This document shows, in pieces, positions 1-64,000 of a stretch of DNA of 64,000 nt. The position numbers and the translations under genes were made by a program. The first letter of the stretch is position 1. Each line of letters opens with the position of its first letter. The stretch is from positions 310,001-374,000 of the forward strand of contig NZ_LNCI01000002.1 in NCBI RefSeq assembly GCF_001509585.1. The letters run 5' to 3'. The notes under the pieces were generated by a model. It did not search any database, was not told the origin of the DNA, and was given only the letters and a program-made list of their open reading frames with translations. This stretch comes from Tropicimonas marinistellae. Its GTDB lineage: Bacteria; Pseudomonadota; Alphaproteobacteria; Rhodobacterales; Rhodobacteraceae.

Positions 1-1
1 C

Positions 2-541
2 GTGGAAGGCGGTTTGAGCGAGGCGGAACTCTATCAGAACTGTATCTTCATCCTGAACGCCGGACATGAGACCACGACCAACCTGATCGGCAATGCCCTG
101 GCACTTCTGGATGCCAACCGCATGGCCCGTGCCAGCTTGCTCGAGACCCCAAGGCTGATCGTCACCGCGGTGGACGAGTGCCTTCGTCTGGAAAGCCCCA
201 ACCAGTTCGGCAACCGGTTGACGACGCAGGACGTGGAGCTGCACGGGGAAACGATCCCCGCCGGCACGGACCTGCACCTGTGCATCGGCGCCGCCAACCG
301 CGATCCCGAGCAATTCGAGGCGCCTGACGAGCTTCGGCTAGATCGCCGCCCGAACAAGCACCTCGCCTTCGCCGGCGGCGCCCACACCTGCGTGGGGCTC
401 ACACTGGCGCGCATGGAAGGGCGCATTGCCGTTGGCCGTTTCCTTGAACGCTATCCCGACTATGCCCTGGCGCACGGCGCCAAACTGGGTGGGCGCGTCC
501 GCTTTCGCGGCTACGCGCGATTGCCCGCATATCTCTCCTGA
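2..541 (+). CDS. Cytochrome P450, C-terminal part (5' end outside window)
   Basis: This is the last 179 residues of a bacterial class cytochrome P450, a heme monooxygenase. Visible in order are the I-helix oxygen-binding motif AGHETT (about residues 20-25 of the fragment), the K-helix ExxR motif as ECLR, and the heme-binding loop FAGGAHTCVG, whose Cys (codon 389-391) is the thiolate ligand. The frame is open to the left edge, so the true start lies upstream; the GTG at position 2 should not be taken as the start. The stop is 22 bp before paaZ on the same strand, so the two may be co-transcribed. The substrate cannot be told from the fragment. Confidence 0.93.
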   Translation: MEGGLSEAELYQNCIFILNAGHETTTNLIGNALALLDANRMARASLLETPRLIVTAVDECLRLESPNQFGNRLTTQDVELHGETIPAGTDLHLCIGAANRDPEQFEAPDELRLDRRPNKHLAFAGGAHTCVGLTLARMEGRIAVGRFLERYPDYALAHGAKLGGRVRFRGYARLPAYLS

Positions 542-563
542 GGCCCCGAACAGAGGACCAGAC

Positions 564-2594
564 ATGACCCTTCAACAGATCGACAGTTTTGCCGCCGGAG
601 AATGGATCGCGCCCGGCGAGGGAGCCAGGCTTATCCACTCGGCGGTGACCGGCGAGGCGATGGCCGAGGCTGGTAACGACGCGCTCGACGTGCAGGCGAT
701 GCTGGATTTCGCCCGCAACACAGGTGGACCGGCCCTCCGCGCCATGACTTTCCATGATCGTGCCCGCATGTTGAAGGCACTCGCGATGCATCTCAGCCAG
801 CACAAGCAGGCGATGTACGACATCTCTTTTGCCACCGGGGCCACCCAGAAGGACCACCTGATCGACATCGATGGCGGCATTGGCACGATGTTCGTCTTTG
901 CCTCCAAGGGGCGGCGCGAACTGCCCGATGCCCATGTCTATCTCGACGGAGACGTCGAGCAACTATCGCGCAACGGCACCTTCCTGGGCCAGCACATCTG
1001 TACGCCGATGCCCGGGGTCGCCGTCCATATCAATGCCTTCAACTTCCCGGTCTGGGGCATGCTGGAGAAGCTGGCGCCCACCCTGCTGGCTGGTGTCCCG
1101 GCGATCGTGAAGCCTGCCACCGCGTCTTGCTATGTGACCGAGCTCTGCGTGCGGCTTATGATCGACAGTGGCATCCTGCCCACTGGGGCCCTGCAACTTG
1201 TGTCGGGCGGCCTGGGCGACATGCTGGACCGGTTGACGTGCCAGGACGTAGTGAGCTTCACGGGCTCTGCCTGGACAGCGAACAAGCTCCGTTCCGCGCC
1301 GCATATTATCGAGAACTCGATCCATTTCGTGTCGGAGCAGGACAGCCTCAACGCCTCGATCCTTGGTATGGATGCCGAACCGGGCACACCCGAATTCGAC
1401 CTCTTCGTGAAAGAGGTGCACCGGGAGATGACCACCAAGGCCGGCCAGAAGTGCACCGCCATCCGCCGTATCATCGCGCCCGAAACACGGGTTCCGGCGT
1501 TGATCGAGGCGATTTCAGAGCGGTTGTCCAGGACGACCATCGGCGATCCTAGGCTGGAGACAACGGGCATGGGGGCGCTGGTTTCCAATAGCCAGAAGCA
1601 CGATGTGCTGTCCCAATCTGCCATTATCGGCTCCGAAGCCGAGCGTGTTTACGGGAACCCTGACGACTTCGACGTCGAGGGCGCGGATGCCGAGGCTGGC
1701 GCCTTTGTGCCGCCGATGCTCTTCCACTGCGCCAACCCTGACGCAGCCGAGCGGGTGCACGACACCGAGGCCTTCGGCCCCGTCAGCACCATCATGGGGT
1801 ATCGCGACACCGGCCACGCGGTAGAACTGGCCAACCGGGGCATGGGGTCGCTGGTGGCGTCCGTCGTTACCCGCGATCCAGCAATCGCGCGGGAGATCGC
1901 GCTTGGGTCCGCCGCTTTCCATGGCCGGCTCTACTTCAACAACCGCGACTCGATGAAGGAGAGCACCGGCCACGGATCGCCGCTGCCACACATGGTCCAC
2001 GGCGGTCCTGGTCGTGCCGGCGGCGGCGAGGAGATGGGCGGTGTTCGCGGGGTGATGCATTACATGCAGCGAACTGCCATCCAGGGCTCGCCTGACATCC
2101 TGACCGCCATCGGCAAGAAATGGGTGCCGGGTGCCAAGGAAATCGAGGGTCTCGCGCACCCCTTCACCCGCAAGTTCGGCGAACTGCAGATTGGGGAAAC
2201 AATCCACACCGCCCCGCGAAAGATATCGATGGAGGATATCGAGCATTTCGCGGAGTTCACCGGCGATACCTTCTACGCCCACATGGACGAGGACGCGGCA
2301 GCCGCCAACCCGTTCTTCCCCGGACGGGTGGCGCATGGCTACCTGCTGCTCAGCTTCGCTGCCGGCCTCTTCGTCGAACCGAACCCGGGGCCCGTGCTGG
2401 CCAATACGGGCCTCGACGGGTTGCGCTTCATGAAGCCGGTTTCGGCGGGTGACAGCATCAAGGTGCGTCTGACGGTCAAGAAGAAGACCGGCCGCAATGA
2501 GGAATACGGTGAGGTCCGCTGGCACGTCACCCTGACCAACCAGGACGACGAGTTGGTCGCGGAATACGAACTGCTGACCATGAACGCCTATTGA
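564..2594 (+). CDS. paaZ: PaaZ: oxepin-CoA hydrolase / 3-oxo-5,6-dehydrosuberyl-CoA semialdehyde dehydrogenase
   Basis: Bifunctional ring-opening enzyme of aerobic phenylacetyl-CoA catabolism, acting in the cytoplasm. The 676 residues match the family length (E. coli PaaZ is 681). The N-terminal aldehyde dehydrogenase domain (about 1-520) carries the nucleophile in GQKCTA (Cys297) and the general base Glu in HFVSEQD. The C-terminal MaoC-like hydratase domain (about 530-676) carries the Asp and His pair in the stretch from HMDED to GRVAHGY. The ATG at 564 starts MTLQQIDS like known homologs; the frame is open further upstream but overlaps the P450 gene. The next gene, 50 bp downstream, is a PaaX-type regulator, which supports the assignment. 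Other paa genes are not in the window. Confidence 0.95.
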
Positions 2595-2644
2595 GCCACC
2601 CGGATTGATTGTGCTCCACGCGGGTGCGCCCTAGGGTCGCTCGC

Positions 2645-3463
2645 ATGGAAACCGCCGTTTCGCAAACCTTTACCGCCTGCCGTGACCGGCTGCTTTCGCT
2701 TTCGGAATACCGCGTCTGGTCGCTGATCGTGACGATCCTCGGCGATCTGGCGCAAGCGCCTGACGCTCGGATCAGCAGTGGCACCCTGACCCGGATCACG
2801 GAACCGATCGGGGTGAGGCCGGAAGCGATGCGCGTTGCCCTGCATCGGTTGCGCAGGGACGGCTGGATCGAAAGCCACCGGCGCGGCCGGGAGAGTTTCC
2901 ACCACCTGACTGAAATGGGGCGCAGCCGCAGCGTCGCGGCCACGCCGCGGATCTACGGACCCGGAGCACCACAGGACGCCCCGCTACACATCCTGATCGT
3001 TGACGAAGATGACGCGAGTGGGCGGCTGCTGATCGACTCACTTGTCGGGTTGGGGACACATGTGCCTGTGGGAGCGCAGGCGGCGCTCGGTGTCGGGGAA
3101 CCACCGGCGGATTCCGCCGGAATCGGCATATTTCGCATTACAGAGAGTTACGTGCCGGACTGGTTGCAGCACCGTATCTGCCCGCCCGAACTCGTGCAGG
3201 CTTACGTTGATCTGAAACTCGGCCTGGAAACGGTATCGGCAGAGCTCGATGATGCGCCGAAACTGACGACAACCGAAATCGTCGCCCTCAGGGCACTGGT
3301 CGTTCACAACTGGCGGAGAATCTTGCTCCGCCACCCGGACCTGCCGGCCTATCTTTTCCCAAAGGATTGGTGCGGTCGTGATTGTCGCACTCTGGTCACT
3401 GATATTCTCGGTCGACTGCCCCGGCCCGAAGCCGGCCCGGACGGCGTGGTCATCGCCTCCTGA
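2645..3463 (+). CDS. paaX: PaaX-family transcriptional regulator
   Basis: A 272-residue protein of the PaaX family, GntR-like winged-helix repressors that respond to phenylacetyl-CoA in known systems. The N-terminal winged helix is visible from about residue 20 to 90, with the recognition-helix region GVRPEAMRVALHRLRRDGWI and the wing ESHRRGRESFH. The C-terminal half matches the usual effector domain in length. I chose the ATG at 2645 (METAVSQT); the frame could extend to a TTG at 2609 but that gives an atypical basic leader. It lies directly downstream of paaZ on the same strand and probably represses the adjoining paa genes. Confidence 0.9.
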   Translation: METAVSQTFTACRDRLLSLSEYRVWSLIVTILGDLAQAPDARISSGTLTRITEPIGVRPEAMRVALHRLRRDGWIESHRRGRESFHHLTEMGRSRSVAATPRIYGPGAPQDAPLHILIVDEDDASGRLLIDSLVGLGTHVPVGAQAALGVGEPPADSAGIGIFRITESYVPDWLQHRICPPELVQAYVDLKLGLETVSAELDDAPKLTTTEIVALRALVVHNWRRILLRHPDLPAYLFPKDWCGRDCRTLVTDILGRLPRPEAGPDGVVIAS

Positions 3464-3866
3464 GCCAGGATCGCTGGAAAGCATAGGGAAACATCACTGG
3501 CGAAAGTCGAAGTCTTCGAACTCAAGGCGGTCCTACGAGCACTCAGGACCCCCGATGATGCCGTCGCCCTTTAGAGCGTTGACGGCTCTACTGATCTTGT
3601 CGGAAACAAGAGTGCGCTTACAGGTAAAAGTGAACTTTCTTAACGGATTAGGCGCCGAACCAAACCTACGATAGTGGCCGCCAGTCTCCTAAAACGACCC
3701 GGTGTCGAACAATGCGACCCGGCACTTGAGACCCTTTGCATCATCGAAACGGAACACATTCGTCTGATCGGGTCCACCCGCAATCATTACCGGGGTTACG
3801 TCTGAGCAACTCGGCATGCAACGAGGCAGGGGGCTGGCCAGCGTCCCCCAATGACGAAATGGGCCG
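3464..3866. other. Intergenic stretch, no gene recognised
   Basis: About 400 bp between paaX and the recognisable part of the IS6 relic. Only short open frames without recognisable similarity occur, and the base composition is less GC-biased than in the flanking genes. The right half (from about 3790) could still be decayed transposase N-terminal sequence, because a short basic stretch there (RHATRQGAG) sits where IS6 transposases have their Arg-rich segment, but that is too weak to annotate. Confidence 0.5.
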
Positions 3867-4264
3867 CAGTGGCGGTGCCGACTGAACAAGGTACTCGTGA
3901 ATATCAACGGTGAACGAGATTACCTTCAGCGAGCGGTCGACCACTGAGGCGAAACTCTGGAAGGTAGGCGACAAGGGTACGCGGTCGGCAAGTTGTCTTG
4001 GGTTTCATGAAATAACTACGCAGGCGTGCGGCCATCGGAAGGATTTCTGACCGACTTGCTCCTTTACAATAGCGCGGTTTTGAAGACGACCGACGCCTCG
4101 CTGACGCAAGAAGCAGACCAATGCTCGAACAACCGGGCGGCGAAATAACACTCACCGTTTCGACGACAGGAGAGGGCGATGCAACGCTTCCGGCGGAAGC
4201 GAAGTACACAGCATTTGCCTCCGTCCACGCGGTTGCCCTCGACCATTTGAGTCCGGCGCGGCAG
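3867..4264 (+). pseudogene. IS6-family transposase relic A (decayed)
   Basis: Reading one + frame from 3867 gives an almost gapless match to the middle and C-terminal part of IS6-family transposases. INGERDYLQRAVDH stands for the family stretch of the form INGERHYLWRAVDH, then RPSEGFLTDLLLYNSAVLK for the second catalytic Asp region (RPE...TDxLxxYxAAxK), then CSNNRA, then SPFRRQERAMQRFRR for the PFRRRERAMLRFRR region. The frame is broken by stops at 3945, about 4008 and 4146, and a frameshift near 4200 is needed to reach FASVHAVALDHL, the equivalent of FASVHASVHNHF. The catalytic Glu after NNRA is lost. It is an ancient, non-functional copy lying just downstream (on the other strand) of the TetR gene. 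Similarity is judged from memory of the family. Confidence 0.8.
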
Positions 4265-4317
4265 GAGGGGCAGGCTCACTGTCCATTCAGAGACCGATAA
4301 CCTTCGACCGGTGAGCA

Positions 4318-5013
4318 TCACGCCAAGACGGATGTCAGAACGGCGTGAACAACTTGCTCCCGCAGGTCACCCTGGGCTTTGTCCGTGAACAGCTCTTCGC
4401 CGAATATGATCGAGAAGGTCGGGCGGTTCGACACGTTAAAGAAGCACATGGCGCTGATCTGCCAGTGAAGCACCAAGGGTGACACATCTTTCCTGAATTC
4501 ACCCGTGCCGATTCCTGCCTCACAGATGCGTGCTAGCTGTTCGATGGCCGTCGTGCTCGATTCGCTGAGCGTTTCCATGGCTCGCATGTGTCTGCCGTCA
4601 TGAATGTTCTCGATCATGACAAGGCGAATGAAGTCAGCGTTGTTGCGGTGGTGGTCGAATGTGAACCGGACCAGCCTACGGAGCGCCTCGGTGGGTGGTA
4701 ATCCATTGAGATCCAGTTCGGCCTCACCTTTGCGAACGCTCCTGTAAGCATCCTCAAGAGCGGCTCGGTACAGGCCTTCCTTGTCGCCGAAGTAGTAGAA
4801 GATCATCCTCTTCGAGGTCTGGATACGGTTGGCAATATCTTGAATCCGCGCCCCGGCTAACCCGTTTTCCGCAAATTCTGCCTTGGCGGCGCGCAAGATG
4901 TCTGCGCGCACGGCCTTCGGATCTTGCTTCCAGGACCGAACCTTTTTTTCGGAGTCGTTTCTCTCGCCGTCCATGACTTCCGTTTCCCATGCTGAGGCGC
5001 GGTTGTCCAGCAT
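4318..5013 (-). CDS. TetR/AcrR-family transcriptional regulator
   Basis: A 231-residue TetR-type repressor. The helix-turn-helix domain spans about residues 38-85, with AEFAENGLAGARIQDIA and the recognition helix ending in TSKRMIFYYFGDKEGLY. The C-terminal ligand domain is of usual length. It is divergent from the dehydrogenase/TRAP operon, which it likely controls; two 18-bp direct repeats fill the gap between them. The ATG at 5013 abuts repeat 1 and has no clear ribosome site, so initiation at the ATG at 4974 (MDGERND) is possible and would put repeat 1 in the leader. The ligand is unknown; an intermediate of the neighbouring pathway is the likely choice. Confidence 0.92.
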   Translation of the reverse strand: MLDNRASAWETEVMDGERNDSEKKVRSWKQDPKAVRADILRAAKAEFAENGLAGARIQDIANRIQTSKRMIFYYFGDKEGLYRAALEDAYRSVRKGEAELDLNGLPPTEALRRLVRFTFDHHRNNADFIRLVMIENIHDGRHMRAMETLSESSTTAIEQLARICEAGIGTGEFRKDVSPLVLHWQISAMCFFNVSNRPTFSIIFGEELFTDKAQGDLREQVVHAVLTSVLA

Positions 5014-5062
5014 TTAACCATGCGGTACATTTCGGTTGACCAAATTAACCACGCGGTCCATT
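5014..5062. promoter_or_regulatory. Two direct-repeat operator sites, probably for the TetR regulator
   Basis: TTAACCATGCGGTACATT at 5014-5031 is repeated as TTAACCACGCGGTCCATT at 5045-5062, with 16 of 18 positions equal and a 31-bp period, about three helical turns. Each copy contains the short dyad ACC-N4-GGT. The pair fills the gap between the divergent TetR gene and the catabolic operon, where an autoregulating repressor should bind. The direct repeat is seen in the sequence; binding is inferred. Confidence 0.7.
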
Positions 5063-5108
5063 GTCGGCGAAAGCGAATCGCGGGACGGCAGGGGAGGAGC
5101 ATCCTGAA

Positions 5109-6011
5109 ATGTCGGTTCAGTCTGTCATCGACGGCGGCACGGATATCCGGGTCGGGTTGATCGGTCGCGGGATCACTCGGTCTCGCACGCCGGCCATGCA
5201 TATGGCGGAAGCCAGAGCGCAGGGAATGACATGCGCCTACAGGCTGTTGGACATGGACGATGATGCGTTCGCGGGAAGAACACTCGCGTCGATGCTCGAA
5301 TGGGTCGAAAGCGAAGGCTATTGCGGCGTCAACGTCACGTATCCGTTCAAGATCGAAGTCATTCCTTTGCTGGATGGTTTGTCAGCGAATGCTTCCGCCA
5401 TCGGCGCCGTGAATACAGTCGTGTTCAGGAACGGCACGCGAACCGGTCACAACACAGATCTGTGGGGATTTGCCGAGGGCTTCCGTCGTGAGTTTGGCGC
5501 CGGTCCACACCGGCACGTCTTGTTGCTTGGTGCGGGCGGAGCGGGCGTTGCGGTCGCGCATGCTCTGGTTGACTGTGGCGTCCAGCGCATTTCGATCTTC
5601 GATCTCGATTCCGACAGGGCCGAAGCGCTCGCGATACAGGTGGCAAACAACCGTGCGGACGTTGATGCGATGGCGGTCGCCGACCTGGCGGGTCTCGCCG
5701 CACAAGACGCTCCGGAAGGGATCGTGAACGCGACGCCTGTTGGGATGGCGAAGCTGCCCGGATCGGCTTTTCCCTTGGACTTGCTGACGCCTCGGATGTG
5801 GGTCGCTGACATCGTCTATTTCCCGTTGGAGACAGAGTTGCTTCGCGGAGCTAGGTCCCGGGGGTGTCGCACTCTCGGCGGCACCGGAATGGCCGTGTTT
5901 CAAGCCGTTCGCGCATTTCAGCTCTTCACAGGGCATCCCGCCGATCCGAAGCGGATGAAGGCGACCTTCGATGCCTTTGACCTGAAAGCAAAAGATCAAC
6001 CGAAAAACTGA
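5109..6011 (+). CDS. Shikimate/quinate dehydrogenase family protein (AroE-like)
   Basis: A 300-residue member of the AroE/YdiB/QsuD family that oxidises or reduces shikimate- or quinate-like cyclic polyol acids with NAD(P). The substrate domain shows SRTPAMH near the N-terminus, the catalytic Lys in NVTYPFK and the Asp in GHNTDLWG. The Rossmann domain shows GAGGAGVAVAHAL. The YPFK variant of the Lys motif is more like catabolic dehydrogenases than housekeeping AroE (NVTxPxK). I chose ATG 5109 because GGGAGGAG lies about 10 bp upstream. It heads an operon with a TRAP transporter and ends with a 3-dehydroshikimate dehydratase-like gene, so a catabolic role (shikimate or quinate to 3-dehydro form) is favoured over aromatic amino acid synthesis. 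Confidence 0.88.
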   Translation: MSVQSVIDGGTDIRVGLIGRGITRSRTPAMHMAEARAQGMTCAYRLLDMDDDAFAGRTLASMLEWVESEGYCGVNVTYPFKIEVIPLLDGLSANASAIGAVNTVVFRNGTRTGHNTDLWGFAEGFRREFGAGPHRHVLLLGAGGAGVAVAHALVDCGVQRISIFDLDSDRAEALAIQVANNRADVDAMAVADLAGLAAQDAPEGIVNATPVGMAKLPGSAFPLDLLTPRMWVADIVYFPLETELLRGARSRGCRTLGGTGMAVFQAVRAFQLFTGHPADPKRMKATFDAFDLKAKDQPKN

Positions 6012-6032
6012 ACGCGAATAAGGGAGGACTCC

Positions 6033-7037
6033 ATGACGTTCAACTTCACCACGCTTGCCGCCACAGCGGTTCTGACAATCGGAATCGCTTCGGCTGCCGG
6101 AGCACAGACGATCCGGGTTGCGCATGTCGACCCCGACGACTGGACGGCATCGAAGAAAGGTGCAGCCGCGCATGTATTCAAGAATGTCGTCGAAGGCGAA
6201 ACCGATCTTACCGTCGAACTCTTCCCGGCCGGTGCGCTTGGCAACGAGGACGAGTTGGTCGGTCAGGCCCAGGAAGGCCTGACCCAGGTGGTGCTGGTCT
6301 CGGGCGCAATGTCCAAGATCTGTCCGGCGGCCGGCGTGCTCGACATTCCTTACACCTTCTCTTCGGCAACGATCGCCTGGGACGTGCTTGATGGAGACTT
6401 TGGTGACGCCCTGGCTGAGCATTGCCTCGAACAGACCGGTCTGCGCACACTCGCCTATGGCGAAACGGGTTTTCGCAACTTCACCAACAACACCCGTGAG
6501 ATCCGCAACCCCGAGGATATGGCGGGCCTGAAGTTCCGCGTCCAGCCGATCCCGCTCTATGTCGAGATGGTAAAGGGCCTTGGCGGAGAACCGACGCCAA
6601 TTGCCTGGACCGAACTGCCCAACGCGCTGTCCACCGGTGTCGTCGACGGACAGGAAAACCCGGTCGGCGTTATCTACAACAATGGGCTTCACAAGCTGCA
6701 GGAGTTCATGACCCTCGACGGGCACGTCTATGCCGCCGACTTCATCCTGATCTCTGACGAGTTCTTCCAATCGCTATCTCCGGCCGAGCAACAGGTGGTC
6801 GAGAAAGCTGCGCGTATTGCTGGCACCATGGGGCGGGCGATTCAGCAGTGGGGCACCGCGGAAGGCGTGAACAAGGTGCAGGAGGAAGGCATGCAGGTCT
6901 ACTCCCCGACGTCTGAGGAGATTGCTGCCTTTGCCGAGAAGGCGCAGCCAGCCGTGATCGAGTACCTTCGCGGGGAACTGGGTGACGATGCTGCATGGAT
7001 CGATCGCCTTCAGGAAGCGGTCTCCTCCGCTCAGTAA
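6033..7037 (+). CDS. TRAP transporter substrate-binding protein (DctP family)
   Basis: Periplasmic binding protein of a tripartite ATP-independent transporter, 334 residues. An N-terminal signal peptide ends at AGAQ (about residue 24). The family signature region is clear: TGFRNFTNNTREIRNPEDMA followed by GLKFRVQ, whose Arg normally binds the substrate carboxylate, and GVVDGQENPVGVIYNN. It is followed by the small and large membrane subunits. The ligand is probably an organic acid; the gene context suggests a shikimate- or quinate-like cyclic acid, but this is inference. A strong stem-loop follows the stop codon, which may raise the level of this mRNA segment relative to the permease genes. 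Confidence 0.94.
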   Translation: MTFNFTTLAATAVLTIGIASAAGAQTIRVAHVDPDDWTASKKGAAAHVFKNVVEGETDLTVELFPAGALGNEDELVGQAQEGLTQVVLVSGAMSKICPAAGVLDIPYTFSSATIAWDVLDGDFGDALAEHCLEQTGLRTLAYGETGFRNFTNNTREIRNPEDMAGLKFRVQPIPLYVEMVKGLGGEPTPIAWTELPNALSTGVVDGQENPVGVIYNNGLHKLQEFMTLDGHVYAADFILISDEFFQSLSPAEQQVVEKAARIAGTMGRAIQQWGTAEGVNKVQEEGMQVYSPTSEEIAAFAEKAQPAVIEYLRGELGDDAAWIDRLQEAVSSAQ

Positions 7038-7049
7038 TCCGTCTCTCCT

Positions 7050-7079
7050 GCCGGGGACACGCACCGTCTTGTCCCCGGC
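7050..7079 (+). promoter_or_regulatory. Intra-operon stem-loop after dctP-type gene
   Basis: GCCGGGGACA (7050-7059) pairs perfectly with TGTCCCCGGC (7070-7079) around a 10-base loop. It lies between the binding-protein gene and the DctQ gene and has no following T-run, so it is more likely an mRNA-stabilising or partial-attenuation hairpin than a full terminator. Confidence 0.75.
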
Positions 7080-7106
7080 GATTTCCACCCAGATAGCGGA
7101 ATACCC

Positions 7107-7643
7107 ATGGAAAAGATCACTCGGAGTGTCCGGAACGTCTTTGCCTTTGGCGCCGGCTGTTCCATGGCGTTGGTTTTCGCCATCATCTTCGTCAATTCAG
7201 TGCGCCGATACACGATCGGCAAGTCGATCGCCTGGGGCGAGGAGCTTCCGATCTACCTGACAATCTACGGTGTGATGTTCGGAATAGCATATGCGTACAT
7301 GACCGACTGCCATATCCGTTTTTCGGTGGTCTCCGACCTGTTGCCGGAACGGATGCGGGGCTGGCTTTGGATCGCATCGGACGTCGTTACGGTCGTTTGT
7401 GGACTTGCACTCGTCGTGGCCGGACATGCATTCGCACTGCGACGTGGTGGCGTTGACAGCTCCGGCCTCAAGGCCACGGCCGACTGGCTCGCAGATACAA
7501 GCGGCGTGACCGCACTTGAGTGGATTGGCAAGGCCGGCACCTGGCAATACGCCATCGCAATTGGCGGGTTGATGCTGAGCATCGCGGCACTCCTGCGACT
7601 CGTTGAGCGGTTGGGCGCGGCTCCTGCAGAGGGCGTGCAATGA
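7107..7643 (+). CDS. TRAP transporter small permease (DctQ family)
   Basis: A 178-residue four-helix membrane protein, the small integral subunit of TRAP transporters. Hydrophobic segments lie at about residues 13-33, 48-66, 90-110 and 144-165. The family pattern WGEELPIYLTIYGVMFG is present in the first half. Its stop overlaps the start of the large permease gene by 4 bp (ATGA), so the two are translationally coupled. It works together with the upstream DctP-type and downstream DctM-type proteins. Confidence 0.93.
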   Translation: MEKITRSVRNVFAFGAGCSMALVFAIIFVNSVRRYTIGKSIAWGEELPIYLTIYGVMFGIAYAYMTDCHIRFSVVSDLLPERMRGWLWIASDVVTVVCGLALVVAGHAFALRRGGVDSSGLKATADWLADTSGVTALEWIGKAGTWQYAIAIGGLMLSIAALLRLVERLGAAPAEGVQ

Positions 7644-8914
7644 TCTATGCCATCCTTATCATCGGTCTGCTCATCGGCCTGCCCATCGCCATTGCGATCA
7701 TTGCCACGCTTCTGGTTTTCATGGCGACAGGCGAAGCTCCCTACACGATACGCATCGTGGCCACGGAGATGTTCCGCAGCCTGAACTCCTTTCCGCTGTT
7801 GGCCATTCCGCTGTTTGTTCTCGCCGGTGAGCTGATGAACGAGAGTGGCATCACAGGTCGCATCATTGCCTTCGCCAACGTTCTCGTCGGGCGCATGCGT
7901 GCGGGGCTTGCCATGGTCAACATCTGGGCGTCCGTGATCTTCGCGGGCCTGTCCGGTTCGGCCGTGGCGGATACGTCGGCGATTGGCCGGGTGTTTATCC
8001 CGGAAATGGAGAAGCACGGCTATGATCGGAGTTTCGCCGCGGCGCTGACGGCAGCCTCCTCGGTCATCGGCCCGATCATCCCGCCGTCGATCCCAGTGAT
8101 CATTTATGCGCTGATCGTCTCAGGTGTGTCGGTTCCGGCCCTGTTCCTCGCCGGGATCGTGCCCGGGCTCCTGCTCGCCCTGTTCCTGTCAGGCTACGTT
8201 CTTCTGACGGTCAAGGTCGATCACGTCGATCAGGCAATCGAGCTGTCGGCCAAGCCGGCTGGCGCGGCGCTTCTTGAAGGCATATTGCCACTATTGATGC
8301 CGGTGTTCGTCGTCGGTTCGATCCTGATTGGTGTCGTCACGCCAACCGAAGCCGCGTCCTTTGCCGTGGCCTATGCGTTGGTTCTCGGGATTTTCGTCTA
8401 TCGCAAGATCACCCTCTCGGCATTGCCCCGCATCTTCGCTGGCGCAATGAGGGACAGCTCGGTGATCCTGATCATCATCGCCGCTGTGGGCGCTGCCAAC
8501 TGGCTGCTTACCTACAACCGCGTGCCCAACATGCTGACCGACTGGGTGCTGGCAAATGTCGACGGCAAGACCACCTTCCTGATCGCGGTGATCCTGCTGT
8601 TTCTCTTTGTCGGGCTGTTTCTTGAGGGTATCGCCGCGATGCTGGTATTGGTGCCGATCCTGCATCCGATCGCCGTCTCGCTCGGGGTCGATCCAGTACA
8701 TTTCGGCATCCTGGTCATCTTCAACCTGATGATCGGGTTGATCACGCCGCCCTTGGGGCTCTGCCTCTTCGTGGCGGAAGGAATAGCCAATGTTGGCATG
8801 GTGCGGCTCACGCGCGCGATCCTTCCGTTCTTTTTTGTCGAGGTTTTGGTCCTCCTTATTCTAACATTCGTACCTGAAACCGTCATCTGGCTACCGCGCG
8901 TCATGGGGTTCTGA
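7640..8914 (+). CDS. TRAP transporter large permease (DctM family)
   Basis: A 424-residue, roughly 12-helix membrane protein, the sodium-coupled transport subunit. Family features include GLSGSAVADTSAIG in the first conserved segment and VIGPIIPPSIPVIIYA, and near the C-terminus FGILVIFNLMIGLITPPLGL, all typical of DctM. Length is normal. It shares 4 bp with the DctQ gene and its TGA overlaps a possible ATG of the next gene. Confidence 0.95.
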   Translation: MIYAILIIGLLIGLPIAIAIIATLLVFMATGEAPYTIRIVATEMFRSLNSFPLLAIPLFVLAGELMNESGITGRIIAFANVLVGRMRAGLAMVNIWASVIFAGLSGSAVADTSAIGRVFIPEMEKHGYDRSFAAALTAASSVIGPIIPPSIPVIIYALIVSGVSVPALFLAGIVPGLLLALFLSGYVLLTVKVDHVDQAIELSAKPAGAALLEGILPLLMPVFVVGSILIGVVTPTEAASFAVAYALVLGIFVYRKITLSALPRIFAGAMRDSSVILIIIAAVGAANWLLTYNRVPNMLTDWVLANVDGKTTFLIAVILLFLFVGLFLEGIAAMLVLVPILHPIAVSLGVDPVHFGILVIFNLMIGLITPPLGLCLFVAEGIANVGMVRLTRAILPFFFVEVLVLLILTFVPETVIWLPRVMGF

Positions 8915-8958
8915 TGTCCTGTACAACCGTCAATTCACCATCAACCTCGGAGGATACG

Positions 8959-9891
8959 ATGTTCGACCTGAGTGGCGCGGTCCTGATCGAGGACGAGTTT
9001 CTGCGCGACGGGTTGCAGAACGAGAAGCGCCTGTTTTCCATTGAGGAGAAACTCGGTTTCCTTACGGCACTGGAAACCGCCGGGGTTCAGCGGATCCAGG
9101 TCGGATCCTTCGTGCATCCGAAATGGGTGCCGCAAATGGCCGATACCGATGAACTGTTCGAACGGATCGAGCGGAAGCCCGGCATCGTGTACTCGGCGCT
9201 GGTCCTGAACAAGGCAGGTCTCGACCGGGCGCTGTCTGTCGGCGCGCAACACCTGTCAATTTCGGTGTCGGCCTCCGAGACCCATTCGCGCAAGAACACG
9301 AACCGGAGTGTCGACGAGGGCCGGGCCGCTATTGCCCCCACGATTGAAAAGGCGCTCGCAGAGGGGGTGGCGGTGCGCGCCGGTATCCAGTCGGCACTCG
9401 GCTGCGGTTTCGAAGGGAAGGTGGATCCTGCCAAGGTGCTGGAAATCGCGCGCGATTTCGCGGCCTTGGGCGTGCAGGAAATCAACATCGCCGATACCGC
9501 CGGGCTCGCCAATCCGCGGCAGGTTTTCGAACTCTGCAAGCGGCTACAGGGCGAACTCGGAGAACATGTGAAACTTTCGCTTCATCTGCACGACACCCGT
9601 GGCCTCGGTTTGGCCAACATGTTCGCCGGTCTGCAAGCCGGTGTGCGGATATTCGATGCTGCACTTGGTGGGCTGGGTGGCTGCCCGTTCGTCCCCAAGG
9701 CCACCGGCAATATCGCAACGGAAGACGCTGCGTTTGCCTGCGAGCAAGTCGGGCTGTCCACGGGTATTGACTGGGAAGCCATGCGCGCCCCCGTTGCTAC
9801 AGCCGAGCATCTTCTGGCGCGCGCTCTGCCCGCCAGGGTGAGCCACGTTCCGTCGCCGCCATGGAAATCCAGCACGGGAGATGCAGAATGA
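8959..9891 (+). CDS. Hydroxymethylglutaryl-CoA lyase family protein
   Basis: A 310-residue TIM-barrel enzyme of the HMG-CoA lyase/isopropylmalate synthase-like group. Seen are the catalytic and metal motif LRDGLQNE near the N-terminus, the His pair in LHLHDTRG, and GLGGCPF with the loop Cys that is diagnostic for HMG-CoA lyases. Such enzymes carry out retro-Claisen cleavage of 3-hydroxyacyl-CoA acids. The start ATG 8959 is preceded by GGAGGATACG; an alternative ATG at 8914 overlaps the previous stop. In this operon there is no HMG-CoA synthase, reductase or leucine-degradation gene, so the natural substrate is probably another branched hydroxyacyl-CoA. It is not a known part of shikimate breakdown. 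Confidence 0.88.
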   Translation: MFDLSGAVLIEDEFLRDGLQNEKRLFSIEEKLGFLTALETAGVQRIQVGSFVHPKWVPQMADTDELFERIERKPGIVYSALVLNKAGLDRALSVGAQHLSISVSASETHSRKNTNRSVDEGRAAIAPTIEKALAEGVAVRAGIQSALGCGFEGKVDPAKVLEIARDFAALGVQEINIADTAGLANPRQVFELCKRLQGELGEHVKLSLHLHDTRGLGLANMFAGLQAGVRIFDAALGGLGGCPFVPKATGNIATEDAAFACEQVGLSTGIDWEAMRAPVATAEHLLARALPARVSHVPSPPWKSSTGDAE

Positions 9892-10706
9892 GCCACAAGT
9901 ATTCACTGTCGTATCTGACGGTGCCCGGCGTCACTCCACCCGAGCAGACCTATATTGCCGCGAGAACAGGCTTTGAATGCGTCAGCTATCGGCTGTTCCA
10001 CCTCGGTGTGCCCGGTGAGCCGGACATTGACCCCACGTCTCCGCAGATCATCCGGGAAACGAAACGGGCGCTGGACGAAACCGGATTGGAATGCTTCGAC
10101 ATCGAGCTGATGCGTATCGTTCGCGGGCTCGATCCGACACAGTTCCTGCCCGCATTCGAAGCCGGCGCAGAACTCGGTGCTCGCCATGTCATCTGCTCGG
10201 CCTGGACCGATGTTCGCAACGACCGAAAGTACATCGTGGAGACCTTCGCAGAGATCTGCGACCTCGCCGCGCCCTTTGGGTTGACCGTCAACCTGGAGTT
10301 TCCAGCCTTCTCAAGGCTGACAACGCTGGATGAGGTGATCGACATCCTCGACCGCACCGGGCGGCGCAACCAGGGCGTCCTGGTCGATACGCTCTACATG
10401 CATTTCAACAAGGAGCCGCTTCTTGCTCTGGAGCGCGTGCCCTCCGAATGGATCAACTTCCTGCACATCTGTGACGCCGAGGATCTCGCATTCACCAAGG
10501 AGGAGATGATCCACATCGCCCGCGACGCCCGCCTGTATCCGGGCGAGGGGGCGATCGACTTTTGGTCGGTCAATTACCTGTTTCCGAACCTTCCGCTCTC
10601 GATCGAACTGCCACACGCAGCGCGCATGGCGGAACTCGGTCCAGAGCAACATGCAAAGAACTGTATCGACGCGGCCCGCTCCGTCTTTGACGCGACGGGG
10701 CTGTAA
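9888..10706 (+). CDS. Sugar phosphate isomerase/epimerase-like TIM-barrel protein
   Basis: A 272-residue xylose-isomerase-like TIM barrel (AP endonuclease family 2 fold). Likely metal ligands are Glu in NLEFPAF, Asp in LVDTLYMHF, His in NFLHICDAED and Glu in SIELPHAA, the Glu-Asp-His-Glu set of IolE/IolI/dehydroshikimate-dehydratase-like enzymes. The start overlaps the previous stop (ATGA), so it is translationally coupled to the lyase gene. The fold performs isomerisation, epimerisation or dehydration of polyols and oxo-cyclitols; the exact reaction is unknown. Confidence 0.85.
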   Translation: MSHKYSLSYLTVPGVTPPEQTYIAARTGFECVSYRLFHLGVPGEPDIDPTSPQIIRETKRALDETGLECFDIELMRIVRGLDPTQFLPAFEAGAELGARHVICSAWTDVRNDRKYIVETFAEICDLAAPFGLTVNLEFPAFSRLTTLDEVIDILDRTGRRNQGVLVDTLYMHFNKEPLLALERVPSEWINFLHICDAEDLAFTKEEMIHIARDARLYPGEGAIDFWSVNYLFPNLPLSIELPHAARMAELGPEQHAKNCIDAARSVFDATGL

Positions 10707-10753
10707 ACCAATATCCGGCCCGAGGCCGACATACCCATCCCCGGAGGACCCAG

Positions 10754-12160
10754 ATGGCCCGAGAGATTACCCAGGAAGAAATCGAAACCGTCGACGCGAT
10801 GCTCGCCCGTGCCCGCAAGGCGATGGAGGAGATCAAGGACTACGACCAGGCCCAGGTGGACCGGCTTGCCCAGGCACTTGGATGGAATTGCGGCAACGAG
10901 ACGACTTTCGTTCGCATCGCGCAGATGGGCGTTGACGAGAGCGGTATCGGCGACCGCGCGGGCCGTGCCGGCAAGCGCTTCAAGGTGCTGGGCGTGCTGC
11001 GTGACGCGTTGCGGCAGAAGTCCGTGGGCGTGATCGAAGATGACCCGGTCAAGGGCTTGACCAAGATCGCCAAGCCGGCCGGAGTGATTGCCTCGCTGAT
11101 CCCGACGACGAACCCCGAGCTGACGCCGCCGGTGACCGGCATCTACGCGATCAAGTGCAAGGACGCGGTGATCTTCTCGCCGCACCCGCGGGCCAAGGCC
11201 ACGACCTTCGAGATGGTCCGCGTGATGCGCGCGACACTGAAGAAGCTGGGCGCGCCGGAGGATATGTTCCAGTGCGTCGAGAAGCCCTCGATCCCGATGA
11301 CCAACTACTTGATGGCACAATGCGACCTGACGCTCGCCACCGGTGGCAAGCCGATGGTGCATGCCGCTTATTCCTCGGGAAAGCCGGCCTACGGCGTCGG
11401 CGCCGGTAACTCGACGATGGTGATCGATGAGACAGCCGACATCAAGGAGGCGGCGATGAACAGCCGTATCTCCAAGATGTCGGATTTCGGCTCCGGCTGC
11501 TCGGCCGATGGCAACCTCATCATCGTTGACCAGGTCTATGAGCAGATGAAGGAGTCGCTCATCGCGGAGGGTGGATACCTTTGTTCGCCCGAGGAGAAGG
11601 AACTGCTGGCAAAGGCACTCTGGAAGGAGGACGGCTCGCGGCGGATCGAGACCGTGGCGGTCTCGGCAAAGACCATCGCCGATTTCGCTGGCTTCGACCT
11701 GCCCGACGACCGCAAGTTCCTGATGGTCGAGCAGGATCGGATCGGTAAGGATCATCCCTTCAGCCGCGAGAAGCTCTCGGTGACAATGGCGCTCTATCGT
11801 GCTGCGGATTTCGACGATGCCCTGCGCATGGTGCGCGAGATATACGAGGTCGGCGGCAAGGGTCATTCCTGCGGTATCTATTCCTTCGACGAAGAACGCA
11901 TCCTGCGTCACGCCGAGAACGCGCCGGTGAGCCGGGTGATGGTCCGCCAGCCGCAGTCCAAGGCCAACGCGGGCAGCTTCGAGAACGGCATGCCGATGAC
12001 GTCGAGCCTCGGCTGCGGCATCTGGGGCGGCAACATCACCAACGAGAATGTCTCGCTCAAGCACTACATGAACGTCACCTGGGTCGCCCGTCCGATCCCG
12101 ATTGACCGGCCCTCCGACGAGGAATTGTTCGGTGAGTTCTACAACACGGAGGTGATGTAA
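10754..12160 (+). CDS. CoA-acylating aldehyde dehydrogenase (SauS/EutE/SucD-like)
   Basis: A 468-residue NAD(P)-dependent aldehyde dehydrogenase of the CoA-acylating group. Indicators are its short length, the early IPTTNPELTP motif and the nucleophile region FGSGCSADGN. The closest described subgroup I can recall is sulfoacetaldehyde dehydrogenase SauS and succinate semialdehyde dehydrogenase SucD. The stop shares one base with the start of the ThDP enzyme, so the two are likely paired: the ThDP enzyme would make an aldehyde from a 2-oxo acid and this enzyme would convert it to acyl-CoA. A GGAGG-type ribosome site precedes the ATG. Substrate unknown. Confidence 0.88.
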   Translation: MAREITQEEIETVDAMLARARKAMEEIKDYDQAQVDRLAQALGWNCGNETTFVRIAQMGVDESGIGDRAGRAGKRFKVLGVLRDALRQKSVGVIEDDPVKGLTKIAKPAGVIASLIPTTNPELTPPVTGIYAIKCKDAVIFSPHPRAKATTFEMVRVMRATLKKLGAPEDMFQCVEKPSIPMTNYLMAQCDLTLATGGKPMVHAAYSSGKPAYGVGAGNSTMVIDETADIKEAAMNSRISKMSDFGSGCSADGNLIIVDQVYEQMKESLIAEGGYLCSPEEKELLAKALWKEDGSRRIETVAVSAKTIADFAGFDLPDDRKFLMVEQDRIGKDHPFSREKLSVTMALYRAADFDDALRMVREIYEVGGKGHSCGIYSFDEERILRHAENAPVSRVMVRQPQSKANAGSFENGMPMTSSLGCGIWGGNITNENVSLKHYMNVTWVARPIPIDRPSDEELFGEFYNTEVM

Positions 12161-13956
12161 TGGCGAAGGACAACATCGCGCCTGGCAAGGATCTGATGTC
12201 CAACCAGATCATTCGCTACCTCGAAGGGCGCGGCATCGAGCACATCTTCGGGCTATGTGGCCACACAAACATTGCCGTTCTGTCGTCGCTGGCCAATTCG
12301 AAGATCCGCTTCGTCAACGTGCGACACGAACAGATCTCGGCCCACGCGGCCGATGGCTATGCGCGGGTGACGGGCAAGGCGTCCGTGCTGCTGTCGCATC
12401 TCTCGCCGGGTCTGACCAATGCCGCGACTGGTGTCGCCAACGCGGCGCTGGACTGTGTCCCGATGGTGGTGATCGCCGGCGATATCCCTTCCTACTATTA
12501 CGGCAAGCATCCGCACCAGGAGATCAACCTGCATGCCGATGCAAGCCAGTACGAGATCTACCGGCCCTTCGTGAAGCGCGCCTGGCGGGTGGATACACCC
12601 GAACTGCTGCCGGAAATTCTGGAAAAGGCCTTCCTGTTGGCCGAGAGCGGCCAGCCCGGGCCGGTGCTGGTCAACGTGCCGATGGACCTCTTCTCTGCCG
12701 AGATCGAGGTCGCCCTGTGGGACCGCCTGAAGGGGAATGCCAAGACCCTTGCGAAGCCCTCCATTGACGACGAAACAGCGCGCGAGATCGTGTCCCACCT
12801 CGCCGCAGCAACGTCGCCGGTCCTCTACGTGGGCGGCGGCGTCGCACGTGCGCGGGCTTATGACGAGCTACGGGAGTTCGTCGACCATATGCAAATCCCG
12901 GTAAGTCATTCGCTGATGGGCAAAGGTGTGCTGCCGGACGATCATCCGCTGGTTCTTGGAATGACCGGGTTCTGGGGGATGAAGTTCACAAACGAGCAGA
13001 CGCTCGGCGCCGACTGGATTCTGGCGCTCGGTACGCGCTTCAAAGAGGCCGACTGCTCGTCCTGGTATCCCGAATATACCTTCGACATCGGCGACGGCGG
13101 CTCGAAGCTGATCCACATCGATATCGAACCGCAGGAGATCGGCCGCAACTATCCGACCGAAATCGGTGTGGTGGCCGACCTGAAATCGGCGCTGAAGGTG
13201 CTGAACCGGGTCGCACGCGAGATACTGCCAGATGGCCGCAAGGCGCCGGGGCTGGCCGACAGGATCACCGCGGAGCGCAAGGATTTCGCCGAGAAAAACA
13301 CGGAGATGCGGCGCTCCGACGCCTTCCCGATGATGCCCGAGCGTATCCTCGCAGACCTGCGTGCCGCGATGCCGCGCGATGCGATCCTCACGTCGGACGT
13401 GGGCTGGAACAAGAATGGCGTCGCCCAGCAGTTCGACATCCTGGAGCCGGGCTCGATCCTCATCCCCGGTGGGTTCGCCACCATGGGCTTTGGCCCGCCG
13501 GCCGCCATCGGGGCGAAGATCGCCGCTCCCGGCCGCGTGGTGATCTCCCTTGTCGGCGACGGCGGTTTTGGGCAAAACCCGGCGATGCTGGCCACCGCAG
13601 TGGCCGAGGGGGCGCCCGTCATCTGGATCATCATGAACAACAACGCCTACGGCACCATCGCCGGGCTCCAGAAGGCAAACTATGGCCTAACGCACGGCAC
13701 GACCTTTCCGCGGGCGGCGACCCCCGAGGAGCAGACGCCGGACTATGCCATGATCGCCCGGGCCTACGGTTGCGACGGCGTGCGTGTAGGATCCGCAGAC
13801 GGGTTCAGGCCGGCGCTTGTAGCGGCGATTGCCAGCGGGAAGCCGACGGTGATCGACGTGGCGATGATCAATAACCCGACACCGACCTCCGGGCATTGGA
13901 ACATCCTCGATATATACTCCCCCGAAGGCAACGCGGGCCACGTATCGACCGACTGA
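12160..13956 (+). CDS. Thiamine diphosphate-dependent enzyme (acetolactate synthase/decarboxylase superfamily)
   Basis: A 598-residue three-domain ThDP enzyme. The N-terminal PYR domain shows GLCGHTNI and the catalytic Glu in VRHEQISAHAADGYARV. The central domain begins near residue 205 with SPVLYVGGGVARA. The C-terminal PP domain has the cofactor motif GDGGFGQNP with MNNNAYGTI. Family members are decarboxylases, carboligases or ring-opening hydrolases such as IolD; the sequence does not decide between these. It does not resemble Xsc sulfoacetaldehyde acetyltransferase at the N-terminus. Its one-base overlap with the acylating dehydrogenase gene argues that its product is an aldehyde. Confidence 0.88.
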   Translation: MAKDNIAPGKDLMSNQIIRYLEGRGIEHIFGLCGHTNIAVLSSLANSKIRFVNVRHEQISAHAADGYARVTGKASVLLSHLSPGLTNAATGVANAALDCVPMVVIAGDIPSYYYGKHPHQEINLHADASQYEIYRPFVKRAWRVDTPELLPEILEKAFLLAESGQPGPVLVNVPMDLFSAEIEVALWDRLKGNAKTLAKPSIDDETAREIVSHLAAATSPVLYVGGGVARARAYDELREFVDHMQIPVSHSLMGKGVLPDDHPLVLGMTGFWGMKFTNEQTLGADWILALGTRFKEADCSSWYPEYTFDIGDGGSKLIHIDIEPQEIGRNYPTEIGVVADLKSALKVLNRVAREILPDGRKAPGLADRITAERKDFAEKNTEMRRSDAFPMMPERILADLRAAMPRDAILTSDVGWNKNGVAQQFDILEPGSILIPGGFATMGFGPPAAIGAKIAAPGRVVISLVGDGGFGQNPAMLATAVAEGAPVIWIIMNNNAYGTIAGLQKANYGLTHGTTFPRAATPEEQTPDYAMIARAYGCDGVRVGSADGFRPALVAAIASGKPTVIDVAMINNPTPTSGHWNILDIYSPEGNAGHVSTD

Positions 13957-13984
13957 CGCTTCCCTCCCTACGAAGGAACTTGCC

Positions 13985-15880
13985 ATGAAAACCTCAATTG
14001 CCACTGTCTCCATCGCTGGCGATCTCAACGACAAGTTGACTGCGATCGCGAATGCCGGGTTCGACGGGATCGAGATTTTCGAGCAGGACTTCATCGCCCA
14101 TAGCGGCTCACCGGGCGAGATTGGTGCGATGGTGCGCGAACACGGATTGAAGATTGATCTGTTCCAGCCAGTAAGGGATTTCGAGGGCCTGCCCGAGCCG
14201 CTGCGGGCCAAGGCGTTCGCGCGCATCGAACGGCGCTTTGACTTGATGGAAGAGCTTGGCACAGATCTTCTGCTGGTCAGTTCCACCACGCATCCAGAGA
14301 GTATTGGCGGCGTCGACCGGATCGCGGCGGACTTTGCCGAATTGGGCGAACGCGCCGCCGCGCGCAGCATGCGGATCGGCTACGAGGCCCGAGCCTGGGG
14401 CCGATACGTCTCGGATTACCGAGACGCCTGGGAGGTCGTGCGGCGGGCCGGGCATCCCTCTGTCGGCCTGATCCTCGACAGTTTCCATACTCTCGCGGCG
14501 AATGTTGATCCCGACGGAATCCGGGCAATCCCAGGAGACCGGATCTTCCATGTGCAACTCGCGGATGCACCGAAGATCGACATGGATCTGGAGTACATGT
14601 CCCGGCATTACCGCAACATGCCCGGCGAAGGGGATCTGCCCTTGCTGGATTTCATGTGTGCCGTTGCCACGACCGGCTACGACGGCCCGTACAGTCTTGA
14701 GATACTCAACGACCAGGTCCGCGGGGGCAGTGCCCGCATCGCCGCGGTTGATGGCTATCGATCGATACTCTACCTCGCCGATCAAATGCACAGAGCCGAA
14801 CCCGCATTGCAAATCGACCTGCCCGAGATGCCGCCGAAGGGACGGGTGCTGGGGGTAGAATTCGTCGAGTTCTCCGCCAACGAGAAAGAAGCGGAAATCC
14901 TCGGGACGATGCTGCGCACCCTCGGCTTCACACCAGTGGCCAGGCATATCGCCAAGTCGGTTACGCTCTGGCAGCAGGGAGATATCAACATCGTCGTCAA
15001 CACGGAGCAAGAGGGCTTCGCCCACTCGTCGTACGTGATGCACGGAACCAGCGTGTGCGACATTGGCCTGCTGGTAGAAAACGCTGGCGCAGTTGCAAAG
15101 CGCGCGGAGGCGCTTGGCGCCAACCTGTTCTCACAACGGCGTGGCGAGGGAGAGCTCGCCATTCCCGCAATCCGCGGCGTGGGCGGCTCGGTGTTGCATT
15201 TTCTTGACCGGGCATCTGAGTTGGCCGAGGTCTGGGACACCGAATTTCGCCGGATCAATCCGGATCCGGCCGCAAACCCGGTCGGATTGGTCAACGTCGA
15301 TCACATTGCCCAGGTCATGAAACACGAGGAAATGCTCACCTGGACATTGTTCTACACGTCGATCTTTGAGATCGAAAAGGCACCTGAAGTGGACGTGGCC
15401 GACCCTGGCGGAGTCGTCCACTCCCGGGCGCTTCAGAGCAAAGACGGCTCACTACGCTTCACTCTCAATGGCGTTGATACGCACAGGACCTTCGCGGGCC
15501 GTTTTGTCTCCGACAGTTTTGGCTCGTCGGTTCAGCACCTGGCCTTCTCGACCGAGGATGTCTTCGCCACCGCTCAAAAGCTCGCTGAAAACGGGTTCGA
15601 GCCTCTGCCCATTCCCGAGAATTACTACCGCGAAATCGAGTCGCGTTTCGCACTGGCCGGAGACACCGTCGCCGCACTCAAAGCCGCCAACATCCTCTAC
15701 GATGAGGACGATACCGGAGGCAGCTACTACCAGTTCTACTCCCGCCCCTATGGTGATGGCTTTTTCTTTGAGGTGGTCGACCGGCGAGGCGGTTACAACG
15801 GCTACGGCGCCGCCAACGCCCCATACCGAACCGCGGCGCTCAAGCGTCTATCGCGCCCCGCCGGCATACCAAGGCGGTGA
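13985..15880 (+). CDS. 3-dehydroshikimate dehydratase-like / HPPD-like fusion (QsuB/QuiC1 type)
   Basis: A 631-residue two-domain protein. Residues about 1-275 form a xylose-isomerase-like TIM barrel with metal ligands in YEARAWGR, LDSFHTL, HVQLADAP and SLEILND, as in dehydroshikimate dehydratases. Residues about 290-625 form a 4-hydroxyphenylpyruvate-dioxygenase-like vicinal-oxygen-chelate domain with iron ligand motifs VDHIAQ, VQHLAFS and FFFEVVDRRGG. In Corynebacterium QsuB and Pseudomonas QuiC1 this fusion converts 3-dehydroshikimate to protocatechuate. The first gene of this operon makes such a substrate plausible. No protocatechuate ring-cleavage genes are in the window. The HPPD-like half has no settled function. 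Confidence 0.87.
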   Translation: MKTSIATVSIAGDLNDKLTAIANAGFDGIEIFEQDFIAHSGSPGEIGAMVREHGLKIDLFQPVRDFEGLPEPLRAKAFARIERRFDLMEELGTDLLLVSSTTHPESIGGVDRIAADFAELGERAAARSMRIGYEARAWGRYVSDYRDAWEVVRRAGHPSVGLILDSFHTLAANVDPDGIRAIPGDRIFHVQLADAPKIDMDLEYMSRHYRNMPGEGDLPLLDFMCAVATTGYDGPYSLEILNDQVRGGSARIAAVDGYRSILYLADQMHRAEPALQIDLPEMPPKGRVLGVEFVEFSANEKEAEILGTMLRTLGFTPVARHIAKSVTLWQQGDINIVVNTEQEGFAHSSYVMHGTSVCDIGLLVENAGAVAKRAEALGANLFSQRRGEGELAIPAIRGVGGSVLHFLDRASELAEVWDTEFRRINPDPAANPVGLVNVDHIAQVMKHEEMLTWTLFYTSIFEIEKAPEVDVADPGGVVHSRALQSKDGSLRFTLNGVDTHRTFAGRFVSDSFGSSVQHLAFSTEDVFATAQKLAENGFEPLPIPENYYREIESRFALAGDTVAALKAANILYDEDDTGGSYYQFYSRPYGDGFFFEVVDRRGGYNGYGAANAPYRTAALKRLSRPAGIPRR

Positions 15881-16173
15881 AGCTATTTCGAAACGCACTA
15901 AGCGTTATCGGCTAAGGCCCGACCGAGAACCGTGCGAGATGCCAATGGGTTATCGTCACGGTGTCTTGTGCCAAAACCACCACGTTCCGTCGCAGTGTTT
16001 CATTCTGCCAAATCGTGCGACTTGATGAATTGAGCGGCGTGGGTTGTTTCCAGTTGGTGGCGTTGGTGGAAGCGACCGCCGAAGGCACCTGCGAGGGTGA
16101 TGTCTGCGGAGCTTGGTTCCAGCCGGGCAGGGCGCTCTCGTGGCCGTCTCGGGTAAATCAACGCAATCCGTGC
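15881..16173. other. Intergenic stretch before IS6 relic B
   Basis: About 290 bp downstream of the catabolic operon with no recognisable gene. The frame of the relic is open leftward to 15961 but the encoded residues upstream of 16174 do not resemble the transposase. No convincing terminator was seen after the operon. Confidence 0.5.
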
Positions 16174-16788
16174 ATGCGCTTCAAGTCGAGCCCTGAGATC
16201 ACAGGCCTTTCGAGTATGCTCTATGTGCGGCTTTCTCCTGCGCTCAGGAAGTGTGAGGACCTTCTGCACGGGCGTGGCATAGAGGTCAGCCAAGCGTTGC
16301 TTCCGGTGGCATTTTAGGCCCGTTGTTCGCCTTTGATATCCGCGACAAACATGCGGAGGTTTTGGGTTTCGCGCCACAACCTATGGAGCGCTGTCGACCA
16401 TGAGAATGCGGTCCTGAAAAGCTGCGTGACGAAGGTGCGCGACAGGAAGTCGGCAGTGAATTTCACAAAGAAAAGACTGTGCCGGTACGGTCGCCCTCGA
16501 TCACGTGTCACTGCACCTCTTCGACGCCGTGGAGTGGCGTTGAAGGCGATTGCTGCGTCGGCGCGACGGCAAAGCGGCCGCCGGCTGAACAATCGGGCGG
16601 AGATTTCGCACCTGCATTCCTGGTGACGAGCGCGAGCAATGCGACGTTGTTGGCGGATGCGGACCTTGCAAATGTTCGCCGGCGTCAACGCCTCGGTCGT
16701 TGATTATCGCAACGCAGAGCGCAACTCATGACCGAGAGCCGTCTTCGAGAAGAACGGTGCTGCCGCTCTCGCCGAATGGCGCGGTCGT
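16174..16788 (+). pseudogene. IS6-family transposase relic B (decayed, internal deletion)
   Basis: A single + frame from ATG 16174 matches IS6-family transposases almost end to end. MRFKSSPEITG to CEDLLHGRGIEVSQ is the N-terminal helix-turn-helix region. LWSAVDHENAVLKSCVTK, NFTKKRLCRYGRPRS and GRRLNNRAEISHL follow the family order (WRAVDHEGEVLESFVTK, KKALKRHGRPE, GRWANNRAENSHL). Then RARAMRRCWRMRTLQMFAG, NASVVDYRNAER and AAALAEWRGR match the C-terminus. Stops at 16315, 16624 and 16729 interrupt the frame, and roughly 30 codons around the first catalytic Asp are missing between about 16290 and 16350. It is therefore a dead copy, older than any assembly error. It lies between the dehydratase fusion gene and the ABC importer. 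No clear terminal inverted repeats were found. Confidence 0.88.
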
Positions 16789-16936
16789 GGCGCGCCATAT
16801 GGCACAGCGACTTTGCTCTTGAAGGGACCAGGCCAAGTCCGGCTGACAGCGCAACCTGACCTGTTCGCTCGGGCCATGGCCAGGCATCAAATCGCTCTGA
16901 ATCGATTGGAAGGCTCCCGCCACCGTCCTGTCGGCT

Positions 16937-17914
16937 TTAGTGCCGGAATTCCCGCTCTGCCATCGGAGTTGCCTTGACCTGCTGACCGGGTTCGAAGGTT
17001 CGGCTCCCCTCGACGCGCGCGACCAGCGGCCCAAGGTCTGGAACCTCCAGATGCACGATCGTATCGGCGCCGAGCCGCTCGACGTGACGAACCCGCCCCG
17101 TCCACTGACCCTCGGCGTCGGAGATTACCACGTGCTCTGGGCGGATGCCGTAGGTCGCGCAGCCCATCGCTTCGGCGACCTTGCCCTCGTAGAGGTTCAT
17201 CTTGGGAGAGCCGATGAAGCCCGCGACAAAGGGCGTGGCCGGACGTTCGTAAAGGTCCATAGGGCTGCCCACCTGTTCGATCACGCCGCCATTCAGCACC
17301 ACGATCTTATCGGCCATTGTCATCGCCTCGACCTGATCATGGGTGACATAGATCATCGTCGTGCCGAGGTTCGCGTGCAGGTCGGTCAATTCGATGCGCA
17401 TCTGCGAGCGCAGCGCGGCGTCGAGATTCGACAGCGGTTCGTCAAACAGGAACACCTTTGGGTTGCGAACAATGGAGCGGCCGATGGCAACGCGCTGGCG
17501 CTGGCCGCCGGACAGTTCCTTGGGCTTGCGGTCGAGCAGGGGGCCGAGTTGCAGGATTTCGGCCGTTTCCTCCACGCGGCGCTTGATCTCGGGCTTGGGC
17601 GTTCGCGCGAGGCTCAGCCCGAAGCCGATATTGTCGCGCACCGTCAGATGCGGGTAGAGGGCGTAGCTCTGGAACACCATCGCGATGCCGCGCTTCGACG
17701 GCTCGGCGTTGCTCACGTCCTTCCCGTCGATCTCGATAGTGCCGGAGGTCTGTTCCTCCAACCCGGAGATCATGCGCAGCAGGGTCGACTTTCCGCATCC
17801 CGAGGGGCCAACGAAGACGCAGAACTCGCCGGACTCTATCGTGAGGTCCACGCCCTTGATAACCTCGACGGCGCCGAAGCTCTTCTTGACGTTCTTGAGG
17901 ACGACTTGTGCCAT
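16937..17914 (-). CDS. ugpC: ABC sugar transporter ATP-binding protein (UgpC/MalK type)
   Basis: A 325-residue ATPase of the CUT1 carbohydrate importer class. Walker A is GPSGCGKST, the signature is [15 protein letters not shown], Walker B is [13 protein letters not shown], and the switch His is in [10 protein letters not shown]. The C-terminal TOBE-like regulatory region (about 240-325) includes GIRPEHV and [10 protein letters not shown]. It is the last gene of the leftward importer operon, 3 bp after the preceding permease. It energises uptake of the sugar bound by the operon's binding protein. Confidence 0.96.
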
Positions 17915-17917
17915 TGG

Positions 17918-18742
17918 TTATCCTTTTACTCCGCCTGCGGTCATACCGGCGACGATCTGGCGGTTGAAGAAGATGAAAACGAGCAGCGGCGGGATGGTGA
18001 CCAGCAGGATGTTCATGAACAGCAGGTTCAACTGGCTGACGAACTGGCTCTGGAAGTTGTAGAGGGTCAGCTGCACCGTCACGTTTTCCTTGCCCGGCAG
18101 ATAATAGAGCGGGTGGGTGAAATCGTTGAAGATGGTGATCGACTGGACCACGATCACGGTCACGGTGACGGGTTTCATCAGCGGCAGGATCACCCGGAAG
18201 AAGACCTGCCAGGGCTTTGCACCGTCGACGATCGCGGCTTCGTCAAGATCGCGCGGGATAGTGGAAACGAAGGCGCGGAACAACAGAATGCAGAAGCCAA
18301 GGCCATAGGCGACCTGGATCAGGATCATGCCGTGCAGTGTCTTGAACAAGCCCAGCCCCTGAAGCACCCAGATCGTCGGCACAACGGCGGGCGGCATCAT
18401 CAACCCGGCAAGCACGAAGCCGTAGATGACCTTGTTCCAGCCGGATTTGCGGCGTTGAAGCACGTAGCCGACCATCGCCCCGAATATCACCAGCAGGGTG
18501 ATTGCCCCCACGGTGATGACGATGGAATTGAAATAGGCGAGCAGCAACTGGTAGTCGCGCGCCTGCACGACCTCGACGAGGTTTTGCCAGAAGCGCCATT
18601 CCTGCGGCAGGGCAAAACTGAGCCGGGCAGTTTCCGCCGCCGATTTCGAGGCGTTGATGAAGACGAAGATGAAGGGGATCACGAAGATCACGAAGGCGCA
18701 GGCGAGCGAGATCAGCCCGGTGATGAGTTGGCGGCGGGTCAC
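17918..18742 (-). CDS. ABC sugar transporter permease (MalG type)
   Basis: A 274-residue six-helix membrane protein with the importer EAA loop as DLDEAAIVDGAKPWQVFFRV. The C-terminal end is typical for MalG-type subunits. Its start overlaps the stop of the upstream permease by 4 bp. Together with that subunit it forms the translocation pore. Confidence 0.95.
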   Translation of the reverse strand: MTRRQLITGLISLACAFVIFVIPFIFVFINASKSAAETARLSFALPQEWRFWQNLVEVVQARDYQLLLAYFNSIVITVGAITLLVIFGAMVGYVLQRRKSGWNKVIYGFVLAGLMMPPAVVPTIWVLQGLGLFKTLHGMILIQVAYGLGFCILLFRAFVSTIPRDLDEAAIVDGAKPWQVFFRVILPLMKPVTVTVIVVQSITIFNDFTHPLYYLPGKENVTVQLTLYNFQSQFVSQLNLLFMNILLVTIPPLLVFIFFNRQIVAGMTAGGVKG

Positions 18743-19599
18743 TGGTCCACTTCCTTTCTGTAGAAGCGAAATGCGAGCGGCACCACGAGGACTGCAATCA
18801 GCAGAAACAGGATGACGTTGCCGGCGGTGGACAGGCCGTAGAAACCGGCCTGGTACTGTTTGTAGACGACACTGGCGAGCACGTCGGAGGCAAAGCCGGG
18901 GCCGCCGCGGGTCATCGCCCAGATGAGGTCGAACAGGCGCAGGCCGCCAATCAGCGACAGGATGATGACGGTGGTCGTAGCCGGGCGGACGAGCGGGACG
19001 GTCACGCGCCAGAATTGCTGCAGGCGGGTGGCGCCGTCGATGCGGGCGGCCTCGTAGTAATCGGGGCTGATCGAGGCGAGGCCGGCGATGTAGATGAGCG
19101 TGGCAAGGCCGACACCGCGCCAGATATCCACCATGGCCACCGAGAATAACGCCAGCTTGGGGTTGGTCAGCCAGCCCGGGCCGGGGATTCCGACGGCACC
19201 GAGGGCGAGATTGATCACGCCTTCGGTCGGGTGCATGAGTTCGGTGAAGAGCAGCCCGACGCCGATGGTCGAGACGAGTACCGGGAAAAAGACAATCGAG
19301 CGCTGGAGGCCTTGCGCGAACATGCCGGAGGTCAGCAACACCGCGAGCAGCAGGCCCAGCACGGTTTTGGCGCCGGAGGTCAGGACCGCGAAGAAAAGCG
19401 TGTTGACGACGCCGCGTAGCAGGAACGGCTCAGAGAAGAACTGCTGGTAATTCTCGAACCCTATGAAACTGGCGTCGAAGAGGTCCCAGTTGGTGAGGCT
19501 GAACCAGAAGGAAGCGATGGTCGGCACGAGGAACAGGACCGTGAAGATCACGGCGGCGGGCAGCACGAACCAATAGGGGTAGGGGGATCTTTTTCTCAT
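18739..19599 (-). CDS. ABC sugar transporter permease (MalF type)
   Basis: A 286-residue membrane protein with six predicted helices and the EAA loop as DYYEAARIDGATRLQQFWRV. The N-terminus (PYWFVLPAAVIFTVLFLVPT) is the usual first helix of MalF-type CUT1 permeases. It lies 71 bp after the binding-protein gene, and that gap contains a strong hairpin. Confidence 0.95.
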   Translation of the reverse strand: MRKRSPYPYWFVLPAAVIFTVLFLVPTIASFWFSLTNWDLFDASFIGFENYQQFFSEPFLLRGVVNTLFFAVLTSGAKTVLGLLLAVLLTSGMFAQGLQRSIVFFPVLVSTIGVGLLFTELMHPTEGVINLALGAVGIPGPGWLTNPKLALFSVAMVDIWRGVGLATLIYIAGLASISPDYYEAARIDGATRLQQFWRVTVPLVRPATTTVIILSLIGGLRLFDLIWAMTRGGPGFASDVLASVVYKQYQAGFYGLSTAGNVILFLLIAVLVVPLAFRFYRKEVDQ

Positions 19600-19625
19600 T
19601 GGCGCATTCCCGGCAGGTGAGGTGC

Positions 19626-19648
19626 GCCCGCGCTGAGACAGCGCGGGC
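19626..19648 (-). promoter_or_regulatory. Stem-loop between sugar-binding protein and permease genes
   Basis: GCCCGCGCTG (19626-19635) and CAGCGCGGGC (19639-19648) form a perfect 10-bp stem with a 3-base loop. No T-run follows on the minus strand. The position directly after a binding-protein gene suggests protection of the upstream mRNA segment or partial attenuation. Confidence 0.75.
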
Positions 19649-19670
19649 AGGCGCGAACCGGTGGGAGGCC

Positions 19671-20951
19671 TTACCAGTTCGGCAAGCGGAGTTGCTTGGC
19701 CTGTTTCTCCACGTCGCGGTCATAGAGTTCGGCCGCGCTTTGTGCGTCGCGGATGCCCGATCCGACCTCGACGGTGAGCTGTTCCAGCGCCGGGCCCTTC
19801 ACCGGCGACAGGAACTCGAGCGCCGGCGCGGTGCGGCCGTCCTGCTCGAAATAGGGCATCATGTCACCAACCGCGGTTGGCACGTCGTCGGGCAGGGTGC
19901 AGCCCTTGATGAGCAGCGGACCCGAAGCGCCGACGGCTTCGATGATGATGTCGCAGGCGTCCGGGCTGGCCACGAAGTTCACGAAATCCTTGGCGATATC
20001 GGTATGGTCGCCGCCCTTCGGCACGTAGTAGGTGCTGGGCATCCAAACCGTCAGGCCGTTCATTTCCGCGCTGTCTCCCGGTTGGGCAAAGAAACCGACA
20101 TCGTTGAGTTGCTCGGGATGGTTCTGCTGGATGCCGGCAATCGAGAAAGTCAGCATTGGGTAGTGAACACCGGAGCCGGTAGCGACCATGCGCAAGCCGT
20201 CGTTGTAGTTCGCGGCACCAAAGTCGGCATTGAAGTAACCGGCCTCAAAGGCAGACTGCAGCCGGTCGAACCCCTTCTTTGCCGCCGGAGTCGTGGCGTA
20301 TTTCGACTCGTTGTTCGTGTATTGTGCCGCAAAGTCAGGCTCTTCGGCCTGCACGTTAAAGTAATCGGCCAGCACGAAGAGCTGCGAGGTCCAGGTATCG
20401 CGGTAGGTCTGGATGATCGGCGCCTTGTCCGTCTCGCTGGCGATTTGGGCGTTGTTGGCCATGAACTCTTCCCATGTGGTGGGAATTTCGAGACCAAGCT
20501 GCTCATAGGTCGGCACGTGATAGAGGATGCCGCCGCCCATGGCGGCCTGATGCGGCACACCATAGACATTCCCGTCGCCGTCAGAGACGGTCTGGGTGTA
20601 GCTTTCGAGGAGGTTGCCGAAGTTCGGAATGTCGTTGATTGGCTCCAACGTGCGCGACGGGCGCAAGGCTTGCAGTAGCGCGCCGGAGTTGTAGTTGAAG
20701 ACATCGGCCATCTCGCCCGTTGCGAGGCGCGTCTTGACGATATTGTCGCCCTCGGCGCCGCCGGCACGGGCTTCGACCTCCCAGGTCACGCCGGGGTTCT
20801 TCGCCGTGTAGGCGGCGGTCAGCGCCTCTGTGATGGCGACCGTGTCGGGGTTGTTATCGACCAAGATCGTCATTTCCTGGGCGGCAAGCGCTCCGCCAAA
20901 CACGGCGAACACGGCCGTCAGGGCGGTCGTCTGGAACAATCTGTCTTTCAT
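19671..20951 (-). CDS. ABC sugar transporter substrate-binding protein
   Basis: A 426-residue extracellular-solute-binding protein of the CUT1 family. A signal peptide of about 23 residues ends at ALAAQ. The mature start (MTILVDNNPDTVAITEALTAAY) and the middle segment with PTTWEEFMANNAQI are typical of family 1 solute-binding proteins. It sits between the rhamnosidase gene and the permeases. Its ligand is probably a rhamnose-containing oligosaccharide or glycoside because the hydrolase next to it is cytoplasmic. Confidence 0.94.
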   Translation of the reverse strand: MKDRLFQTTALTAVFAVFGGALAAQEMTILVDNNPDTVAITEALTAAYTAKNPGVTWEVEARAGGAEGDNIVKTRLATGEMADVFNYNSGALLQALRPSRTLEPINDIPNFGNLLESYTQTVSDGDGNVYGVPHQAAMGGGILYHVPTYEQLGLEIPTTWEEFMANNAQIASETDKAPIIQTYRDTWTSQLFVLADYFNVQAEEPDFAAQYTNNESKYATTPAAKKGFDRLQSAFEAGYFNADFGAANYNDGLRMVATGSGVHYPMLTFSIAGIQQNHPEQLNDVGFFAQPGDSAEMNGLTVWMPSTYYVPKGGDHTDIAKDFVNFVASPDACDIIIEAVGASGPLLIKGCTLPDDVPTAVGDMMPYFEQDGRTAPALEFLSPVKGPALEQLTVEVGSGIRDAQSAAELYDRDVEKQAKQLRLPNW

Positions 20952-20987
20952 GGTTTCCTCCCAAAGAAGTCCGGCGCAATGCCGGGG

Positions 20988-23327
20988 CTAGGTTTCGTTC
21001 CCGAACTGGAGATCGAACTCGATAACGTGGTGGCCCGCTGGCAGTGTCAGGCCCTCCGGCGATACCTCGACTTGGGCGCCGTCGCGCGTCAGCCCGGAGA
21101 AGATCCCCGGCGGAATCTCCCCCGCAACGCCTTCCGGTAGCGTCACGCTGTAGACCACACGCTCCCCCTCGACGCTCCATCCCGCCTCGATCCGGCCGTG
21201 GCGGCAGTCATGCCAGATGGAGACATGGCCAAGCTCAGGCAGCACCGTCGGGCAGAGGCGCACCTTGTCGAAGCCGGGGGCATCCGCGCTTGGCGCGACG
21301 CCAGCCACTTCCTCGAACAGCCACTGGCAGACCGCGCCGTAGGCATAGTGATTGTAGCTGTTCATGTCGGGGTCGTAGATCGTGCCGTCCGGCCCGAGTG
21401 CATCCCAGCGTTCCCAGATCGTCGTCGCACCCTGTTCCACCTGGTAGAGCCAGCCGGGTACGTTTCGGTTCAAGAAAACCCTCTCGGCCAGGTCGGCCAT
21501 GCCGAGCTTTGTCAGTGCGGGCAGTAGGGCGGGCGTGCCAATGAAACCGGTGCCAATAAGGTAGTCCGCATCCTCGATCACACAGCGGAAATAGGCCTTT
21601 GCCGCTTCGTAGTGCTGGACAGGAACGAGGTCGTAGAGGAACGCCAGCGCATAGGAAGTCTGGTCGTTATGGGCCAGCCGGCCGCTGGTGCTGAAATACT
21701 CATGCGCAAAGGCGGCCCGGATCGCCGTCGCGCGGTCGTCCAGCCGTGCAGCCTCCGTCGTCTCGCCCAGCACAGTCGCGATGCGGGCGGCGAGTTCGGT
21801 GGATATGAAATGGTAGAGCGTGGCCGCGCAATCGTCCGCGATGGTCGGGCGCGGCTTGCGGTTGTCGCCCACCGGTTGCAGCCAATCGCCAAAGCTGAAC
21901 CCGTGTCCGCCCCAGACCGAGCTGGGCTGGATGATCGGCCCGTCCGAGAGACCCCAGAGGTAGTCCACCCATTTCACCATCGCCGGGAAACACTCCCGCA
22001 AGACTTGCGTGTCGCCGTAGTGAAGATACAGCTGCCACGGCATTACCGTGATGACATCGCCCCAGCCGGTCGAACCGGCCCAGTCGCCATGGAACTTCTC
22101 CGGATGCAATCGTGTCGGGTCAGGGGAGAAATGCGGAACTGCACCGTTCTCGCGCTGGTCGTGCATGACGTCACGCAGGTACTTCTTCAGGAACAACTCG
22201 CTATCCGCGAGCCAGCAAGCCGTGCCGGCGAAAACCTGAGCATCGCCGGTCCAGCCCAGTCGTTCGTCGCGCTGCGGGCAATCGGTGGGGATTTCGATGA
22301 AATTGGCGCGTTGCGACCAGATCGTATTCTGGACCAGCCGGTTGACGGCCTCCACGCCACATTCGAACCCGGCAGCCAGTTCGGGGACAGAGGAGATAGG
22401 TACGGAGACGATCTGCGTGATTTCGGCCGTGCCCCCAATCGTCACCCGCGCATAGCGGTAGCCCATGAAGGTGAAATGCGGCTCGAATGTCTCCTCGCCA
22501 TCTCCCTTCAGAGTGTAATGCAGCGCCCCTCGGGCGGAGCGGTAGTTGCGGTTGTCGAAGGACCGGTTCGGTCCCAGGACCTCGGAGTGTTCGATGAAGA
22601 CGGTCGCGCCCGGTTCGCCGCGCACGGAGAAACGCACGAAACCTCCGGCATTCTGACCGAAATCGTAGATCGTCCGGCCGTCGTCATCCTGCCATTTCTC
22701 AATTGGCTCCAACGGTGCCAGCGCCTTGACCCCGGGTGCTTCCTGCGCGACGAGCAAGACCTTGTCGAACTCCAGAACCTCGACACCTTCCGTCTCTTCG
22801 AACCGGTCGAGGCGCGCGTCGTAGTCTTCGCCGTGATAGATGCCGGAACGTGTTACCGGGAGGAGGCCGCTCTTCCACTCTGCGCCGGTCGCGCAGATCA
22901 CCGCTCCGTCGCAGGTGATCTCGGCAATTGCCGCGATCCGGTCTCCCCAGCAATTCTCGATCCGCGATTCCTCCCACATGATCGGTGAGCGGTACCAGCC
23001 GTCGCCCAGCCAGATATCGATGCGGTTCTCGCCTGCCACCACGAGGTCGGAGACGTCGTAGCTCTGATACGCAATGCGATCATCATAACAGGTCCACCCC
23101 GGCGTCAGCAGGTCGTCACCGACACGGACACCGTTGATGAAGGCGCGATAGAGGCCGAGTGCGGAGACATGGAGCACGGGGCGGGTGCCCTCGGGCACCA
23201 CGAATACCGTTGACACGAAACTTGCCCGCTCGCCCTGACCGGCATCTGTCACGGGGGCGATCATTTCGGCGTGCCAATCGCGGCTGCCCCTGCCAGACAC
23301 GGCTCCCAGGCTCGTTTTCTGAAGCAT
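20988..23327 (-). CDS. Alpha-L-rhamnosidase (GH78 family)
   Basis: A 779-residue glycoside hydrolase that removes terminal L-rhamnose. An N-terminal beta-sandwich region (about 1-330) contains the motif AFINGVRVGDDLLTPGW. The catalytic (alpha/alpha)6 barrel starts near 340 and shows the hallmark IPTDCPQRDERLGWTGDAQ, whose acidic residues are catalytic, and later WERWDALGPDGT. A C-terminal beta domain closes the protein. There is no signal peptide, so it acts in the cytoplasm on imported glycosides. I chose ATG 23327 because GGAGGA lies about 9 bp upstream; an ATG at 23354 is less supported. It is the first gene of the leftward importer operon. No rhamnose-catabolic gene lies in the cassette, so released rhamnose must be handled elsewhere. 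Confidence 0.93.
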   Translation of the reverse strand: MLQKTSLGAVSGRGSRDWHAEMIAPVTDAGQGERASFVSTVFVVPEGTRPVLHVSALGLYRAFINGVRVGDDLLTPGWTCYDDRIAYQSYDVSDLVVAGENRIDIWLGDGWYRSPIMWEESRIENCWGDRIAAIAEITCDGAVICATGAEWKSGLLPVTRSGIYHGEDYDARLDRFEETEGVEVLEFDKVLLVAQEAPGVKALAPLEPIEKWQDDDGRTIYDFGQNAGGFVRFSVRGEPGATVFIEHSEVLGPNRSFDNRNYRSARGALHYTLKGDGEETFEPHFTFMGYRYARVTIGGTAEITQIVSVPISSVPELAAGFECGVEAVNRLVQNTIWSQRANFIEIPTDCPQRDERLGWTGDAQVFAGTACWLADSELFLKKYLRDVMHDQRENGAVPHFSPDPTRLHPEKFHGDWAGSTGWGDVITVMPWQLYLHYGDTQVLRECFPAMVKWVDYLWGLSDGPIIQPSSVWGGHGFSFGDWLQPVGDNRKPRPTIADDCAATLYHFISTELAARIATVLGETTEAARLDDRATAIRAAFAHEYFSTSGRLAHNDQTSYALAFLYDLVPVQHYEAAKAYFRCVIEDADYLIGTGFIGTPALLPALTKLGMADLAERVFLNRNVPGWLYQVEQGATTIWERWDALGPDGTIYDPDMNSYNHYAYGAVCQWLFEEVAGVAPSADAPGFDKVRLCPTVLPELGHVSIWHDCRHGRIEAGWSVEGERVVYSVTLPEGVAGEIPPGIFSGLTRDGAQVEVSPEGLTLPAGHHVIEFDLQFGNET

Positions 23328-23390
23328 GTGCAATCCTCCTCCCCAGGCGGTCATGTCCGGCTCGGTGCGGCTCGAATCGATTTGTGCACC

Positions 23391-23404
23391 GTTCTACGTA
23401 GAAC
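23391..23404. promoter_or_regulatory. LacI-type operator palindrome
   Basis: GTTCTACGTAGAAC is a perfect 14-bp palindrome located between the divergent rhamnosidase operon and the LacI gene. Size, perfect symmetry and position fit an operator for the neighbouring LacI-family repressor. Binding is inferred. Confidence 0.75.
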
Positions 23405-23478
23405 ATTATACAAAACGGATTGCGTTACAAGGGAGGATGTGAAAATGCTTGTGTCAGGGAAATTGAGGAGAGCGATCC

Positions 23479-24495
23479 TTGTCCGAACGCAGCCCTTCCA
23501 TGGGAGGGAAGGTTACCATTCGAACGGTTGCAGAAGACGCCGGTGTATCCGTCGCGGCGGTATCCAAGGTCTTGCGCAACGCCTATGGCGTCAGCGACCA
23601 GTTGCGGGCGAAGGTCGAGGCGTCGATCAAGAAACTCGGCTACCGACCCAGCACCGCTGCACGCGGCATGCGCGGACGGACATATGCTATCGGTGTCCTG
23701 CTGGTGAACCTCTCGAACCCGTTCCTGCCGATTGTCGTCGGCGGTGTGCAGACGGCCTTGAGATTGGCCAATTACAAGATGCTGGTCGGGATCAGCGAGG
23801 CCCAGGCGCATCTGGAACAATCCCTGATCGAGTCCATGATCGACATGCGGATCGATGGGCTGGTGCTGGTGGCGCCGCGACTCACCGGCGAATCCCTGTC
23901 GCGGTTCGCGGACCAGGTGCCAATGGTCGTAATCGGGCATCACGAGAACTCTGCGGAAAGATTCGACACCGTGAATTCCAACGACCGGCTCGGGGCGAGG
24001 CTGGCAGTGGAGGCGTTGATTGCCGCCGGGCATTCCGATGTTCACATGGTCAGCCTTCCGCATACGAACGGGGAATTCGAGGTCTTCCACAAGCGAGAGG
24101 CCGGGTATCTGGATGCAATGCGGTCGGCAGGCCTCGAAAACAGGAGCCGGATCTGCAATTTGCCGGAGGAGGCGGACCCGGAGGATATTTTGCGGCACCT
24201 ATTGAGCGCTCCCGTTCCGCCGACCGCCGTCTTCTGCTGGAGCGATCTACACGGTGTCGGCCTTCTGAATGCCGCAAAGGTAAAGGGGATTGACGTTCCC
24301 GGTCGTCTCGCGATTGCGGGATATGACAACACGCCAGAGGCAGCCTTGCCGCTCATTGGTCTGACAAGCATCGATCAATGCGGCGGCGAACTTGGCAAGC
24401 TTTCCGCCGCGACACTACTCAGCAGGATCGCGGGGCGGACCGGGGCGAAACACCATATCGTTGATCCGGTGCTGGTGCAGCGGACGAGCAGTTGA
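23479..24495 (+). CDS. LacI-family transcriptional regulator
   Basis: A 338-residue repressor. The N-terminal helix-turn-helix and hinge are visible as VTIRTVAEDAGVSVAAVSKV followed by YRPSTAARGMRG. The sugar-binding domain begins with AIGVLLVNLSNPFLP and shows PTAVFCWSDLHGVG and AGYDNTPEA. A TTG at 23479 has GAGGAG about 8 bp upstream and is used here; an ATG at 23500 (MGGKVT) is an alternative. It is divergent from the rhamnosidase/ABC operon and probably represses it until a rhamnosyl sugar is present. A decayed IS6 relic begins within about 30 bp of its stop codon. Confidence 0.94.
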   Translation: MSERSPSMGGKVTIRTVAEDAGVSVAAVSKVLRNAYGVSDQLRAKVEASIKKLGYRPSTAARGMRGRTYAIGVLLVNLSNPFLPIVVGGVQTALRLANYKMLVGISEAQAHLEQSLIESMIDMRIDGLVLVAPRLTGESLSRFADQVPMVVIGHHENSAERFDTVNSNDRLGARLAVEALIAAGHSDVHMVSLPHTNGEFEVFHKREAGYLDAMRSAGLENRSRICNLPEEADPEDILRHLLSAPVPPTAVFCWSDLHGVGLLNAAKVKGIDVPGRLAIAGYDNTPEAALPLIGLTSIDQCGGELGKLSAATLLSRIAGRTGAKHHIVDPVLVQRTSS

Positions 24496-24521
24496 ACGGG
24501 GCCAACCAGAGGCCCCAAAGG

Positions 24522-24745
24522 ACGTATCGGTCTGCAGTCAACGAGGTCGAACCTAGCCGACAGATACCCGCCTTCCAGTGCTGTCGAACATCCTGTCCAC
24601 ACTTTTGCTGTGGAACGTCGAGGACCTGCTGTCCGCCTCCGTTCCTGTATCGGCCCGAAGCATTTTCAACCAAGAGCGCGACCGAAACCCGCTGCGGAGT
24701 TGCCGGCTCGTCCGTGCGACCGCTCTCGCCGAGTGGCGCGGTCTC
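24522..24745 (+). pseudogene. IS6-family transposase relic C (C-terminal remnant)
   Basis: Two + frames separated by a frameshift give C-terminal IS6 transposase fragments. RTYRSAVNEVEPSRQ matches the segment RSYRAAM..G..DRQ. Further on SVPVSARSIFNQERDRNP matches SVHASVHNHFNQERH, and ATALAEWRGL matches the conserved AALAEWRGL end with the family spacing. The DNA over the last motif resembles relic B. Only about the last third of the gene is recognisable. It lies immediately downstream of the LacI gene and has the same orientation as relics A and B. Confidence 0.75.
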
Positions 24746-24822
24746 CATGCGGTATTCGGGGACAGCCACGCGTTCCGATCTGAGACCGGTTCGAAATTGT
24801 CCGCGATCCCACTCCCTACCGC

Positions 24823-26115
24823 TTACTGCTCGTTTTTCGGCGCCGGCGCGGCGTCGTCCGGTTCAATGACCAGCGGATTCTCCTCTTCTTCTCCGCTGGC
24901 CAGCGCCGCAGTCTCAGGCGTCGCGACCCGCGCCGAAAGCGTCACATGGAACGCGCCCTTGTCGGCCTCACGAACGGCTGGGCTGCGGTAGATGCGCCAG
25001 AGGGTGAAGAGCACCAGCAGCACATGGGCCACGACTGTCGTCAGAAACAGCCCCTGTCTGCCAATAGATGACATCGCCACGCCGGCCACGAGCGGGCCCA
25101 GAACCGAGCCGAGCCCGAATACCATGAGCAGGCCACCCGAGACCTGGATCGATGTTCCGAGCGGGGCGTGGTCATTGGCATGGGCGACGATGATGGGGTA
25201 CATGGCAAAGATCGCCGCGCCGAAAAAGCACGCAAGCGCGAGGTTCGTCCATCGGTCTTCCGGTGCCAGCAAGATGAACGCGAGATCCGCCGCGAGCGCG
25301 ACCGCGGCCGTGAAGATCAGTACGATGCGGCGGTCCATCCGATCACTTGCATAGCCGATGGGGATTTGCGAAAGCGCGCCCGCCAGAACCGGCAGGCTCG
25401 AAAAAAGCGCGATTGCTGTCAGGGTAAGCCCGGCTTGGTCGGCGTATACCGCCGAAAGCGTTCCGAAAGCCGCGTTCGAGATGCCGACGAGGAACACTGC
25501 CGCAACTGCGACGGGGGAGTTTGTCCATAGTGCTCTAAGGTCGAGTGAGACCGAGGTGAGCGGAGCTGGAGAAGGCGAGGTCGATAGCGCGGTGGGAATG
25601 AGCGCGAGGGAATAGAAGATCCCTCCCAACGCGAAAAACACGAAGCCGGTCGCATCTCCCAACGCGATCGCCATCTGGCCTGCGGTCATCGCGCTGAGGT
25701 TGACCATCGAGTAGATCCCGAAAATCGTCCCCCGTGTCTGTGGCGTTGCCCGGTCATTCAGCCACGATTCGACGATCATCGCTGCGCCGGCAAAGCAGAA
25801 CCCGGATATCGCGCGGCTCGGTATCCAAGCCCAAGTCTCGACAAGCAGCGCTTGGAAGAGGATCGTCACCGAGGCCAGAGCGCACATCGTTCCGAAGGTG
25901 CGGATATGTCCGACCAGACCCACGAGACGGGGCGAAAGAATACACCCCATTACGTATCCAACCGCCCAGCCGGTACCAAGCAGGCCGAGCGAACTGGCAG
26001 AGAACCCTTCCGCCGAACCACGCACCGGCAGGACCAGACCGTGCATGCCGCCGGCAAACAGCAGCAGAGCCGACCCAAAAAGGAGTGCGCTTACGGGAAC
26101 CAACTGGGTGATCAT
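24823..26115 (-). CDS. MFS transporter (YcaD-like)
   Basis: A 430-residue, 12-helix major facilitator protein of the UMF1/YcaD-like group that carries small solutes or drugs. Motifs include GYVMGCILSPRLVG after helix 2, MIVESWLNDRATPQTRG in the first half (characteristic of this subgroup) and GYASDRMDRR between the halves. The C-terminal 45 residues are polar and acidic (ALASGEEEENPLV). It is a single-gene unit beside IS6 relic C, and the substrate cannot be predicted. Confidence 0.92.
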   Translation of the reverse strand: MITQLVPVSALLFGSALLLFAGGMHGLVLPVRGSAEGFSASSLGLLGTGWAVGYVMGCILSPRLVGLVGHIRTFGTMCALASVTILFQALLVETWAWIPSRAISGFCFAGAAMIVESWLNDRATPQTRGTIFGIYSMVNLSAMTAGQMAIALGDATGFVFFALGGIFYSLALIPTALSTSPSPAPLTSVSLDLRALWTNSPVAVAAVFLVGISNAAFGTLSAVYADQAGLTLTAIALFSSLPVLAGALSQIPIGYASDRMDRRIVLIFTAAVALAADLAFILLAPEDRWTNLALACFFGAAIFAMYPIIVAHANDHAPLGTSIQVSGGLLMVFGLGSVLGPLVAGVAMSSIGRQGLFLTTVVAHVLLVLFTLWRIYRSPAVREADKGAFHVTLSARVATPETAALASGEEEENPLVIEPDDAAPAPKNEQ

Positions 26116-26499
26116 CGTTCAATACTCTCCCGACGGGACGCAAGACGGGTACGGCTCTTGGATACGTCCACCTCTGCGGACGGCTACCCCGAAATGCCCA
26201 ATACGAAAAGTCGTTGGCTCTCCCTTCGCCAACCATTCGGGACAGTACACGCAACCGCCTTCGACGCGATCACCAGAATCCGCCGCTGAAGCAATTCCTC
26301 GCACCCCTTTGTCGGCAGTTCTTCGAAATGAACACGAGGATCGTCGCACTCGCAGAGCATGTACCGCAAGTGACTTTTCTGTGGGTCTTTGCATCCGCGG
26401 AAACGTGCTCTCGGGTTCCGAGCAGATTGATCGGTGCGCCCGCGTATCCGATTGTTTCAGCGTGTTCACGTCGAACCGCGTGTCCCGACCCAGTCTCAT
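26116..26499. other. Intergenic stretch, no confident gene
   Basis: About 380 bp between the MFS start and the MscS-type gene end. The minus strand holds a small open frame (26184-26360, from an ATG; about 58 codons, MLCECDDPRVHFEELPTKG) with reasonable residue composition but no recognised similarity and no ribosome site. It could be a small hypothetical gene or a remnant. The region must also carry the MFS promoter. Confidence 0.4.
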
Positions 26500-27849
26500 T
26501 CAGGATGGGTGCTTCAGGACTACGGTCAATTCCGAGTCATCCTTCACATGCAGATCTCGATGGCCGAACGGTGTTCGGATCCCGTGTTCACGGAACCTGT
26601 CCCAGATGGCCACGAGCACGTCGCTGCGAACATTGATGATGCCATTCGTGGGATCGTCAATCCAGAACCGCATCTCCAGATTGACGGTGCTGTCGCTGAA
26701 CCCCATCAAGCGACAGACCGGCGCTGGGTCCGACAGCACACGCGGATTGGATCTCGCCCCGTCCTCTGCGAGTTGCATCGCGAGGCGCACGTCGGACTCG
26801 AAGCAGATGCCGATCGGGGTAAGCAGCCTGAGCCTGTCGTGGTTATACGACCAGTTGACGATCCGTTGCGAAATCAACTCCTCGTTTGGCACCAGCCATT
26901 CCGTTCCGTCCCGAGTGGTGAGGGAAACGTAGCGGGCGTTCAGCGCCGTCACCCAGCCAAAGAGTTGCACGTCCCGGTTGGAAGGGTCGCTTAGTTCGAG
27001 AACATCGCCGGGCTTGATGGAGCGGTCGAACAGCAGCAGCAAGCCGCTGATCAGGTTGGAAATCGACTTCTGCATGCCAAAGCCGATGCCGACACCGAGC
27101 GCGCCGGAGAACAGGGCGAAGGCCGTGAGATCGATGCCTGCACTTGTCAGGGCCACCACGAGGGCCAGGGTGATGAGCCCAAACCGCAGAAGCTTGCCGG
27201 TCAGGACCCGGAGAGATGGCGTGAGCCCCTGTGCATTCTGGACTTGAACCTCCAGCAATCGGGAAACCACGAGCGCTATCCACAGGAGAACCGCGAGTTT
27301 GACCGAGCCGGTCAGCACGTCGAGCACCGACAGGTGAATGCTCCCGAGCCGGATGCCGATCTGGTCGAGCCAGACGATTGTTGCTTCCAGGAGACCGACG
27401 ATGTTCAGCGTCGCGATTGCGAAGATCAGAAAAGCGGTGACCCGCGACCAGAAATCGTTGCGGATCAAGCGCGACAGCAAGCGGATCACGATCCACGCAA
27501 CCAGGAGATTCGCCGAGGTAAGAAGAAGAAGCGTCGGCCAGCCGGCCGTGCTGGCGACGGCGATAGCGGCAAGAACAATGAGAAGAACCAGCGACGGGTA
27601 GACAACGGAAAATCCGCCGAAGGTCAGGCCGCGCCAAACCGGGTGCGATGTCTGCAAACTCGCGGCGCGGCGGCGCATCCACGGCCGCAACACATGGGTG
27701 CCAAGCACGGCGAGGCCGAAGGACGCGAGCACAGCGCCAATCTGCCAGAGCGTGGACCAGACGAGCACCTCCGACAGCACCCAGAATTCCGCGCGCATCC
27801 GCAGGTTCTCCAGGGCGATGACATCGATCAGTCGTTGATAGCTTTCCAT
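26500..27849 (-). CDS. Mechanosensitive ion channel family protein (MscS type)
   Basis: A 449-residue membrane protein. Several transmembrane helices precede the pore helix and MscS beta domain, seen as GALGVGIGFGMQKSISNLIS and LFDRSIKPGDVLEL, then NARYVSLTTRDGTEWLVPNE. It would release small osmolytes on membrane tension. I use the ATG at 27849 (MESYQRLIDV); the frame extends upstream, but that part overlaps the intergenic region with the divergent TAXI gene and looks non-coding. A single-gene unit. Confidence 0.92.
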   Translation of the reverse strand: MESYQRLIDVIALENLRMRAEFWVLSEVLVWSTLWQIGAVLASFGLAVLGTHVLRPWMRRRAASLQTSHPVWRGLTFGGFSVVYPSLVLLIVLAAIAVASTAGWPTLLLLTSANLLVAWIVIRLLSRLIRNDFWSRVTAFLIFAIATLNIVGLLEATIVWLDQIGIRLGSIHLSVLDVLTGSVKLAVLLWIALVVSRLLEVQVQNAQGLTPSLRVLTGKLLRFGLITLALVVALTSAGIDLTAFALFSGALGVGIGFGMQKSISNLISGLLLLFDRSIKPGDVLELSDPSNRDVQLFGWVTALNARYVSLTTRDGTEWLVPNEELISQRIVNWSYNHDRLRLLTPIGICFESDVRLAMQLAEDGARSNPRVLSDPAPVCRLMGFSDSTVNLEMRFWIDDPTNGIINVRSDVLVAIWDRFREHGIRTPFGHRDLHVKDDSELTVVLKHPS

Positions 27850-27997
27850 GTCGTCCCTTATCGGTATTCTCCTTGGGGAGTATCCGTGCCGTGGCCCGCC
27901 GAAATCAATACGGCATCGCCTCCGAGCCCACCGGGTGATCGCGTGTACTTGGGAGCGGTCGGAGGACAACCGCGGGACACGCAGGAGCGGAGGCCAT

Positions 27998-29002
27998 ATG
28001 GGCACGACTTTCGGCGGCAGATTTCGGAGATGGCGCACGACGGCGCTTTGTAGTTTTGCATTGATAGTTTCGTTCGCCAGCCTGCCCGTGCGGGCCGCTG
28101 GCCCTGATCTCAGCCTGATATCGATTGCCACCGGAAATCGCAGCGGTGTCTATTACTTCGCCGGGGGAACAATCTGCGCCCGGATCAACGCCCACCGCTG
28201 GCAGCACGGAATTCGGTGTCTAACCCAGGAGACAGGCGGCTCCATAGACAACCTTCGTGCGCTCCGGACTGGTTCGGCGACGTTCGCGATTGTTCAGTCC
28301 GACTGGCACCACAATGCGGTGCTCGGCGACGAGAGATTCGAGCCCGTGGGGCCGGACCGGTCCTTGCGATCGGTCTTCGCGATCTACGCGGAAGCCTTAA
28401 CCGTGGTGGCTGGACGGGAAAGTGGAATTGTGCGCTTCGCGGACCTGGTCGGCAAGCGGGTCAACATGGGACCGCCCGGCTCCGGCGGACGTGCAACAAT
28501 GGAAGTGGTCATGGATGCCGTTGGTTGGGAGGCAGGGGATTTCCCGGCCCTGTCCAGCCTTGACGCGAGCGACGTCTCGGATGCGCTTTGCGAGGGCGAG
28601 ATCGATGCCGCGATTTTCACAATCGCCCATCCAAACCTCGCAGTGGAGGATCTGCTGACCTCCTGCGGTGCCCAACTCATTCCCGTCGAAGGTCCGGGCA
28701 TCACTGGTCTGGTCGCGGAGCGCCCCTATTATTTCGCCTCCACTATCTCCGGAAGCACATATCCCAACCAGCGGGACTCCGTGCCCGTGCTGGCTCTGGC
28801 GGCCAGCCTCGTCACCACCGCGCGTACATCGCCGACGGAAGTCTATGAACTGGTCAAGGCCGTGTTCGACGATCTTCCGGGATTTCAGGACGCACACCCC
28901 GCTTTCGGCGAGTTTACTGCCGCCCAGATGGTGACCCAGGGCCTGAGCGCTCCACTGCACAGCGGCGCGTTGCGGTATTTCAAAGAGAAAGGCCTGCAAT
29001 AG
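27998..29002 (+). CDS. TAXI-family TRAP transporter binding protein (orphan)
   Basis: A 334-residue TAXI-type solute receptor. After a long basic leader and a signal peptide (cleavage after VRAAG, about residue 38) come the family motifs ISIATGNRSGVYYFAG, TQETGGSIDNL and VNMGPPGSGGRATMEVV. The C-terminus LSAPLHSGALRYFKEKG closely parallels the second TAXI protein at 36648. No permease gene adjoins it. It may serve the fused permease encoded at 37736, about 9 kb away, or another one. ATG 27998 has GGAGCGGAGG upstream. It is divergent from the channel gene and convergent with gabD. Confidence 0.93.
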   Translation: MGTTFGGRFRRWRTTALCSFALIVSFASLPVRAAGPDLSLISIATGNRSGVYYFAGGTICARINAHRWQHGIRCLTQETGGSIDNLRALRTGSATFAIVQSDWHHNAVLGDERFEPVGPDRSLRSVFAIYAEALTVVAGRESGIVRFADLVGKRVNMGPPGSGGRATMEVVMDAVGWEAGDFPALSSLDASDVSDALCEGEIDAAIFTIAHPNLAVEDLLTSCGAQLIPVEGPGITGLVAERPYYFASTISGSTYPNQRDSVPVLALAASLVTTARTSPTEVYELVKAVFDDLPGFQDAHPAFGEFTAAQMVTQGLSAPLHSGALRYFKEKGLQ

Positions 29003-29004
29003 TC

Positions 29005-29027
29005 GGCGCACGGGTAGACCGTGCGCC
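29005..29027. terminator. Stem-loop between convergent genes
   Basis: GGCGCACGG (29005-29013) and CCGTGCGCC (29019-29027) form a perfect 9-bp stem with a 5-base loop, 3 bp after the TAXI stop and 30 bp beyond the gabD stop. It lacks a T-run but its place between convergent genes suggests a shared bidirectional terminator. Confidence 0.65.
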
Positions 29028-29057
29028 GCCAGCGGGCATCGCTGGTGTGGGTCCGGG

Positions 29058-30536
29058 TCAGACCGAAGTGCAGATGTATTTCATCTCCAGGAATTCATCC
29101 ATCCCGTGCCGGCTGCCTTCCCGGCCGAGACCGGATTGCTTGACGCCCCCGAAGGGCGCGACCTCGGTGGAGATCAGCCCGGTGTTGACCCCGACCATGC
29201 CATATTCCAGCGCCTCCGAGACCTTGGTCACCCGCCCGAGATCGCGGGCATAGAAATAGGCGGCAAGGCCGAAGATCGTGTCGTTTGCAAGTTCGATCAC
29301 CTCCTCGACGGTTTCGAAGCGGAAGAGCGGCGCCAGCGGGCCGAACGTCTCCTCCTGTGCGAAGGCCATCTCGCGGGTTGCTCCGGTTACGATGGTGGGC
29401 TGGAAGAAAGTCCCGCCCAGATTGTGGCGGGCGCCCCCGGTTACCACGTTGCCGCCCTTGGCAACTGCGTCGGCAATATGCTCCTCGACCTTCTCCACGG
29501 CGGCTTCGTTGATCAGCGGCCCGAGCTGTGCGCCCTCGGAGAACCCGTCGCCAACTTGCATCTTCTCCACTGCGGCCGCGAGCTTCTTGGCAAAAGCATC
29601 ATAGACGCCGGCCTGCACATAGAGCCGGTTCGCGCAAACGCATGTCTGACCGTTGTTGCGGTATTTCGATATCAGCGCGCCCTCGACCGCCGCATCGAGA
29701 TCGGCGTCGTCGAAGACAATGAAAGGCGCGTTTCCGCCGAGCTCCATCGAGCATTTCATGACTTGGTCAGCGGCCTGTTTCAACAAGATGCGGCCGACCT
29801 CCGTAGAGCCGGTGAAGGTGAGCTTGCGCACCTTCGGATTCTCGCAGAATTCCTTGCCGATATCGGAGGAGCGCGAGGATGGGATCACCGAGAGCACACC
29901 CTTGGGAATGCCTGCCCGTTCGGCCAGCACGCCAAGCGCCAGCGCGGAGAGCGGCGTCTCCGCTGCGGGCCGGGCAACGAAGGCGCAGCCGGCGGCGAGG
30001 GCGGGGCCGACCTTGCGGGTGATCATCGCGTTGGGGAAGTTCCAGGGCGTGATCGAGGCGGCGACGCCGATCGGCTGGGAGATCACGGTGATGCGCTTGT
30101 CGCGCTGGTGCCCGGGGATGGTCTCGCCATAGACCCGCTTGGCCTCCTCGGCGAACCACTCGATGAAGGAGGCACCATAGAGGATCTCGCCCTTCGCCTC
30201 GGCATGTGGCTTGCCCTGTTCGGCGGTCAGGATTGTTCCGAGGTCATCCGCATTCTCCACCATCAGGTCGAACCAGCGCCGCAGCACCGCGGCGCGCTCC
30301 TTGCCGGTCCAGCTCGCCCAATCCTTCTGAGCGGCATAGGCGGCGTCGATGGCACGGGCGGTCTCGGCGCGACCGAGATCGGCAACTTCGGCGATCACGT
30401 CGCCACGGGACGGGTTGGTGACCGCGAAGCTGCGGCCGTCATCTGCGTCGCACCAGTCGCCCGCGAGAAAGGCGCGGGTGGCCAGAAGGCTCGGATCCTT
30501 GAGCAGTTCGGTGATCTTGGTGGGCGAGTCGAGCAT
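29058..30536 (-). CDS. gabD: NAD(P)-dependent succinate-semialdehyde dehydrogenase
   Basis: A 492-residue aldehyde dehydrogenase that oxidises succinate semialdehyde to succinate, linking GABA to the TCA cycle. The general base lies in CSMELGGNAPFIVF and the nucleophile Cys in NNGQTCVCANR, where the paired Cys is typical for GabD. The C-terminal SGLGREGSRHGMDEFLEMKY also fits. I use ATG 30536 (MLDSPTKI) with AAGGGA upstream. It is the last gene of a leftward operon with an aminotransferase, so the operon can transaminate an omega-amino compound and oxidise the semialdehyde. Confidence 0.94.
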   Translation of the reverse strand: MLDSPTKITELLKDPSLLATRAFLAGDWCDADDGRSFAVTNPSRGDVIAEVADLGRAETARAIDAAYAAQKDWASWTGKERAAVLRRWFDLMVENADDLGTILTAEQGKPHAEAKGEILYGASFIEWFAEEAKRVYGETIPGHQRDKRITVISQPIGVAASITPWNFPNAMITRKVGPALAAGCAFVARPAAETPLSALALGVLAERAGIPKGVLSVIPSSRSSDIGKEFCENPKVRKLTFTGSTEVGRILLKQAADQVMKCSMELGGNAPFIVFDDADLDAAVEGALISKYRNNGQTCVCANRLYVQAGVYDAFAKKLAAAVEKMQVGDGFSEGAQLGPLINEAAVEKVEEHIADAVAKGGNVVTGGARHNLGGTFFQPTIVTGATREMAFAQEETFGPLAPLFRFETVEEVIELANDTIFGLAAYFYARDLGRVTKVSEALEYGMVGVNTGLISTEVAPFGGVKQSGLGREGSRHGMDEFLEMKYICTSV

Positions 30537-30610
30537 GGGAGATCCCTTTGGGTTGGGGTGGTCGGAGTGGCCAGCCGCGGCGGGCCAAGATGTCCATGGG
30601 CACATTACCG

Positions 30611-31165
30611 TCAGCCTTCCAGCGGGTTTTCGGCGAGCTCGGCGGCGATGTCGTCGTCGAGCGGGGTGCCAGCGGTGTTCAGGATGAAGCCGAGGGTGGA
30701 ATAGAAACCGACGGTCGCCATCAGGTCGATTACCCCGGTCGTGCCGAAACGGGCCTCTATCGCCGTCGCCGTGGACGTCGAGAGCCGAGCTTTATCAAAA
30801 AGCTCATCGACCGCGGTCGCCAGGAGCGCGTCTTCCGGCTCCATCGTGTTGGGCGCGCGACGTACGGACAGGATCCTTGCATCGGACAGGCCGTATTTCC
30901 GCGCCCGTTGAACGTGCTGCTGCCATTCGTAGTCCGAGCCCAGCCGATGACCCGTGCGCAGGATGACGACCTCCAGCATCTCGCGGCCCAGTGCCGAGCG
31001 GTTGACGATATGTTCGCGCAGCCCGGCCCATGCCCTGAGCAGGTCGGGGTGATGGGCCATCGTCCGGTAGACGTTCAGCCCACCCGCAAAGCCGGTCAGC
31101 AGGTCCGAAACGTCCTGTGGCCAATCGTCGTTCGAGAGCGGGGCGAGGGGGAAGTCTGTCGGCAT
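30611..31165 (-). CDS. Carboxymuconolactone decarboxylase family protein
   Basis: A 184-residue all-helical AhpD/CMD-fold protein. The family core is seen as EMLEVVILRTGHRLGSDYEWQQHV, with Glu and His of the proton relay and no CxxC pair, so it is not a peroxidase-type AhpD. The start ATG 31165 (MPTDFPLAPLS) gives the usual length; the frame is open further upstream. Its role in an aminotransferase operon is unknown; related proteins act as decarboxylases or hydrolases in ring-derived acid catabolism. Confidence 0.85.
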   Translation of the reverse strand: MPTDFPLAPLSNDDWPQDVSDLLTGFAGGLNVYRTMAHHPDLLRAWAGLREHIVNRSALGREMLEVVILRTGHRLGSDYEWQQHVQRARKYGLSDARILSVRRAPNTMEPEDALLATAVDELFDKARLSTSTATAIEARFGTTGVIDLMATVGFYSTLGFILNTAGTPLDDDIAAELAENPLEG

Positions 31166-31220
31166 GGCGGGATGGCTGATCGCTCCTGGAGAATTGTGGG
31201 TCTTGGCGACCGGGGCGGTT

Positions 31221-32831
31221 TCAGTAAGAGAGGTCGAATGGACGGAAACTGTCGGGTTTCGAGCGTTCCCATCTTTGCCGGTAGCCCTGTTCAGCCGGGT
31301 GGGTCTCGGCGTCGTTGAGCAGGAATCCCTCGGGCAGGTATGGGTAGATCTCGTCGCCCGTGACCATGTCACGGTCCCGCTCTCGCATCAGCAGGTGGTT
31401 CGGCAGGAACTGCGTGGGATGGTCGAGCCCGGCGGCCCCGGTCATCTCGGCAATGGCGTGCAACGTGTTGGCGTGGAAGCGAACCACCCTTTCCGACTTG
31501 GTGGGAACATCGAGCGCGCGGGCACGCAGCGGGTCCTGCGTTGCCACGCCGACCGGACAATGGTTGGTGTGGCAGGCCTGGCCCTGGATGCAGCCCACGG
31601 CCATCATGAAGCCACGCGCCGAGTTTGCCCAGTCGGCGCCGAGCGCCATCGCCTTCAGGATCTGGAATGACGTAACGAGCTTGCCCGAGGCTCCAAGCCG
31701 CAGCTTGTTCCTGAGGCCCGCGCCGCGCAGCGTGTTGTGGGCGAATGTCAGCCCCTCGACCAGTGGCATTCCCAGGTGGTCCGCGAATTCGACAGGCGCG
31801 GCGCCGGTGCCGCCCTCCTTGCCGTCGATCACGATATAGTCCGGCACGATGCCGGTTTCGATCATTGCCCGAACCATGCACATGAACTCGCGCCGGTGAC
31901 CGATGCACAGCTTGAAGCCCACCGGCTTGCCATTCGACAATTCGCGTAGCTGGCCGATGAATTCCATCATCTCGATTGGCGTGGAAAACTCCGGATGTGC
32001 CGCCGGCGATATGCAATCGACCCCCATCGGCACGCCGCGCGCCTCGGCGATCTCGGGCGTGATCTTGGCTGCGGGCAACATGCCGCCATGCCCTGGCTTG
32101 GCGCCCTGGCTGAGCTTCAACTCGATCATCTTGACCTGCGGCTTGGCGGCCTGGTCGCGGTATCGCACCGGATCGAAGCGCCCCTCCGAGGTCCGGCAGC
32201 CGTAGTAGCCGGAGCCGATCTCGTAGATCAGGTCTCCACCACCTTCGATGTGATAGCGGCTGATGCCACCCTCGCCGGTGTCCTGCGCAAAGCCGCCCTT
32301 CTTGGCGCCGGTGTTCAGCGCCAGGATGGCGTTGGACGAAAGCGCACCGAAACTCATCGCCGAGATGTTGAAAATCGAAGCGTCATAAGGCTGTTTGCAA
32401 TCCGGCCCGCCGACGGTGACGCGGAAATCCGAGTTTTCTACTTTTGTCGGCACGGCCGAGTGTGTCAGCCATTCAAAGCCGGAGTCATAGACCCGGCGGC
32501 GCGTACCGAAGGGGCGTTTGTCCTCGACACCCTTGGCCCGTTGATAGATCAATGAGCGCTGCTCTCGGGAGAACGGTTCCTCGTCGGCGTCGCTCTCGAT
32601 GAGATACTGACGGATCTCCGGCCGGAAGCCCTCGAAGACGAACCGCAAATGCCCCATTAACGGATAGTTGCGCAGGATCGCATGGCGCGTTTGCAAGACG
32701 TCATGCGTGCCGAGCGCCGCCAGCGCACCGAAGAACAGGAGCGGCAAGGCAAACCAGAGGCTAAAGGCCAATCCCACCAGCGATGCGAGCGCGAGTAGAA
32801 CCGCGATGGCATATGGCCCGAACCGCTGCAT
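31221..32831 (-). CDS. FMN-binding glutamate synthase family protein (membrane-anchored)
   Basis: A 536-residue protein with two hydrophobic segments at the N-terminus (about 5-45) followed by the FMN-binding TIM barrel of glutamate synthase. Motifs include ISAMSFGALSSNAI, AKPGHGGMLPAAKI and the 3Fe-4S Cys set in CIQGQACHTNHCPVGVATQDP. The glutaminase domain of true GltB is absent, so it must use another amino donor or another substrate, as in GlxD/MgsC-like enzymes. Its start overlaps the aminotransferase stop by one base (TGATG), showing tight coupling. It may recycle glutamate nitrogen or oxidise a methylated amine derivative. Confidence 0.88.
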   Translation of the reverse strand: MQRFGPYAIAVLLALASLVGLAFSLWFALPLLFFGALAALGTHDVLQTRHAILRNYPLMGHLRFVFEGFRPEIRQYLIESDADEEPFSREQRSLIYQRAKGVEDKRPFGTRRRVYDSGFEWLTHSAVPTKVENSDFRVTVGGPDCKQPYDASIFNISAMSFGALSSNAILALNTGAKKGGFAQDTGEGGISRYHIEGGGDLIYEIGSGYYGCRTSEGRFDPVRYRDQAAKPQVKMIELKLSQGAKPGHGGMLPAAKITPEIAEARGVPMGVDCISPAAHPEFSTPIEMMEFIGQLRELSNGKPVGFKLCIGHRREFMCMVRAMIETGIVPDYIVIDGKEGGTGAAPVEFADHLGMPLVEGLTFAHNTLRGAGLRNKLRLGASGKLVTSFQILKAMALGADWANSARGFMMAVGCIQGQACHTNHCPVGVATQDPLRARALDVPTKSERVVRFHANTLHAIAEMTGAAGLDHPTQFLPNHLLMRERDRDMVTGDEIYPYLPEGFLLNDAETHPAEQGYRQRWERSKPDSFRPFDLSY

Positions 32832-34159
32832 CACGCGGCCCGGGTGGCTGCCTCGATCGCCGGCTCGAGCTTGTCGACCAGTTCGTCGAGTTGGGTGTCC
32901 TCGATGATGAAGGGTGGCGCCAGCAGCACGTGGTCGCCCTGACGTCCATCGATTGTCCCGGACATCGGGTAGCAAATGAGTCCAGCCTCGAAGGCCGCCT
33001 TCTTGATCTTGCCGGCCACGCCCTTTTTCGGGTCGAAGGGCTGCTTGGTCTCCCGGTCCTGCACCAGTTCGATGCCACGGAAGAGTCCGCGGCCGCGCAG
33101 ATCTCCGACATGCGGATGCTGGCCGAAGCGCTCGGCGAGGCGCTCGGCGAGCTTGTCGCCCTGTGCCGTGATCCGCGGCAGCAACTCCCGCCCGAGGATC
33201 GCGCCGATCACCGCGCGCCCGGCAGCGGCAGCTGTCGGGTGGCCCATATAGGTGTGGCCGTGCTGGAAGAAGCCGGAGCCGTTCTCCAGTGCGTCATAGA
33301 TCTCCGCGGTGCAGAGCATGGCGCCAATCGGCTGGTAGCCCGCGCCGAGCCCCTTGGCGATACAGGCGATGTCCGGCGAAACTCCGTCCTGCTCACAGGC
33401 GAAGAGCGTGCCGGTGCGGCCCATGCCGCACATCACCTCGTCGAGGATCAGCAGGATGCCGTACTGGTCGCAGATCTCGCGGATGCGCTTGAAATAGCCG
33501 GGGGCAGGGGTGAGCGCCCCCGCGGTGGCGCCGACAACCGGCTCGGCCATGAACCCCATGACGTTTTCCGGTCCGAGGCGTAGGATCTCCGCCTCCAGCG
33601 CGTCGGCGGCGCGACGGCCATAGTCCTCGAGGCTTTCGCCATCGAGGCGCAGCCGGTATTCATAGCACGGGTCGATATGGCTCATGTCCAGGAGCAGCGG
33701 TCCGAACTGCGCACGGCGCCACTCGTTGCCGCCTGCGCTCAGGGCACCGATCGTGTTGCCGTGATAGCTCTGCTTGCGGGCGATCAGTTTGCCGCGCTGC
33801 GGCTCACCCATTTCGACCCAGTATTGCCGGGCGAGTTTGATCGCCGCCTCGGTCGCTTCCGAGCCGCCCGACACGAGATAGACGCGGTCGAGCCCGGAGG
33901 GCGCATTGGCGACCAGCAGGTCGGCGAGTTCCTCGGCGGGCTGGGAGGTGAAGAACCCGGTATGCGCGAAAGCCAGCGCGTCGAGCTGTTCCTTGATCGC
34001 GCCGATGATCTCGGGATCTCCGTGGCCAAGGCAAGAGACGGCCGCGCCGCCAGAGGCGTCCAGGTATCGCTTGCCCGACGAGTCGATAAGGTAACACCCC
34101 TCGCCGCCAACGGCGAGCGGCGGCAACTGGCGCGTGTGGCGGGGAAAAATATGTGACAA
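32831..34159 (-). CDS. Class III (omega) aminotransferase
   Basis: A 442-residue PLP enzyme of the aspartate aminotransferase fold, class III. Seen are YLVSGGSEATEAAIKLARQY, the cofactor Asp in LILDEVMCGMGRTG and the Schiff-base Lys in CIAKGLGAGYQPIGA. Class III enzymes transaminate omega-amino acids, diamines or beta-alanine. It heads the leftward operon ending in gabD. The gabT gene lies upstream behind its own terminator, so this enzyme probably has a different amine substrate from GabT, such as putrescine or another diamine or amino acid from the neighbouring decarboxylase operon. Confidence 0.92.
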   Translation of the reverse strand: MSHIFPRHTRQLPPLAVGGEGCYLIDSSGKRYLDASGGAAVSCLGHGDPEIIGAIKEQLDALAFAHTGFFTSQPAEELADLLVANAPSGLDRVYLVSGGSEATEAAIKLARQYWVEMGEPQRGKLIARKQSYHGNTIGALSAGGNEWRRAQFGPLLLDMSHIDPCYEYRLRLDGESLEDYGRRAADALEAEILRLGPENVMGFMAEPVVGATAGALTPAPGYFKRIREICDQYGILLILDEVMCGMGRTGTLFACEQDGVSPDIACIAKGLGAGYQPIGAMLCTAEIYDALENGSGFFQHGHTYMGHPTAAAAGRAVIGAILGRELLPRITAQGDKLAERLAERFGQHPHVGDLRGRGLFRGIELVQDRETKQPFDPKKGVAGKIKKAAFEAGLICYPMSGTIDGRQGDHVLLAPPFIIEDTQLDELVDKLEPAIEAATRAA

Positions 34160-34227
34160 CGGGCACCCTCCTCAGTGTAGCCGGCGCGATGACACGCCGT
34201 TTCTGAATACCACTCACGAGGCTTTCT

Positions 34228-34260
34228 ACAAAACCCGGCGCGGAGCTTCTCCACGCCGGG
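34228..34260 (-). terminator. Rho-independent terminator of gabT
   Basis: On the minus strand CCCGGCG-T-GGAG pairs with CTCC-G-CGCCGGG (one internal mismatch, 3-base loop; stem 34234-34260) and is followed by TTTTG. This is the best intrinsic terminator in the window. It separates gabT from the downstream aminotransferase operon. Confidence 0.85.
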
Positions 34261-34274
34261 TCGACGACGGAGTC

Positions 34275-35693
34275 CTACTCGGCCGCGTGGCTGATCTCTC
34301 CGGCGATGGCATCGGCCAGTGCGGCTTCGAAGATTGTCATGCCTTCCTCGATGATCGCGTCCGAAGCCGTCAGCGGCACCATGATCCGCACCGCATTGCC
34401 GTCCATCCCGCAGGAAAGCAGGATCAGGCCCCGGTCGAGGGCACGCGAGATCACGGACTTGGTGAAGGCCGCATCGGGCGTGGCGGTCTCGAAATCCGTC
34501 ACGAACTCCACCGCGAGCATCGCTCCGATCCCGCGGATATCCCACATACGGTAAGGGGCCACGCGGGCACCGATCTCGGAGAAACGGGCGCGCAGGGACT
34601 CGCCGAGAGCGGTGGACCGCGCCAGGAGGCCCTCCGTCTCGATGGCTTCGATTGCAGCAAGCGCGGCGGCACAGGCCACCGGGTTGCCGCCATAGGTGCC
34701 GCCGAGTCCACCCGGCTCAAGTGCGTCCATGACCTCGGCCCGGCCAATGACGCCGGCAATCGGATAGCCGCCGGCCAGGCTCTTGGCCACGGTAATGAGA
34801 TCCGGCGCGACACCGGAATGCTCGATCGCGAACCAGGTGCCGGTACGGCCGAATCCGGCCTGGATCTCGTCGGAGATCAGCAGAATGCCGTGGCGGTCGC
34901 AGATGGCCCGCAGCGCCTGCCAGAGCTCAACCGGCACCGGATGGTAGCCGCCTTCGCCGAGAACCGGCTCAAGGATGATTGCGGCAACCCGGTCGGGCTG
35001 TGCGTCGGTCTTGAAGAGCATCTCCAGGGCTCGGATCGAGTCCTCGACAGTGACCTGCTCCCGCGTGCTCGGGAAAGGAACACGATAGATATCGGCGGGG
35101 AAGGGGCCGACATCCTTCTTGTATGGGTTCACCTTGCCGGTCAGGCCGAGCGTGAGAAGCGTCCGGCCATGGTAGCCAGCCGAGAAGGCGATGATTCCGG
35201 GCCGCCCGGTGGCAGCGCGGGCGATCTTCACTGCGTTTTCAACCGCCTCCGCGCCGGTCGTTACCAGCAGGGACTTCTTGGCGAAGTCGCCCGGGGCCAA
35301 GGCATTCAGCTTCTCGGAAAGCGCAACATAGGGCTCATACGGAACGACCTGGAAGGAGGTGTGCGTAAACCGGTCCTCCTGCGCCTTGGCCGCATCGACG
35401 ATCTTGGGATGCCGGTGACCGGTGTTCAACACCGCGATGCCGCCGGCAAAGTCGATATATCGCTTGCCCTCGACATCCCAGAGTTCGGCATTTTCGGCCC
35501 TGTCGGCAAAGACTGGGGCGGCCGAGGCGACGCCGCGGGCAACCGCCGCGTCGCGGCGTTTCAAGAGATCGGCGTTGGTGCGTTTATCGGCGGAAACGGC
35601 GGCCGCCTGTTTCGACGCGTTCTTGCGGCCCGTTGCCGGACGGGCGGTCCGAGCCTTGGCGCGGGTCTTCCCGGATTGCTTGGAGGCAGTCAT
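34275..35693 (-). CDS. gabT: 4-aminobutyrate-2-oxoglutarate transaminase
   Basis: A 472-residue class III aminotransferase converting GABA to succinate semialdehyde. Motifs are TTGAEAVENAVKIARAAT, SAGYHGRTLLTLGLTGK, the cofactor Asp in LISDEIQAGFGRTG and the Lys in TVAKSLAGGYPIAG. The first 40 residues are an unusual Lys/Ala/Arg-rich tail (KARTARPATGRKNASKQ) absent from typical GabT of about 425 residues. A promoter and a divergent XRE-cupin regulator lie upstream. Together with gabD it gives the GABA shunt. Confidence 0.94.
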   Translation of the reverse strand: MTASKQSGKTRAKARTARPATGRKNASKQAAAVSADKRTNADLLKRRDAAVARGVASAAPVFADRAENAELWDVEGKRYIDFAGGIAVLNTGHRHPKIVDAAKAQEDRFTHTSFQVVPYEPYVALSEKLNALAPGDFAKKSLLVTTGAEAVENAVKIARAATGRPGIIAFSAGYHGRTLLTLGLTGKVNPYKKDVGPFPADIYRVPFPSTREQVTVEDSIRALEMLFKTDAQPDRVAAIILEPVLGEGGYHPVPVELWQALRAICDRHGILLISDEIQAGFGRTGTWFAIEHSGVAPDLITVAKSLAGGYPIAGVIGRAEVMDALEPGGLGGTYGGNPVACAAALAAIEAIETEGLLARSTALGESLRARFSEIGARVAPYRMWDIRGIGAMLAVEFVTDFETATPDAAFTKSVISRALDRGLILLSCGMDGNAVRIMVPLTASDAIIEEGMTIFEAALADAIAGEISHAAE

Positions 35694-35727
35694 GCTCGTG
35701 CTTCCTTCTCTTGCAGGACGATCAGTA

Positions 35728-35757
35728 TTTTTAAGTCGGGGTTAATATTATTGTCAA
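35728..35757 (-). promoter_or_regulatory. Predicted sigma-70 promoter of gabT
   Basis: On the minus strand TTGACA (complement of 35752-35757) and TAAAAA (complement of 35728-35733) are spaced by 18 bp, in an AT-rich block of an otherwise GC-rich region. A weak dyad, TCGG...CCGA across about 27 bp, overlaps it and could be the site of the divergent regulator. The promoter is inferred from the consensus only. Confidence 0.5.
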
Positions 35758-35909
35758 TCCGATTTCGTTCGAACTTTGGGCTTCATCGCCTGCATTGCGA
35801 AGAAACTGAGCGGATTATGGCTGAGATGGCCTCTAGAAAAAATGTCTTGACGGTTGCCTCTCCGTTGCGCTTAATTTTTCAATCTGTTGATGAATGGAGT
35901 GTGGGGCGC

Positions 35910-36479
35910 GTGGACATTGGCGGCCGCCTGAAGGAGATGCGAGAGGAGCGGGGGCTGTCGCAAAGAGACCTTGCCGCTCGGGCGGGCCTCACCAATGGGG
36001 CGATCTCGCTGATCGAACAAAACAAGTCGAGCCCGTCGGTTGCCTCGTTAAAGCGGCTTCTGGATGCAATCCCCATGACCCTGTCGGAGTTCTTTTCAGA
36101 GGTGGAGGACACGCCGGCGCCCAAGTATTTTTTTACCAAGGATGAGTTTGTCGAACTCTCGCCGCAGGAAATCGGCCTTGGAGGCGACGCGTTGCGAGTC
36201 TCGCTCCGGCAACTCGGCGATGCGTCTCGGCATGCACTGCAGGTCCTGCACGAGACCTATCCGCCGGGGTCCGATACCGGCCCGGAACTGATTACCCACG
36301 AGGCTGAGGAGGCCGGAATCGTGGTGGAAGGAATTATTGAAGTAACCGTTGGCGACGAAATCCGTGTGCTAAATCCTGGCGACGGATATCTGTTCGACAG
36401 TCGGATTCCGCACAGGTTTCGCAATGTTTTCGATGGACCTTGCGTGATCGTCAGCGCATGTACGCCGCCGAGCTTTTAG
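35910..36479 (+). CDS. XRE-family regulator with C-terminal cupin domain (PuuR-like)
   Basis: A 189-residue repressor-type protein. The N-terminal helix-turn-helix (about 1-65) shows RLKEMREERGLSQRDLAARA and TNGAISLIEQNKSSPS. The C-terminal cupin (about 110-185) includes EEAGIVVEGIIEVTVGDE and LFDSRIPHRFRN. The architecture is that of PuuR, the putrescine-responsive regulator, and of related amine and amino acid regulators. The GTG at 35910 (MDIGGRLKEM in homologs) has GGAG about 10 bp upstream. It lies between divergent gabT and the downstream TAXI/decarboxylase operon and may control both. Confidence 0.88.
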   Translation: MDIGGRLKEMREERGLSQRDLAARAGLTNGAISLIEQNKSSPSVASLKRLLDAIPMTLSEFFSEVEDTPAPKYFFTKDEFVELSPQEIGLGGDALRVSLRQLGDASRHALQVLHETYPPGSDTGPELITHEAEEAGIVVEGIIEVTVGDEIRVLNPGDGYLFDSRIPHRFRNVFDGPCVIVSACTPPSF

Positions 36480-36647
36480 ACCCCGGTTGGGTAGCGATCG
36501 GAACGGTGTCGCAAATTGGCGTGGTTTTGTCGCTTGCGGGATAAATGTTGCGATACGGGATCAAGGTGTTAGCCTTGACGCTTACTGAGAGCGTGAAAGC
36601 GCCGATTATCATTTGTGACAGAAAAGTTCTGTATCAGGGAGAAAGCA

Positions 36648-37610
36648 ATGAAGAAACTTAATGCACTTGTCGCAACTGCGGCCCTCGCGGTCACAGCGAC
36701 GAGCGTCGCGGCACAGGAGCGGTTCATCACGATCGGCACTGGCGGGCAAACGGGCGTGTATTTCGTCGTCGGCCAGTCGATCTGCCGCCTGGTGAACCGC
36801 GGCACCGCCGAGCACAACCTCAAATGCACCGCGCCTTCGACCGGCGGTTCCATCGCCAATATCAATGCCATCTCGGCCGGTGACATGGATATGGGCGTGG
36901 CGCAGTCCGACTGGCAATTCCACGCGTTCAACGGCACATCTGAATTCGAGGGCAAGCAGTTCGACAAGCTTCGCGCCGTGTTCTCGGTGCATGGCGAGCC
37001 CTTCACTGTCGTCGCACGCAAGGACAGCGGCGCGGCGAATTTCGAAGATCTCTTTGGCAAGCGCGTGAATGTCGGCAACCCTGGCTCCGGTCAGCGTGCG
37101 ACGATGGACGTGGTGCTGAGCGCCTTGGGCAAGTCCGATGCAGACTTCTCCCTTGCTTCGGAACTGAAGCCGGCCGAGCAATCCGCGGCACTTGGCGACA
37201 ACAAGGTCGACGCGATCATCTATACCGTGGGCCATCCCAATGGCTCGATCCAGGAAGCTACGTCGACTGTCGATGCCGTCATCCTTCCGGTGACGGGCGA
37301 GGCGATTGACAAACTCGTCGACGAAAACCCCTATTATGCCAAGGCCGTGATCCCCGGCGGAATGTACAAGGGCACGGACAACGACGTGGATACCTTTGGC
37401 GTCAAGGCCACTTTCGTGACCTCGGCGGACGTTCCGGACGATGTCGTCTACACGGTGGTCAAGGCCGTCTTCGACAATTTCGATCGTTTCAAGGGCCTAC
37501 ACCCGGCGTTCGCAGACCTCGCTGAGGCCGACATGATCTCCGCCGGTCTCAGCGCGCCGCTGCATCCCGGAGCCGAGCAATACTACCGCGAACGCGGCTG
37601 GATCCAGTGA
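36648..37610 (+). CDS. TAXI-family TRAP transporter binding protein
   Basis: A 320-residue periplasmic receptor. Signal peptide of about 22 residues ending at SVAAQ. Family motifs are ITIGTGGQTGVYFVVGQSIC, TAPSTGGSIANINAI, MGVAQSDWQ and VNVGNPGSGQRATMDVV. It is followed by a hairpin and the fused permease gene, its partner. Known TAXI receptors bind glutamate, glutamine or dicarboxylates; the ligand here is unknown, but the context (decarboxylase, aminotransferases) suggests an amino acid or amine derivative. Confidence 0.95.
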   Translation: MKKLNALVATAALAVTATSVAAQERFITIGTGGQTGVYFVVGQSICRLVNRGTAEHNLKCTAPSTGGSIANINAISAGDMDMGVAQSDWQFHAFNGTSEFEGKQFDKLRAVFSVHGEPFTVVARKDSGAANFEDLFGKRVNVGNPGSGQRATMDVVLSALGKSDADFSLASELKPAEQSAALGDNKVDAIIYTVGHPNGSIQEATSTVDAVILPVTGEAIDKLVDENPYYAKAVIPGGMYKGTDNDVDTFGVKATFVTSADVPDDVVYTVVKAVFDNFDRFKGLHPAFADLAEADMISAGLSAPLHPGAEQYYRERGWIQ

Positions 37611-37634
37611 CACTGGCCCAATGACATGACAACG

Positions 37635-37664
37635 GGCGGCCCGTCACGCGATGCCCGGGCCGCC
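37635..37664 (+). promoter_or_regulatory. Stem-loop between TAXI receptor and permease genes
   Basis: GGCGGCCCG (37635-37643) pairs perfectly with CGGGCCGCC (37656-37664) around a 12-base loop. It lacks a T-run and lies within the operon, as do the hairpins after the other two in-operon binding-protein genes of this window. Confidence 0.72.
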
Positions 37665-37735
37665 GGATTTCACGGAACAGCGGATCCCGTGCGGCGACAA
37701 GTTTCGCCGGGATTCGGGCATATGGGGGCAAGCGC

Positions 37736-40495
37736 ATGAGCGACGACAAGCAATTCGAGGCCGCGGCCGTCGAACAGGCGGCAGCGGGCCATGCGGGGCT
37801 GAGCCAGAACGAACTCGACGAACTGGTAGCCTCCGCCGACACGGGCGGGCGGTCCCCGTCTGCCGCGGTCGCGCGGCTGATCATGATTACGGCCATCGTC
37901 TGGTCGCTGTTCCAGCTCTGGATCGCAAGCCCAATCCCGTTCATGGTCGGGTTCGGTGTCTTCAACGACACCGAGGCGCGCTCGATCCACCTCGCATTCG
38001 CACTGTTCCTCGCCTATGCCGCTTACCCAGCGGCCCGCACCAATGTGCAACTCGCACTCGCGGTGGGCGTGCCGGCGCTGTTGACAGTCCTGTTCATGTT
38101 TGGCGCCAAGGAGGGAACACCGATCTGGTGGATCCCGATCATTGGCGTCGCCGTGATAGCGGCGATCCTCCTGGGGTCTCCCAAGGATCGGGTGCCACCT
38201 TGGGAATGGGCGCTGGCCATTGTTGGCGCGGCATCCTCGCTCTACCTCTATTTCGCTTATGACGCCATCGCGCAGCGTGTCGGCGCGCCGATCCTCGTCG
38301 ACTTCGTGGTCGCTGTCGCGGGCTTGCTCATCTTGCTCGAGGCCACCCGCCGGGCCCTCGGTCCTGCGCTGATGATCGTCGCGACGGTCTTTCTCGTGTA
38401 CACCTTCCTCGGCCCGCACATGCCGAGCATTATCGCGCACAAGGGCAACAACCTTTCCGAGGTCGTGAACCACCAATGGATCACCACCGAAGGCGTGTTT
38501 GGCATCGCGCTCGGCGTCTCGACCTCCTTCGTCTTTCTTTTCGTGCTCTTCGGCTCGCTGCTCGACAAGGCAGGTGCCGGCAACTACTTCATCCAGGTCG
38601 CTTTCTCACTCATGGGCCATATGCGCGGGGGGCCCGCCAAGGCCGCTGTCGTCTCCTCGGCGATGACCGGCCTGATCTCCGGCTCCTCAATTGCCAACGT
38701 GGTAACCACCGGCACATTCACCATCCCACTGATGAAGAAGGTCGGCTTCTCGGCCGAGAAGGCCGGCGCGGTCGAAGTGGCCTCCTCGGTCAATGGCCAG
38801 ATCATGCCGCCGGTGATGGGCGCCGCGGCCTTCCTGATGGTCGAATACGTGGGCATCCCCTATTTCGACGTGGTCAAGCACGCCTTCGTGCCGGCCGTCA
38901 TTTCCTACATTGCGCTGGTCTACATCGTTCACCTCGAGGCCATGAAGGCCAAGATGGAGGGGCTGCCGCGGGCCTATGAGCCCAAACCCCTCGTCGCATG
39001 GCTGATCTCGCTTGCCTTCACCATCGCGGTGATCTGCGCGCTCTCCTTCGCGGTCTATTTCGGCATGGGCTGGATCCGGCCCGTCTTCGGTGCAGCGGCT
39101 GGCTACGTGATCTTCGGGATGTTGACCGCCGTCTACGTGGCGCTTCTCTTTGTCGCCTGCCGCGAGGAGCGGCTGCACATGGACGATCCCAACGCGCCGG
39201 TGACTGCGCTGCCGTTGCCAGGTCCCACGATCCGCGCGGGTCTGCACTTCTTGCTGCCTGTCGTGGTCCTGGTATGGGCACTGATGGTGGACCGCCTGAG
39301 CCCCGGTCTCTCGGCCTTCTGGGCTGCGTCCTTCATGATCTTCATCCTGATCACCCAACGCCCGCTGGAAGCGATCTTCCGCGGCGAGGGCAACTTCGGG
39401 GGCGCCGTGAGCCACGGTATCCGCGAACTCATCGAGGGGCTGGAGGCCGGTGCGCGCAATATGATCGGCATCGGTATCGCCACGGCCACCGCGGGTATCA
39501 TTGTCGGTGCCGTCAGCCAGACAGGTGTCGGATCGGCATTGGCCGATGTGGTCGAGGTGCTTTCGCGCGGGAATATCATGGCGATATTGCTGCTTACGGC
39601 CGTGCTATCGCTGATCCTCGGCATGGGTCTTCCGACGACAGCCAACTACATCGTGGTGTCGGCGCTGCTTGCGCCGGTCATCGTCACGCTGGGCCAGCAA
39701 AACGGGCTGATCGTGCCGTTGATCGCCGTCCACCTCTTCGTGTTCTACTTCGGCATCATGGCGGATGTGACGCCCCCCGTGGGGCTCGCTTCCTTCGCGG
39801 CGGCAGCCGTTTCGGGTGGAGATCCAATCCGTACCGGGGTGGTGGCTTTCTTCTACTCCCTGCGCACGGCGGCACTGCCTTTCCTCTTCATCTTCAACAC
39901 CGAATTGCTTCTGATCGACGTGAACTGGGCGCAGGGGATATTCGTCTTCATTGTCGCGACTGTGGCGATGCTGCTCTTTGCGGCGGCGACACAGGGCTGG
40001 TTCCTGACCCGCAACCGGGCATATGAAACAATCGCTTTGCTGCTCATCGCCTTCACCCTGTTCCGCCCGGGATTCTGGATGGACATGGTGGTGCCGCCCT
40101 ACGACAACCGGCCCCCTGCCGAACTTGAACAGGCGATGGCGGATACAGATCCGGGCCAGGATCTGCGGCTGACCGTGAGCGGGTTGAACGCCGTTGGTGA
40201 TCCCGTCACGTTCACTGCCCTGGTGCCTGTTCCGGAGGGAGAATCCGGGGCCGACAGGCTCTTCACATCCGGCATCGAGGCGGTCGAGCGGGACGGAAAG
40301 GTAATCATCGACAATGTCGCCTTCGACAGCCCGGCGCAGAAGGCGGGTCTCGACTGGGACCAGGAGATTGTCGAGGTGCTTGCGCCGTCGAGCCAGCCCC
40401 CGAAATATCTGATGTACCTGCCTGCGCTGCTCTTGCTGGCAGGCGTCGTGTTGTTGCAGAGGCGGCGGGCGACCCCGCAGCTGGCAAGCGCCTGA
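37736..40495 (+). CDS. TRAP transporter fused permease (4TM/12TM) with C-terminal DUF3394-like domain
   Basis: A 919-residue membrane protein combining the small and large TRAP subunits, as usual for TAXI systems. A polar N-terminus of about 45 residues is followed by many helices. Conserved permease segments include SSAMTGLISGSSIANVVTTG, GQIMPPVMGAAAFLMVEY and LILGMGLPTTANYIVVSAL. The C-terminal part (about 760-890) is a soluble domain with ALVPVPEGESGADRLF, probably periplasmic, ended by one more helix. Partner of the TAXI receptor just upstream. Confidence 0.94.
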   Translation: MSDDKQFEAAAVEQAAAGHAGLSQNELDELVASADTGGRSPSAAVARLIMITAIVWSLFQLWIASPIPFMVGFGVFNDTEARSIHLAFALFLAYAAYPAARTNVQLALAVGVPALLTVLFMFGAKEGTPIWWIPIIGVAVIAAILLGSPKDRVPPWEWALAIVGAASSLYLYFAYDAIAQRVGAPILVDFVVAVAGLLILLEATRRALGPALMIVATVFLVYTFLGPHMPSIIAHKGNNLSEVVNHQWITTEGVFGIALGVSTSFVFLFVLFGSLLDKAGAGNYFIQVAFSLMGHMRGGPAKAAVVSSAMTGLISGSSIANVVTTGTFTIPLMKKVGFSAEKAGAVEVASSVNGQIMPPVMGAAAFLMVEYVGIPYFDVVKHAFVPAVISYIALVYIVHLEAMKAKMEGLPRAYEPKPLVAWLISLAFTIAVICALSFAVYFGMGWIRPVFGAAAGYVIFGMLTAVYVALLFVACREERLHMDDPNAPVTALPLPGPTIRAGLHFLLPVVVLVWALMVDRLSPGLSAFWAASFMIFILITQRPLEAIFRGEGNFGGAVSHGIRELIEGLEAGARNMIGIGIATATAGIIVGAVSQTGVGSALADVVEVLSRGNIMAILLLTAVLSLILGMGLPTTANYIVVSALLAPVIVTLGQQNGLIVPLIAVHLFVFYFGIMADVTPPVGLASFAAAAVSGGDPIRTGVVAFFYSLRTAALPFLFIFNTELLLIDVNWAQGIFVFIVATVAMLLFAAATQGWFLTRNRAYETIALLLIAFTLFRPGFWMDMVVPPYDNRPPAELEQAMADTDPGQDLRLTVSGLNAVGDPVTFTALVPVPEGESGADRLFTSGIEAVERDGKVIIDNVAFDSPAQKAGLDWDQEIVEVLAPSSQPPKYLMYLPALLLLAGVVLLQRRRATPQLASA

Positions 40496-40508
40496 AGGGA
40501 GACCCGTG

Positions 40509-40934
40509 ATGTTTGACAATGTTCTTCTTCCGATCGACCTGAACCATCCCGAGTCCTGGGAGAAGGCTCTGCCGATGGCGCTGAAGCTCTGCGGGGCAAC
40601 CGGAACGCTGCACCTTCTCGGGATCGTCCACGACCTCGGCGCCGCGATGGTCGCGTCTTTCCTTCCAAAGGACTTCGAAGAGAAGGCGCTGCGCCAGATG
40701 ATGGAGAACCTCGAGACCTTCAAGGACGAGCACGTCCCGGCAGGCGCCAGAGCCGAGGTGCATGTCGAACATGGCCATGTTCCGGAGCACCTGCTCACCG
40801 CCGCCAAACACCTGAATGCCGATCTGATCGTGATGGCCTCGCATGAGCCGAACGACTTACGGTCATTCCTCGTGGGCTCCTATGCCGACAAGGTAGTCCA
40901 CCACTCGCCAATCCCTGTGTTGGTCGTGCGTTGA
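40509..40934 (+). CDS. Universal stress protein (UspA family)
   Basis: A 141-residue UspA-fold nucleotide-binding protein. The start MFDNVLLPIDL and the ending with ADLIVMASHEPNDLRSFLVG and SPIPVLVVR match the family, including the ATP-binding GS region in a variant form. A small Usp is often encoded beside TAXI/TRAP permeases (TeaD-like) and may regulate transport. A GTG at 40506 directly precedes the ATG used. It lies 13 bp after the permease gene. Confidence 0.92.
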   Translation: MFDNVLLPIDLNHPESWEKALPMALKLCGATGTLHLLGIVHDLGAAMVASFLPKDFEEKALRQMMENLETFKDEHVPAGARAEVHVEHGHVPEHLLTAAKHLNADLIVMASHEPNDLRSFLVGSYADKVVHHSPIPVLVVR

Positions 40935-41022
40935 TGCTGGTTGGCCCGGTCTGCCGGACTGACGCCAATCCTGCCGGAGAAAACTGGGGGGAGACAACTA
41001 TCCAACTGGAGAAACGATACTT

Positions 41023-41991
41023 ATGACTCCTTTCGCCATTGCCGGTGTGCAGATGCATGTCGCGGCGCTTCATTCAAACGTCGAGGCGATGCGCCACCGG
41101 ATCGAGGTTCTGATGGCGCGCTTTCCCTGGACCCAGATGGTTCTGTTTTCGGAGCTTGCGCCCTACGGTCCACTCGATCGCTACGCCCAACCGTTTCCCA
41201 ACGAGGCGTTGGAGATCTTCCAGCAGGACGCGCGCCGCTACGGCATATGGCTGATCCCGGGGTCGATGTTCGAGAAACGCGAGGACGGCCGGATCTACAA
41301 CACCTCCGTCGTGATCAATCCCGAGGGCGAGATCGTTGCGAAGTACTCCAAGATGTTTCCATTCAGGCCGTACGAGACCGGCATTACCGCCGGGACCGAA
41401 TTCTGCGTGTTCGATGTGCCGGATGTGGGCCGTTTCGGGTTGTCGATCTGCTACGACATCTGGTTCCCGGAAACCACGCGTCAGCTGACCAGCCAGGGGG
41501 TCGAGGTTTTGCTCCACCCCGTGCTCACTGGAACCACCGACCGCGACGCTGAACTTGCCATCGCACGCGCGACGGCGGCGCAGTTCCAGTGCTATGTTTT
41601 CGATGTCAACGGGTTGGCGGCCGGCGGCGTGGGGCGCTCGCTGGTGGTGGATCCGGCGGCGACGGTGCTGCATCAGTCTGCCGGGCAGGAGGACATGTTC
41701 CCCATCGAGGTCGACCTTGATCAGGTGCGGCGACAACGGGAGACAGGGATCAAAGGTCTCGGCCAGGTCCTGAAGAGTTTCCGCGATCGTGATGCAGACT
41801 TCACCATCTACGACCGGGCGAGCGGTGCCGACGCTTATCTCAATACGCTGGGACCGCTGGAAACCCCGCGCCAGGGCTCGGCGGCAGGATTGCGGGCGAC
41901 GGATCCAAGGACCGCGCTCGGTTATCACGAGGAGCCGGACAAATCGCCGATGAACTTCTCCGTCTTCCACGGAAAGACGGGGTCGGACTGA
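41023..41991 (+). CDS. Nitrilase-superfamily carbon-nitrogen hydrolase
   Basis: A 322-residue cytoplasmic amidohydrolase. The Glu-Lys-Cys triad is visible: Glu44 in LFSELAPYG, Lys110 in AKYSKMFPF and Cys143 in SICYDIWFPE. Branches of this superfamily hydrolyse amides such as N-carbamoylputrescine, omega-amides or nitriles. The C-terminal 40 residues extend past the usual fold. The context with a basic amino acid decarboxylase would suit N-carbamoylputrescine-type hydrolysis or release of an acyl group, but the specificity cannot be read from the sequence. Confidence 0.9.
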   Translation: MTPFAIAGVQMHVAALHSNVEAMRHRIEVLMARFPWTQMVLFSELAPYGPLDRYAQPFPNEALEIFQQDARRYGIWLIPGSMFEKREDGRIYNTSVVINPEGEIVAKYSKMFPFRPYETGITAGTEFCVFDVPDVGRFGLSICYDIWFPETTRQLTSQGVEVLLHPVLTGTTDRDAELAIARATAAQFQCYVFDVNGLAAGGVGRSLVVDPAATVLHQSAGQEDMFPIEVDLDQVRRQRETGIKGLGQVLKSFRDRDADFTIYDRASGADAYLNTLGPLETPRQGSAAGLRATDPRTALGYHEEPDKSPMNFSVFHGKTGSD

Positions 41992-42045
41992 GGAGCGCGC
42001 CGCGGGGGAGGAGAGCGCCGCGGCGCATCAGGGAGGAGGGGCAAA

Positions 42046-44790
42046 ATGAACATGCAGTCAGGGGAGCAGAAGCTTCCCTCGATCCGGGACTATTACAGTG
42101 CGACGCAGCTTCGTGCCGACAGGTGGAGTGCGCTGCGGGAAGTTTGTGAGGGTCTGAACCGTTCCGGCGTATCAGGACGGCAAGGAAAGAAGCTCTTGTC
42201 CAATGCAGATGAGCTACTGCAGGCCCTCGCTCCGATCGAGACGTACTGGGCGTTTCCCGGCGCATCCGCCTTCGAACACCTGAGGCGCCTGCTCGCGCAG
42301 GAAAACACGTCGGACCTCTCGTTGGCAGTTCGCCGGATTGCGCGGGCGCTGGCCTCGGGCGCGTACCGGCGGCGCACCATACCCCTGAACTCCTCCGAAA
42401 TCGACAGCGAGGACTATGAGGACGAGGCTTCGCTTGCCCCCGAGGCCCGCGCCCTCGGCCGACCGTATTTCGAGGTCCTTATCGTCGACGACGTACCCGA
42501 ACAGCAGGAGCGGTTTCTGCGTATGAGCCTGCAGCGCATGCGCCGTGCCGAGGACCCATTCATCTACGAGCCTGTGGTGGTCCCGTCACTGGAAGACGCG
42601 CTGCTCGGAATCCTGTTTAACCACAACGTCCAGGCGGTCGTGGTTCGCCCCGGGTTGAGCCTCAAGTCCAAGAACGAACTGCCGATTCTCAACCGATACC
42701 TTTCGCATCTGAGCGAGGACGAGGAAGTCGACTCCCTGCAGCCCTATGAATACGGCCCGGAAGCGTGTCGGCTAATCGCGACGATCCGTCCGGAGCTTGA
42801 CGCCTATCTGGTGACGGATCGGTCAGCAGAAGACATCGCCGGGCTCGACCTCGGCCGTTGCCGCCGTGTCTTCTACAACCAGGAGGATTTCCTCGAGCTC
42901 CACCTCAATATCCTTCGGGGCGTGAATCGACGCTACAAGACCCCGTTCTTCACGGCATTGAAGGAGTATTCCAAGCAGCCAACGGGCGTTTTCCACGCCA
43001 TGCCGATCAGCCGCGGCAAGTCGATCACCCGGTCGCACTGGATTCAGGACATGGGTGCCTTCTACGGCCCGAACATCTTCCTCGCCGAGACATCGGCCAC
43101 CTCGGGCGGGCTAGACAGCCTGCTGGAGCCCAAGGGGCCGATCAAGGAAGCGCAGGACATGGCGGCCCGCGCTTTTGGTGCAAAACAGACGTTCTTCGCC
43201 ACCAACGGAACGTCAACCTGCAACAAGATCGTCGTGCAAGCCCTTGTGAAGCCGGGTGATATCGTTCTGGTCGACCGGGATTGCCACAAGTCGCATCACT
43301 ACGGCATGGTGCTCTCGGGCGCCCGCGTGGTCTACATGGACAGCTATCCGCTGCACGAGTACTCGATGTACGGCGCGGTGCCGATGCACGAGATCAAGCA
43401 CAACCTGCTCAAGCTCAAGGCCGAGGGGAAGCTCGACAAGGTGCGTATGGTGCTGCTCACCAACTGTACCTTCGACGGGCTGGTCTACAATGTTCAGCGC
43501 GTCATGGAAGAATGCCTGGCGATCAAGAGGGACCTCATCTTCTTGTGGGATGAGGCGTGGTTCGGCTTCGCACATTTCGCGCCAATCTACCGGCAGCGAA
43601 CGGCGATGGGCGTCGCGAACACCTTGCGAGAGACCCTTCGCACGCCGGAAGCTGCCAAGGCATGGAGCGATCAGCAAGAAGCGCTGAAGGACGCCGACCA
43701 GGAAACCATGCTCAATACCCGGTTGGTGCCCCCGCCAGATGCTCGTGTGCGGGTTTACGCGACCCAATCGACGCACAAGACTCTGACGTCATTGCGGCAA
43801 GGGTCGATGATCCATGTGAACGACCAGGACTTCAAAGGCGAGATCGAAGCAGGCTTCCACGAAGCCTACATGACCCACACCTCGACCTCTCCGAACTACC
43901 AGATCATCGCCTCGCTCGACGTCGGTCGGCGACAGGTCGAACTGGAGGGGTTTGAGCTTGTTCAGCGCCAGGTAGAGAGCGCGATGGCCATCCGACGTGC
44001 GGTGGCGACCCACCCGATGCTGCAGAAGTATTTCACGCTTCTGTCGGTCGGAGACATGATCCCCGAGCAATTCCGGGAAAGCGGTGTCGAAGTCTACTAC
44101 GATGCCAAGCTTGGCTGGACGGATACTTGGGAGACCTGGCACACGGACGAATTCGTGCTCGATCCAACCCGCGTCACGCTCGCGGTTGGAGGAACCGGTT
44201 GGGATGGCGACACATTCAAGACCAAGATCCTGATGGACAAATACGGGATCCAGATCAACAAGACCTCCCGAAACACGGTCCTATTCATGACCAATATCGG
44301 CACGACCAGATCTTCGGTTGCCTACCTGATCGAGGTCCTGGTGGAGATTGCCAACGAACTCGATGACCTTCTCGATGACGCATCGAAGATGGAGCGGCGC
44401 TCTTTTGAGAACCGCGTCGCGGGGCTGGTTGAGCATGTGCCGCCGCTACCGGATTTCAGCCGGTTCCACGAGGCGTTCCGGTCCGACGGTGATACGCCCG
44501 AGGGCGATATCCGCAGCGCCTTCTTCCTCGCCTATACCGAGGAGAACTGCGACTACCTTCCGATTGATGACCGACTCATGGAGCGTCTCGAGGCGGGCGA
44601 GGAACTGGTCTCGGCAAGTTTCGTAATTCCATACCCGCCCGGCTTCCCCATTCTCGTTCCGGGGCAGGTGATCAGTCCGGAGATCCTCTCGTTCATGCGC
44701 GCACTCGACGTTTCCGAAATCCACGGCTTCCGGGCCGATCTCGGGCTGCGCGTCTTCACCGCAGACGCGCTCGCGTCGTTGAAGAAATAG
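42046..44790 (+). CDS. Orn/Lys/Arg decarboxylase-type PLP enzyme (fold type I, large form)
   Basis: A 914-residue member of the prokaryotic ornithine/lysine/arginine decarboxylase family. The N-terminal 130 residues are an extra helical region unlike the E. coli enzymes. A receiver-like wing domain (about 140-300) begins with FEVLIVDDVPEQQERFL. The PLP domain shows FFATNGTSTCNKIV, the cofactor Asp in FLWDEAWFGFAHF and the Schiff-base Lys578 in QSTHKTLTSLRQGSM. The C-terminal domain closes the dimer. It would decarboxylate a basic amino acid or a derivative to an amine. It is followed within 21 bp by an ATP-grasp gene, an arrangement not known from polyamine operons. Confidence 0.92.
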   Translation: MNMQSGEQKLPSIRDYYSATQLRADRWSALREVCEGLNRSGVSGRQGKKLLSNADELLQALAPIETYWAFPGASAFEHLRRLLAQENTSDLSLAVRRIARALASGAYRRRTIPLNSSEIDSEDYEDEASLAPEARALGRPYFEVLIVDDVPEQQERFLRMSLQRMRRAEDPFIYEPVVVPSLEDALLGILFNHNVQAVVVRPGLSLKSKNELPILNRYLSHLSEDEEVDSLQPYEYGPEACRLIATIRPELDAYLVTDRSAEDIAGLDLGRCRRVFYNQEDFLELHLNILRGVNRRYKTPFFTALKEYSKQPTGVFHAMPISRGKSITRSHWIQDMGAFYGPNIFLAETSATSGGLDSLLEPKGPIKEAQDMAARAFGAKQTFFATNGTSTCNKIVVQALVKPGDIVLVDRDCHKSHHYGMVLSGARVVYMDSYPLHEYSMYGAVPMHEIKHNLLKLKAEGKLDKVRMVLLTNCTFDGLVYNVQRVMEECLAIKRDLIFLWDEAWFGFAHFAPIYRQRTAMGVANTLRETLRTPEAAKAWSDQQEALKDADQETMLNTRLVPPPDARVRVYATQSTHKTLTSLRQGSMIHVNDQDFKGEIEAGFHEAYMTHTSTSPNYQIIASLDVGRRQVELEGFELVQRQVESAMAIRRAVATHPMLQKYFTLLSVGDMIPEQFRESGVEVYYDAKLGWTDTWETWHTDEFVLDPTRVTLAVGGTGWDGDTFKTKILMDKYGIQINKTSRNTVLFMTNIGTTRSSVAYLIEVLVEIANELDDLLDDASKMERRSFENRVAGLVEHVPPLPDFSRFHEAFRSDGDTPEGDIRSAFFLAYTEENCDYLPIDDRLMERLEAGEELVSASFVIPYPPGFPILVPGQVISPEILSFMRALDVSEIHGFRADLGLRVFTADALASLKK

Positions 44791-44811
44791 CCTCGACAGG
44801 GAGCAAGGACC

Positions 44812-46263
44812 ATGCCCAAGAAGACACTGAAAAACATCTCGGAGATCCGTCGGCATTTCCATACGAATTCCGACCCGATTTATTTCGTCTCCGCAACAAA
44901 CTTCAACCTGCTCGGTCTCGACGAATGGGTGAAGAACTTCAAATACATATGCTACATGGACTGTTTTGACGGGCGGCACCCGAACGTTTTCGTTCCGTCA
45001 GAGTTGCCGCATGACGAGTTCCAGTCGATCGAGGACATCAACAACTACCTTCTCCAGCACAAGGAGGTGATTGACTACGTGAAGGCGCGCGGTGGCGAAC
45101 CGAAGTTTGCCTTCCTGATGTTCGACGAGACGACCGAGAAGCTCGTCAAGGAACTCGGCGGCGAAGTGTGGTTCCCCAAGGCCAAGCTGCGCACGGCCAT
45201 GGACAACAAGATCGAGACGGTCCGCGTCGGCAACAAGGCCAAGGTGCCCTCTGTTCCCAACACGCTGTCCAAGGTCGAGAGCTACGACCAGCTGAAGAAA
45301 CTCTGTGAGAAGGCGGACTTGGGCAACGACCTCGTGCTGCAGTCCGCGTTCGGAGATTCCGGCCACACCACGTTCTTCATCAAGTCGGAGGCTGATTTCC
45401 GCAAGCACGAACACGAGATCGTCGGCGAGGGCGAGATCAAGGTCATGAAACGGATCGACTGCCGCGGATCGGCGATCGAGGCCTGCGCGACCTCGCAGGG
45501 CACCATCGTTGGACCGTTGATGACCGAGCTCGTCGGCTTCAAGGAACTGACGCCCTATCGGGGCGGTTGGTGCGGCAACGAGATCTTCTCCACCGCCTTC
45601 CCGCCGAAAACCCGGCAGAAGGCGCGCGAGCTGACCTTCCAGTTCGGTGAACAACTCCGAAAGGAAGGCTACCGCGGCTATTTCGAACTGGACTTCCTGA
45701 TCGACAAGAAGACCGGCGACATCTGGCTGGGAGAGCTCAATCCGCGCATCACTGGCGCAAGCTCGATGACCAACCACGCGGCCTTCGCCCATGCCGACGC
45801 GCCGCTCTTCCTCTTCCACCTGCTGGAGTTTTCCAAGAAGCCCTTCAAGTTCGATGTTGAGGAGTTGAACGCCCGCTGGGCCGACCCCGACATGATCGAC
45901 AGTTGGAGCCAGATGGTGATCAAGCACACCGAAGACAGCGTCGACATCGTCACTCAGGCACCGCAATCCGGGATCTATCGAATGCTCCCTGATGGCCAGG
46001 TCGTATTCGACCGGTTCGATTACCACCGGCGGGCCGTCGAGACCGAGGATGAGGCCTTCTTCCTGCGCATCCTCCAGCCCGGTGACTACCGGTACGAAGG
46101 GGCGGATCTGGGCATTCTGGTCACGCGTGGTCGTTCGATGACGCCCGGCTTCAAGCTCACCGAGAAGTCGAAGAATTGGATCGCCGGGATCAAGAACGCC
46201 TTCGCCGCGCGCCCGCTCCCGTCACCGGAGGCATTCGAAGATCCGGCCTACAAGATCATGTAG
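44812..46263 (+). CDS. ATP-grasp protein (biotin carboxylase-like ligase)
   Basis: A 483-residue ATP-grasp enzyme. The ATP-binding domain spans about residues 115-330. The nucleotide-binding region includes VLQSAFGDSGHTTFFI, and the Mg-binding end is GYFELDFLID followed by IWLGELNPRITGASSMTN, with Glu and Asn ligands. It lacks biotin carboxyl carrier and carboxyltransferase parts, so carboxylation of biotin is unlikely despite the usual label. ATP-grasp ligases join a carboxylate to an amine or thiol through an acyl phosphate. Downstream of an amino acid decarboxylase, an amine-acylating ligase is the natural guess, but this is inference. Confidence 0.87.
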   Translation: MPKKTLKNISEIRRHFHTNSDPIYFVSATNFNLLGLDEWVKNFKYICYMDCFDGRHPNVFVPSELPHDEFQSIEDINNYLLQHKEVIDYVKARGGEPKFAFLMFDETTEKLVKELGGEVWFPKAKLRTAMDNKIETVRVGNKAKVPSVPNTLSKVESYDQLKKLCEKADLGNDLVLQSAFGDSGHTTFFIKSEADFRKHEHEIVGEGEIKVMKRIDCRGSAIEACATSQGTIVGPLMTELVGFKELTPYRGGWCGNEIFSTAFPPKTRQKARELTFQFGEQLRKEGYRGYFELDFLIDKKTGDIWLGELNPRITGASSMTNHAAFAHADAPLFLFHLLEFSKKPFKFDVEELNARWADPDMIDSWSQMVIKHTEDSVDIVTQAPQSGIYRMLPDGQVVFDRFDYHRRAVETEDEAFFLRILQPGDYRYEGADLGILVTRGRSMTPGFKLTEKSKNWIAGIKNAFAARPLPSPEAFEDPAYKIM

Positions 46264-46329
46264 CAAGAGCCGCTGCCGCGGCGGATGGCTTTGCCTTGCG
46301 CTCCGCCGCGTTTCCGGTCAGGTGGGGCC

Positions 46330-47325
46330 ATGACGGTTCAATTTCGCGCCTTCGAGGAAGATGACCCCGGCCAGAAGTGGTCGGGGCTCTTTGCCGAATA
46401 CTGGCCGGCCTACCGGGCCTGGTGGTCGCGAGAGGGGCTAACCGCCCGGCCGACCTACCGGGAATGTCACAATGCGATCAAGCGTTGGATGCCGGAGATC
46501 ATTGATATCTATGAAGAACTTTGCGAACTGGCGGGTGGCGGAGATGCTGAAGCGCGATTCCTGAGCTTTTTCTGCCCGCCGCGCTATCTCGCCGGATGCA
46601 GCCAGGCGATCTGGCCCGGCGACCAGCCCTTGCTGGTGCGAAATTACGATTACGATCCGAGCGCCTTCGATGCCATTCTGATGAAAACGGCTTGGCAGGG
46701 TCGCGGCGTGATCGGCACGTCCGATGGCCTCTTCGGTTTGGTCGACGGGATGAACGATCAAGGCCTCGCCCTCTCGCTGACTTTTGGTGGCCGCCGTGCA
46801 GTCGGCGAGGGGTTCGGTGTGCCGCTGATCCTTCGATACGTCCTGCAAACCTGCGCGACCGCCAAAGAGGCAGGCGAAATTCTCCAACGTGTGCCCTGCC
46901 ACATGAGCTACAACGTCACGGTTCTCGACGCCGAACGCCGGTTCCTGACGGCCTACCTTGCGCCCGACAGACCGACGCTTCTGACCAATGTCCCGGTCGC
47001 GACAAACCACCAGGAACGCGTCGAGTGGGCCAGCCATGCGCGACTGACCGCTACGGTGGAGCGCGAGCGATACCTGTTGCAACGCCTGTCGCTTCACCCT
47101 GAGACGGAGGCGCGCTTCTTGCATAATTTCTTGCAACCGCCGCTTTACTCGACTGCCTTTGGCTCAGGTTTTGGTACCCTGTACACGGCGGCATATTGGC
47201 CAAGGCAAGGCACGATGAAGTTGCTTTGGCCGCACTATACCTGGAAGTTCGGCTTCGAGAGCTTTGACGATGCAGCGGTTTCGATCTCTTATCCGGGAGC
47301 GCCCGTGTCGAGAGTCACGCCTTGA
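46330..47325 (+). CDS. C45-type N-terminal-nucleophile acyltransferase/hydrolase
   Basis: A 331-residue protein of the acyl-CoA:6-aminopenicillanate acyltransferase / peptidase C45 fold. The expected autocleavage site and nucleophile are Cys90 in LAGCSQAIW, followed by the conserved LLVRNYDYDP that lies just after the nucleophile in this family. In the family the proenzyme is cut before the Cys, giving about 89- and 242-residue chains. Such enzymes make or break amides of small amines. ATG 46330 is chosen because it begins the conserved region; an ATG at 46285 in frame is less likely. It is the last gene of the seven-gene operon, 66 bp after the ATP-grasp gene. Confidence 0.85.
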   Translation: MTVQFRAFEEDDPGQKWSGLFAEYWPAYRAWWSREGLTARPTYRECHNAIKRWMPEIIDIYEELCELAGGGDAEARFLSFFCPPRYLAGCSQAIWPGDQPLLVRNYDYDPSAFDAILMKTAWQGRGVIGTSDGLFGLVDGMNDQGLALSLTFGGRRAVGEGFGVPLILRYVLQTCATAKEAGEILQRVPCHMSYNVTVLDAERRFLTAYLAPDRPTLLTNVPVATNHQERVEWASHARLTATVERERYLLQRLSLHPETEARFLHNFLQPPLYSTAFGSGFGTLYTAAYWPRQGTMKLLWPHYTWKFGFESFDDAAVSISYPGAPVSRVTP

Positions 47326-47343
47326 GGGAAGCAACCGCCGAGG

Positions 47344-47619
47344 TCACGTCAGAGCAGCTTTGAGTGCGACGTTAGAGGCGGCACGCATCGTGGAATACGG
47401 CATGGCGCTCGGCGCGTGGTAGGCAGTCCAAGGTACCCCGGTATCCATGACATCCGGCGACAGAACGGCCACGGGCACGCCCATTGAGGTCAGCACTTCG
47501 TGCAGAGCCTCGCCGCAATAGACAGACAGCGCCTTCGTATGCCTCCGTTGGGCGCAACGGCACGCGTTCAGGACGACGTCGCCACCCGAATTCGATGAAT
47601 GCGTTGTCGCAGCGCATGT
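47344..47619 (-). pseudogene. Unrecognised gene remnant without start codon
   Basis: A minus-strand open frame of 91 codons ends at 47344 and reads like genuine protein in its C-terminal 60 residues (SVYCGEALHEVLTSMGVPVA and MDTGVPWTAYHAPSAMPYST). There is no ATG or GTG before the conserved-looking part, and a stop at 47620 precedes it. I do not recognise the family. It is most likely the tail of a lost gene. Confidence 0.4.
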
Positions 47620-47799
47620 TCAGAGAAACCGCGTCTCCAAGCATTCTGTGTACCGTAGGAAATCCTGAGATCTGGGTTCCCTGAACGACCTAGCGAAGGA
47701 AAAAAGTACTTCTGAGCAATGATATCCACTAAAGATGTACAGTACCGGAGCGTGTCGGTTTCAGCCCTTGCGCTATCGGTACAAGGGGGGCCTAGAAGG

Positions 47800-49410
47800 A
47801 TGTTCATTTTCGCATTGCTTGAAGGTCATTCGGGTCTGTCGACCCGCCGTTTCGCAATACGGGGATTGGTTGCGATGACCCTTGCGGGGGCAGTTCAGTC
47901 GCCGGCCATTGCGCAGATGCTGGTTGGCGATGGCACCATTCCGTGCGGCGTTCCATACGTCGTCGAAAGCGGCGATACGCTCAGCCGAATTGCAGAACGA
48001 GCCTACGGCGACCCACAGCTATTCGGGTTCCTGGCTGACGCGAATTGGGATGCACTGGGCGGCAATATCGAGAGCATCTCGGTGGGAAATTCGCTCGATA
48101 TCCCCTGCGTTGATGTGAGCGGGCAAGTGATGACAGCAGAACAGACTGCTGAGATGGCGGCCAATGTCGAGGCGGCCGTCGCGGTCGAGGGGCTTCTGGA
48201 GCCGTCAGAACTCGACGCATTGTTCGGACCGGTTGCGCTCTTTCCCGATCAGGTCCTGACACCGACACTGGTGGCGACGACCTTTCCGCTCGACGTTGTG
48301 AAGGCTGCACGTTTTGTGGAGGAGGCGGAAGCCCTGTCAGACCAGGAGCGCGCGGCTCAAGCCGTCGACCAACCCTGGGACGATAGTGTCCGCGAACTCG
48401 CCGCTGGCTTCCCGGACCTCGTGATCCGGATGAGCGAACATGTCGACTGGACCGAACAGGCGGGGGAAGCCGTGGTCGCGCAGACCGACGACGTTCTCGC
48501 TTCGATCCAGCGGTTGCGGGCTAAGGCGATCGAGAATGGGTATCTCGTCGACAATGAGGCCCAGGAGGTTGCGCAGGACGGCGACACAATCGTGATCAAC
48601 CCAGCCACGCCCGGCATCGTCTATGTCCCGGTCTACGATAGTCAGGTCGTCTACACGACGCCTGTCGTCGGCCCACCGATATACCACTATGACTACATCC
48701 ACGATGACGACGACTGGGACAACGTGATCATCGGCGGAGGCATCTTCCTGGGAGCCGCCATTATTCTAGATGAAATCTTCGACGACGATGACTGGGATGG
48801 ATGGGACATCGATGACGAGATCGACTGGGATCGGGGTGATATCACAATCGACCGCGGTGACATCAACATCGACCGCGGTGACATCAACATCGGCGACGGC
48901 GACCGACCCCGGGTTGGCGACGGTGAGCGGCCCAGAATTGGCGACGGGGACCGCGTGAGCATCGGAGACAGCGACCGACCGCAGGTCGATCGGGGTGATC
49001 TTGAAACCATCAGGGACAATGCCGGCGACCGGCCAAACATCGGGACGTCGCCGGCAAATCGCGTGCCAATCTCGACCGACGCGAGCCGGGAGGTCGCGCG
49101 GAAGAAGATCGAGACCAGGAAGACGAGTGGCATGAAACCTGCAAACCTGCCGGCGTCTCGCCTCGAAACCGCCCGGCCATCCGCGGCAAGATCGCGCGCA
49201 GTGTCTCAGCCCGCAGCGTCTGCGCGGTCCGCTCCCATTGCAAAACCGAGCACACATCGCGCCCCGGCGGCACGGGCGCCAAGTCGGTCGAACACCTTCA
49301 ACAGGCCGTCGGGCGGCAATCGCGCGGCCGCGGCGGCCAATCGAGGCAGGGCAAGTGCGGGAGGACGCCCGCGAGGCGGCGGCGGACGTGGCGGTGGCGG
49401 GAGGCGCTGA
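47800..49410 (+). CDS. Secreted LysM/DUF3300 protein with Asp-Arg repeat tail
   Basis: A 536-residue exported protein. Signal peptide of about 40 residues ending at PAIAQM. A LysM domain (about 53-103) shows VVESGDTLSRIAERAYGDP. A DUF3300-type domain (about 150-330) contains LFPDQVLTPTLVATTFPLDV, VDQPWDDSVRELAAGFPDLV and INPATPGIVYVPVYDSQVVY. An Asp/Trp-rich segment and imperfect heptads of the form DRGDINI follow (about 340-420), and the last 130 residues are Arg/Ala/Ser/Gly-rich, ending in a poly-Gly-Arg tail. LysM suggests peptidoglycan binding in the periplasm. ATG 47800 has AGAAGG upstream. Pairs with the DUF2950 gene next to it. Confidence 0.88.
   Translation: MFIFALLEGHSGLSTRRFAIRGLVAMTLAGAVQSPAIAQMLVGDGTIPCGVPYVVESGDTLSRIAERAYGDPQLFGFLADANWDALGGNIESISVGNSLDIPCVDVSGQVMTAEQTAEMAANVEAAVAVEGLLEPSELDALFGPVALFPDQVLTPTLVATTFPLDVVKAARFVEEAEALSDQERAAQAVDQPWDDSVRELAAGFPDLVIRMSEHVDWTEQAGEAVVAQTDDVLASIQRLRAKAIENGYLVDNEAQEVAQDGDTIVINPATPGIVYVPVYDSQVVYTTPVVGPPIYHYDYIHDDDDWDNVIIGGGIFLGAAIILDEIFDDDDWDGWDIDDEIDWDRGDITIDRGDINIDRGDINIGDGDRPRVGDGERPRIGDGDRVSIGDSDRPQVDRGDLETIRDNAGDRPNIGTSPANRVPISTDASREVARKKIETRKTSGMKPANLPASRLETARPSAARSRAVSQPAASARSAPIAKPSTHRAPAARAPSRSNTFNRPSGGNRAAAAANRGRASAGGRPRGGGGRGGGGRR
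48829..48891 (+). repeat. 21-bp coding tandem repeat
   Basis: Three 21-bp units encode DRGDITI, DRGDINI, DRGDINI. The last two (48850-48870 and 48871-48891) are identical at the DNA level, which implies recent duplication by slippage. Looser copies of the motif continue to about 49000. Confidence 0.9.
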
Positions 49411-49411
49411 G

Positions 49412-50329
49412 ATGATAAGGCTTTTCGACATATCCACGCTGGTGCTGATCGTTGTGCCTACCGGTTTGGCCAATGCGGAACCGGCGCAATTCGCAACGCC
49501 CGAATCCGCGGTCTCGGCTTTGGTCACTGCGCTCGAAACAAGTGACGAGGCCGAGTTGCTGCAGATCTTCGGTCCTGAGAACGCGGATATCGTCTCCAGC
49601 GGCGATGCGGAGGAGGACCGTCAGATCTGGGGCGATTTCCTGCGCGATGTTCGGACCGTCCACCGCATCGAGTTGGTCGATGATGACCGCGCCACGCTTT
49701 ACGCCGGTCGCGATTTCTGGCCGTTTCCGGCGCCGCTGGTACTCGCCGATGGTACGTGGAGCTTCGATGCCGATGGCGCGCGGGAAGAGGTCCAGATGCG
49801 GCGTATCGGTCGCAACGAACTGGCCGCAATCGACATATTGCGCCGGGCGCCTGAAATCCAGGCGGAGTATCGGCGGACGGACCACGACGCAGACGGGGTG
49901 CTGGAGTTCGCGGCCTCGATCCTGTCCAGCCCCGGAACGCGAGACGGGCTCTATTGGCCCGACGAACCGGATGGCGAGCCAAGTCCATTCGACGAAACGC
50001 TCGCCCGCTCCAGTTTCACCGGATACAGCCTCGACGGCGAAGACCGCGCGCCGGAGCCGTTCGAAGGGTATTACTTCCGCATCCTGCAAGGGCAGGGAAG
50101 CAACGCTCCGGGAAGCGCCTACAGTTACATGGTCGCGGGCAACATGGTCGCCGGACACGCGCTTGTTGCCTATCCAGCGGTCTACGGCGACACTGGAATC
50201 ATGAGTTTTCAGGTGAGTGAGGCGGGGATAGTCTACCAAGCCGATCTGGGCGAGGAGACGTTGGAACACGCCGCCGCAATAGATCTTTTCGATCCGACCG
50301 AAGATTGGGTGCAGGTGGACGACGAGTAA
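49412..50329 (+). CDS. DUF2950 family exported protein
   Basis: A 305-residue secreted protein. Signal peptide of about 22 residues ending at GLANAEP. The DUF2950 core is visible as FATPESAVSALVTAL near the start, later DGLYWPDEPDGEPSPF, PFEGYYFRILQGQGSNAPGS and DTGIMSFQVSEAGIVYQADL. The function of the family is unknown. Its ATG lies 2 bp past the stop of the DUF3300 gene, and these two families are regularly encoded together, so they probably act as a pair in the cell envelope. Confidence 0.9.
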   Translation: MIRLFDISTLVLIVVPTGLANAEPAQFATPESAVSALVTALETSDEAELLQIFGPENADIVSSGDAEEDRQIWGDFLRDVRTVHRIELVDDDRATLYAGRDFWPFPAPLVLADGTWSFDADGAREEVQMRRIGRNELAAIDILRRAPEIQAEYRRTDHDADGVLEFAASILSSPGTRDGLYWPDEPDGEPSPFDETLARSSFTGYSLDGEDRAPEPFEGYYFRILQGQGSNAPGSAYSYMVAGNMVAGHALVAYPAVYGDTGIMSFQVSEAGIVYQADLGEETLEHAAAIDLFDPTEDWVQVDDE

Positions 50330-50953
50330 CCGGAAGTCGAGTTTGATGGTGCGCCGCGCCGCCCCGGTCAAAGAGCCGGGTCGCCTGTCCCCTCGCAGCG
50401 CGTTGTCGTCCCGGAAATCGACCATGTGCTTGATCGAGAGAGTTGCGGACAGGAAGGTTCCCTTAAACCGTATCTTGGGCGTTGGTTTGCGCCGCAGCTT
50501 GCCGAGCGGTCCGTGATTGATCGTTCTATTCTCAGATTGCGCGGCACCTGACTGCGCGTTGTTCAGACATACCTGGAGTGGCATGCAGGGCGACACCCCG
50601 AGGCGCACCGGTGCCGAAGGGGGGCAACTCCGGGCGACGCAGAGCGGGCGAAGATGGGCTGAAATGCTAGAGTAGGGGAGGGGTGGGTTGTCCGACCAGC
50701 AGGGGCTTTCCACCCGTCGGTCTTCTTATTGCCCCTGAACTCCGCCACTCGTCGGTGCATCCCTCGGCACAAGCCGATCCGGCTGGACGTGGACCAGCCG
50801 TTGACAACAGGCGTCGGCAAAGAACCCCCGAGGAGGTTGTTGGTGGCAAGTCGCTGAAATTGCGGTAGCGTTGTATGGAGGCCTACGACGGTCGCACTTG
50901 GCATTGGCAAGCCGCGGCATTGGCCGATTGCGTCAAACGGGGGAGGGTGTGAC
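50330..50953. other. Intergenic stretch before the PTS operon
   Basis: About 620 bp without a recognisable gene on either strand. Open frames here are antisense extensions or show no protein-like character. The right end holds GGGAGGG at 50941-50947 as ribosome site of the PTS gene and must contain its promoter. Confidence 0.5.
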
Positions 50954-53485
50954 GTGTCAGGGATCGAGCTGTTGGCGCCACTGGATGGTGTGATCGTTCC
51001 GCTTGAGCAAGTACCCGATCCGGTATTCGCGGGAAAGATGGTTGGCGACGGCGTCTCGATTGACCCGTTGAGCGAGGTGCTCGCCGCGCCCTGTCCGGGA
51101 ACGGTCTCGCAACTGCACAGTGCCGGCCATGCCGTGACTCTGACAACGCCCGACGGTGTGGAGGTGATGCTGCACATCGGGCTCGACACCGTTATGCTGA
51201 AGGGCGAGGGATTCGCCCCCAAGGTCAAGGAAGGCCAGAGCGTCGTTGCGGGCGAGCCGCTGATCGCTTTCGACGCCGATTTCGTCGCGCTCAACGCTAA
51301 AAGCCTGCTGACCCAGGTGATCGTGACCAACCCCGAGAGGATTGCCGGCATGAGTCCCGCCAAGGGGCATGTGACCGGCGGCAAGGACGTTCTGCTGTCG
51401 CTGGAACTGAGTGCAGGGGCGGAAGACGAGCAGAAGGACACATCGGGCGACGTCGTCGTTTCTGATGCGATTGTCATCCCGAACACCTCGGGATTGCACG
51501 CCCGGCCTGCCGCGGTTCTGGCCAATATGGCCAAGAAGTTCGAGTCGCGGGTGACACTGCGGCGCGGGGACGATCAGGCCAACGCAAAGAGCGTGGTCTC
51601 GGTCATGCGGCTGAACCTTGAACAGGGCGCGAAAGTGGTTCTTGTCGCCGAAGGCCCCGACGCGGCCGATGCAGTGAACGCGCTGGCCCCGCAGATAGCC
51701 GCCGGGCTGGGCGATGAGGGTACGCCCCCTGCACCCGCTCCGGCAACGACCGAGATCCGCCGAGTTGCGGCGCCGGTGCCGCGCCCGCGAACCGACGATC
51801 CGAACCTCATCCTTGGCGTTTCCGCTTCTCCCGGTCTCGCGGTCGGGCAGGTCTTCCAGTTGCGCCGGGACGAAATCGACGTGCCGGAGACCGGCGGCGC
51901 TCCGAATACCGAACGGCGAAGGCTGGACGATGCGATTGACGCGGCGATGGTGCAACTGGAGGCATTGCAGGCCGAACTTCACGCCCAGGCCGACCCGGCC
52001 AAGGCCGCGATCTTCGCCGCCCATCAGGAGTTGCTCGACGATCCTGACCTTATCGACGTTGCGGCCAGCGCTATCGCGAAAGGCAAGGGGGCCGAATATG
52101 CTTGGCAGCAGGCCTATACATCGCAGGCCCTGCAACTGGAAGCGCTCCCCAACGAGCTACTTGCGGCCCGCGCGAGCGATTTGCGCGACGTTGGCCGCAG
52201 GGTGCTGAGTATTCTCACCGGGCGCCCACTGGATCAGCCCGATCTTCCGGAGGGAACGATCCTGATTGCGGAGGATCTGACCCCTTCGGATACGGCAAGC
52301 CTCGACCGCGAGCGGGTTCTCGGGTTCTGCACGCTGGGCGGCGGTGCGACCTCGCATGTCGCGATCCTGGCCCGCGCGCTCGATTTGCCGGCCGTGGCGG
52401 GCATCGAGCCCCGGGCACTGGAAGTGCCGCCCGGAACGACCGTGGTGGTAGATGGCGCGCGCGGCCAGCTGAGGCTCAATCCCGATGAGGCGGAAGTCGA
52501 ACGCATCCGTACCGCCAAGACCCGGGCCGAAGCAAAACGCAAAGCCGATATCGCGGCGGCACGACACCCGGCGGAAACCTCGGACGGGCACCGGGTGGAA
52601 GTCGTCGCAAACATCGGCGGTGTGGCCGATGCCGAAGAGGCCCTTGGCCTGGGCGCCGAAGGTGTCGGGCTTCTACGGTCGGAATTCCTGTTCCTCGAAA
52701 GCGCAACCGCGCCGACCGAAGACGACCAGACGGCGATCTATCAGGACGTTTCGGACGCCCTGGAACAGGCGCCGCTCGTCATCCGGACGCTCGACGTGGG
52801 CGGCGACAAGCCGTTGCCCTATCTGCCGCTCCCGCGCGAGGAAAACCCGTTCCTCGGGGTGCGTGGCGTCCGACTGGCCATAGACCGGCCCGAGATCCTG
52901 CGCACGCAGATTCGCGCGATCCTAAGGGTTTCCGGCAACCAGCGGCTGGGCATGATGTTTCCGATGGTCTCGTCGCTGGACGAGTTCCGCGCGCTCCGGG
53001 GCGTGGTCGAGGAGGAAAGGGAAGCCGTCGGTCGCGCCGAACCGATCCAGGTCGGTATTATGGTCGAAGTTCCCTCGGCGGCGGTCATGGCCGAGCAGTT
53101 CGCCAGGGAGGCGGACTTCTTTTCGGTCGGGACCAACGACCTGACCCAGTACACGCTGGCGATGGATCGCGGTCATCCGAAACTTGCGCCAAGGGCCGAT
53201 GCAATGAACCCGGCGGTTCTGAAACTCATCGCGCACACGGTTGAAGGCGCCCACGCGCACGGCCGCTGGGTCGGTGTCTGCGGCGGCATCGCAAGCGATC
53301 TGCAGGCGGTGCCAATCCTCGTCGGGCTCGGCGTTGACGAATTGTCGGTGAGCGTGCCGGCTCTGCCGTCCATCAAGGCGGCGGTACGACAGTACTCGCT
53401 GGCAGAGTGCCGTTCCCTGGCGGAACGCGCCCTTCAGAGTGACAGCGCCGCGGAAAACCGTGCGCTCGTTCCCCTCGACTACTGA
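50954..53485 (+). CDS. ptsP: PTS triple fusion EIIA(Glc-type)-HPr-EI
   Basis: An 843-residue multiphosphoryl transfer protein. EIIA(Crr-type), about 1-145, with its phospho-His in VEVMLHIGLDTVML. HPr, about 165-255, with the His in NTSGLHARPAA. Enzyme I, about 280-843, with the phospho-His in GGATSHVAILARA and the PEP site in FSVGTNDLTQYTLA. The chain can pass phosphate from PEP to the EIIB domain of the next gene without other soluble components. The start is GTG 50954 with GGGAGGG 7 bp upstream. The EIICB gene follows 15 bp downstream. Confidence 0.95.
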   Translation: MSGIELLAPLDGVIVPLEQVPDPVFAGKMVGDGVSIDPLSEVLAAPCPGTVSQLHSAGHAVTLTTPDGVEVMLHIGLDTVMLKGEGFAPKVKEGQSVVAGEPLIAFDADFVALNAKSLLTQVIVTNPERIAGMSPAKGHVTGGKDVLLSLELSAGAEDEQKDTSGDVVVSDAIVIPNTSGLHARPAAVLANMAKKFESRVTLRRGDDQANAKSVVSVMRLNLEQGAKVVLVAEGPDAADAVNALAPQIAAGLGDEGTPPAPAPATTEIRRVAAPVPRPRTDDPNLILGVSASPGLAVGQVFQLRRDEIDVPETGGAPNTERRRLDDAIDAAMVQLEALQAELHAQADPAKAAIFAAHQELLDDPDLIDVAASAIAKGKGAEYAWQQAYTSQALQLEALPNELLAARASDLRDVGRRVLSILTGRPLDQPDLPEGTILIAEDLTPSDTASLDRERVLGFCTLGGGATSHVAILARALDLPAVAGIEPRALEVPPGTTVVVDGARGQLRLNPDEAEVERIRTAKTRAEAKRKADIAAARHPAETSDGHRVEVVANIGGVADAEEALGLGAEGVGLLRSEFLFLESATAPTEDDQTAIYQDVSDALEQAPLVIRTLDVGGDKPLPYLPLPREENPFLGVRGVRLAIDRPEILRTQIRAILRVSGNQRLGMMFPMVSSLDEFRALRGVVEEEREAVGRAEPIQVGIMVEVPSAAVMAEQFAREADFFSVGTNDLTQYTLAMDRGHPKLAPRADAMNPAVLKLIAHTVEGAHAHGRWVGVCGGIASDLQAVPILVGLGVDELSVSVPALPSIKAAVRQYSLAECRSLAERALQSDSAAENRALVPLDY

Positions 53486-53500
53486 TCCAGGAGCAGAGAC

Positions 53501-55552
53501 ATGGCTTCCAAGTTGATCGACCGCAGCTTCGGCACCCTTCAGAAGGTCGGGAAGGCACTTATGCTGCCGGTCTCCGTGCTCCCGGTTGCCGGCATTCTGC
53601 TCGGCGTCGGCTCGTCCATCGCCGGCGCAGAAAACCTCGCACCGTGGCTGATCGAGATCGGTCGGATCATGGCCGCTTCGGGCGGTGCCGTCTTCACCAT
53701 CCTGCCGCTCATCTTCGCCATCGGGGTGGTTCTGGGTTTCACCGACAACGACGGTGTGGCCGCCCTGTCGGCGACGGTTGGCTATTTCGTGCTGATCGCC
53801 GCGCTGGGCGTGATGGGCCTGCTGACGATCAAATGGTTCTCGCCGGTCGAACCAGTCACTTTCGGCGACCAGACCGCCTACATCGAGTTCGACAGCGGAC
53901 GGCAACGTTTCACCTGCCTCGATGCGGACGGACGGACTCTGGAAAAGTTCCGAATAGATGACATCGCGGGGGAAACCGCCACTTGTGGCGGCATCTCGGT
54001 TCCTTTTGTCTTGCAGGATGGTGTGGCGCAATTCGACAGCGGTGATGGCGCCCTGCAGCCGTTTCCGGCGTCGCAGAGCCGCGCGGAGATAAAGCAGATC
54101 TTCGGTATGGAATCGATCGATACCGGCGTCTTCGGCGGCATCCTGATCGGGTTGATCGCCGCCGCGCTGTTCAACCGCTTCTTCCGGATGAAGTTGCCGC
54201 CCTACCTCGGTTTCTTCGCAGGAAAGCGATTTGTACCCATCATCACGTCTTTCGCCGCCATCGGGCTGGCGGCCGTTCTAGCCCTGATCTGGCCACCGAT
54301 CGGCGCAGCGATCCGGGATTTCGGCGACTGGGCCGCCTATGGGAACCCGGCCTTCGCGGTCACGATCTACGGCCTCGTGGAGCGGTCGCTTCTACCATTC
54401 GGCCTGCATCATATCTGGAACGTGCCGTTCTTCTTCGAGGTCGGCTCCTATACCACGCCGGACGGCACGACGGTACATGGTGTGATCAGCCGCTTCTTTG
54501 CCGGCGACAGCGACGCGGCCATTCTCGGCGGCGGCTTCATCTTCAAGATGTTCGGATTGCCGGCGGCGGCATTCGCTATCATCCACACCGCGAAGCCAGA
54601 GAACCGGGCGCGCGTGTCGGGGATCATGGTCTCGGCCGCACTGACCTCTTTCCTGACCGGCATCACCGAACCGCTCGAGTTCGCCTTCCTCTTCGTCGCG
54701 CCGGTGCTATACGCGGTCCATGCCGTCCTGGCGGGGCTGGCGTTTCTCGTGACCTATCTGTCCGGGGCGCGACTGGGCTACTCCTTCTCGCACGGCTTCA
54801 TCGATTTCGCGCTGTTCTGGGTGAACAATGTCCGACCCTGGATGGTCTTCATCATCGGGCCGATATTCGCGGCGATTTACTACGTCACGTTCCGCTTCCT
54901 GATCGTCCGCCTCGATCTGAAGACACCGGGTCGGGAGGAGCAGGAGGTCGATACTCTCCAGGCGCGGGCGGGGGCGGCCGACCAGATGGCCAGGGAACTG
55001 GTGCTGGCCTTCGGCGGGCGGTCGAACATCAAAGGGCTCGACGCCTGCATCACGCGGCTGCGGATCGAGGTCGCGGACGTCACCAAGGCGGATCAGGACA
55101 AGCTAAAGGCCCTTGGTGCTGCAGGTGTCGTGCAGGTTGGGAACAACCTCCAGGCGATTTTTGGCCCCCAATCCGAAAACCTGATGACCGACATGCGCGA
55201 GTATCTAAAGACCGCCGGCGACGAGGCGGAATTGCCTGCGGGAGCCGCCGCGCCGAGGGTCGTGTACAAACCGGACGCCGCCAAGCCCCGTGTCGCGGAT
55301 CCGCACGCCGCAGAGAAGGCACGTACGATACTGGCCGCACTCGGAGGTGCCAGCAATGTGCAACTCGTCGAAGCCTGCGCGGAAACACGACTGCGTGTTT
55401 CGCTGCGCGACCCGGCGCAACTCGACACGGGCGGTTTGGCAATGGCCGGCGTCGGTGGCGTTCAGCAACTCGGCGATGGAATCCTGCATCTGCTCGTCGG
55501 CCTCAATGCCGAGCAGTTTGCAGGGGAATTGAAGGGCGCGATGGCAGCCTAG
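53501..55552 (+). CDS. nagE: PTS permease EIIC-EIIB-EIIB (GlcNAc/glucose class)
   Basis: A 683-residue sugar permease. The EIIC domain (about 1-470) has the family segments [48 protein letters not shown] and [17 protein letters not shown], which places it with GlcNAc/glucose permeases. An extra soluble-looking segment of about 85 residues (about 113-200) lies between early helices. Two EIIB domains follow: one with the active Cys in [10 protein letters not shown] (about 510) and one with [11 protein letters not shown] (about 628), whose Cys is displaced by one inserted residue. No nag or glk genes are nearby, so the sugar is uncertain. Confidence 0.92.
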
Positions 55553-55878
55553 TTTCGCACTGCACTGGCCTCATCCGCATGCGGTGTATCGTGGTGGCGG
55601 AGACGGACGGCGCCGCAATCGGCAAATTTACACCCGAGCATCCCGTCGGCGTCGGAAATCGCAGATGACAGGACGAGCAAGGCCCCAACGATTTGGCCAC
55701 ACCTTCTTGCGCGCGTTGGCGAGTATCCCAGACCCACCCGACCGGCCGATCGCATTTCGTCTTGTCACTCGGCAATCGGTCGCAACGGGGATTACCGTGC
55801 GGGATGGTACTGGGGATGCCCGAAAGAGCGCCCGCCCATACGGGTTGAAGCTGTTCACGCGCTCGTCAGAGGGAGGCT
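55553..55878. other. Intergenic stretch after PTS operon
   Basis: About 330 bp with no recognisable gene and no clear intrinsic terminator after the EIICB stop. Confidence 0.45.
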
Positions 55879-56066
55879 TCGCCTGGCAACAAGCTCTGCA
55901 GGCAACCGCACGTGTGGTTCTTGTCGCGCTTCTGCTCGATGTTGCCTGCCAGATCTGGATCCTGCGCGCTTTCTATTTGGGAAGGGCGTTTGGTATCGCG
56001 TTCGCGCTCGGTCTGCTGCCTTATTCACTGTTTCGTGGACCCGCCACCAGGATCGCACGTCGTTGA
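55879..56066 (+). pseudogene. C-terminal remnant of a small membrane protein
   Basis: The 61 codons before the stop at 56066 read as two hydrophobic helices ending in LLPYSLFRGPATRIARR. This resembles the C-terminus of a common small alphaproteobacterial membrane protein (pattern VLRWIYPGEALIVAFVLA ... LPYLLxRGPVNRIAR). The frame upstream does not resemble the family and no suitable start precedes it. It is therefore probably a truncated gene; I do not know its function. Confidence 0.5.
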
Positions 56067-56512
56067 GCCGGCCGATTTGGCGGCCCGCCTGAATGACCGT
56101 GTTTGACTCAGAGGAGGCCAGCGACAGCGGATCACATGTGAACATCCGAAGTCGCAACGTGATCTCTCGCGTACGTTGGGTCAAAGAGGGAGCTTGAACG
56201 GGGCAGGGGAGCTCGTGTCATCTCGAGACTACAACCGACGACCCATTCAGGTCTTTCCGGACTAGCGGTCAATTGCGCCGCGAACACGGGCCGGCCAAAT
56301 GACCACAGCCAGTTTCGATCCACGTCTCTCGGTCGTCCGGCGCAAAATTGAGCTGTCCACAAGTGACAGCAACGTCGAAACTCCGCAAAGAACCTCGATT
56401 ACGTTTGTTCAGCACGGCCCCCTCCGAAGATCGGGGAACGATTGTCTGTTCGTGAAGCAAAAAACGTCTCGTCATGCTTTCCGGGCTAGACCCCCCGCTT
56501 GGGGTGTGCCCC
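56067..56512. other. Intergenic stretch before the glpD-like gene end
   Basis: About 450 bp without a supported gene. A GGGG-TGTG-CCCC dyad at about 56502-56513 overlaps the stop region of the leftward operon and could form part of a weak terminator; a TTTTTT tract lies further along on the minus strand. Confidence 0.45.
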
Positions 56513-58201
56513 TTAAGGCCGATGCCCCGTATCAATGGGCGCCAGATGAACACCGTGACGTTCGGCAAGGACCGCGGTGAATGCCTTGAGTTCCTCGGTC
56601 TGACGCGCGTGGTCCCAGTCGAGCGCCTGCGCTGCTATCCCGCACACCGCTTCGCAAAGAGGCTGGTCGAGCTGACCGGTGATGGCGAGCGCAGTGCGAC
56701 GCAGCAGGATGTCCTCGAGATGCACGACACGTTCGTTCCGAGCGATCCAGTCGATTTCCGCCCGGCTGAATTCCGAAGCTGCATCGACAAATTCGGGCGC
56801 CGCGCCTTCCGCCTGGGCGATAAGCCGTGCCGTCGTGCCATAGCGGTCCAGCAGCGTGGAAAGGCGGTCCGGCAAGGCGCCGGTGTCGCGCGCCGCATCG
56901 CTCAGCCAGGCCGCCCGCGCCTGCGCGTCGGTCGGCATATCGGCGCCCCCGCCGATGGGCATCTCGTCGGTGCTCTGGCGGCGGGTTTCGCCAAGCCGTT
57001 CCAGGACGAGATCGGTGATCTCCGCCGAGAAGGCGCGGAAGGTGGTCCATTTGCCGCCGACAAGCGAGATCACCGGGAAGGGCCGCCCGGGCGCCGGTTC
57101 CGTGACCGGCGCGGAATGGTCCCGGCTGATGAGGCCGGGTTCTACCCCTTCGGAATTGGGCAGCGGGCGGATTCCGGCATAGGCATAGACGATCTGGCCG
57201 GGGTCGAATTCCAGCCCCGGCAGCAGCTCCCGCAGGCTTTCCATGAAATAGCCGATCTCCTCCTCGGTGCAGGTGACCGCGTCGGGATTGTCGGCGGGAA
57301 TGTCGGTGGAGCCGACGAGCGCCTTGCCGCGATAGGGGAAGACGAGGAGGATACGGCCGTCATCGGCTTCGAAATAGATCATCCGGCCGTTCAACTGCGC
57401 CAGCAGCGCGGGGTGATCGAGCAGGATATGTGAGCCCTTGGTGCCGCCGATCAGCCGGGTCTCGATGCCGAGCCGCGCATTCACATGGTCGATCCACGGG
57501 CCGCCGGCATTGACGACGAGCTTCGCGGTGACAGCGCGGGTCCGGTCTTCGCTCGTGGTCAGCTCCAGTTGACCGTCCTGCTGTCCAGTGACGGAGGTCC
57601 AGTTTGTCGCCTCCGCCCCGGGGCTCAGGCCGAGACCGTCCTTCACGAGCTCCAGGATGAGCCGTTCGGGAGCGTCGACCATGGCGTCGTAATAGGTGCC
57701 GAGCGCGACGATCCGGGGGGTGAGCGCAGGAACATCCGCCAGTGCCGTCTTGCGCCCGACCATCCCGTGGCGCGGCATCACCCGGGCGCGGGCGCCGTAG
57801 AAATCGTACATCGCCAGCCCGGTCTTGATCAGCAGCGCGCCGCGGCTGCGCGGGGCGGTGGTGGAGCCAAACAGGGTGCGCAGCGCGGCCCAGATCCCCT
57901 TGGTCCAGGAATAGATCGGGATCATGGTGGGCAGCGGTTTCACCAAATGTGGGGCGTTGCGCAGCAGCAGGTTCCGCTCATAGGTCGACTCGGCCACCAA
58001 CCGAAGCTCCCCGGTTTCGAGATATTTCAGCCCGCCGTGGATCAGGCGCGAGGGCGCAGCGCTTGTGCCAGAGCCGAAATCGCCCTTGTCGACGATCAGG
58101 CAGCGGAGGCCCTGTGCGCAGAGATCGCGAAAGAGCCCGGCGCCATTGACGCCAGCACCGATGATGACGACGTCGAAAGCGTCCGCGGTGTTGTCAGGCA
58201 T
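56513..58201 (-). CDS. eryB: GlpD-family FAD-dependent polyol-phosphate dehydrogenase (EryB-like)
   Basis: A 562-residue flavoprotein. The FAD-binding motif is VVIIGAGVNGAGLFRDL at the N-terminus, followed by SRLIHGGLKYLE as in GlpD. The C-terminal domain includes LVGGKWTTFRAFSAEI. In operons with an FGGY kinase, TpiA-like and RpiB-like isomerases this family member is erythritol-phosphate dehydrogenase EryB rather than glycerol-3-phosphate dehydrogenase; that choice rests on context. It overlaps the kinase gene by 8 bp and ends the leftward operon. Confidence 0.85.
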   Translation of the reverse strand: MPDNTADAFDVVIIGAGVNGAGLFRDLCAQGLRCLIVDKGDFGSGTSAAPSRLIHGGLKYLETGELRLVAESTYERNLLLRNAPHLVKPLPTMIPIYSWTKGIWAALRTLFGSTTAPRSRGALLIKTGLAMYDFYGARARVMPRHGMVGRKTALADVPALTPRIVALGTYYDAMVDAPERLILELVKDGLGLSPGAEATNWTSVTGQQDGQLELTTSEDRTRAVTAKLVVNAGGPWIDHVNARLGIETRLIGGTKGSHILLDHPALLAQLNGRMIYFEADDGRILLVFPYRGKALVGSTDIPADNPDAVTCTEEEIGYFMESLRELLPGLEFDPGQIVYAYAGIRPLPNSEGVEPGLISRDHSAPVTEPAPGRPFPVISLVGGKWTTFRAFSAEITDLVLERLGETRRQSTDEMPIGGGADMPTDAQARAAWLSDAARDTGALPDRLSTLLDRYGTTARLIAQAEGAAPEFVDAASEFSRAEIDWIARNERVVHLEDILLRRTALAITGQLDQPLCEAVCGIAAQALDWDHARQTEELKAFTAVLAERHGVHLAPIDTGHRP

Positions 58202-59732
58202 GATGGCCTCCCCGGTCCAGCCTCTCCAGCGCGTTCAGCCGTTCCCATGTGGCGGGCAGGCTGTCGGCGACCTCGCGGAAGGCGGCATAGCGCGCCTCGT
58301 AATGGGCCGAGCGCTCCGGGGAGGGGGAGTAGGTCGTCGCCATGGCGTCGAGGTCGCGCGGGTCGGCATCGAAACGCGCGAAGGCGCCGACCGCCGCGCC
58401 GGCGCAGAGGGCAGCCCCCCAGGCCGCGGCCTCGTCGGTCTCGCTCACCGTCACATCCATGCCGAGAATGTCGGCGAAGAGGCGCGCGACGGTTGGGTTG
58501 CGGGAGGCGCCGCCGGTCAGCCGCGCCTCGGCGCCGCCGAAGGCCTCGCGCAGCGCGTCCACATGCTGGCGGTGGTTGAAGGCCACGCCTTCGAGAAGGG
58601 CCGCCAGAACGTCGCCGCGCCCATGCCAGCCGCGCAGGCCCAGGAAGCCCGCGCTCGGCACCGCGCCGAAGGGCGAGCCATAGAGATAGGGGTGGAAAAG
58701 GATCGGGGAGGGGCGCTCCAGCGCGGCGTCGATCTCGGGCGCCAGCACGGCGTGGATGCTGGTGCCGTCGGCCGCGGCCTGCGCCCGCTCGGCGGCGCAG
58801 AACGTATCCAGGAACCAGTCGTAATTGGTGGTCGAGGCGGGCGAGATCGACATGTTGTTCCAGAGCCCCGGCTCGACCGCGTTGCGGCAGAACCAGCGCG
58901 GGTCGGTCCTGGGGGCGGTGGAGACGGCTTCATTGATCGAATAGGTCCCGGCCACGATGCCGACCACGCCGGTGCAATGGGCGCCGATCCCGTGCACGGA
59001 GGCGGTGACATCATGCAGGCCGGCGGCCACGGGCGTGCCGGCTTTGAGCCCGGTCGCGGCGGCGGCCGCTTCGGTGACCACGCCGATGATCTCGGCCGGG
59101 TGCGCGACCTCGGGCAGGGCGGGGCGCAATTGGCTCAAGCCGAAGAGATCGAGTGCGGCGTCGGAAAAGCGCTGGCTGTGCACGTCGGTGAAAGAGGTGC
59201 TGGCCTCGGTCCGGTCGGTGCCGATACTGCCGCTCAGGCAGAAGCGCAGCCAGTCCTTGCAGGCGAGGATATGGCTGATGCGCGCGAAGCGTTCCGGCTC
59301 CTCGCGCGCCATCCAGGCCAGCAGCGCCGAGGGGGCGGAGACATGGGGCGCCTGCCCGGTGAGCTCAAGGCTCTTGCCGCTGGTCCCGTCCGCCTCCCAT
59401 TCCGCGACAATGTCGATGGCGCGGCTGTCGAGCGAGAGGATGCCGGCGCCGAGCGGCGCGCCCTCCCGGTCGAGCACATAGACCCCGTCGCCATGGGCGG
59501 TCGCGGCGACCGAGAGGATATCGGCCGGGTCGGTCTGGCTCGCGGCGAGCACATCGCGGATGGCGGAGGCGGTCTGCCGCCAGAGATCGTCCATATCGCG
59601 CTCGACCTTGCGCGGCTGGGGTTTGAGCTGTGGGACGTTTCGGCGGGCGACGCCGAGTTGGCGTCCGGAAAGATCGAAGATCACGGCCTTGGTGACGGTC
59701 AATCCGCTGTCGATGGCCAGGATACGTCCCAT
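58194..59732 (-). CDS. eryA: FGGY-family carbohydrate kinase (erythritol kinase-like)
   Basis: A 512-residue sugar/polyol kinase. The N-terminal phosphate motif is LAIDSGLTVTKAVIFDL. The C-terminal FGGY region shows LTGGASRNPTVARLFADILG and ETDEAAAWGAALCAG. Length matches EryA. The GlpD-like gene overlaps it and two isomerase genes precede it, so phosphorylation of erythritol (or a related tetritol) is the likely step. A xylulokinase-like or glycerol kinase role cannot be excluded by motif alone. It begins about 110 bp after the RpiB-like gene. Confidence 0.85.
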   Translation of the reverse strand: MGRILAIDSGLTVTKAVIFDLSGRQLGVARRNVPQLKPQPRKVERDMDDLWRQTASAIRDVLAASQTDPADILSVAATAHGDGVYVLDREGAPLGAGILSLDSRAIDIVAEWEADGTSGKSLELTGQAPHVSAPSALLAWMAREEPERFARISHILACKDWLRFCLSGSIGTDRTEASTSFTDVHSQRFSDAALDLFGLSQLRPALPEVAHPAEIIGVVTEAAAAATGLKAGTPVAAGLHDVTASVHGIGAHCTGVVGIVAGTYSINEAVSTAPRTDPRWFCRNAVEPGLWNNMSISPASTTNYDWFLDTFCAAERAQAAADGTSIHAVLAPEIDAALERPSPILFHPYLYGSPFGAVPSAGFLGLRGWHGRGDVLAALLEGVAFNHRQHVDALREAFGGAEARLTGGASRNPTVARLFADILGMDVTVSETDEAAAWGAALCAGAAVGAFARFDADPRDLDAMATTYSPSPERSAHYEARYAAFREVADSLPATWERLNALERLDRGGHHA

Positions 59733-59844
59733 GATGGCGCAACTCCCTTTCTGGATATCGAGTGCCGGGGCGTTGGGAGGGAGAGGACGCCCCGGCCGGA
59801 CTCGATCATTCAGCCCGCCGGACGACTGCCCGACGGGTTGGCGA

Positions 59845-60306
59845 TCAAGACTTGTTGTATTTCGCGTCCACCTCGTCGATCGCGTTCACATTGCCGGCGG
59901 AGCGGCCTTCGGGATCGAAATCCATGGTGTTGTTCAGGAAGGCATCGGCGATGGCCTTGGCCAGTTCGCCGCCGATCACGCGGGCGCCCATGGTGATGAT
60001 CTGGGCGTTGTTCGACAGCGCCGCGCGCTCGGCCGAATAGGTGTCGTGGCACTGGGCGGCGCGGATGCCGGGCACCTTGTTGGCCGACATGGCGACGCCG
60101 ATGCCGGTGCCGCAGCAGAGGATGGCGCGGTCGTATTTGCCAGCCAGCACCTCATTGGCAACGCGGTCGGAGAGGTTGGCATAGAACGGGTCGAGATCGG
60201 TGCCCGTCCGCGAGATCTCGGAGACCTCGTGGCTCTTGGCGAGATAGTCTGCGAGGATCTTGGCGAGGGGTTCTCCGGCGCTGTCGCCGGCAACTGCGAT
60301 TTTCAT
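59845..60306 (-). CDS. rpiB: RpiB/LacAB-family sugar-phosphate isomerase
   Basis: A 153-residue isomerase. The catalytic Cys lies in [20 protein letters not shown] and the phosphate-binding region in [15 protein letters not shown]. In the Brucella-type erythritol pathway the equivalent protein (EryI) interconverts D-erythrulose 4-phosphate and D-erythrose 4-phosphate; the neighbours support that reading here. It lies 27 bp after the TpiA-like gene. Confidence 0.88.
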
Positions 60307-60333
60307 GATAGCTCTCCTTGAGGATTCAGGGGA

Positions 60334-61101
60334 TCAGAGGGTTGCGGCGCATTTGGCGAGGATGTCGAGATAGCCTTCGACATTCCAGGCCGAGCGCCCG
60401 ATGAAGAGCCCGTCGATATGCGGACAGGCGATGAGTTCCTCGCAATTGCCCGGATTGACCGAGCCGCCATAGAGGCAGGGGATACGCCGCCCGAGCACGT
60501 CTTCGGCCACGGCGATGATCTCGGCCTGACGCGCATCGGCATAATCCGAGGTTGCGGGGATGCCGTTCACGCCGATGGCCCAGACCGGCTCATAGGCGAG
60601 CAGGATCGGCGCCGATTTCTGCGCGGCGTCGAGCTTGCCGAGGGCGCCGCGCACTTCTGCTTCCAGCACCTCCTGCGCGCGGCCGGATTCGCGCTCCTCC
60701 AGCGTCTCGCCGATGCAGATGAGCGGGATCAGCCCGTGGCGCACCGCGGCTTCGGTCTTCAGCCCGACCGTCTCGTCGGTCTCGCCGAAATGGGCGCGGC
60801 GCTCGGAATGGCCGAGCTCGACGATGTCGAGATTGCAATCCGTGAGCATCAGTGGCGAGACTTCACCGGTCCAGGCGCCGGCATCGTCCCAATGCATGTT
60901 CTGCGCGCCGACCTTCACGGAGGTGTCGGCGAGGATCTTCTTCACCTCGCGCACGGCGGTGAAGGGCGGGATCACGAAGCGCTGGATGCGTTCGTCCCGC
61001 CCGCCATCGGCGGCAGCAAGCGCGGTCGCGAAGTTTTCGGCCTCGGCCAGCACCTTGTTCATCTTCCAACTCGTGCCGATCCAGACTTGCGGCAGGCTCA
61101 T
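60334..61101 (-). CDS. tpiA: Triose-phosphate isomerase homolog (EryH-like tetrulose-phosphate isomerase)
   Basis: A 255-residue TIM barrel. The catalytic residues are present: Lys in GTSWKMNK, His in VELGHSERRAHFGE and Glu in LAYEPVWAIG, and the phosphate loop as LYGGSVNPGN. The usual GNWKMN is replaced by GTSWKMN, a change I associate with the tetrulose-phosphate isomerases of erythritol operons. Its start overlaps the DeoR stop by 4 bp. It is therefore probably not the glycolytic enzyme. Confidence 0.87.
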   Translation of the reverse strand: MSLPQVWIGTSWKMNKVLAEAENFATALAAADGGRDERIQRFVIPPFTAVREVKKILADTSVKVGAQNMHWDDAGAWTGEVSPLMLTDCNLDIVELGHSERRAHFGETDETVGLKTEAAVRHGLIPLICIGETLEERESGRAQEVLEAEVRGALGKLDAAQKSAPILLAYEPVWAIGVNGIPATSDYADARQAEIIAVAEDVLGRRIPCLYGGSVNPGNCEELIACPHIDGLFIGRSAWNVEGYLDILAKCAATL

Positions 61102-61877
61102 AGTTCTGTCTCCTTTGCATCCGCCACCGTCAGGGCCAGCCCGGCGCCATCCATGGCCGCCCTGGCCGCCGCGGACGGGGGCTCATCGGTGATGATCGTG
61201 TCGAATTCGTCCAGCACTGCCAGCTTGTGCAGCGCGGTGCGGTCGAACCGCTGGTGGTTGACCAGCAGGCAGCGCTTGACGGCGGAGGCCATCATCGCCC
61301 GCTTGGCGCGCACCACGGCGTCATCCATGTGGAAGGCCTCCAACCCCGAGACGGCCGGGCTCGAAATGAAGGCAAGATCGGCGCGCAGGCCCGCCAGCGC
61401 GGTCTCGGTCAGCGTGCCGAAGAATGCGTTGAACTTTGCCGAATAGGTGCCGCCAAGCGCGATCAGGGTGATGCCGGGCTCGGCGCGCAGCGCGTCGATC
61501 ACCGCGGCATTGTTTGTGATGATCGTGAGCGGGGCGCGCTGCACCAGCCGCCGGCCCAGCAGCGCGGCCATGGAGCCGTCATTGACCATGACCGTCATGC
61601 CTGGCTCCACCAGTTCCATCGCCGCCTCCGCCATCGCCGCCTTGGCCTCGGTGCCCTGGCGCTCACGGAAGCGGAAATCGCTCTCGAACTGGGTGCTGGC
61701 CTCGATGGTCGCGCCGCCACGGACCTTGCGCAGAAGGCCTTCGCCCTCCAGCTCGTCGAGATCGCGGTGGATGGTCATCTTGGAGACGGCAAAGCGGGTG
61801 GCGAGGTCGTCGAGACCCACCTCGCCCTGGTTGACCAGCAATTCGATGATCGCGCGCTGACGGTCGTTGCGTTTCAC
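61098..61877 (-). CDS. DeoR/GlpR-family transcriptional regulator
   Basis: A 259-residue repressor. The N-terminal helix-turn-helix is VGLDDLATRFAVSKMTIHRD followed by RKVRGGATI. The sugar-phosphate-sensing domain carries VNDGSMAALLGRRL and SPAVSGLEAFHMDDAVVRAK. The GTG at 61877 (VKRNDRQR) has GGAGG 8 bp upstream and gives the standard family length; ATG codons at 61904 and further upstream lack a ribosome site. It is the first gene of the leftward operon and divergent from the transketolase, with GTGATT repeats between them. It resembles EryR of Brucella in position. Confidence 0.9.
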   Translation of the reverse strand: MKRNDRQRAIIELLVNQGEVGLDDLATRFAVSKMTIHRDLDELEGEGLLRKVRGGATIEASTQFESDFRFRERQGTEAKAAMAEAAMELVEPGMTVMVNDGSMAALLGRRLVQRAPLTIITNNAAVIDALRAEPGITLIALGGTYSAKFNAFFGTLTETALAGLRADLAFISSPAVSGLEAFHMDDAVVRAKRAMMASAVKRCLLVNHQRFDRTALHKLAVLDEFDTIITDEPPSAAARAAMDGAGLALTVADAKETEL

Positions 61878-61947
61878 CGAAATAGCCTCCCAATGCTGTC
61901 GCATGCCGTAACATGCGCCTCCGTGACCGAACATATGCCATAACAAA

Positions 61948-61990
61948 AATCACTTCTCAAGTGTGATTATTGTGATTTTATGTTGTGATT
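61948..61990. promoter_or_regulatory. Cluster of GTGATT repeats, likely DeoR-type operators
   Basis: GTGATT occurs at 61963-61968, 61972-61977 and 61985-61990 on the plus strand, and as its complement AATCAC at 61948-61953. The block is AT-rich (GTGATTATTGTGATTTTATG in part) in a GC-rich region, between the divergent DeoR gene and transketolase. DeoR-family proteins often bind short direct repeats, so control of both transcripts is likely. Confidence 0.65.
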
Positions 61991-62035
61991 TTTGCCAGTG
62001 AGGTGTAATCGACAGCCAGAAATGGAGGATGGACC

Positions 62036-64000
62036 ATGCCGAAAGATTCGCCCCAGGTCGTCGATATTCAAGCCAAGGCCGGCCTGAACCCCGAGAACTT
62101 CGCCCTTGCCAATTGTATTCGCGCATTGTCGATCGACGGGGTCGAAGCCGCCAATTCGGGCCACCCGGGTGCACCGATGGGCATGGCCGATGCCGCCACG
62201 GTGCTGTTCCGCAACCACCTGAAATTCGATGCCTCCGCACCGGACTGGCCGGATCGCGACCGCGTTGTGCTGTCGAACGGCCATGCCTCGATGATGCTCT
62301 ATTCCCTGCTGCATCTGACCGGCTACGAGGACATGTCCATCGAGCAGGTTCGGAACTTCCGCCAACTCGGCTCTAAAACCGCCGGCCACCCGGAATATGG
62401 CCATGCCAAGGGGATCGAGACCACGACCGGCCCACTTGGCCAGGGGCTCGGCAATGCGGTCGGCATGGCGCTGGCCGAACGCGCGCTAGCCGGTGAATTT
62501 GGCGCGGATCTGGTCGATCACCACACCTATGTCTTCCTCGGCGATGGCTGCCTTCAGGAAGGGATCGGGCAGGAAGCGATCTCGCTGGCCGGCCATCTCG
62601 GCCTCGGCAAGCTGATCCTGCTTTATGATGACAATGGCATCACCATCGACGGGCCGACCTCGGTCTCCTTCTCCGAAGATATTCCCGGCCGTTTCACCGC
62701 CTGCGGCTGGCATGTGCAGAGCTGCGATGGCCATGACGCCAATGCGCTCGATGCCGCCATCGCAGCGGCCAAGGCCGAGACCGGTCAGCCCTCGCTGATC
62801 GCGATGAAGACGGTGATCGGCTTTGGCGCCCCGAACAAAGGCGGTACCGAAGGTTGTCACGGCTCACCTTTGGGCGCGGCCGAAGCCGCCGCTGCCAAGG
62901 AAGCCCTGGGCTGGACCGCGGCAGCTTTCGAGATCCCCGAGGATCTGGCCAAGGCCTGGCGCGAGATCGGCAGCCGCGGCGCCTTTGTGCGCGCCGAGTG
63001 GGAAAGCCGCCTCGCCGCCGCGGACCCGGCCAAGCGCGCCGAGTTCGACCGGCGCATGGCGCGCGCGCTGCCGGCGGCTTTCGACACCGCCGTCACCGAA
63101 GCCCGCGCCGCGCTCTTTGAAGCGCCGCAGAAAGTGGCCACCCGCAAGGCCAGCCAGATGGCGCTGGAAGCCCTCGCCCCCGCGCTGCCGGAGCTGATCG
63201 GCGGCTCGGCGGACCTGACGGGCTCGAACCTCACCCGCGTCGAGGCGGTGGACAGCCAGTATAGCCGCGAAACCCCGGGCCGCTACGTTGGCTACGGCGT
63301 GCGGGAATTCGCCATGGGCGCCGCGATGAACGGCATGTTCGCTCATGGCGGGCTGATCCCTTATGGCGGCACTTTCATGGTGTTCTCGGATTATGTCCGC
63401 AACGCGATCCGCCTCTCGGCGTTGATGGAGCTTGGCACGATCTATGTCATGACCCATGATTCCATTGGGCTCGGCGAGGACGGCCCGACCCACCAGCCGG
63501 TCGAGCATATGGCCGCGCTGCGGGCGATGCCGAACCTGTTGGCCTTCCGCCCCGCCGATGCGATGGAAACGCTGGAATGCTGGGAGATCGCGCTGCGGTC
63601 GAAGAACCGGCCCTCGCTGCTGGCGCTTTCCCGCCAGGGCGTGCCGCAATTGCGGGTGGACGCCGGCGCGGAGAACCTCTCGGCGCGCGGTGCCTACGTC
63701 ATCAAGAGCTTCGGCGAGGGGCGCGACGTGACGCTGCTCGCCACCGGTACCGAGGTGAGCCTCGCGGTGGAGGCAGCCGAAAAATTGGCCGCAGACGGGC
63801 TCGGCGCTGCCGTGGTCTCGATGCCGAGCTGGGAGCTCTTCGAGGAGCAGGACGCAGCCTATCGCGCCGAAGTGCTGGGCGACGCCCCGCGCGTGGCCGT
63901 GGAAGCCGCCGGCAAGTTCGGCTGGACCCGCTATGTCGCCAGCGAGGCGGATGTGATCGGCATGGAGACGTTTGGCGCTTCGGGGCCCGGCCCGGAACTC
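62036..64000 (+). CDS. tkt: Transketolase (3' end outside window)
   Basis: 655 codons are open to the window edge with no stop. Motifs are clear: [20 protein letters not shown] at the start, the ThDP motif from [14 protein letters not shown] to DDNGITIDG, and in the second domain [19 protein letters not shown] with [19 protein letters not shown]. Full-length enzymes have about 665-675 residues, so almost all is present. Start ATG 62036 has GGAGG about 9 bp upstream. Transketolase uses erythrose 4-phosphate, the end product of the divergent erythritol-type operon, and shares its probable regulatory region. Confidence 0.95.

Follow-up and report, generated by a model that had tools for sequence, protein, structure and literature searches.

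Insertion sequences of the IS6 family, about 700-890 bp long with a single transposase gene (PMC7986276, in its general account), are known as builders of gene modules mainly from recent drug-resistance regions (parts of PMC4894685 and PMC7986276). In bench work described in one part of PMC4894685, three direct IS26 copies came to lie around two added translocatable units, and pseudo-compound transposons, in which direct IS6 copies flank passenger genes and which the family is known to move as units, are treated in a section of the IS6-family review (PMC7986276). Here we describe the same geometry in an old and decayed form, lying between catabolic blocks (sugars, plant acids) of the marine bacterium Tropicimonas marinistellae, in a 64,000-nucleotide stretch of contig NZ_LNCI01000002.1 (positions 310,001 to 374,000; hereafter the window). 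A catabolic pathway disseminated by mobile elements, with the IS6 family among the terms of the study, is reportedly known from metaldehyde degradation; set against that spread, the events at this locus are old and are read from relics, and such a decayed geometry would allow the long-term products of the process to be studied. The features of the window on which the analysis rests are the following.

564-2594, plus strand: PaaZ, left flank (our own gene calls)
2609-3463, plus strand: PaaX-like regulator, left flank; with PaaZ it closes a paa region that shows synteny to congeners G008 and G007
3794-4320, plus strand: IS6 relic A, left end and leader, then onward to model position 681
4318-5013, minus strand: TetR-type regulator of cassette 1, its stop codon at the right end of relic A
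5061-15880, plus strand: cassette 1 operon, with quinate/shikimate dehydrogenase, TRAP DctP/Q/M, an HMG-CoA-lyase-like protein and further genes (sugar isomerase-like, acylating aldehyde dehydrogenase, ThDP enzyme, QuiC-type dehydroshikimate dehydratase)
16096-16853, plus strand: IS6 relic B, near full length, with a stop codon and frameshifts
16937-23354, minus strand: cassette 2 operon, with alpha-L-rhamnosidase, substrate-binding protein, two sugar permeases and ATPase
23479-24495, plus strand: LacI-family regulator of cassette 2
about 24517-24811 (nhmmer envelopes), plus strand: IS6 relic C, left end lost
24823-26115, minus strand: MFS transporter, right flank
56175-56289, plus strand: possible fourth IS6 relic, weak (match 56190-56274, model 19-104, nhmmer E 5e-5)

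As in the accretion of IS26 translocatable units, three direct IS copies separate two modules and the middle copy is shared, but here, unlike in the case that this part of PMC4894685 presents, all three copies have decayed, A and B do not go back to one element, the modules are catabolic cassettes of 8-12 kb, and the arrangement is known from sequence. The pseudo-compound transposons of the reviewed section (PMC7986276) are likewise resembled in their direct copies around passenger genes and in element and transposase sizes, which fall within range, and they differ in that the end copies of cassette 1 descend from different founders.

The relics were read with a DNA model of 818 bp derived from 12 IS6 copies of Tropicimonas. 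The element is a member of the IS6 family: its single gene encodes a transposase of 238 aa, its length lies within the family range, an intact congener copy (L010) and a copy on the same contig as the window (L002) score 197.8 and 161.5 bits against NF033587 (cut-off 125), and relics A and B match PF13610. GG stands at both tips in 12 of 12 copies, within short terminal inverted repeats that match at 9-12 of 14 positions in 11 copies and at 5 of 14 in L002, imperfect repeats where the family review, in the passage concerned, calls them 'generally perfect' (PMC7986276). Searched with nhmmer, the model places A, B and C all in IS6 and all on the plus strand, and reversed-sequence controls were empty (best E 2.4 for the window and loci, 8.6 for the contig), which bears out the three co-oriented relics reported by the first-pass annotation; its loci were right, although the coordinates that it gave for A and B were too short. 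The Pfam DDE_Tnp_IS240 check that it proposed, run as a six-frame search of the genome itself, matched A (E 2e-8, 3 stops) and B (E 4e-11, 1 stop); relic C, absent among the matches listed by that search, was found by the DNA model.

Relic A consists of 3794-3860 (model 1-67, E 4e-6) and 3861-4255 (model 283-681, E 7e-55) around an internal deletion of model 68-282, and its degenerate right end, a tail at 4256-4320 aligned by eye and not by program, reaches into the TetR stop codon. Relic B aligns over 16096-16366 (E 2e-32) and 16372-16851 (E 7e-84), is missing about 58 bp (model 279-336) and shares 71% DNA identity with one IS6 copy of congener G001. Relic C has lost model 172-637, leaving 24540-24631 (model 79-171, E 1e-6) and 24630-24803 (model 638-810, E 7e-14); its right end is degenerate and comes to within about 11 bp of the MFS stop codon. 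Compared with the element consensus, A is 67-75% identical, B 68-71% and C 62-67%. No matching 8-mers that could represent an 8-bp target duplication were found at the readable ends of the three relics, and at about 30% decay their absence is uninformative. All three relics are IS6 insertions that decayed long ago, members of a set that runs one way along their contig.

That contig (C12, 639 kb) carries 14 IS6 places spread over 228 kb, all 14 on the plus strand, as are 11 of 11 at E <= 1e-5 and 9 of 9 at E <= 1e-10. The tendency extends to the genus: among 100 places on 44 contigs examined from six Tropicimonas genomes, neighbouring places on a contig are oriented same to opposite 52:4, and of the 24 contigs with more than one place 22 are one-way, with G008 alone giving 2 same to 2 opposite. 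Nine other replicons gave 41 same to 55 opposite (48:56 with nine below-cut-off matches restored), and four plasmids of Rhodobacterales that carry related IS6 copies were mixed, at 17:22. In a comparison of chromosomes from 14 genomes, Aliiruegeria not among them, eight had IS6 matches, many only in GAI101, whose contig C6 gave 4 same to 5 opposite. Within the genus, IS110 (44 matches) and rve together gave 9 same to 4 opposite (p 0.036 against 52:4), neighbouring pairs too few for a strong control, with below-cut-off rve matches dropped. The direct orientation that the first-pass annotation took as a sign of transposition is thus real but common to the genus, and, being near-universal among neighbours, it is not evidence on these two cassettes in particular. 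Whether the tendency amounts to a rule, with Tropicimonas IS6, relics included, near-strictly one-way per contig and related IS6 in other Rhodobacterales replicons not, we regard as doubtful. Were it true, IS6 would have spread almost only by direct-orientation joining to a resident copy, with self-inversion suppressed, and much of the variable chromosomal arm, both cassettes included, would be an accreted chain of modules with fossil-marked joints. The open-licence literature yielded no study of one-way IS6 arrays or of Tropicimonas IS elements.

The gene layout is as first described, with one regulator and one operon between A and B and again between B and C. All three relics, however, lie in convergent 3'-3' gaps. 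Between one such gap and the next there is by definition one block that reads leftward and one that reads rightward, so that this arrangement is weak evidence for the units. Both cassettes look portable from their distribution in relatives, each occurring as a unit in other contexts. Synteny with G008 and G007 breaks off immediately to the left of relic A, at PaaX or PaaZ. Cassette 1 with its TetR gene is collinear over 11.6 kb, at 77% DNA identity, in Aliiruegeria L039 (where the sequence left of TetR is only about 300 bp), and in G002 and Aliiruegeria it adjoins ABC-transporter, yaaA and recQ genes, of which T. marinistellae carries the ABC genes on C13 and recQ on C40. Cassette 2 had no counterpart among the matches listed for eight congeners and was matched in 8 of 294 other family genomes; its gene order is repeated on NZ_CP042263, a plasmid of another genus, Qingshengfaniella, and LacI adjoins rhamnosidase in eight relatives' loci. 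The flanking MFS gene has counterparts in three congeners (G002, G003 and G008) in different contexts. A count over 393 other family genomes found the rhamnosidase part in 11 and the MFS part in 42; no genome had both among the matches listed, with the best 2 candidate places scored per genome.

IS6 was sought beside these relatives' genes as well. Nine congener regions of 15-20 kb with the cassette 1 core or flank genes had no IS6 at E <= 1e-3 and no counterpart of relics A-C; among 13 further relatives' loci, seven of them rhamnosidase loci of about 5 kb that stop short of the far cassette end, T. sediminicola L038 alone had a match (E 1e-7), which lies 8.6 kb away from the QuiC end. Few of the relatives' cassette ends were covered in full. 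The comparison with related genomes for empty sites, that is, relatives without a cassette and with a breakpoint at IS6, yielded none in those compared. Synteny is also lost at relic-free points in this part of the contig.

Several histories could have produced this arrangement. Each cassette is flanked by direct IS6 repeats, and the documented movement of DNA between two copies of the same IS6 (PMC7986276, same section) makes compound, or pseudo-compound, transposition of each as a two-ended unit a candidate; it predicts twin copies at the ends. Relics A and B depart from the consensus by the same letter at 16 positions, where simulated twins give 24-59 and different founders 10-30 (95% of 400 simulations each); A and B, at least, are of separate origin. 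Since A and B are not twins, cassette 1 is not a unit with two identical IS6 ends, and we rejected that form of the model; the IS6-borne assembly first proposed keeps its portable cassettes but loses the two-ended unit for cassette 1. B and C also share 16 departures (simulated twins 13-41, different founders 6-21), a comparison for which little of relic C is left. Overall we consider compound transposition very improbable. Vertical inheritance, in which the one-way set predates the species split and owes its direction to a single founding event, or a few, in an ancestral region common to the species, fares little better and seems to us improbable. IS6 fragments do lie at matching positions beside conserved blocks in equal relative orientation (C12:248534 with G003:C102:11907, and C12:233267 with G001:C7:170867), but the paired copies do not look like closest relatives, being 66-68% identical and no nearer to each other than to other copies, block order differs between G001 and C12, and the nine congener regions with the same genes hold nothing corresponding to A-C. 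Positional orthology of relics across species was accordingly set aside: some positions match, and the sequence gives no confirmation.

A considerable possibility, if short of an even chance, is that the cassettes came by other means and that IS6 inserted singly and later, survivors remaining in convergent gaps, where no gene or promoter is broken, and taking their common direction from a replication-fork insertion bias or from loss of inverted pairs. Convergent gaps hold 7 of the 14 contig relics against 17.4% of gap bases (P 0.005, two of the seven depending on weak gene calls), an enrichment expected if insertions just survive where harmless, and the different founders suggested by the A-B comparison and the cassettes of relatives examined, beside which IS6 was not found, fit the same account. 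Replication-linked orientation bias has been reported for several IS families (in the portion of PMC5371812 that treats it), and the plus strand of C12, which bears the relics, is the G-rich one throughout the first 600 kb apart from a single 20-kb bin. Orientation against GC skew is not significant across the genus, however: IS6 lies on the G-rich strand in 28 of 44 contigs (p 0.096), in 12 of the 16 with at least 60 kb examined (p 0.077) and, with less sequence, in 26 of 44 (p 0.29), as against 9 of ten hand-picked contigs, and the C34 copy of the same genome sits on the G-poor strand. The mixed Rhodobacterales plasmids also speak against such a bias, as does IS257 in E. coli, at 9 leading to 6 lagging by our own count (PMC6952201, table 2, with our own placement of origin and terminus). 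The weak G-rich-strand tendency would suit a possible bias from replication direction.

Stepwise growth of the region beside resident IS6 copies, by a reaction of the IS26 translocatable-unit type, is the history we find most likely, a tentative preference that falls somewhat below an even chance; it has a slight edge over later, directionally biased insertion into safe gaps. A circular molecule carrying a single IS6 and a gene module, or a cointegrate, would insert next to an IS6 already there, and the putative joining reaction would leave the IS copies in direct orientation, so that two modules would come to be separated by three IS6 copies. Complete regulator and operon units would be kept because the unit ends lie in 3'-3' gaps, and the IS copies would later decay by substitution and internal deletion, the genes being retained. 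Carriage of the cassettes by IS6 and this order of events are plausible. In favour of stepwise accretion we counted the relics with their shared orientation, the one-way tendency of contig and genus beside the mixed orientation in other replicons, the distribution of both cassettes among relatives and the bench precedent with IS26. Points that we counted against stepwise accretion are the relatives' cassettes with no adjoining IS6, the non-twin A and B, the convergent-gap enrichment and the even split in G008, together with the lack of a readable 8-bp repeat, the synteny breaks away from relics and the weak tendency towards the G-rich strand. The one-way tendency offers a direct test between resident-copy joining and replication direction as the source of direct orientation. 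Accretion is also favoured by several blocks that in congeners are immediately flanked, on one side or both, by IS6 copies of one orientation: C12:234236-242859 matches G001:C7:162124-170816, with IS6 at both ends in G001, and C12:396307-398140 matches G002:C190:10043-11879, 15 bp from an IS6.

The window occupies bases 310001-374000 of C12, a 638,774-bp contig of the 5.42-Mb genome. The IS6 element was defined from an alignment of 12 copies with their flanks, 11 from congeners and one from C12, with its limits set by the drop in conservation at either end. The resulting 818-bp element is bounded by imperfect inverted repeats with GG tips and codes for a 238-aa IS6 transposase. Its DNA profile matches all three relics around the two cassettes (E 4e-6 to 7e-84), with best values of only 2.4 (window and loci) and 8.6 (contig) in reversed-sequence controls, and a Pfam search of the same genome recovers A and B, as well as two nearly intact copies (C12:233558, C12:456241) and further fragments on C12. 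These searches bear out the three co-oriented relics of the first-pass annotation, and the picture is somewhat richer than first described:

3794-4320, plus strand: IS6 relic A, with an internal deletion (model 67|283)
16096-16853, plus strand: IS6 relic B, close to full length
24517-24811, plus strand: IS6 relic C, with an internal deletion (model 171|638)
56175-56289, plus strand: weak fourth IS6 relic, a DNA profile match

A-C are 62-75% identical to the consensus, and the two nearly intact copies reach 81% and 84%.

The common direction extends along the contig, where a whole-contig profile scan finds 14 distinct IS6 places in the stretch from 233 to 461 kb, every one of them plus-strand (11 of 11 without three weak places with E above 1e-5); the one extra minus-strand match is weak and overlaps a plus-strand match, and gene content there is 60% plus-strand by length. 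For the genus, regions round most IS6 matches listed genome-wide were rescanned with the DNA profile, giving 100 places spread over 44 contigs from six genomes (T. marinistellae, G000, and congeners G001, G002, G003, G007 and G008). Contigs with at least two places are one-way in 22 of 24 cases, and neighboring pairs number 52 same to 4 opposite (43:2 at E <= 1e-10; 31:4 leaving out C12 and G001:C7), or by genome 14:0, 10:0, 10:0, 15:2, 1:0 and 2:2 in the order named; congeners G004, G005 and G006, with few or no matches of this type listed, lie outside the pair count. Among the matches listed genome-wide, G003:C105 is the only contig with IS6 on both strands. As a yardstick, nine plasmid records, each searched in full and carrying several IS6 copies (two from Lactococcus and one each from Ruegeria, Sulfitobacter, Pseudorhodobacter, Octadecabacter, Mesorhizobium, Paraburkholderia and Rhodococcus), gave 114 matches over the cut-off and 41 same to 55 opposite pairs, or 48:56 with nine weaker matches included. 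Fisher's p for genus versus yardstick is 1.4e-10, a value that assumes independence the pairs do not have and compares the DNA profile with a Pfam model applied to records chosen non-randomly, for copy number. This one-way orientation in Tropicimonas is the part likely to surprise specialists.

In passages of two published accounts (PMC7986276, PMC4894685), intermolecular IS6 cointegration and insertion of translocatable units yield direct repeats and intramolecular events yield deletion or inversion, and a passage of a third (PMC6952201) describes untargeted IS257 insertions in E. coli in both orientations. Replication bias may be a source of the direction; GC skew on C12 is positive across the first 600 kb, one 20-kb bin excepted, and the G-rich strand is the one that carries IS6 in 28 of 44 contigs (p 0.096), or 12 of 16 with at least 60 kb of sequence analyzed (p 0.077). 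By our count the E. coli IS257 insertions fall 9 leading and 6 lagging, given what we take to be the origin and terminus positions. At C12 ~600-638 kb, a change of skew sign near 600-620 kb marks a possible replication terminus.

The proposed assembly of the region by IS6-borne modules is plausible and, tentatively and narrowly, our leading reading, with a close second in later IS6 insertion into safe gaps with a direction bias. All three relics occupy convergent gaps (A PaaX/TetR, B QuiC/ATPase, C LacI/MFS), as do 7 of the 14 C12 places, although such gaps make up 17.4% of intergenic bases (P 0.005; 583 genes called by our own script, two of the seven placements resting on weak calls). Consecutive convergent gaps enclose one leftward and one rightward block by definition, so the layout of one regulator plus one operon between relics, although correctly described, requires no special history. 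The degenerate right end of A reaches the TetR stop codon, where similarity to relatives' TetR genes also stops, and that of C stops ~11 bp short of the stop codon of the MFS gene.

One form of IS6-driven assembly is ruled out, namely cassette 1 as a two-ended unit with identical IS6 copies. Copies identical on arrival would have departures from consensus in common, and in simulations from 28 real founders the 16 common to A and B fall under the 95% range for twins (24-59; different founders, 10-30); B and C also have 16 (twins 13-41, different founders 6-21). There remains for cassette 1 either accretion, a unit of one IS6 and a gene module joining an unrelated resident copy in direct orientation, or independent insertion. 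In related genomes the cassettes are unmatched among the matches listed or lie elsewhere. IS6 has no match in nine congener regions holding core or flank genes and one among 13 further loci (T. sediminicola L038, 8.6 kb from the cassette); of these 13, seven are short rhamnosidase loci and Aliiruegeria sabulilitoris L039 starts ~300 bp from TetR, so that several cassette ends fall outside the sequence covered. A possible sign of module movement elsewhere is the block at C12:234236-242859: in G001 co-oriented IS6 copies flank it on both sides, and in C12 its left end lies 152 bp from an IS6 and its right end 1.3 kb from a weak relic. A second common block is found in G001 on the opposite side of the first, with its orientation to IS6 unchanged. 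By our reading, orientation to IS6 is alike in eight common blocks on IS6-bearing contigs and opposite in four (blocks on G003:C105, the mixed contig, and repeated copies of IS110 being left out), a weak tendency for it to be kept between genomes.

Cassette 2 is absent among matches listed for the eight congeners (33 candidates scored per genome), and a separate search of G007 alone gave no match; outside these, its rhamnosidase has matches in 8 of the 294 further family genomes searched. A 382-kb plasmid of Qingshengfaniella alkalisoli has the identical gene order, with neither the MFS gene nor an IS6 match nearby. Across 393 other family genomes, best two candidates each, the rhamnosidase part occurs in 11, the MFS part in 42 and both together in none, a count that a distant second gene could escape. 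Left of A, the paa genes are syntenic with G008 as far as PaaX (protein level) and with G007 as far as PaaZ.

Judged from its sequence, cassette 1 (dehydrogenase, QuiC-type dehydratase, TRAP importer, acylating aldehyde dehydrogenase, ThDP enzyme) looks like quinate/shikimate-type catabolism. It is collinear in A. sabulilitoris (11.6 kb, 77% DNA identity), lacks the TRAP genes in G002, and occurs as a 7-kb core with different upstream genes in G003, G004 and G006. After the cassette, both G002 and Aliiruegeria have genes for a urea-type ABC transporter, then yaaA and recQ; in T. marinistellae the ABC counterparts map to C13 and recQ to C40, with no yaaA among the matches listed. The core and ABC/yaaA/recQ are 92-93% identical between L039 and L135 (G002:C153), TRAP genes aside, a likeness across two genera that may reflect either recent transfer or a classification to be revisited. 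At 8914-13956, an HMG-CoA-lyase-like protein, the acylating aldehyde dehydrogenase (closest to the model for sulfoacetaldehyde dehydrogenase SauS, though below its cut-off) and the ThDP enzyme stay together with QuiC as a travelling core.

IS6 copies are cut short directly by co-oriented IS6 at G001:C2:1238/1239, G003:C86:17754/17755, G002:C190:9209/9210 and G008:C18:13948/13949, the junction falling at model position 121 in two species. IS110-type copies abut IS6 match ends exactly (G003:C115:747 and 12088, G003:C92:13793, G003:C102:20373), as if the element targeted the IS6 terminal region.
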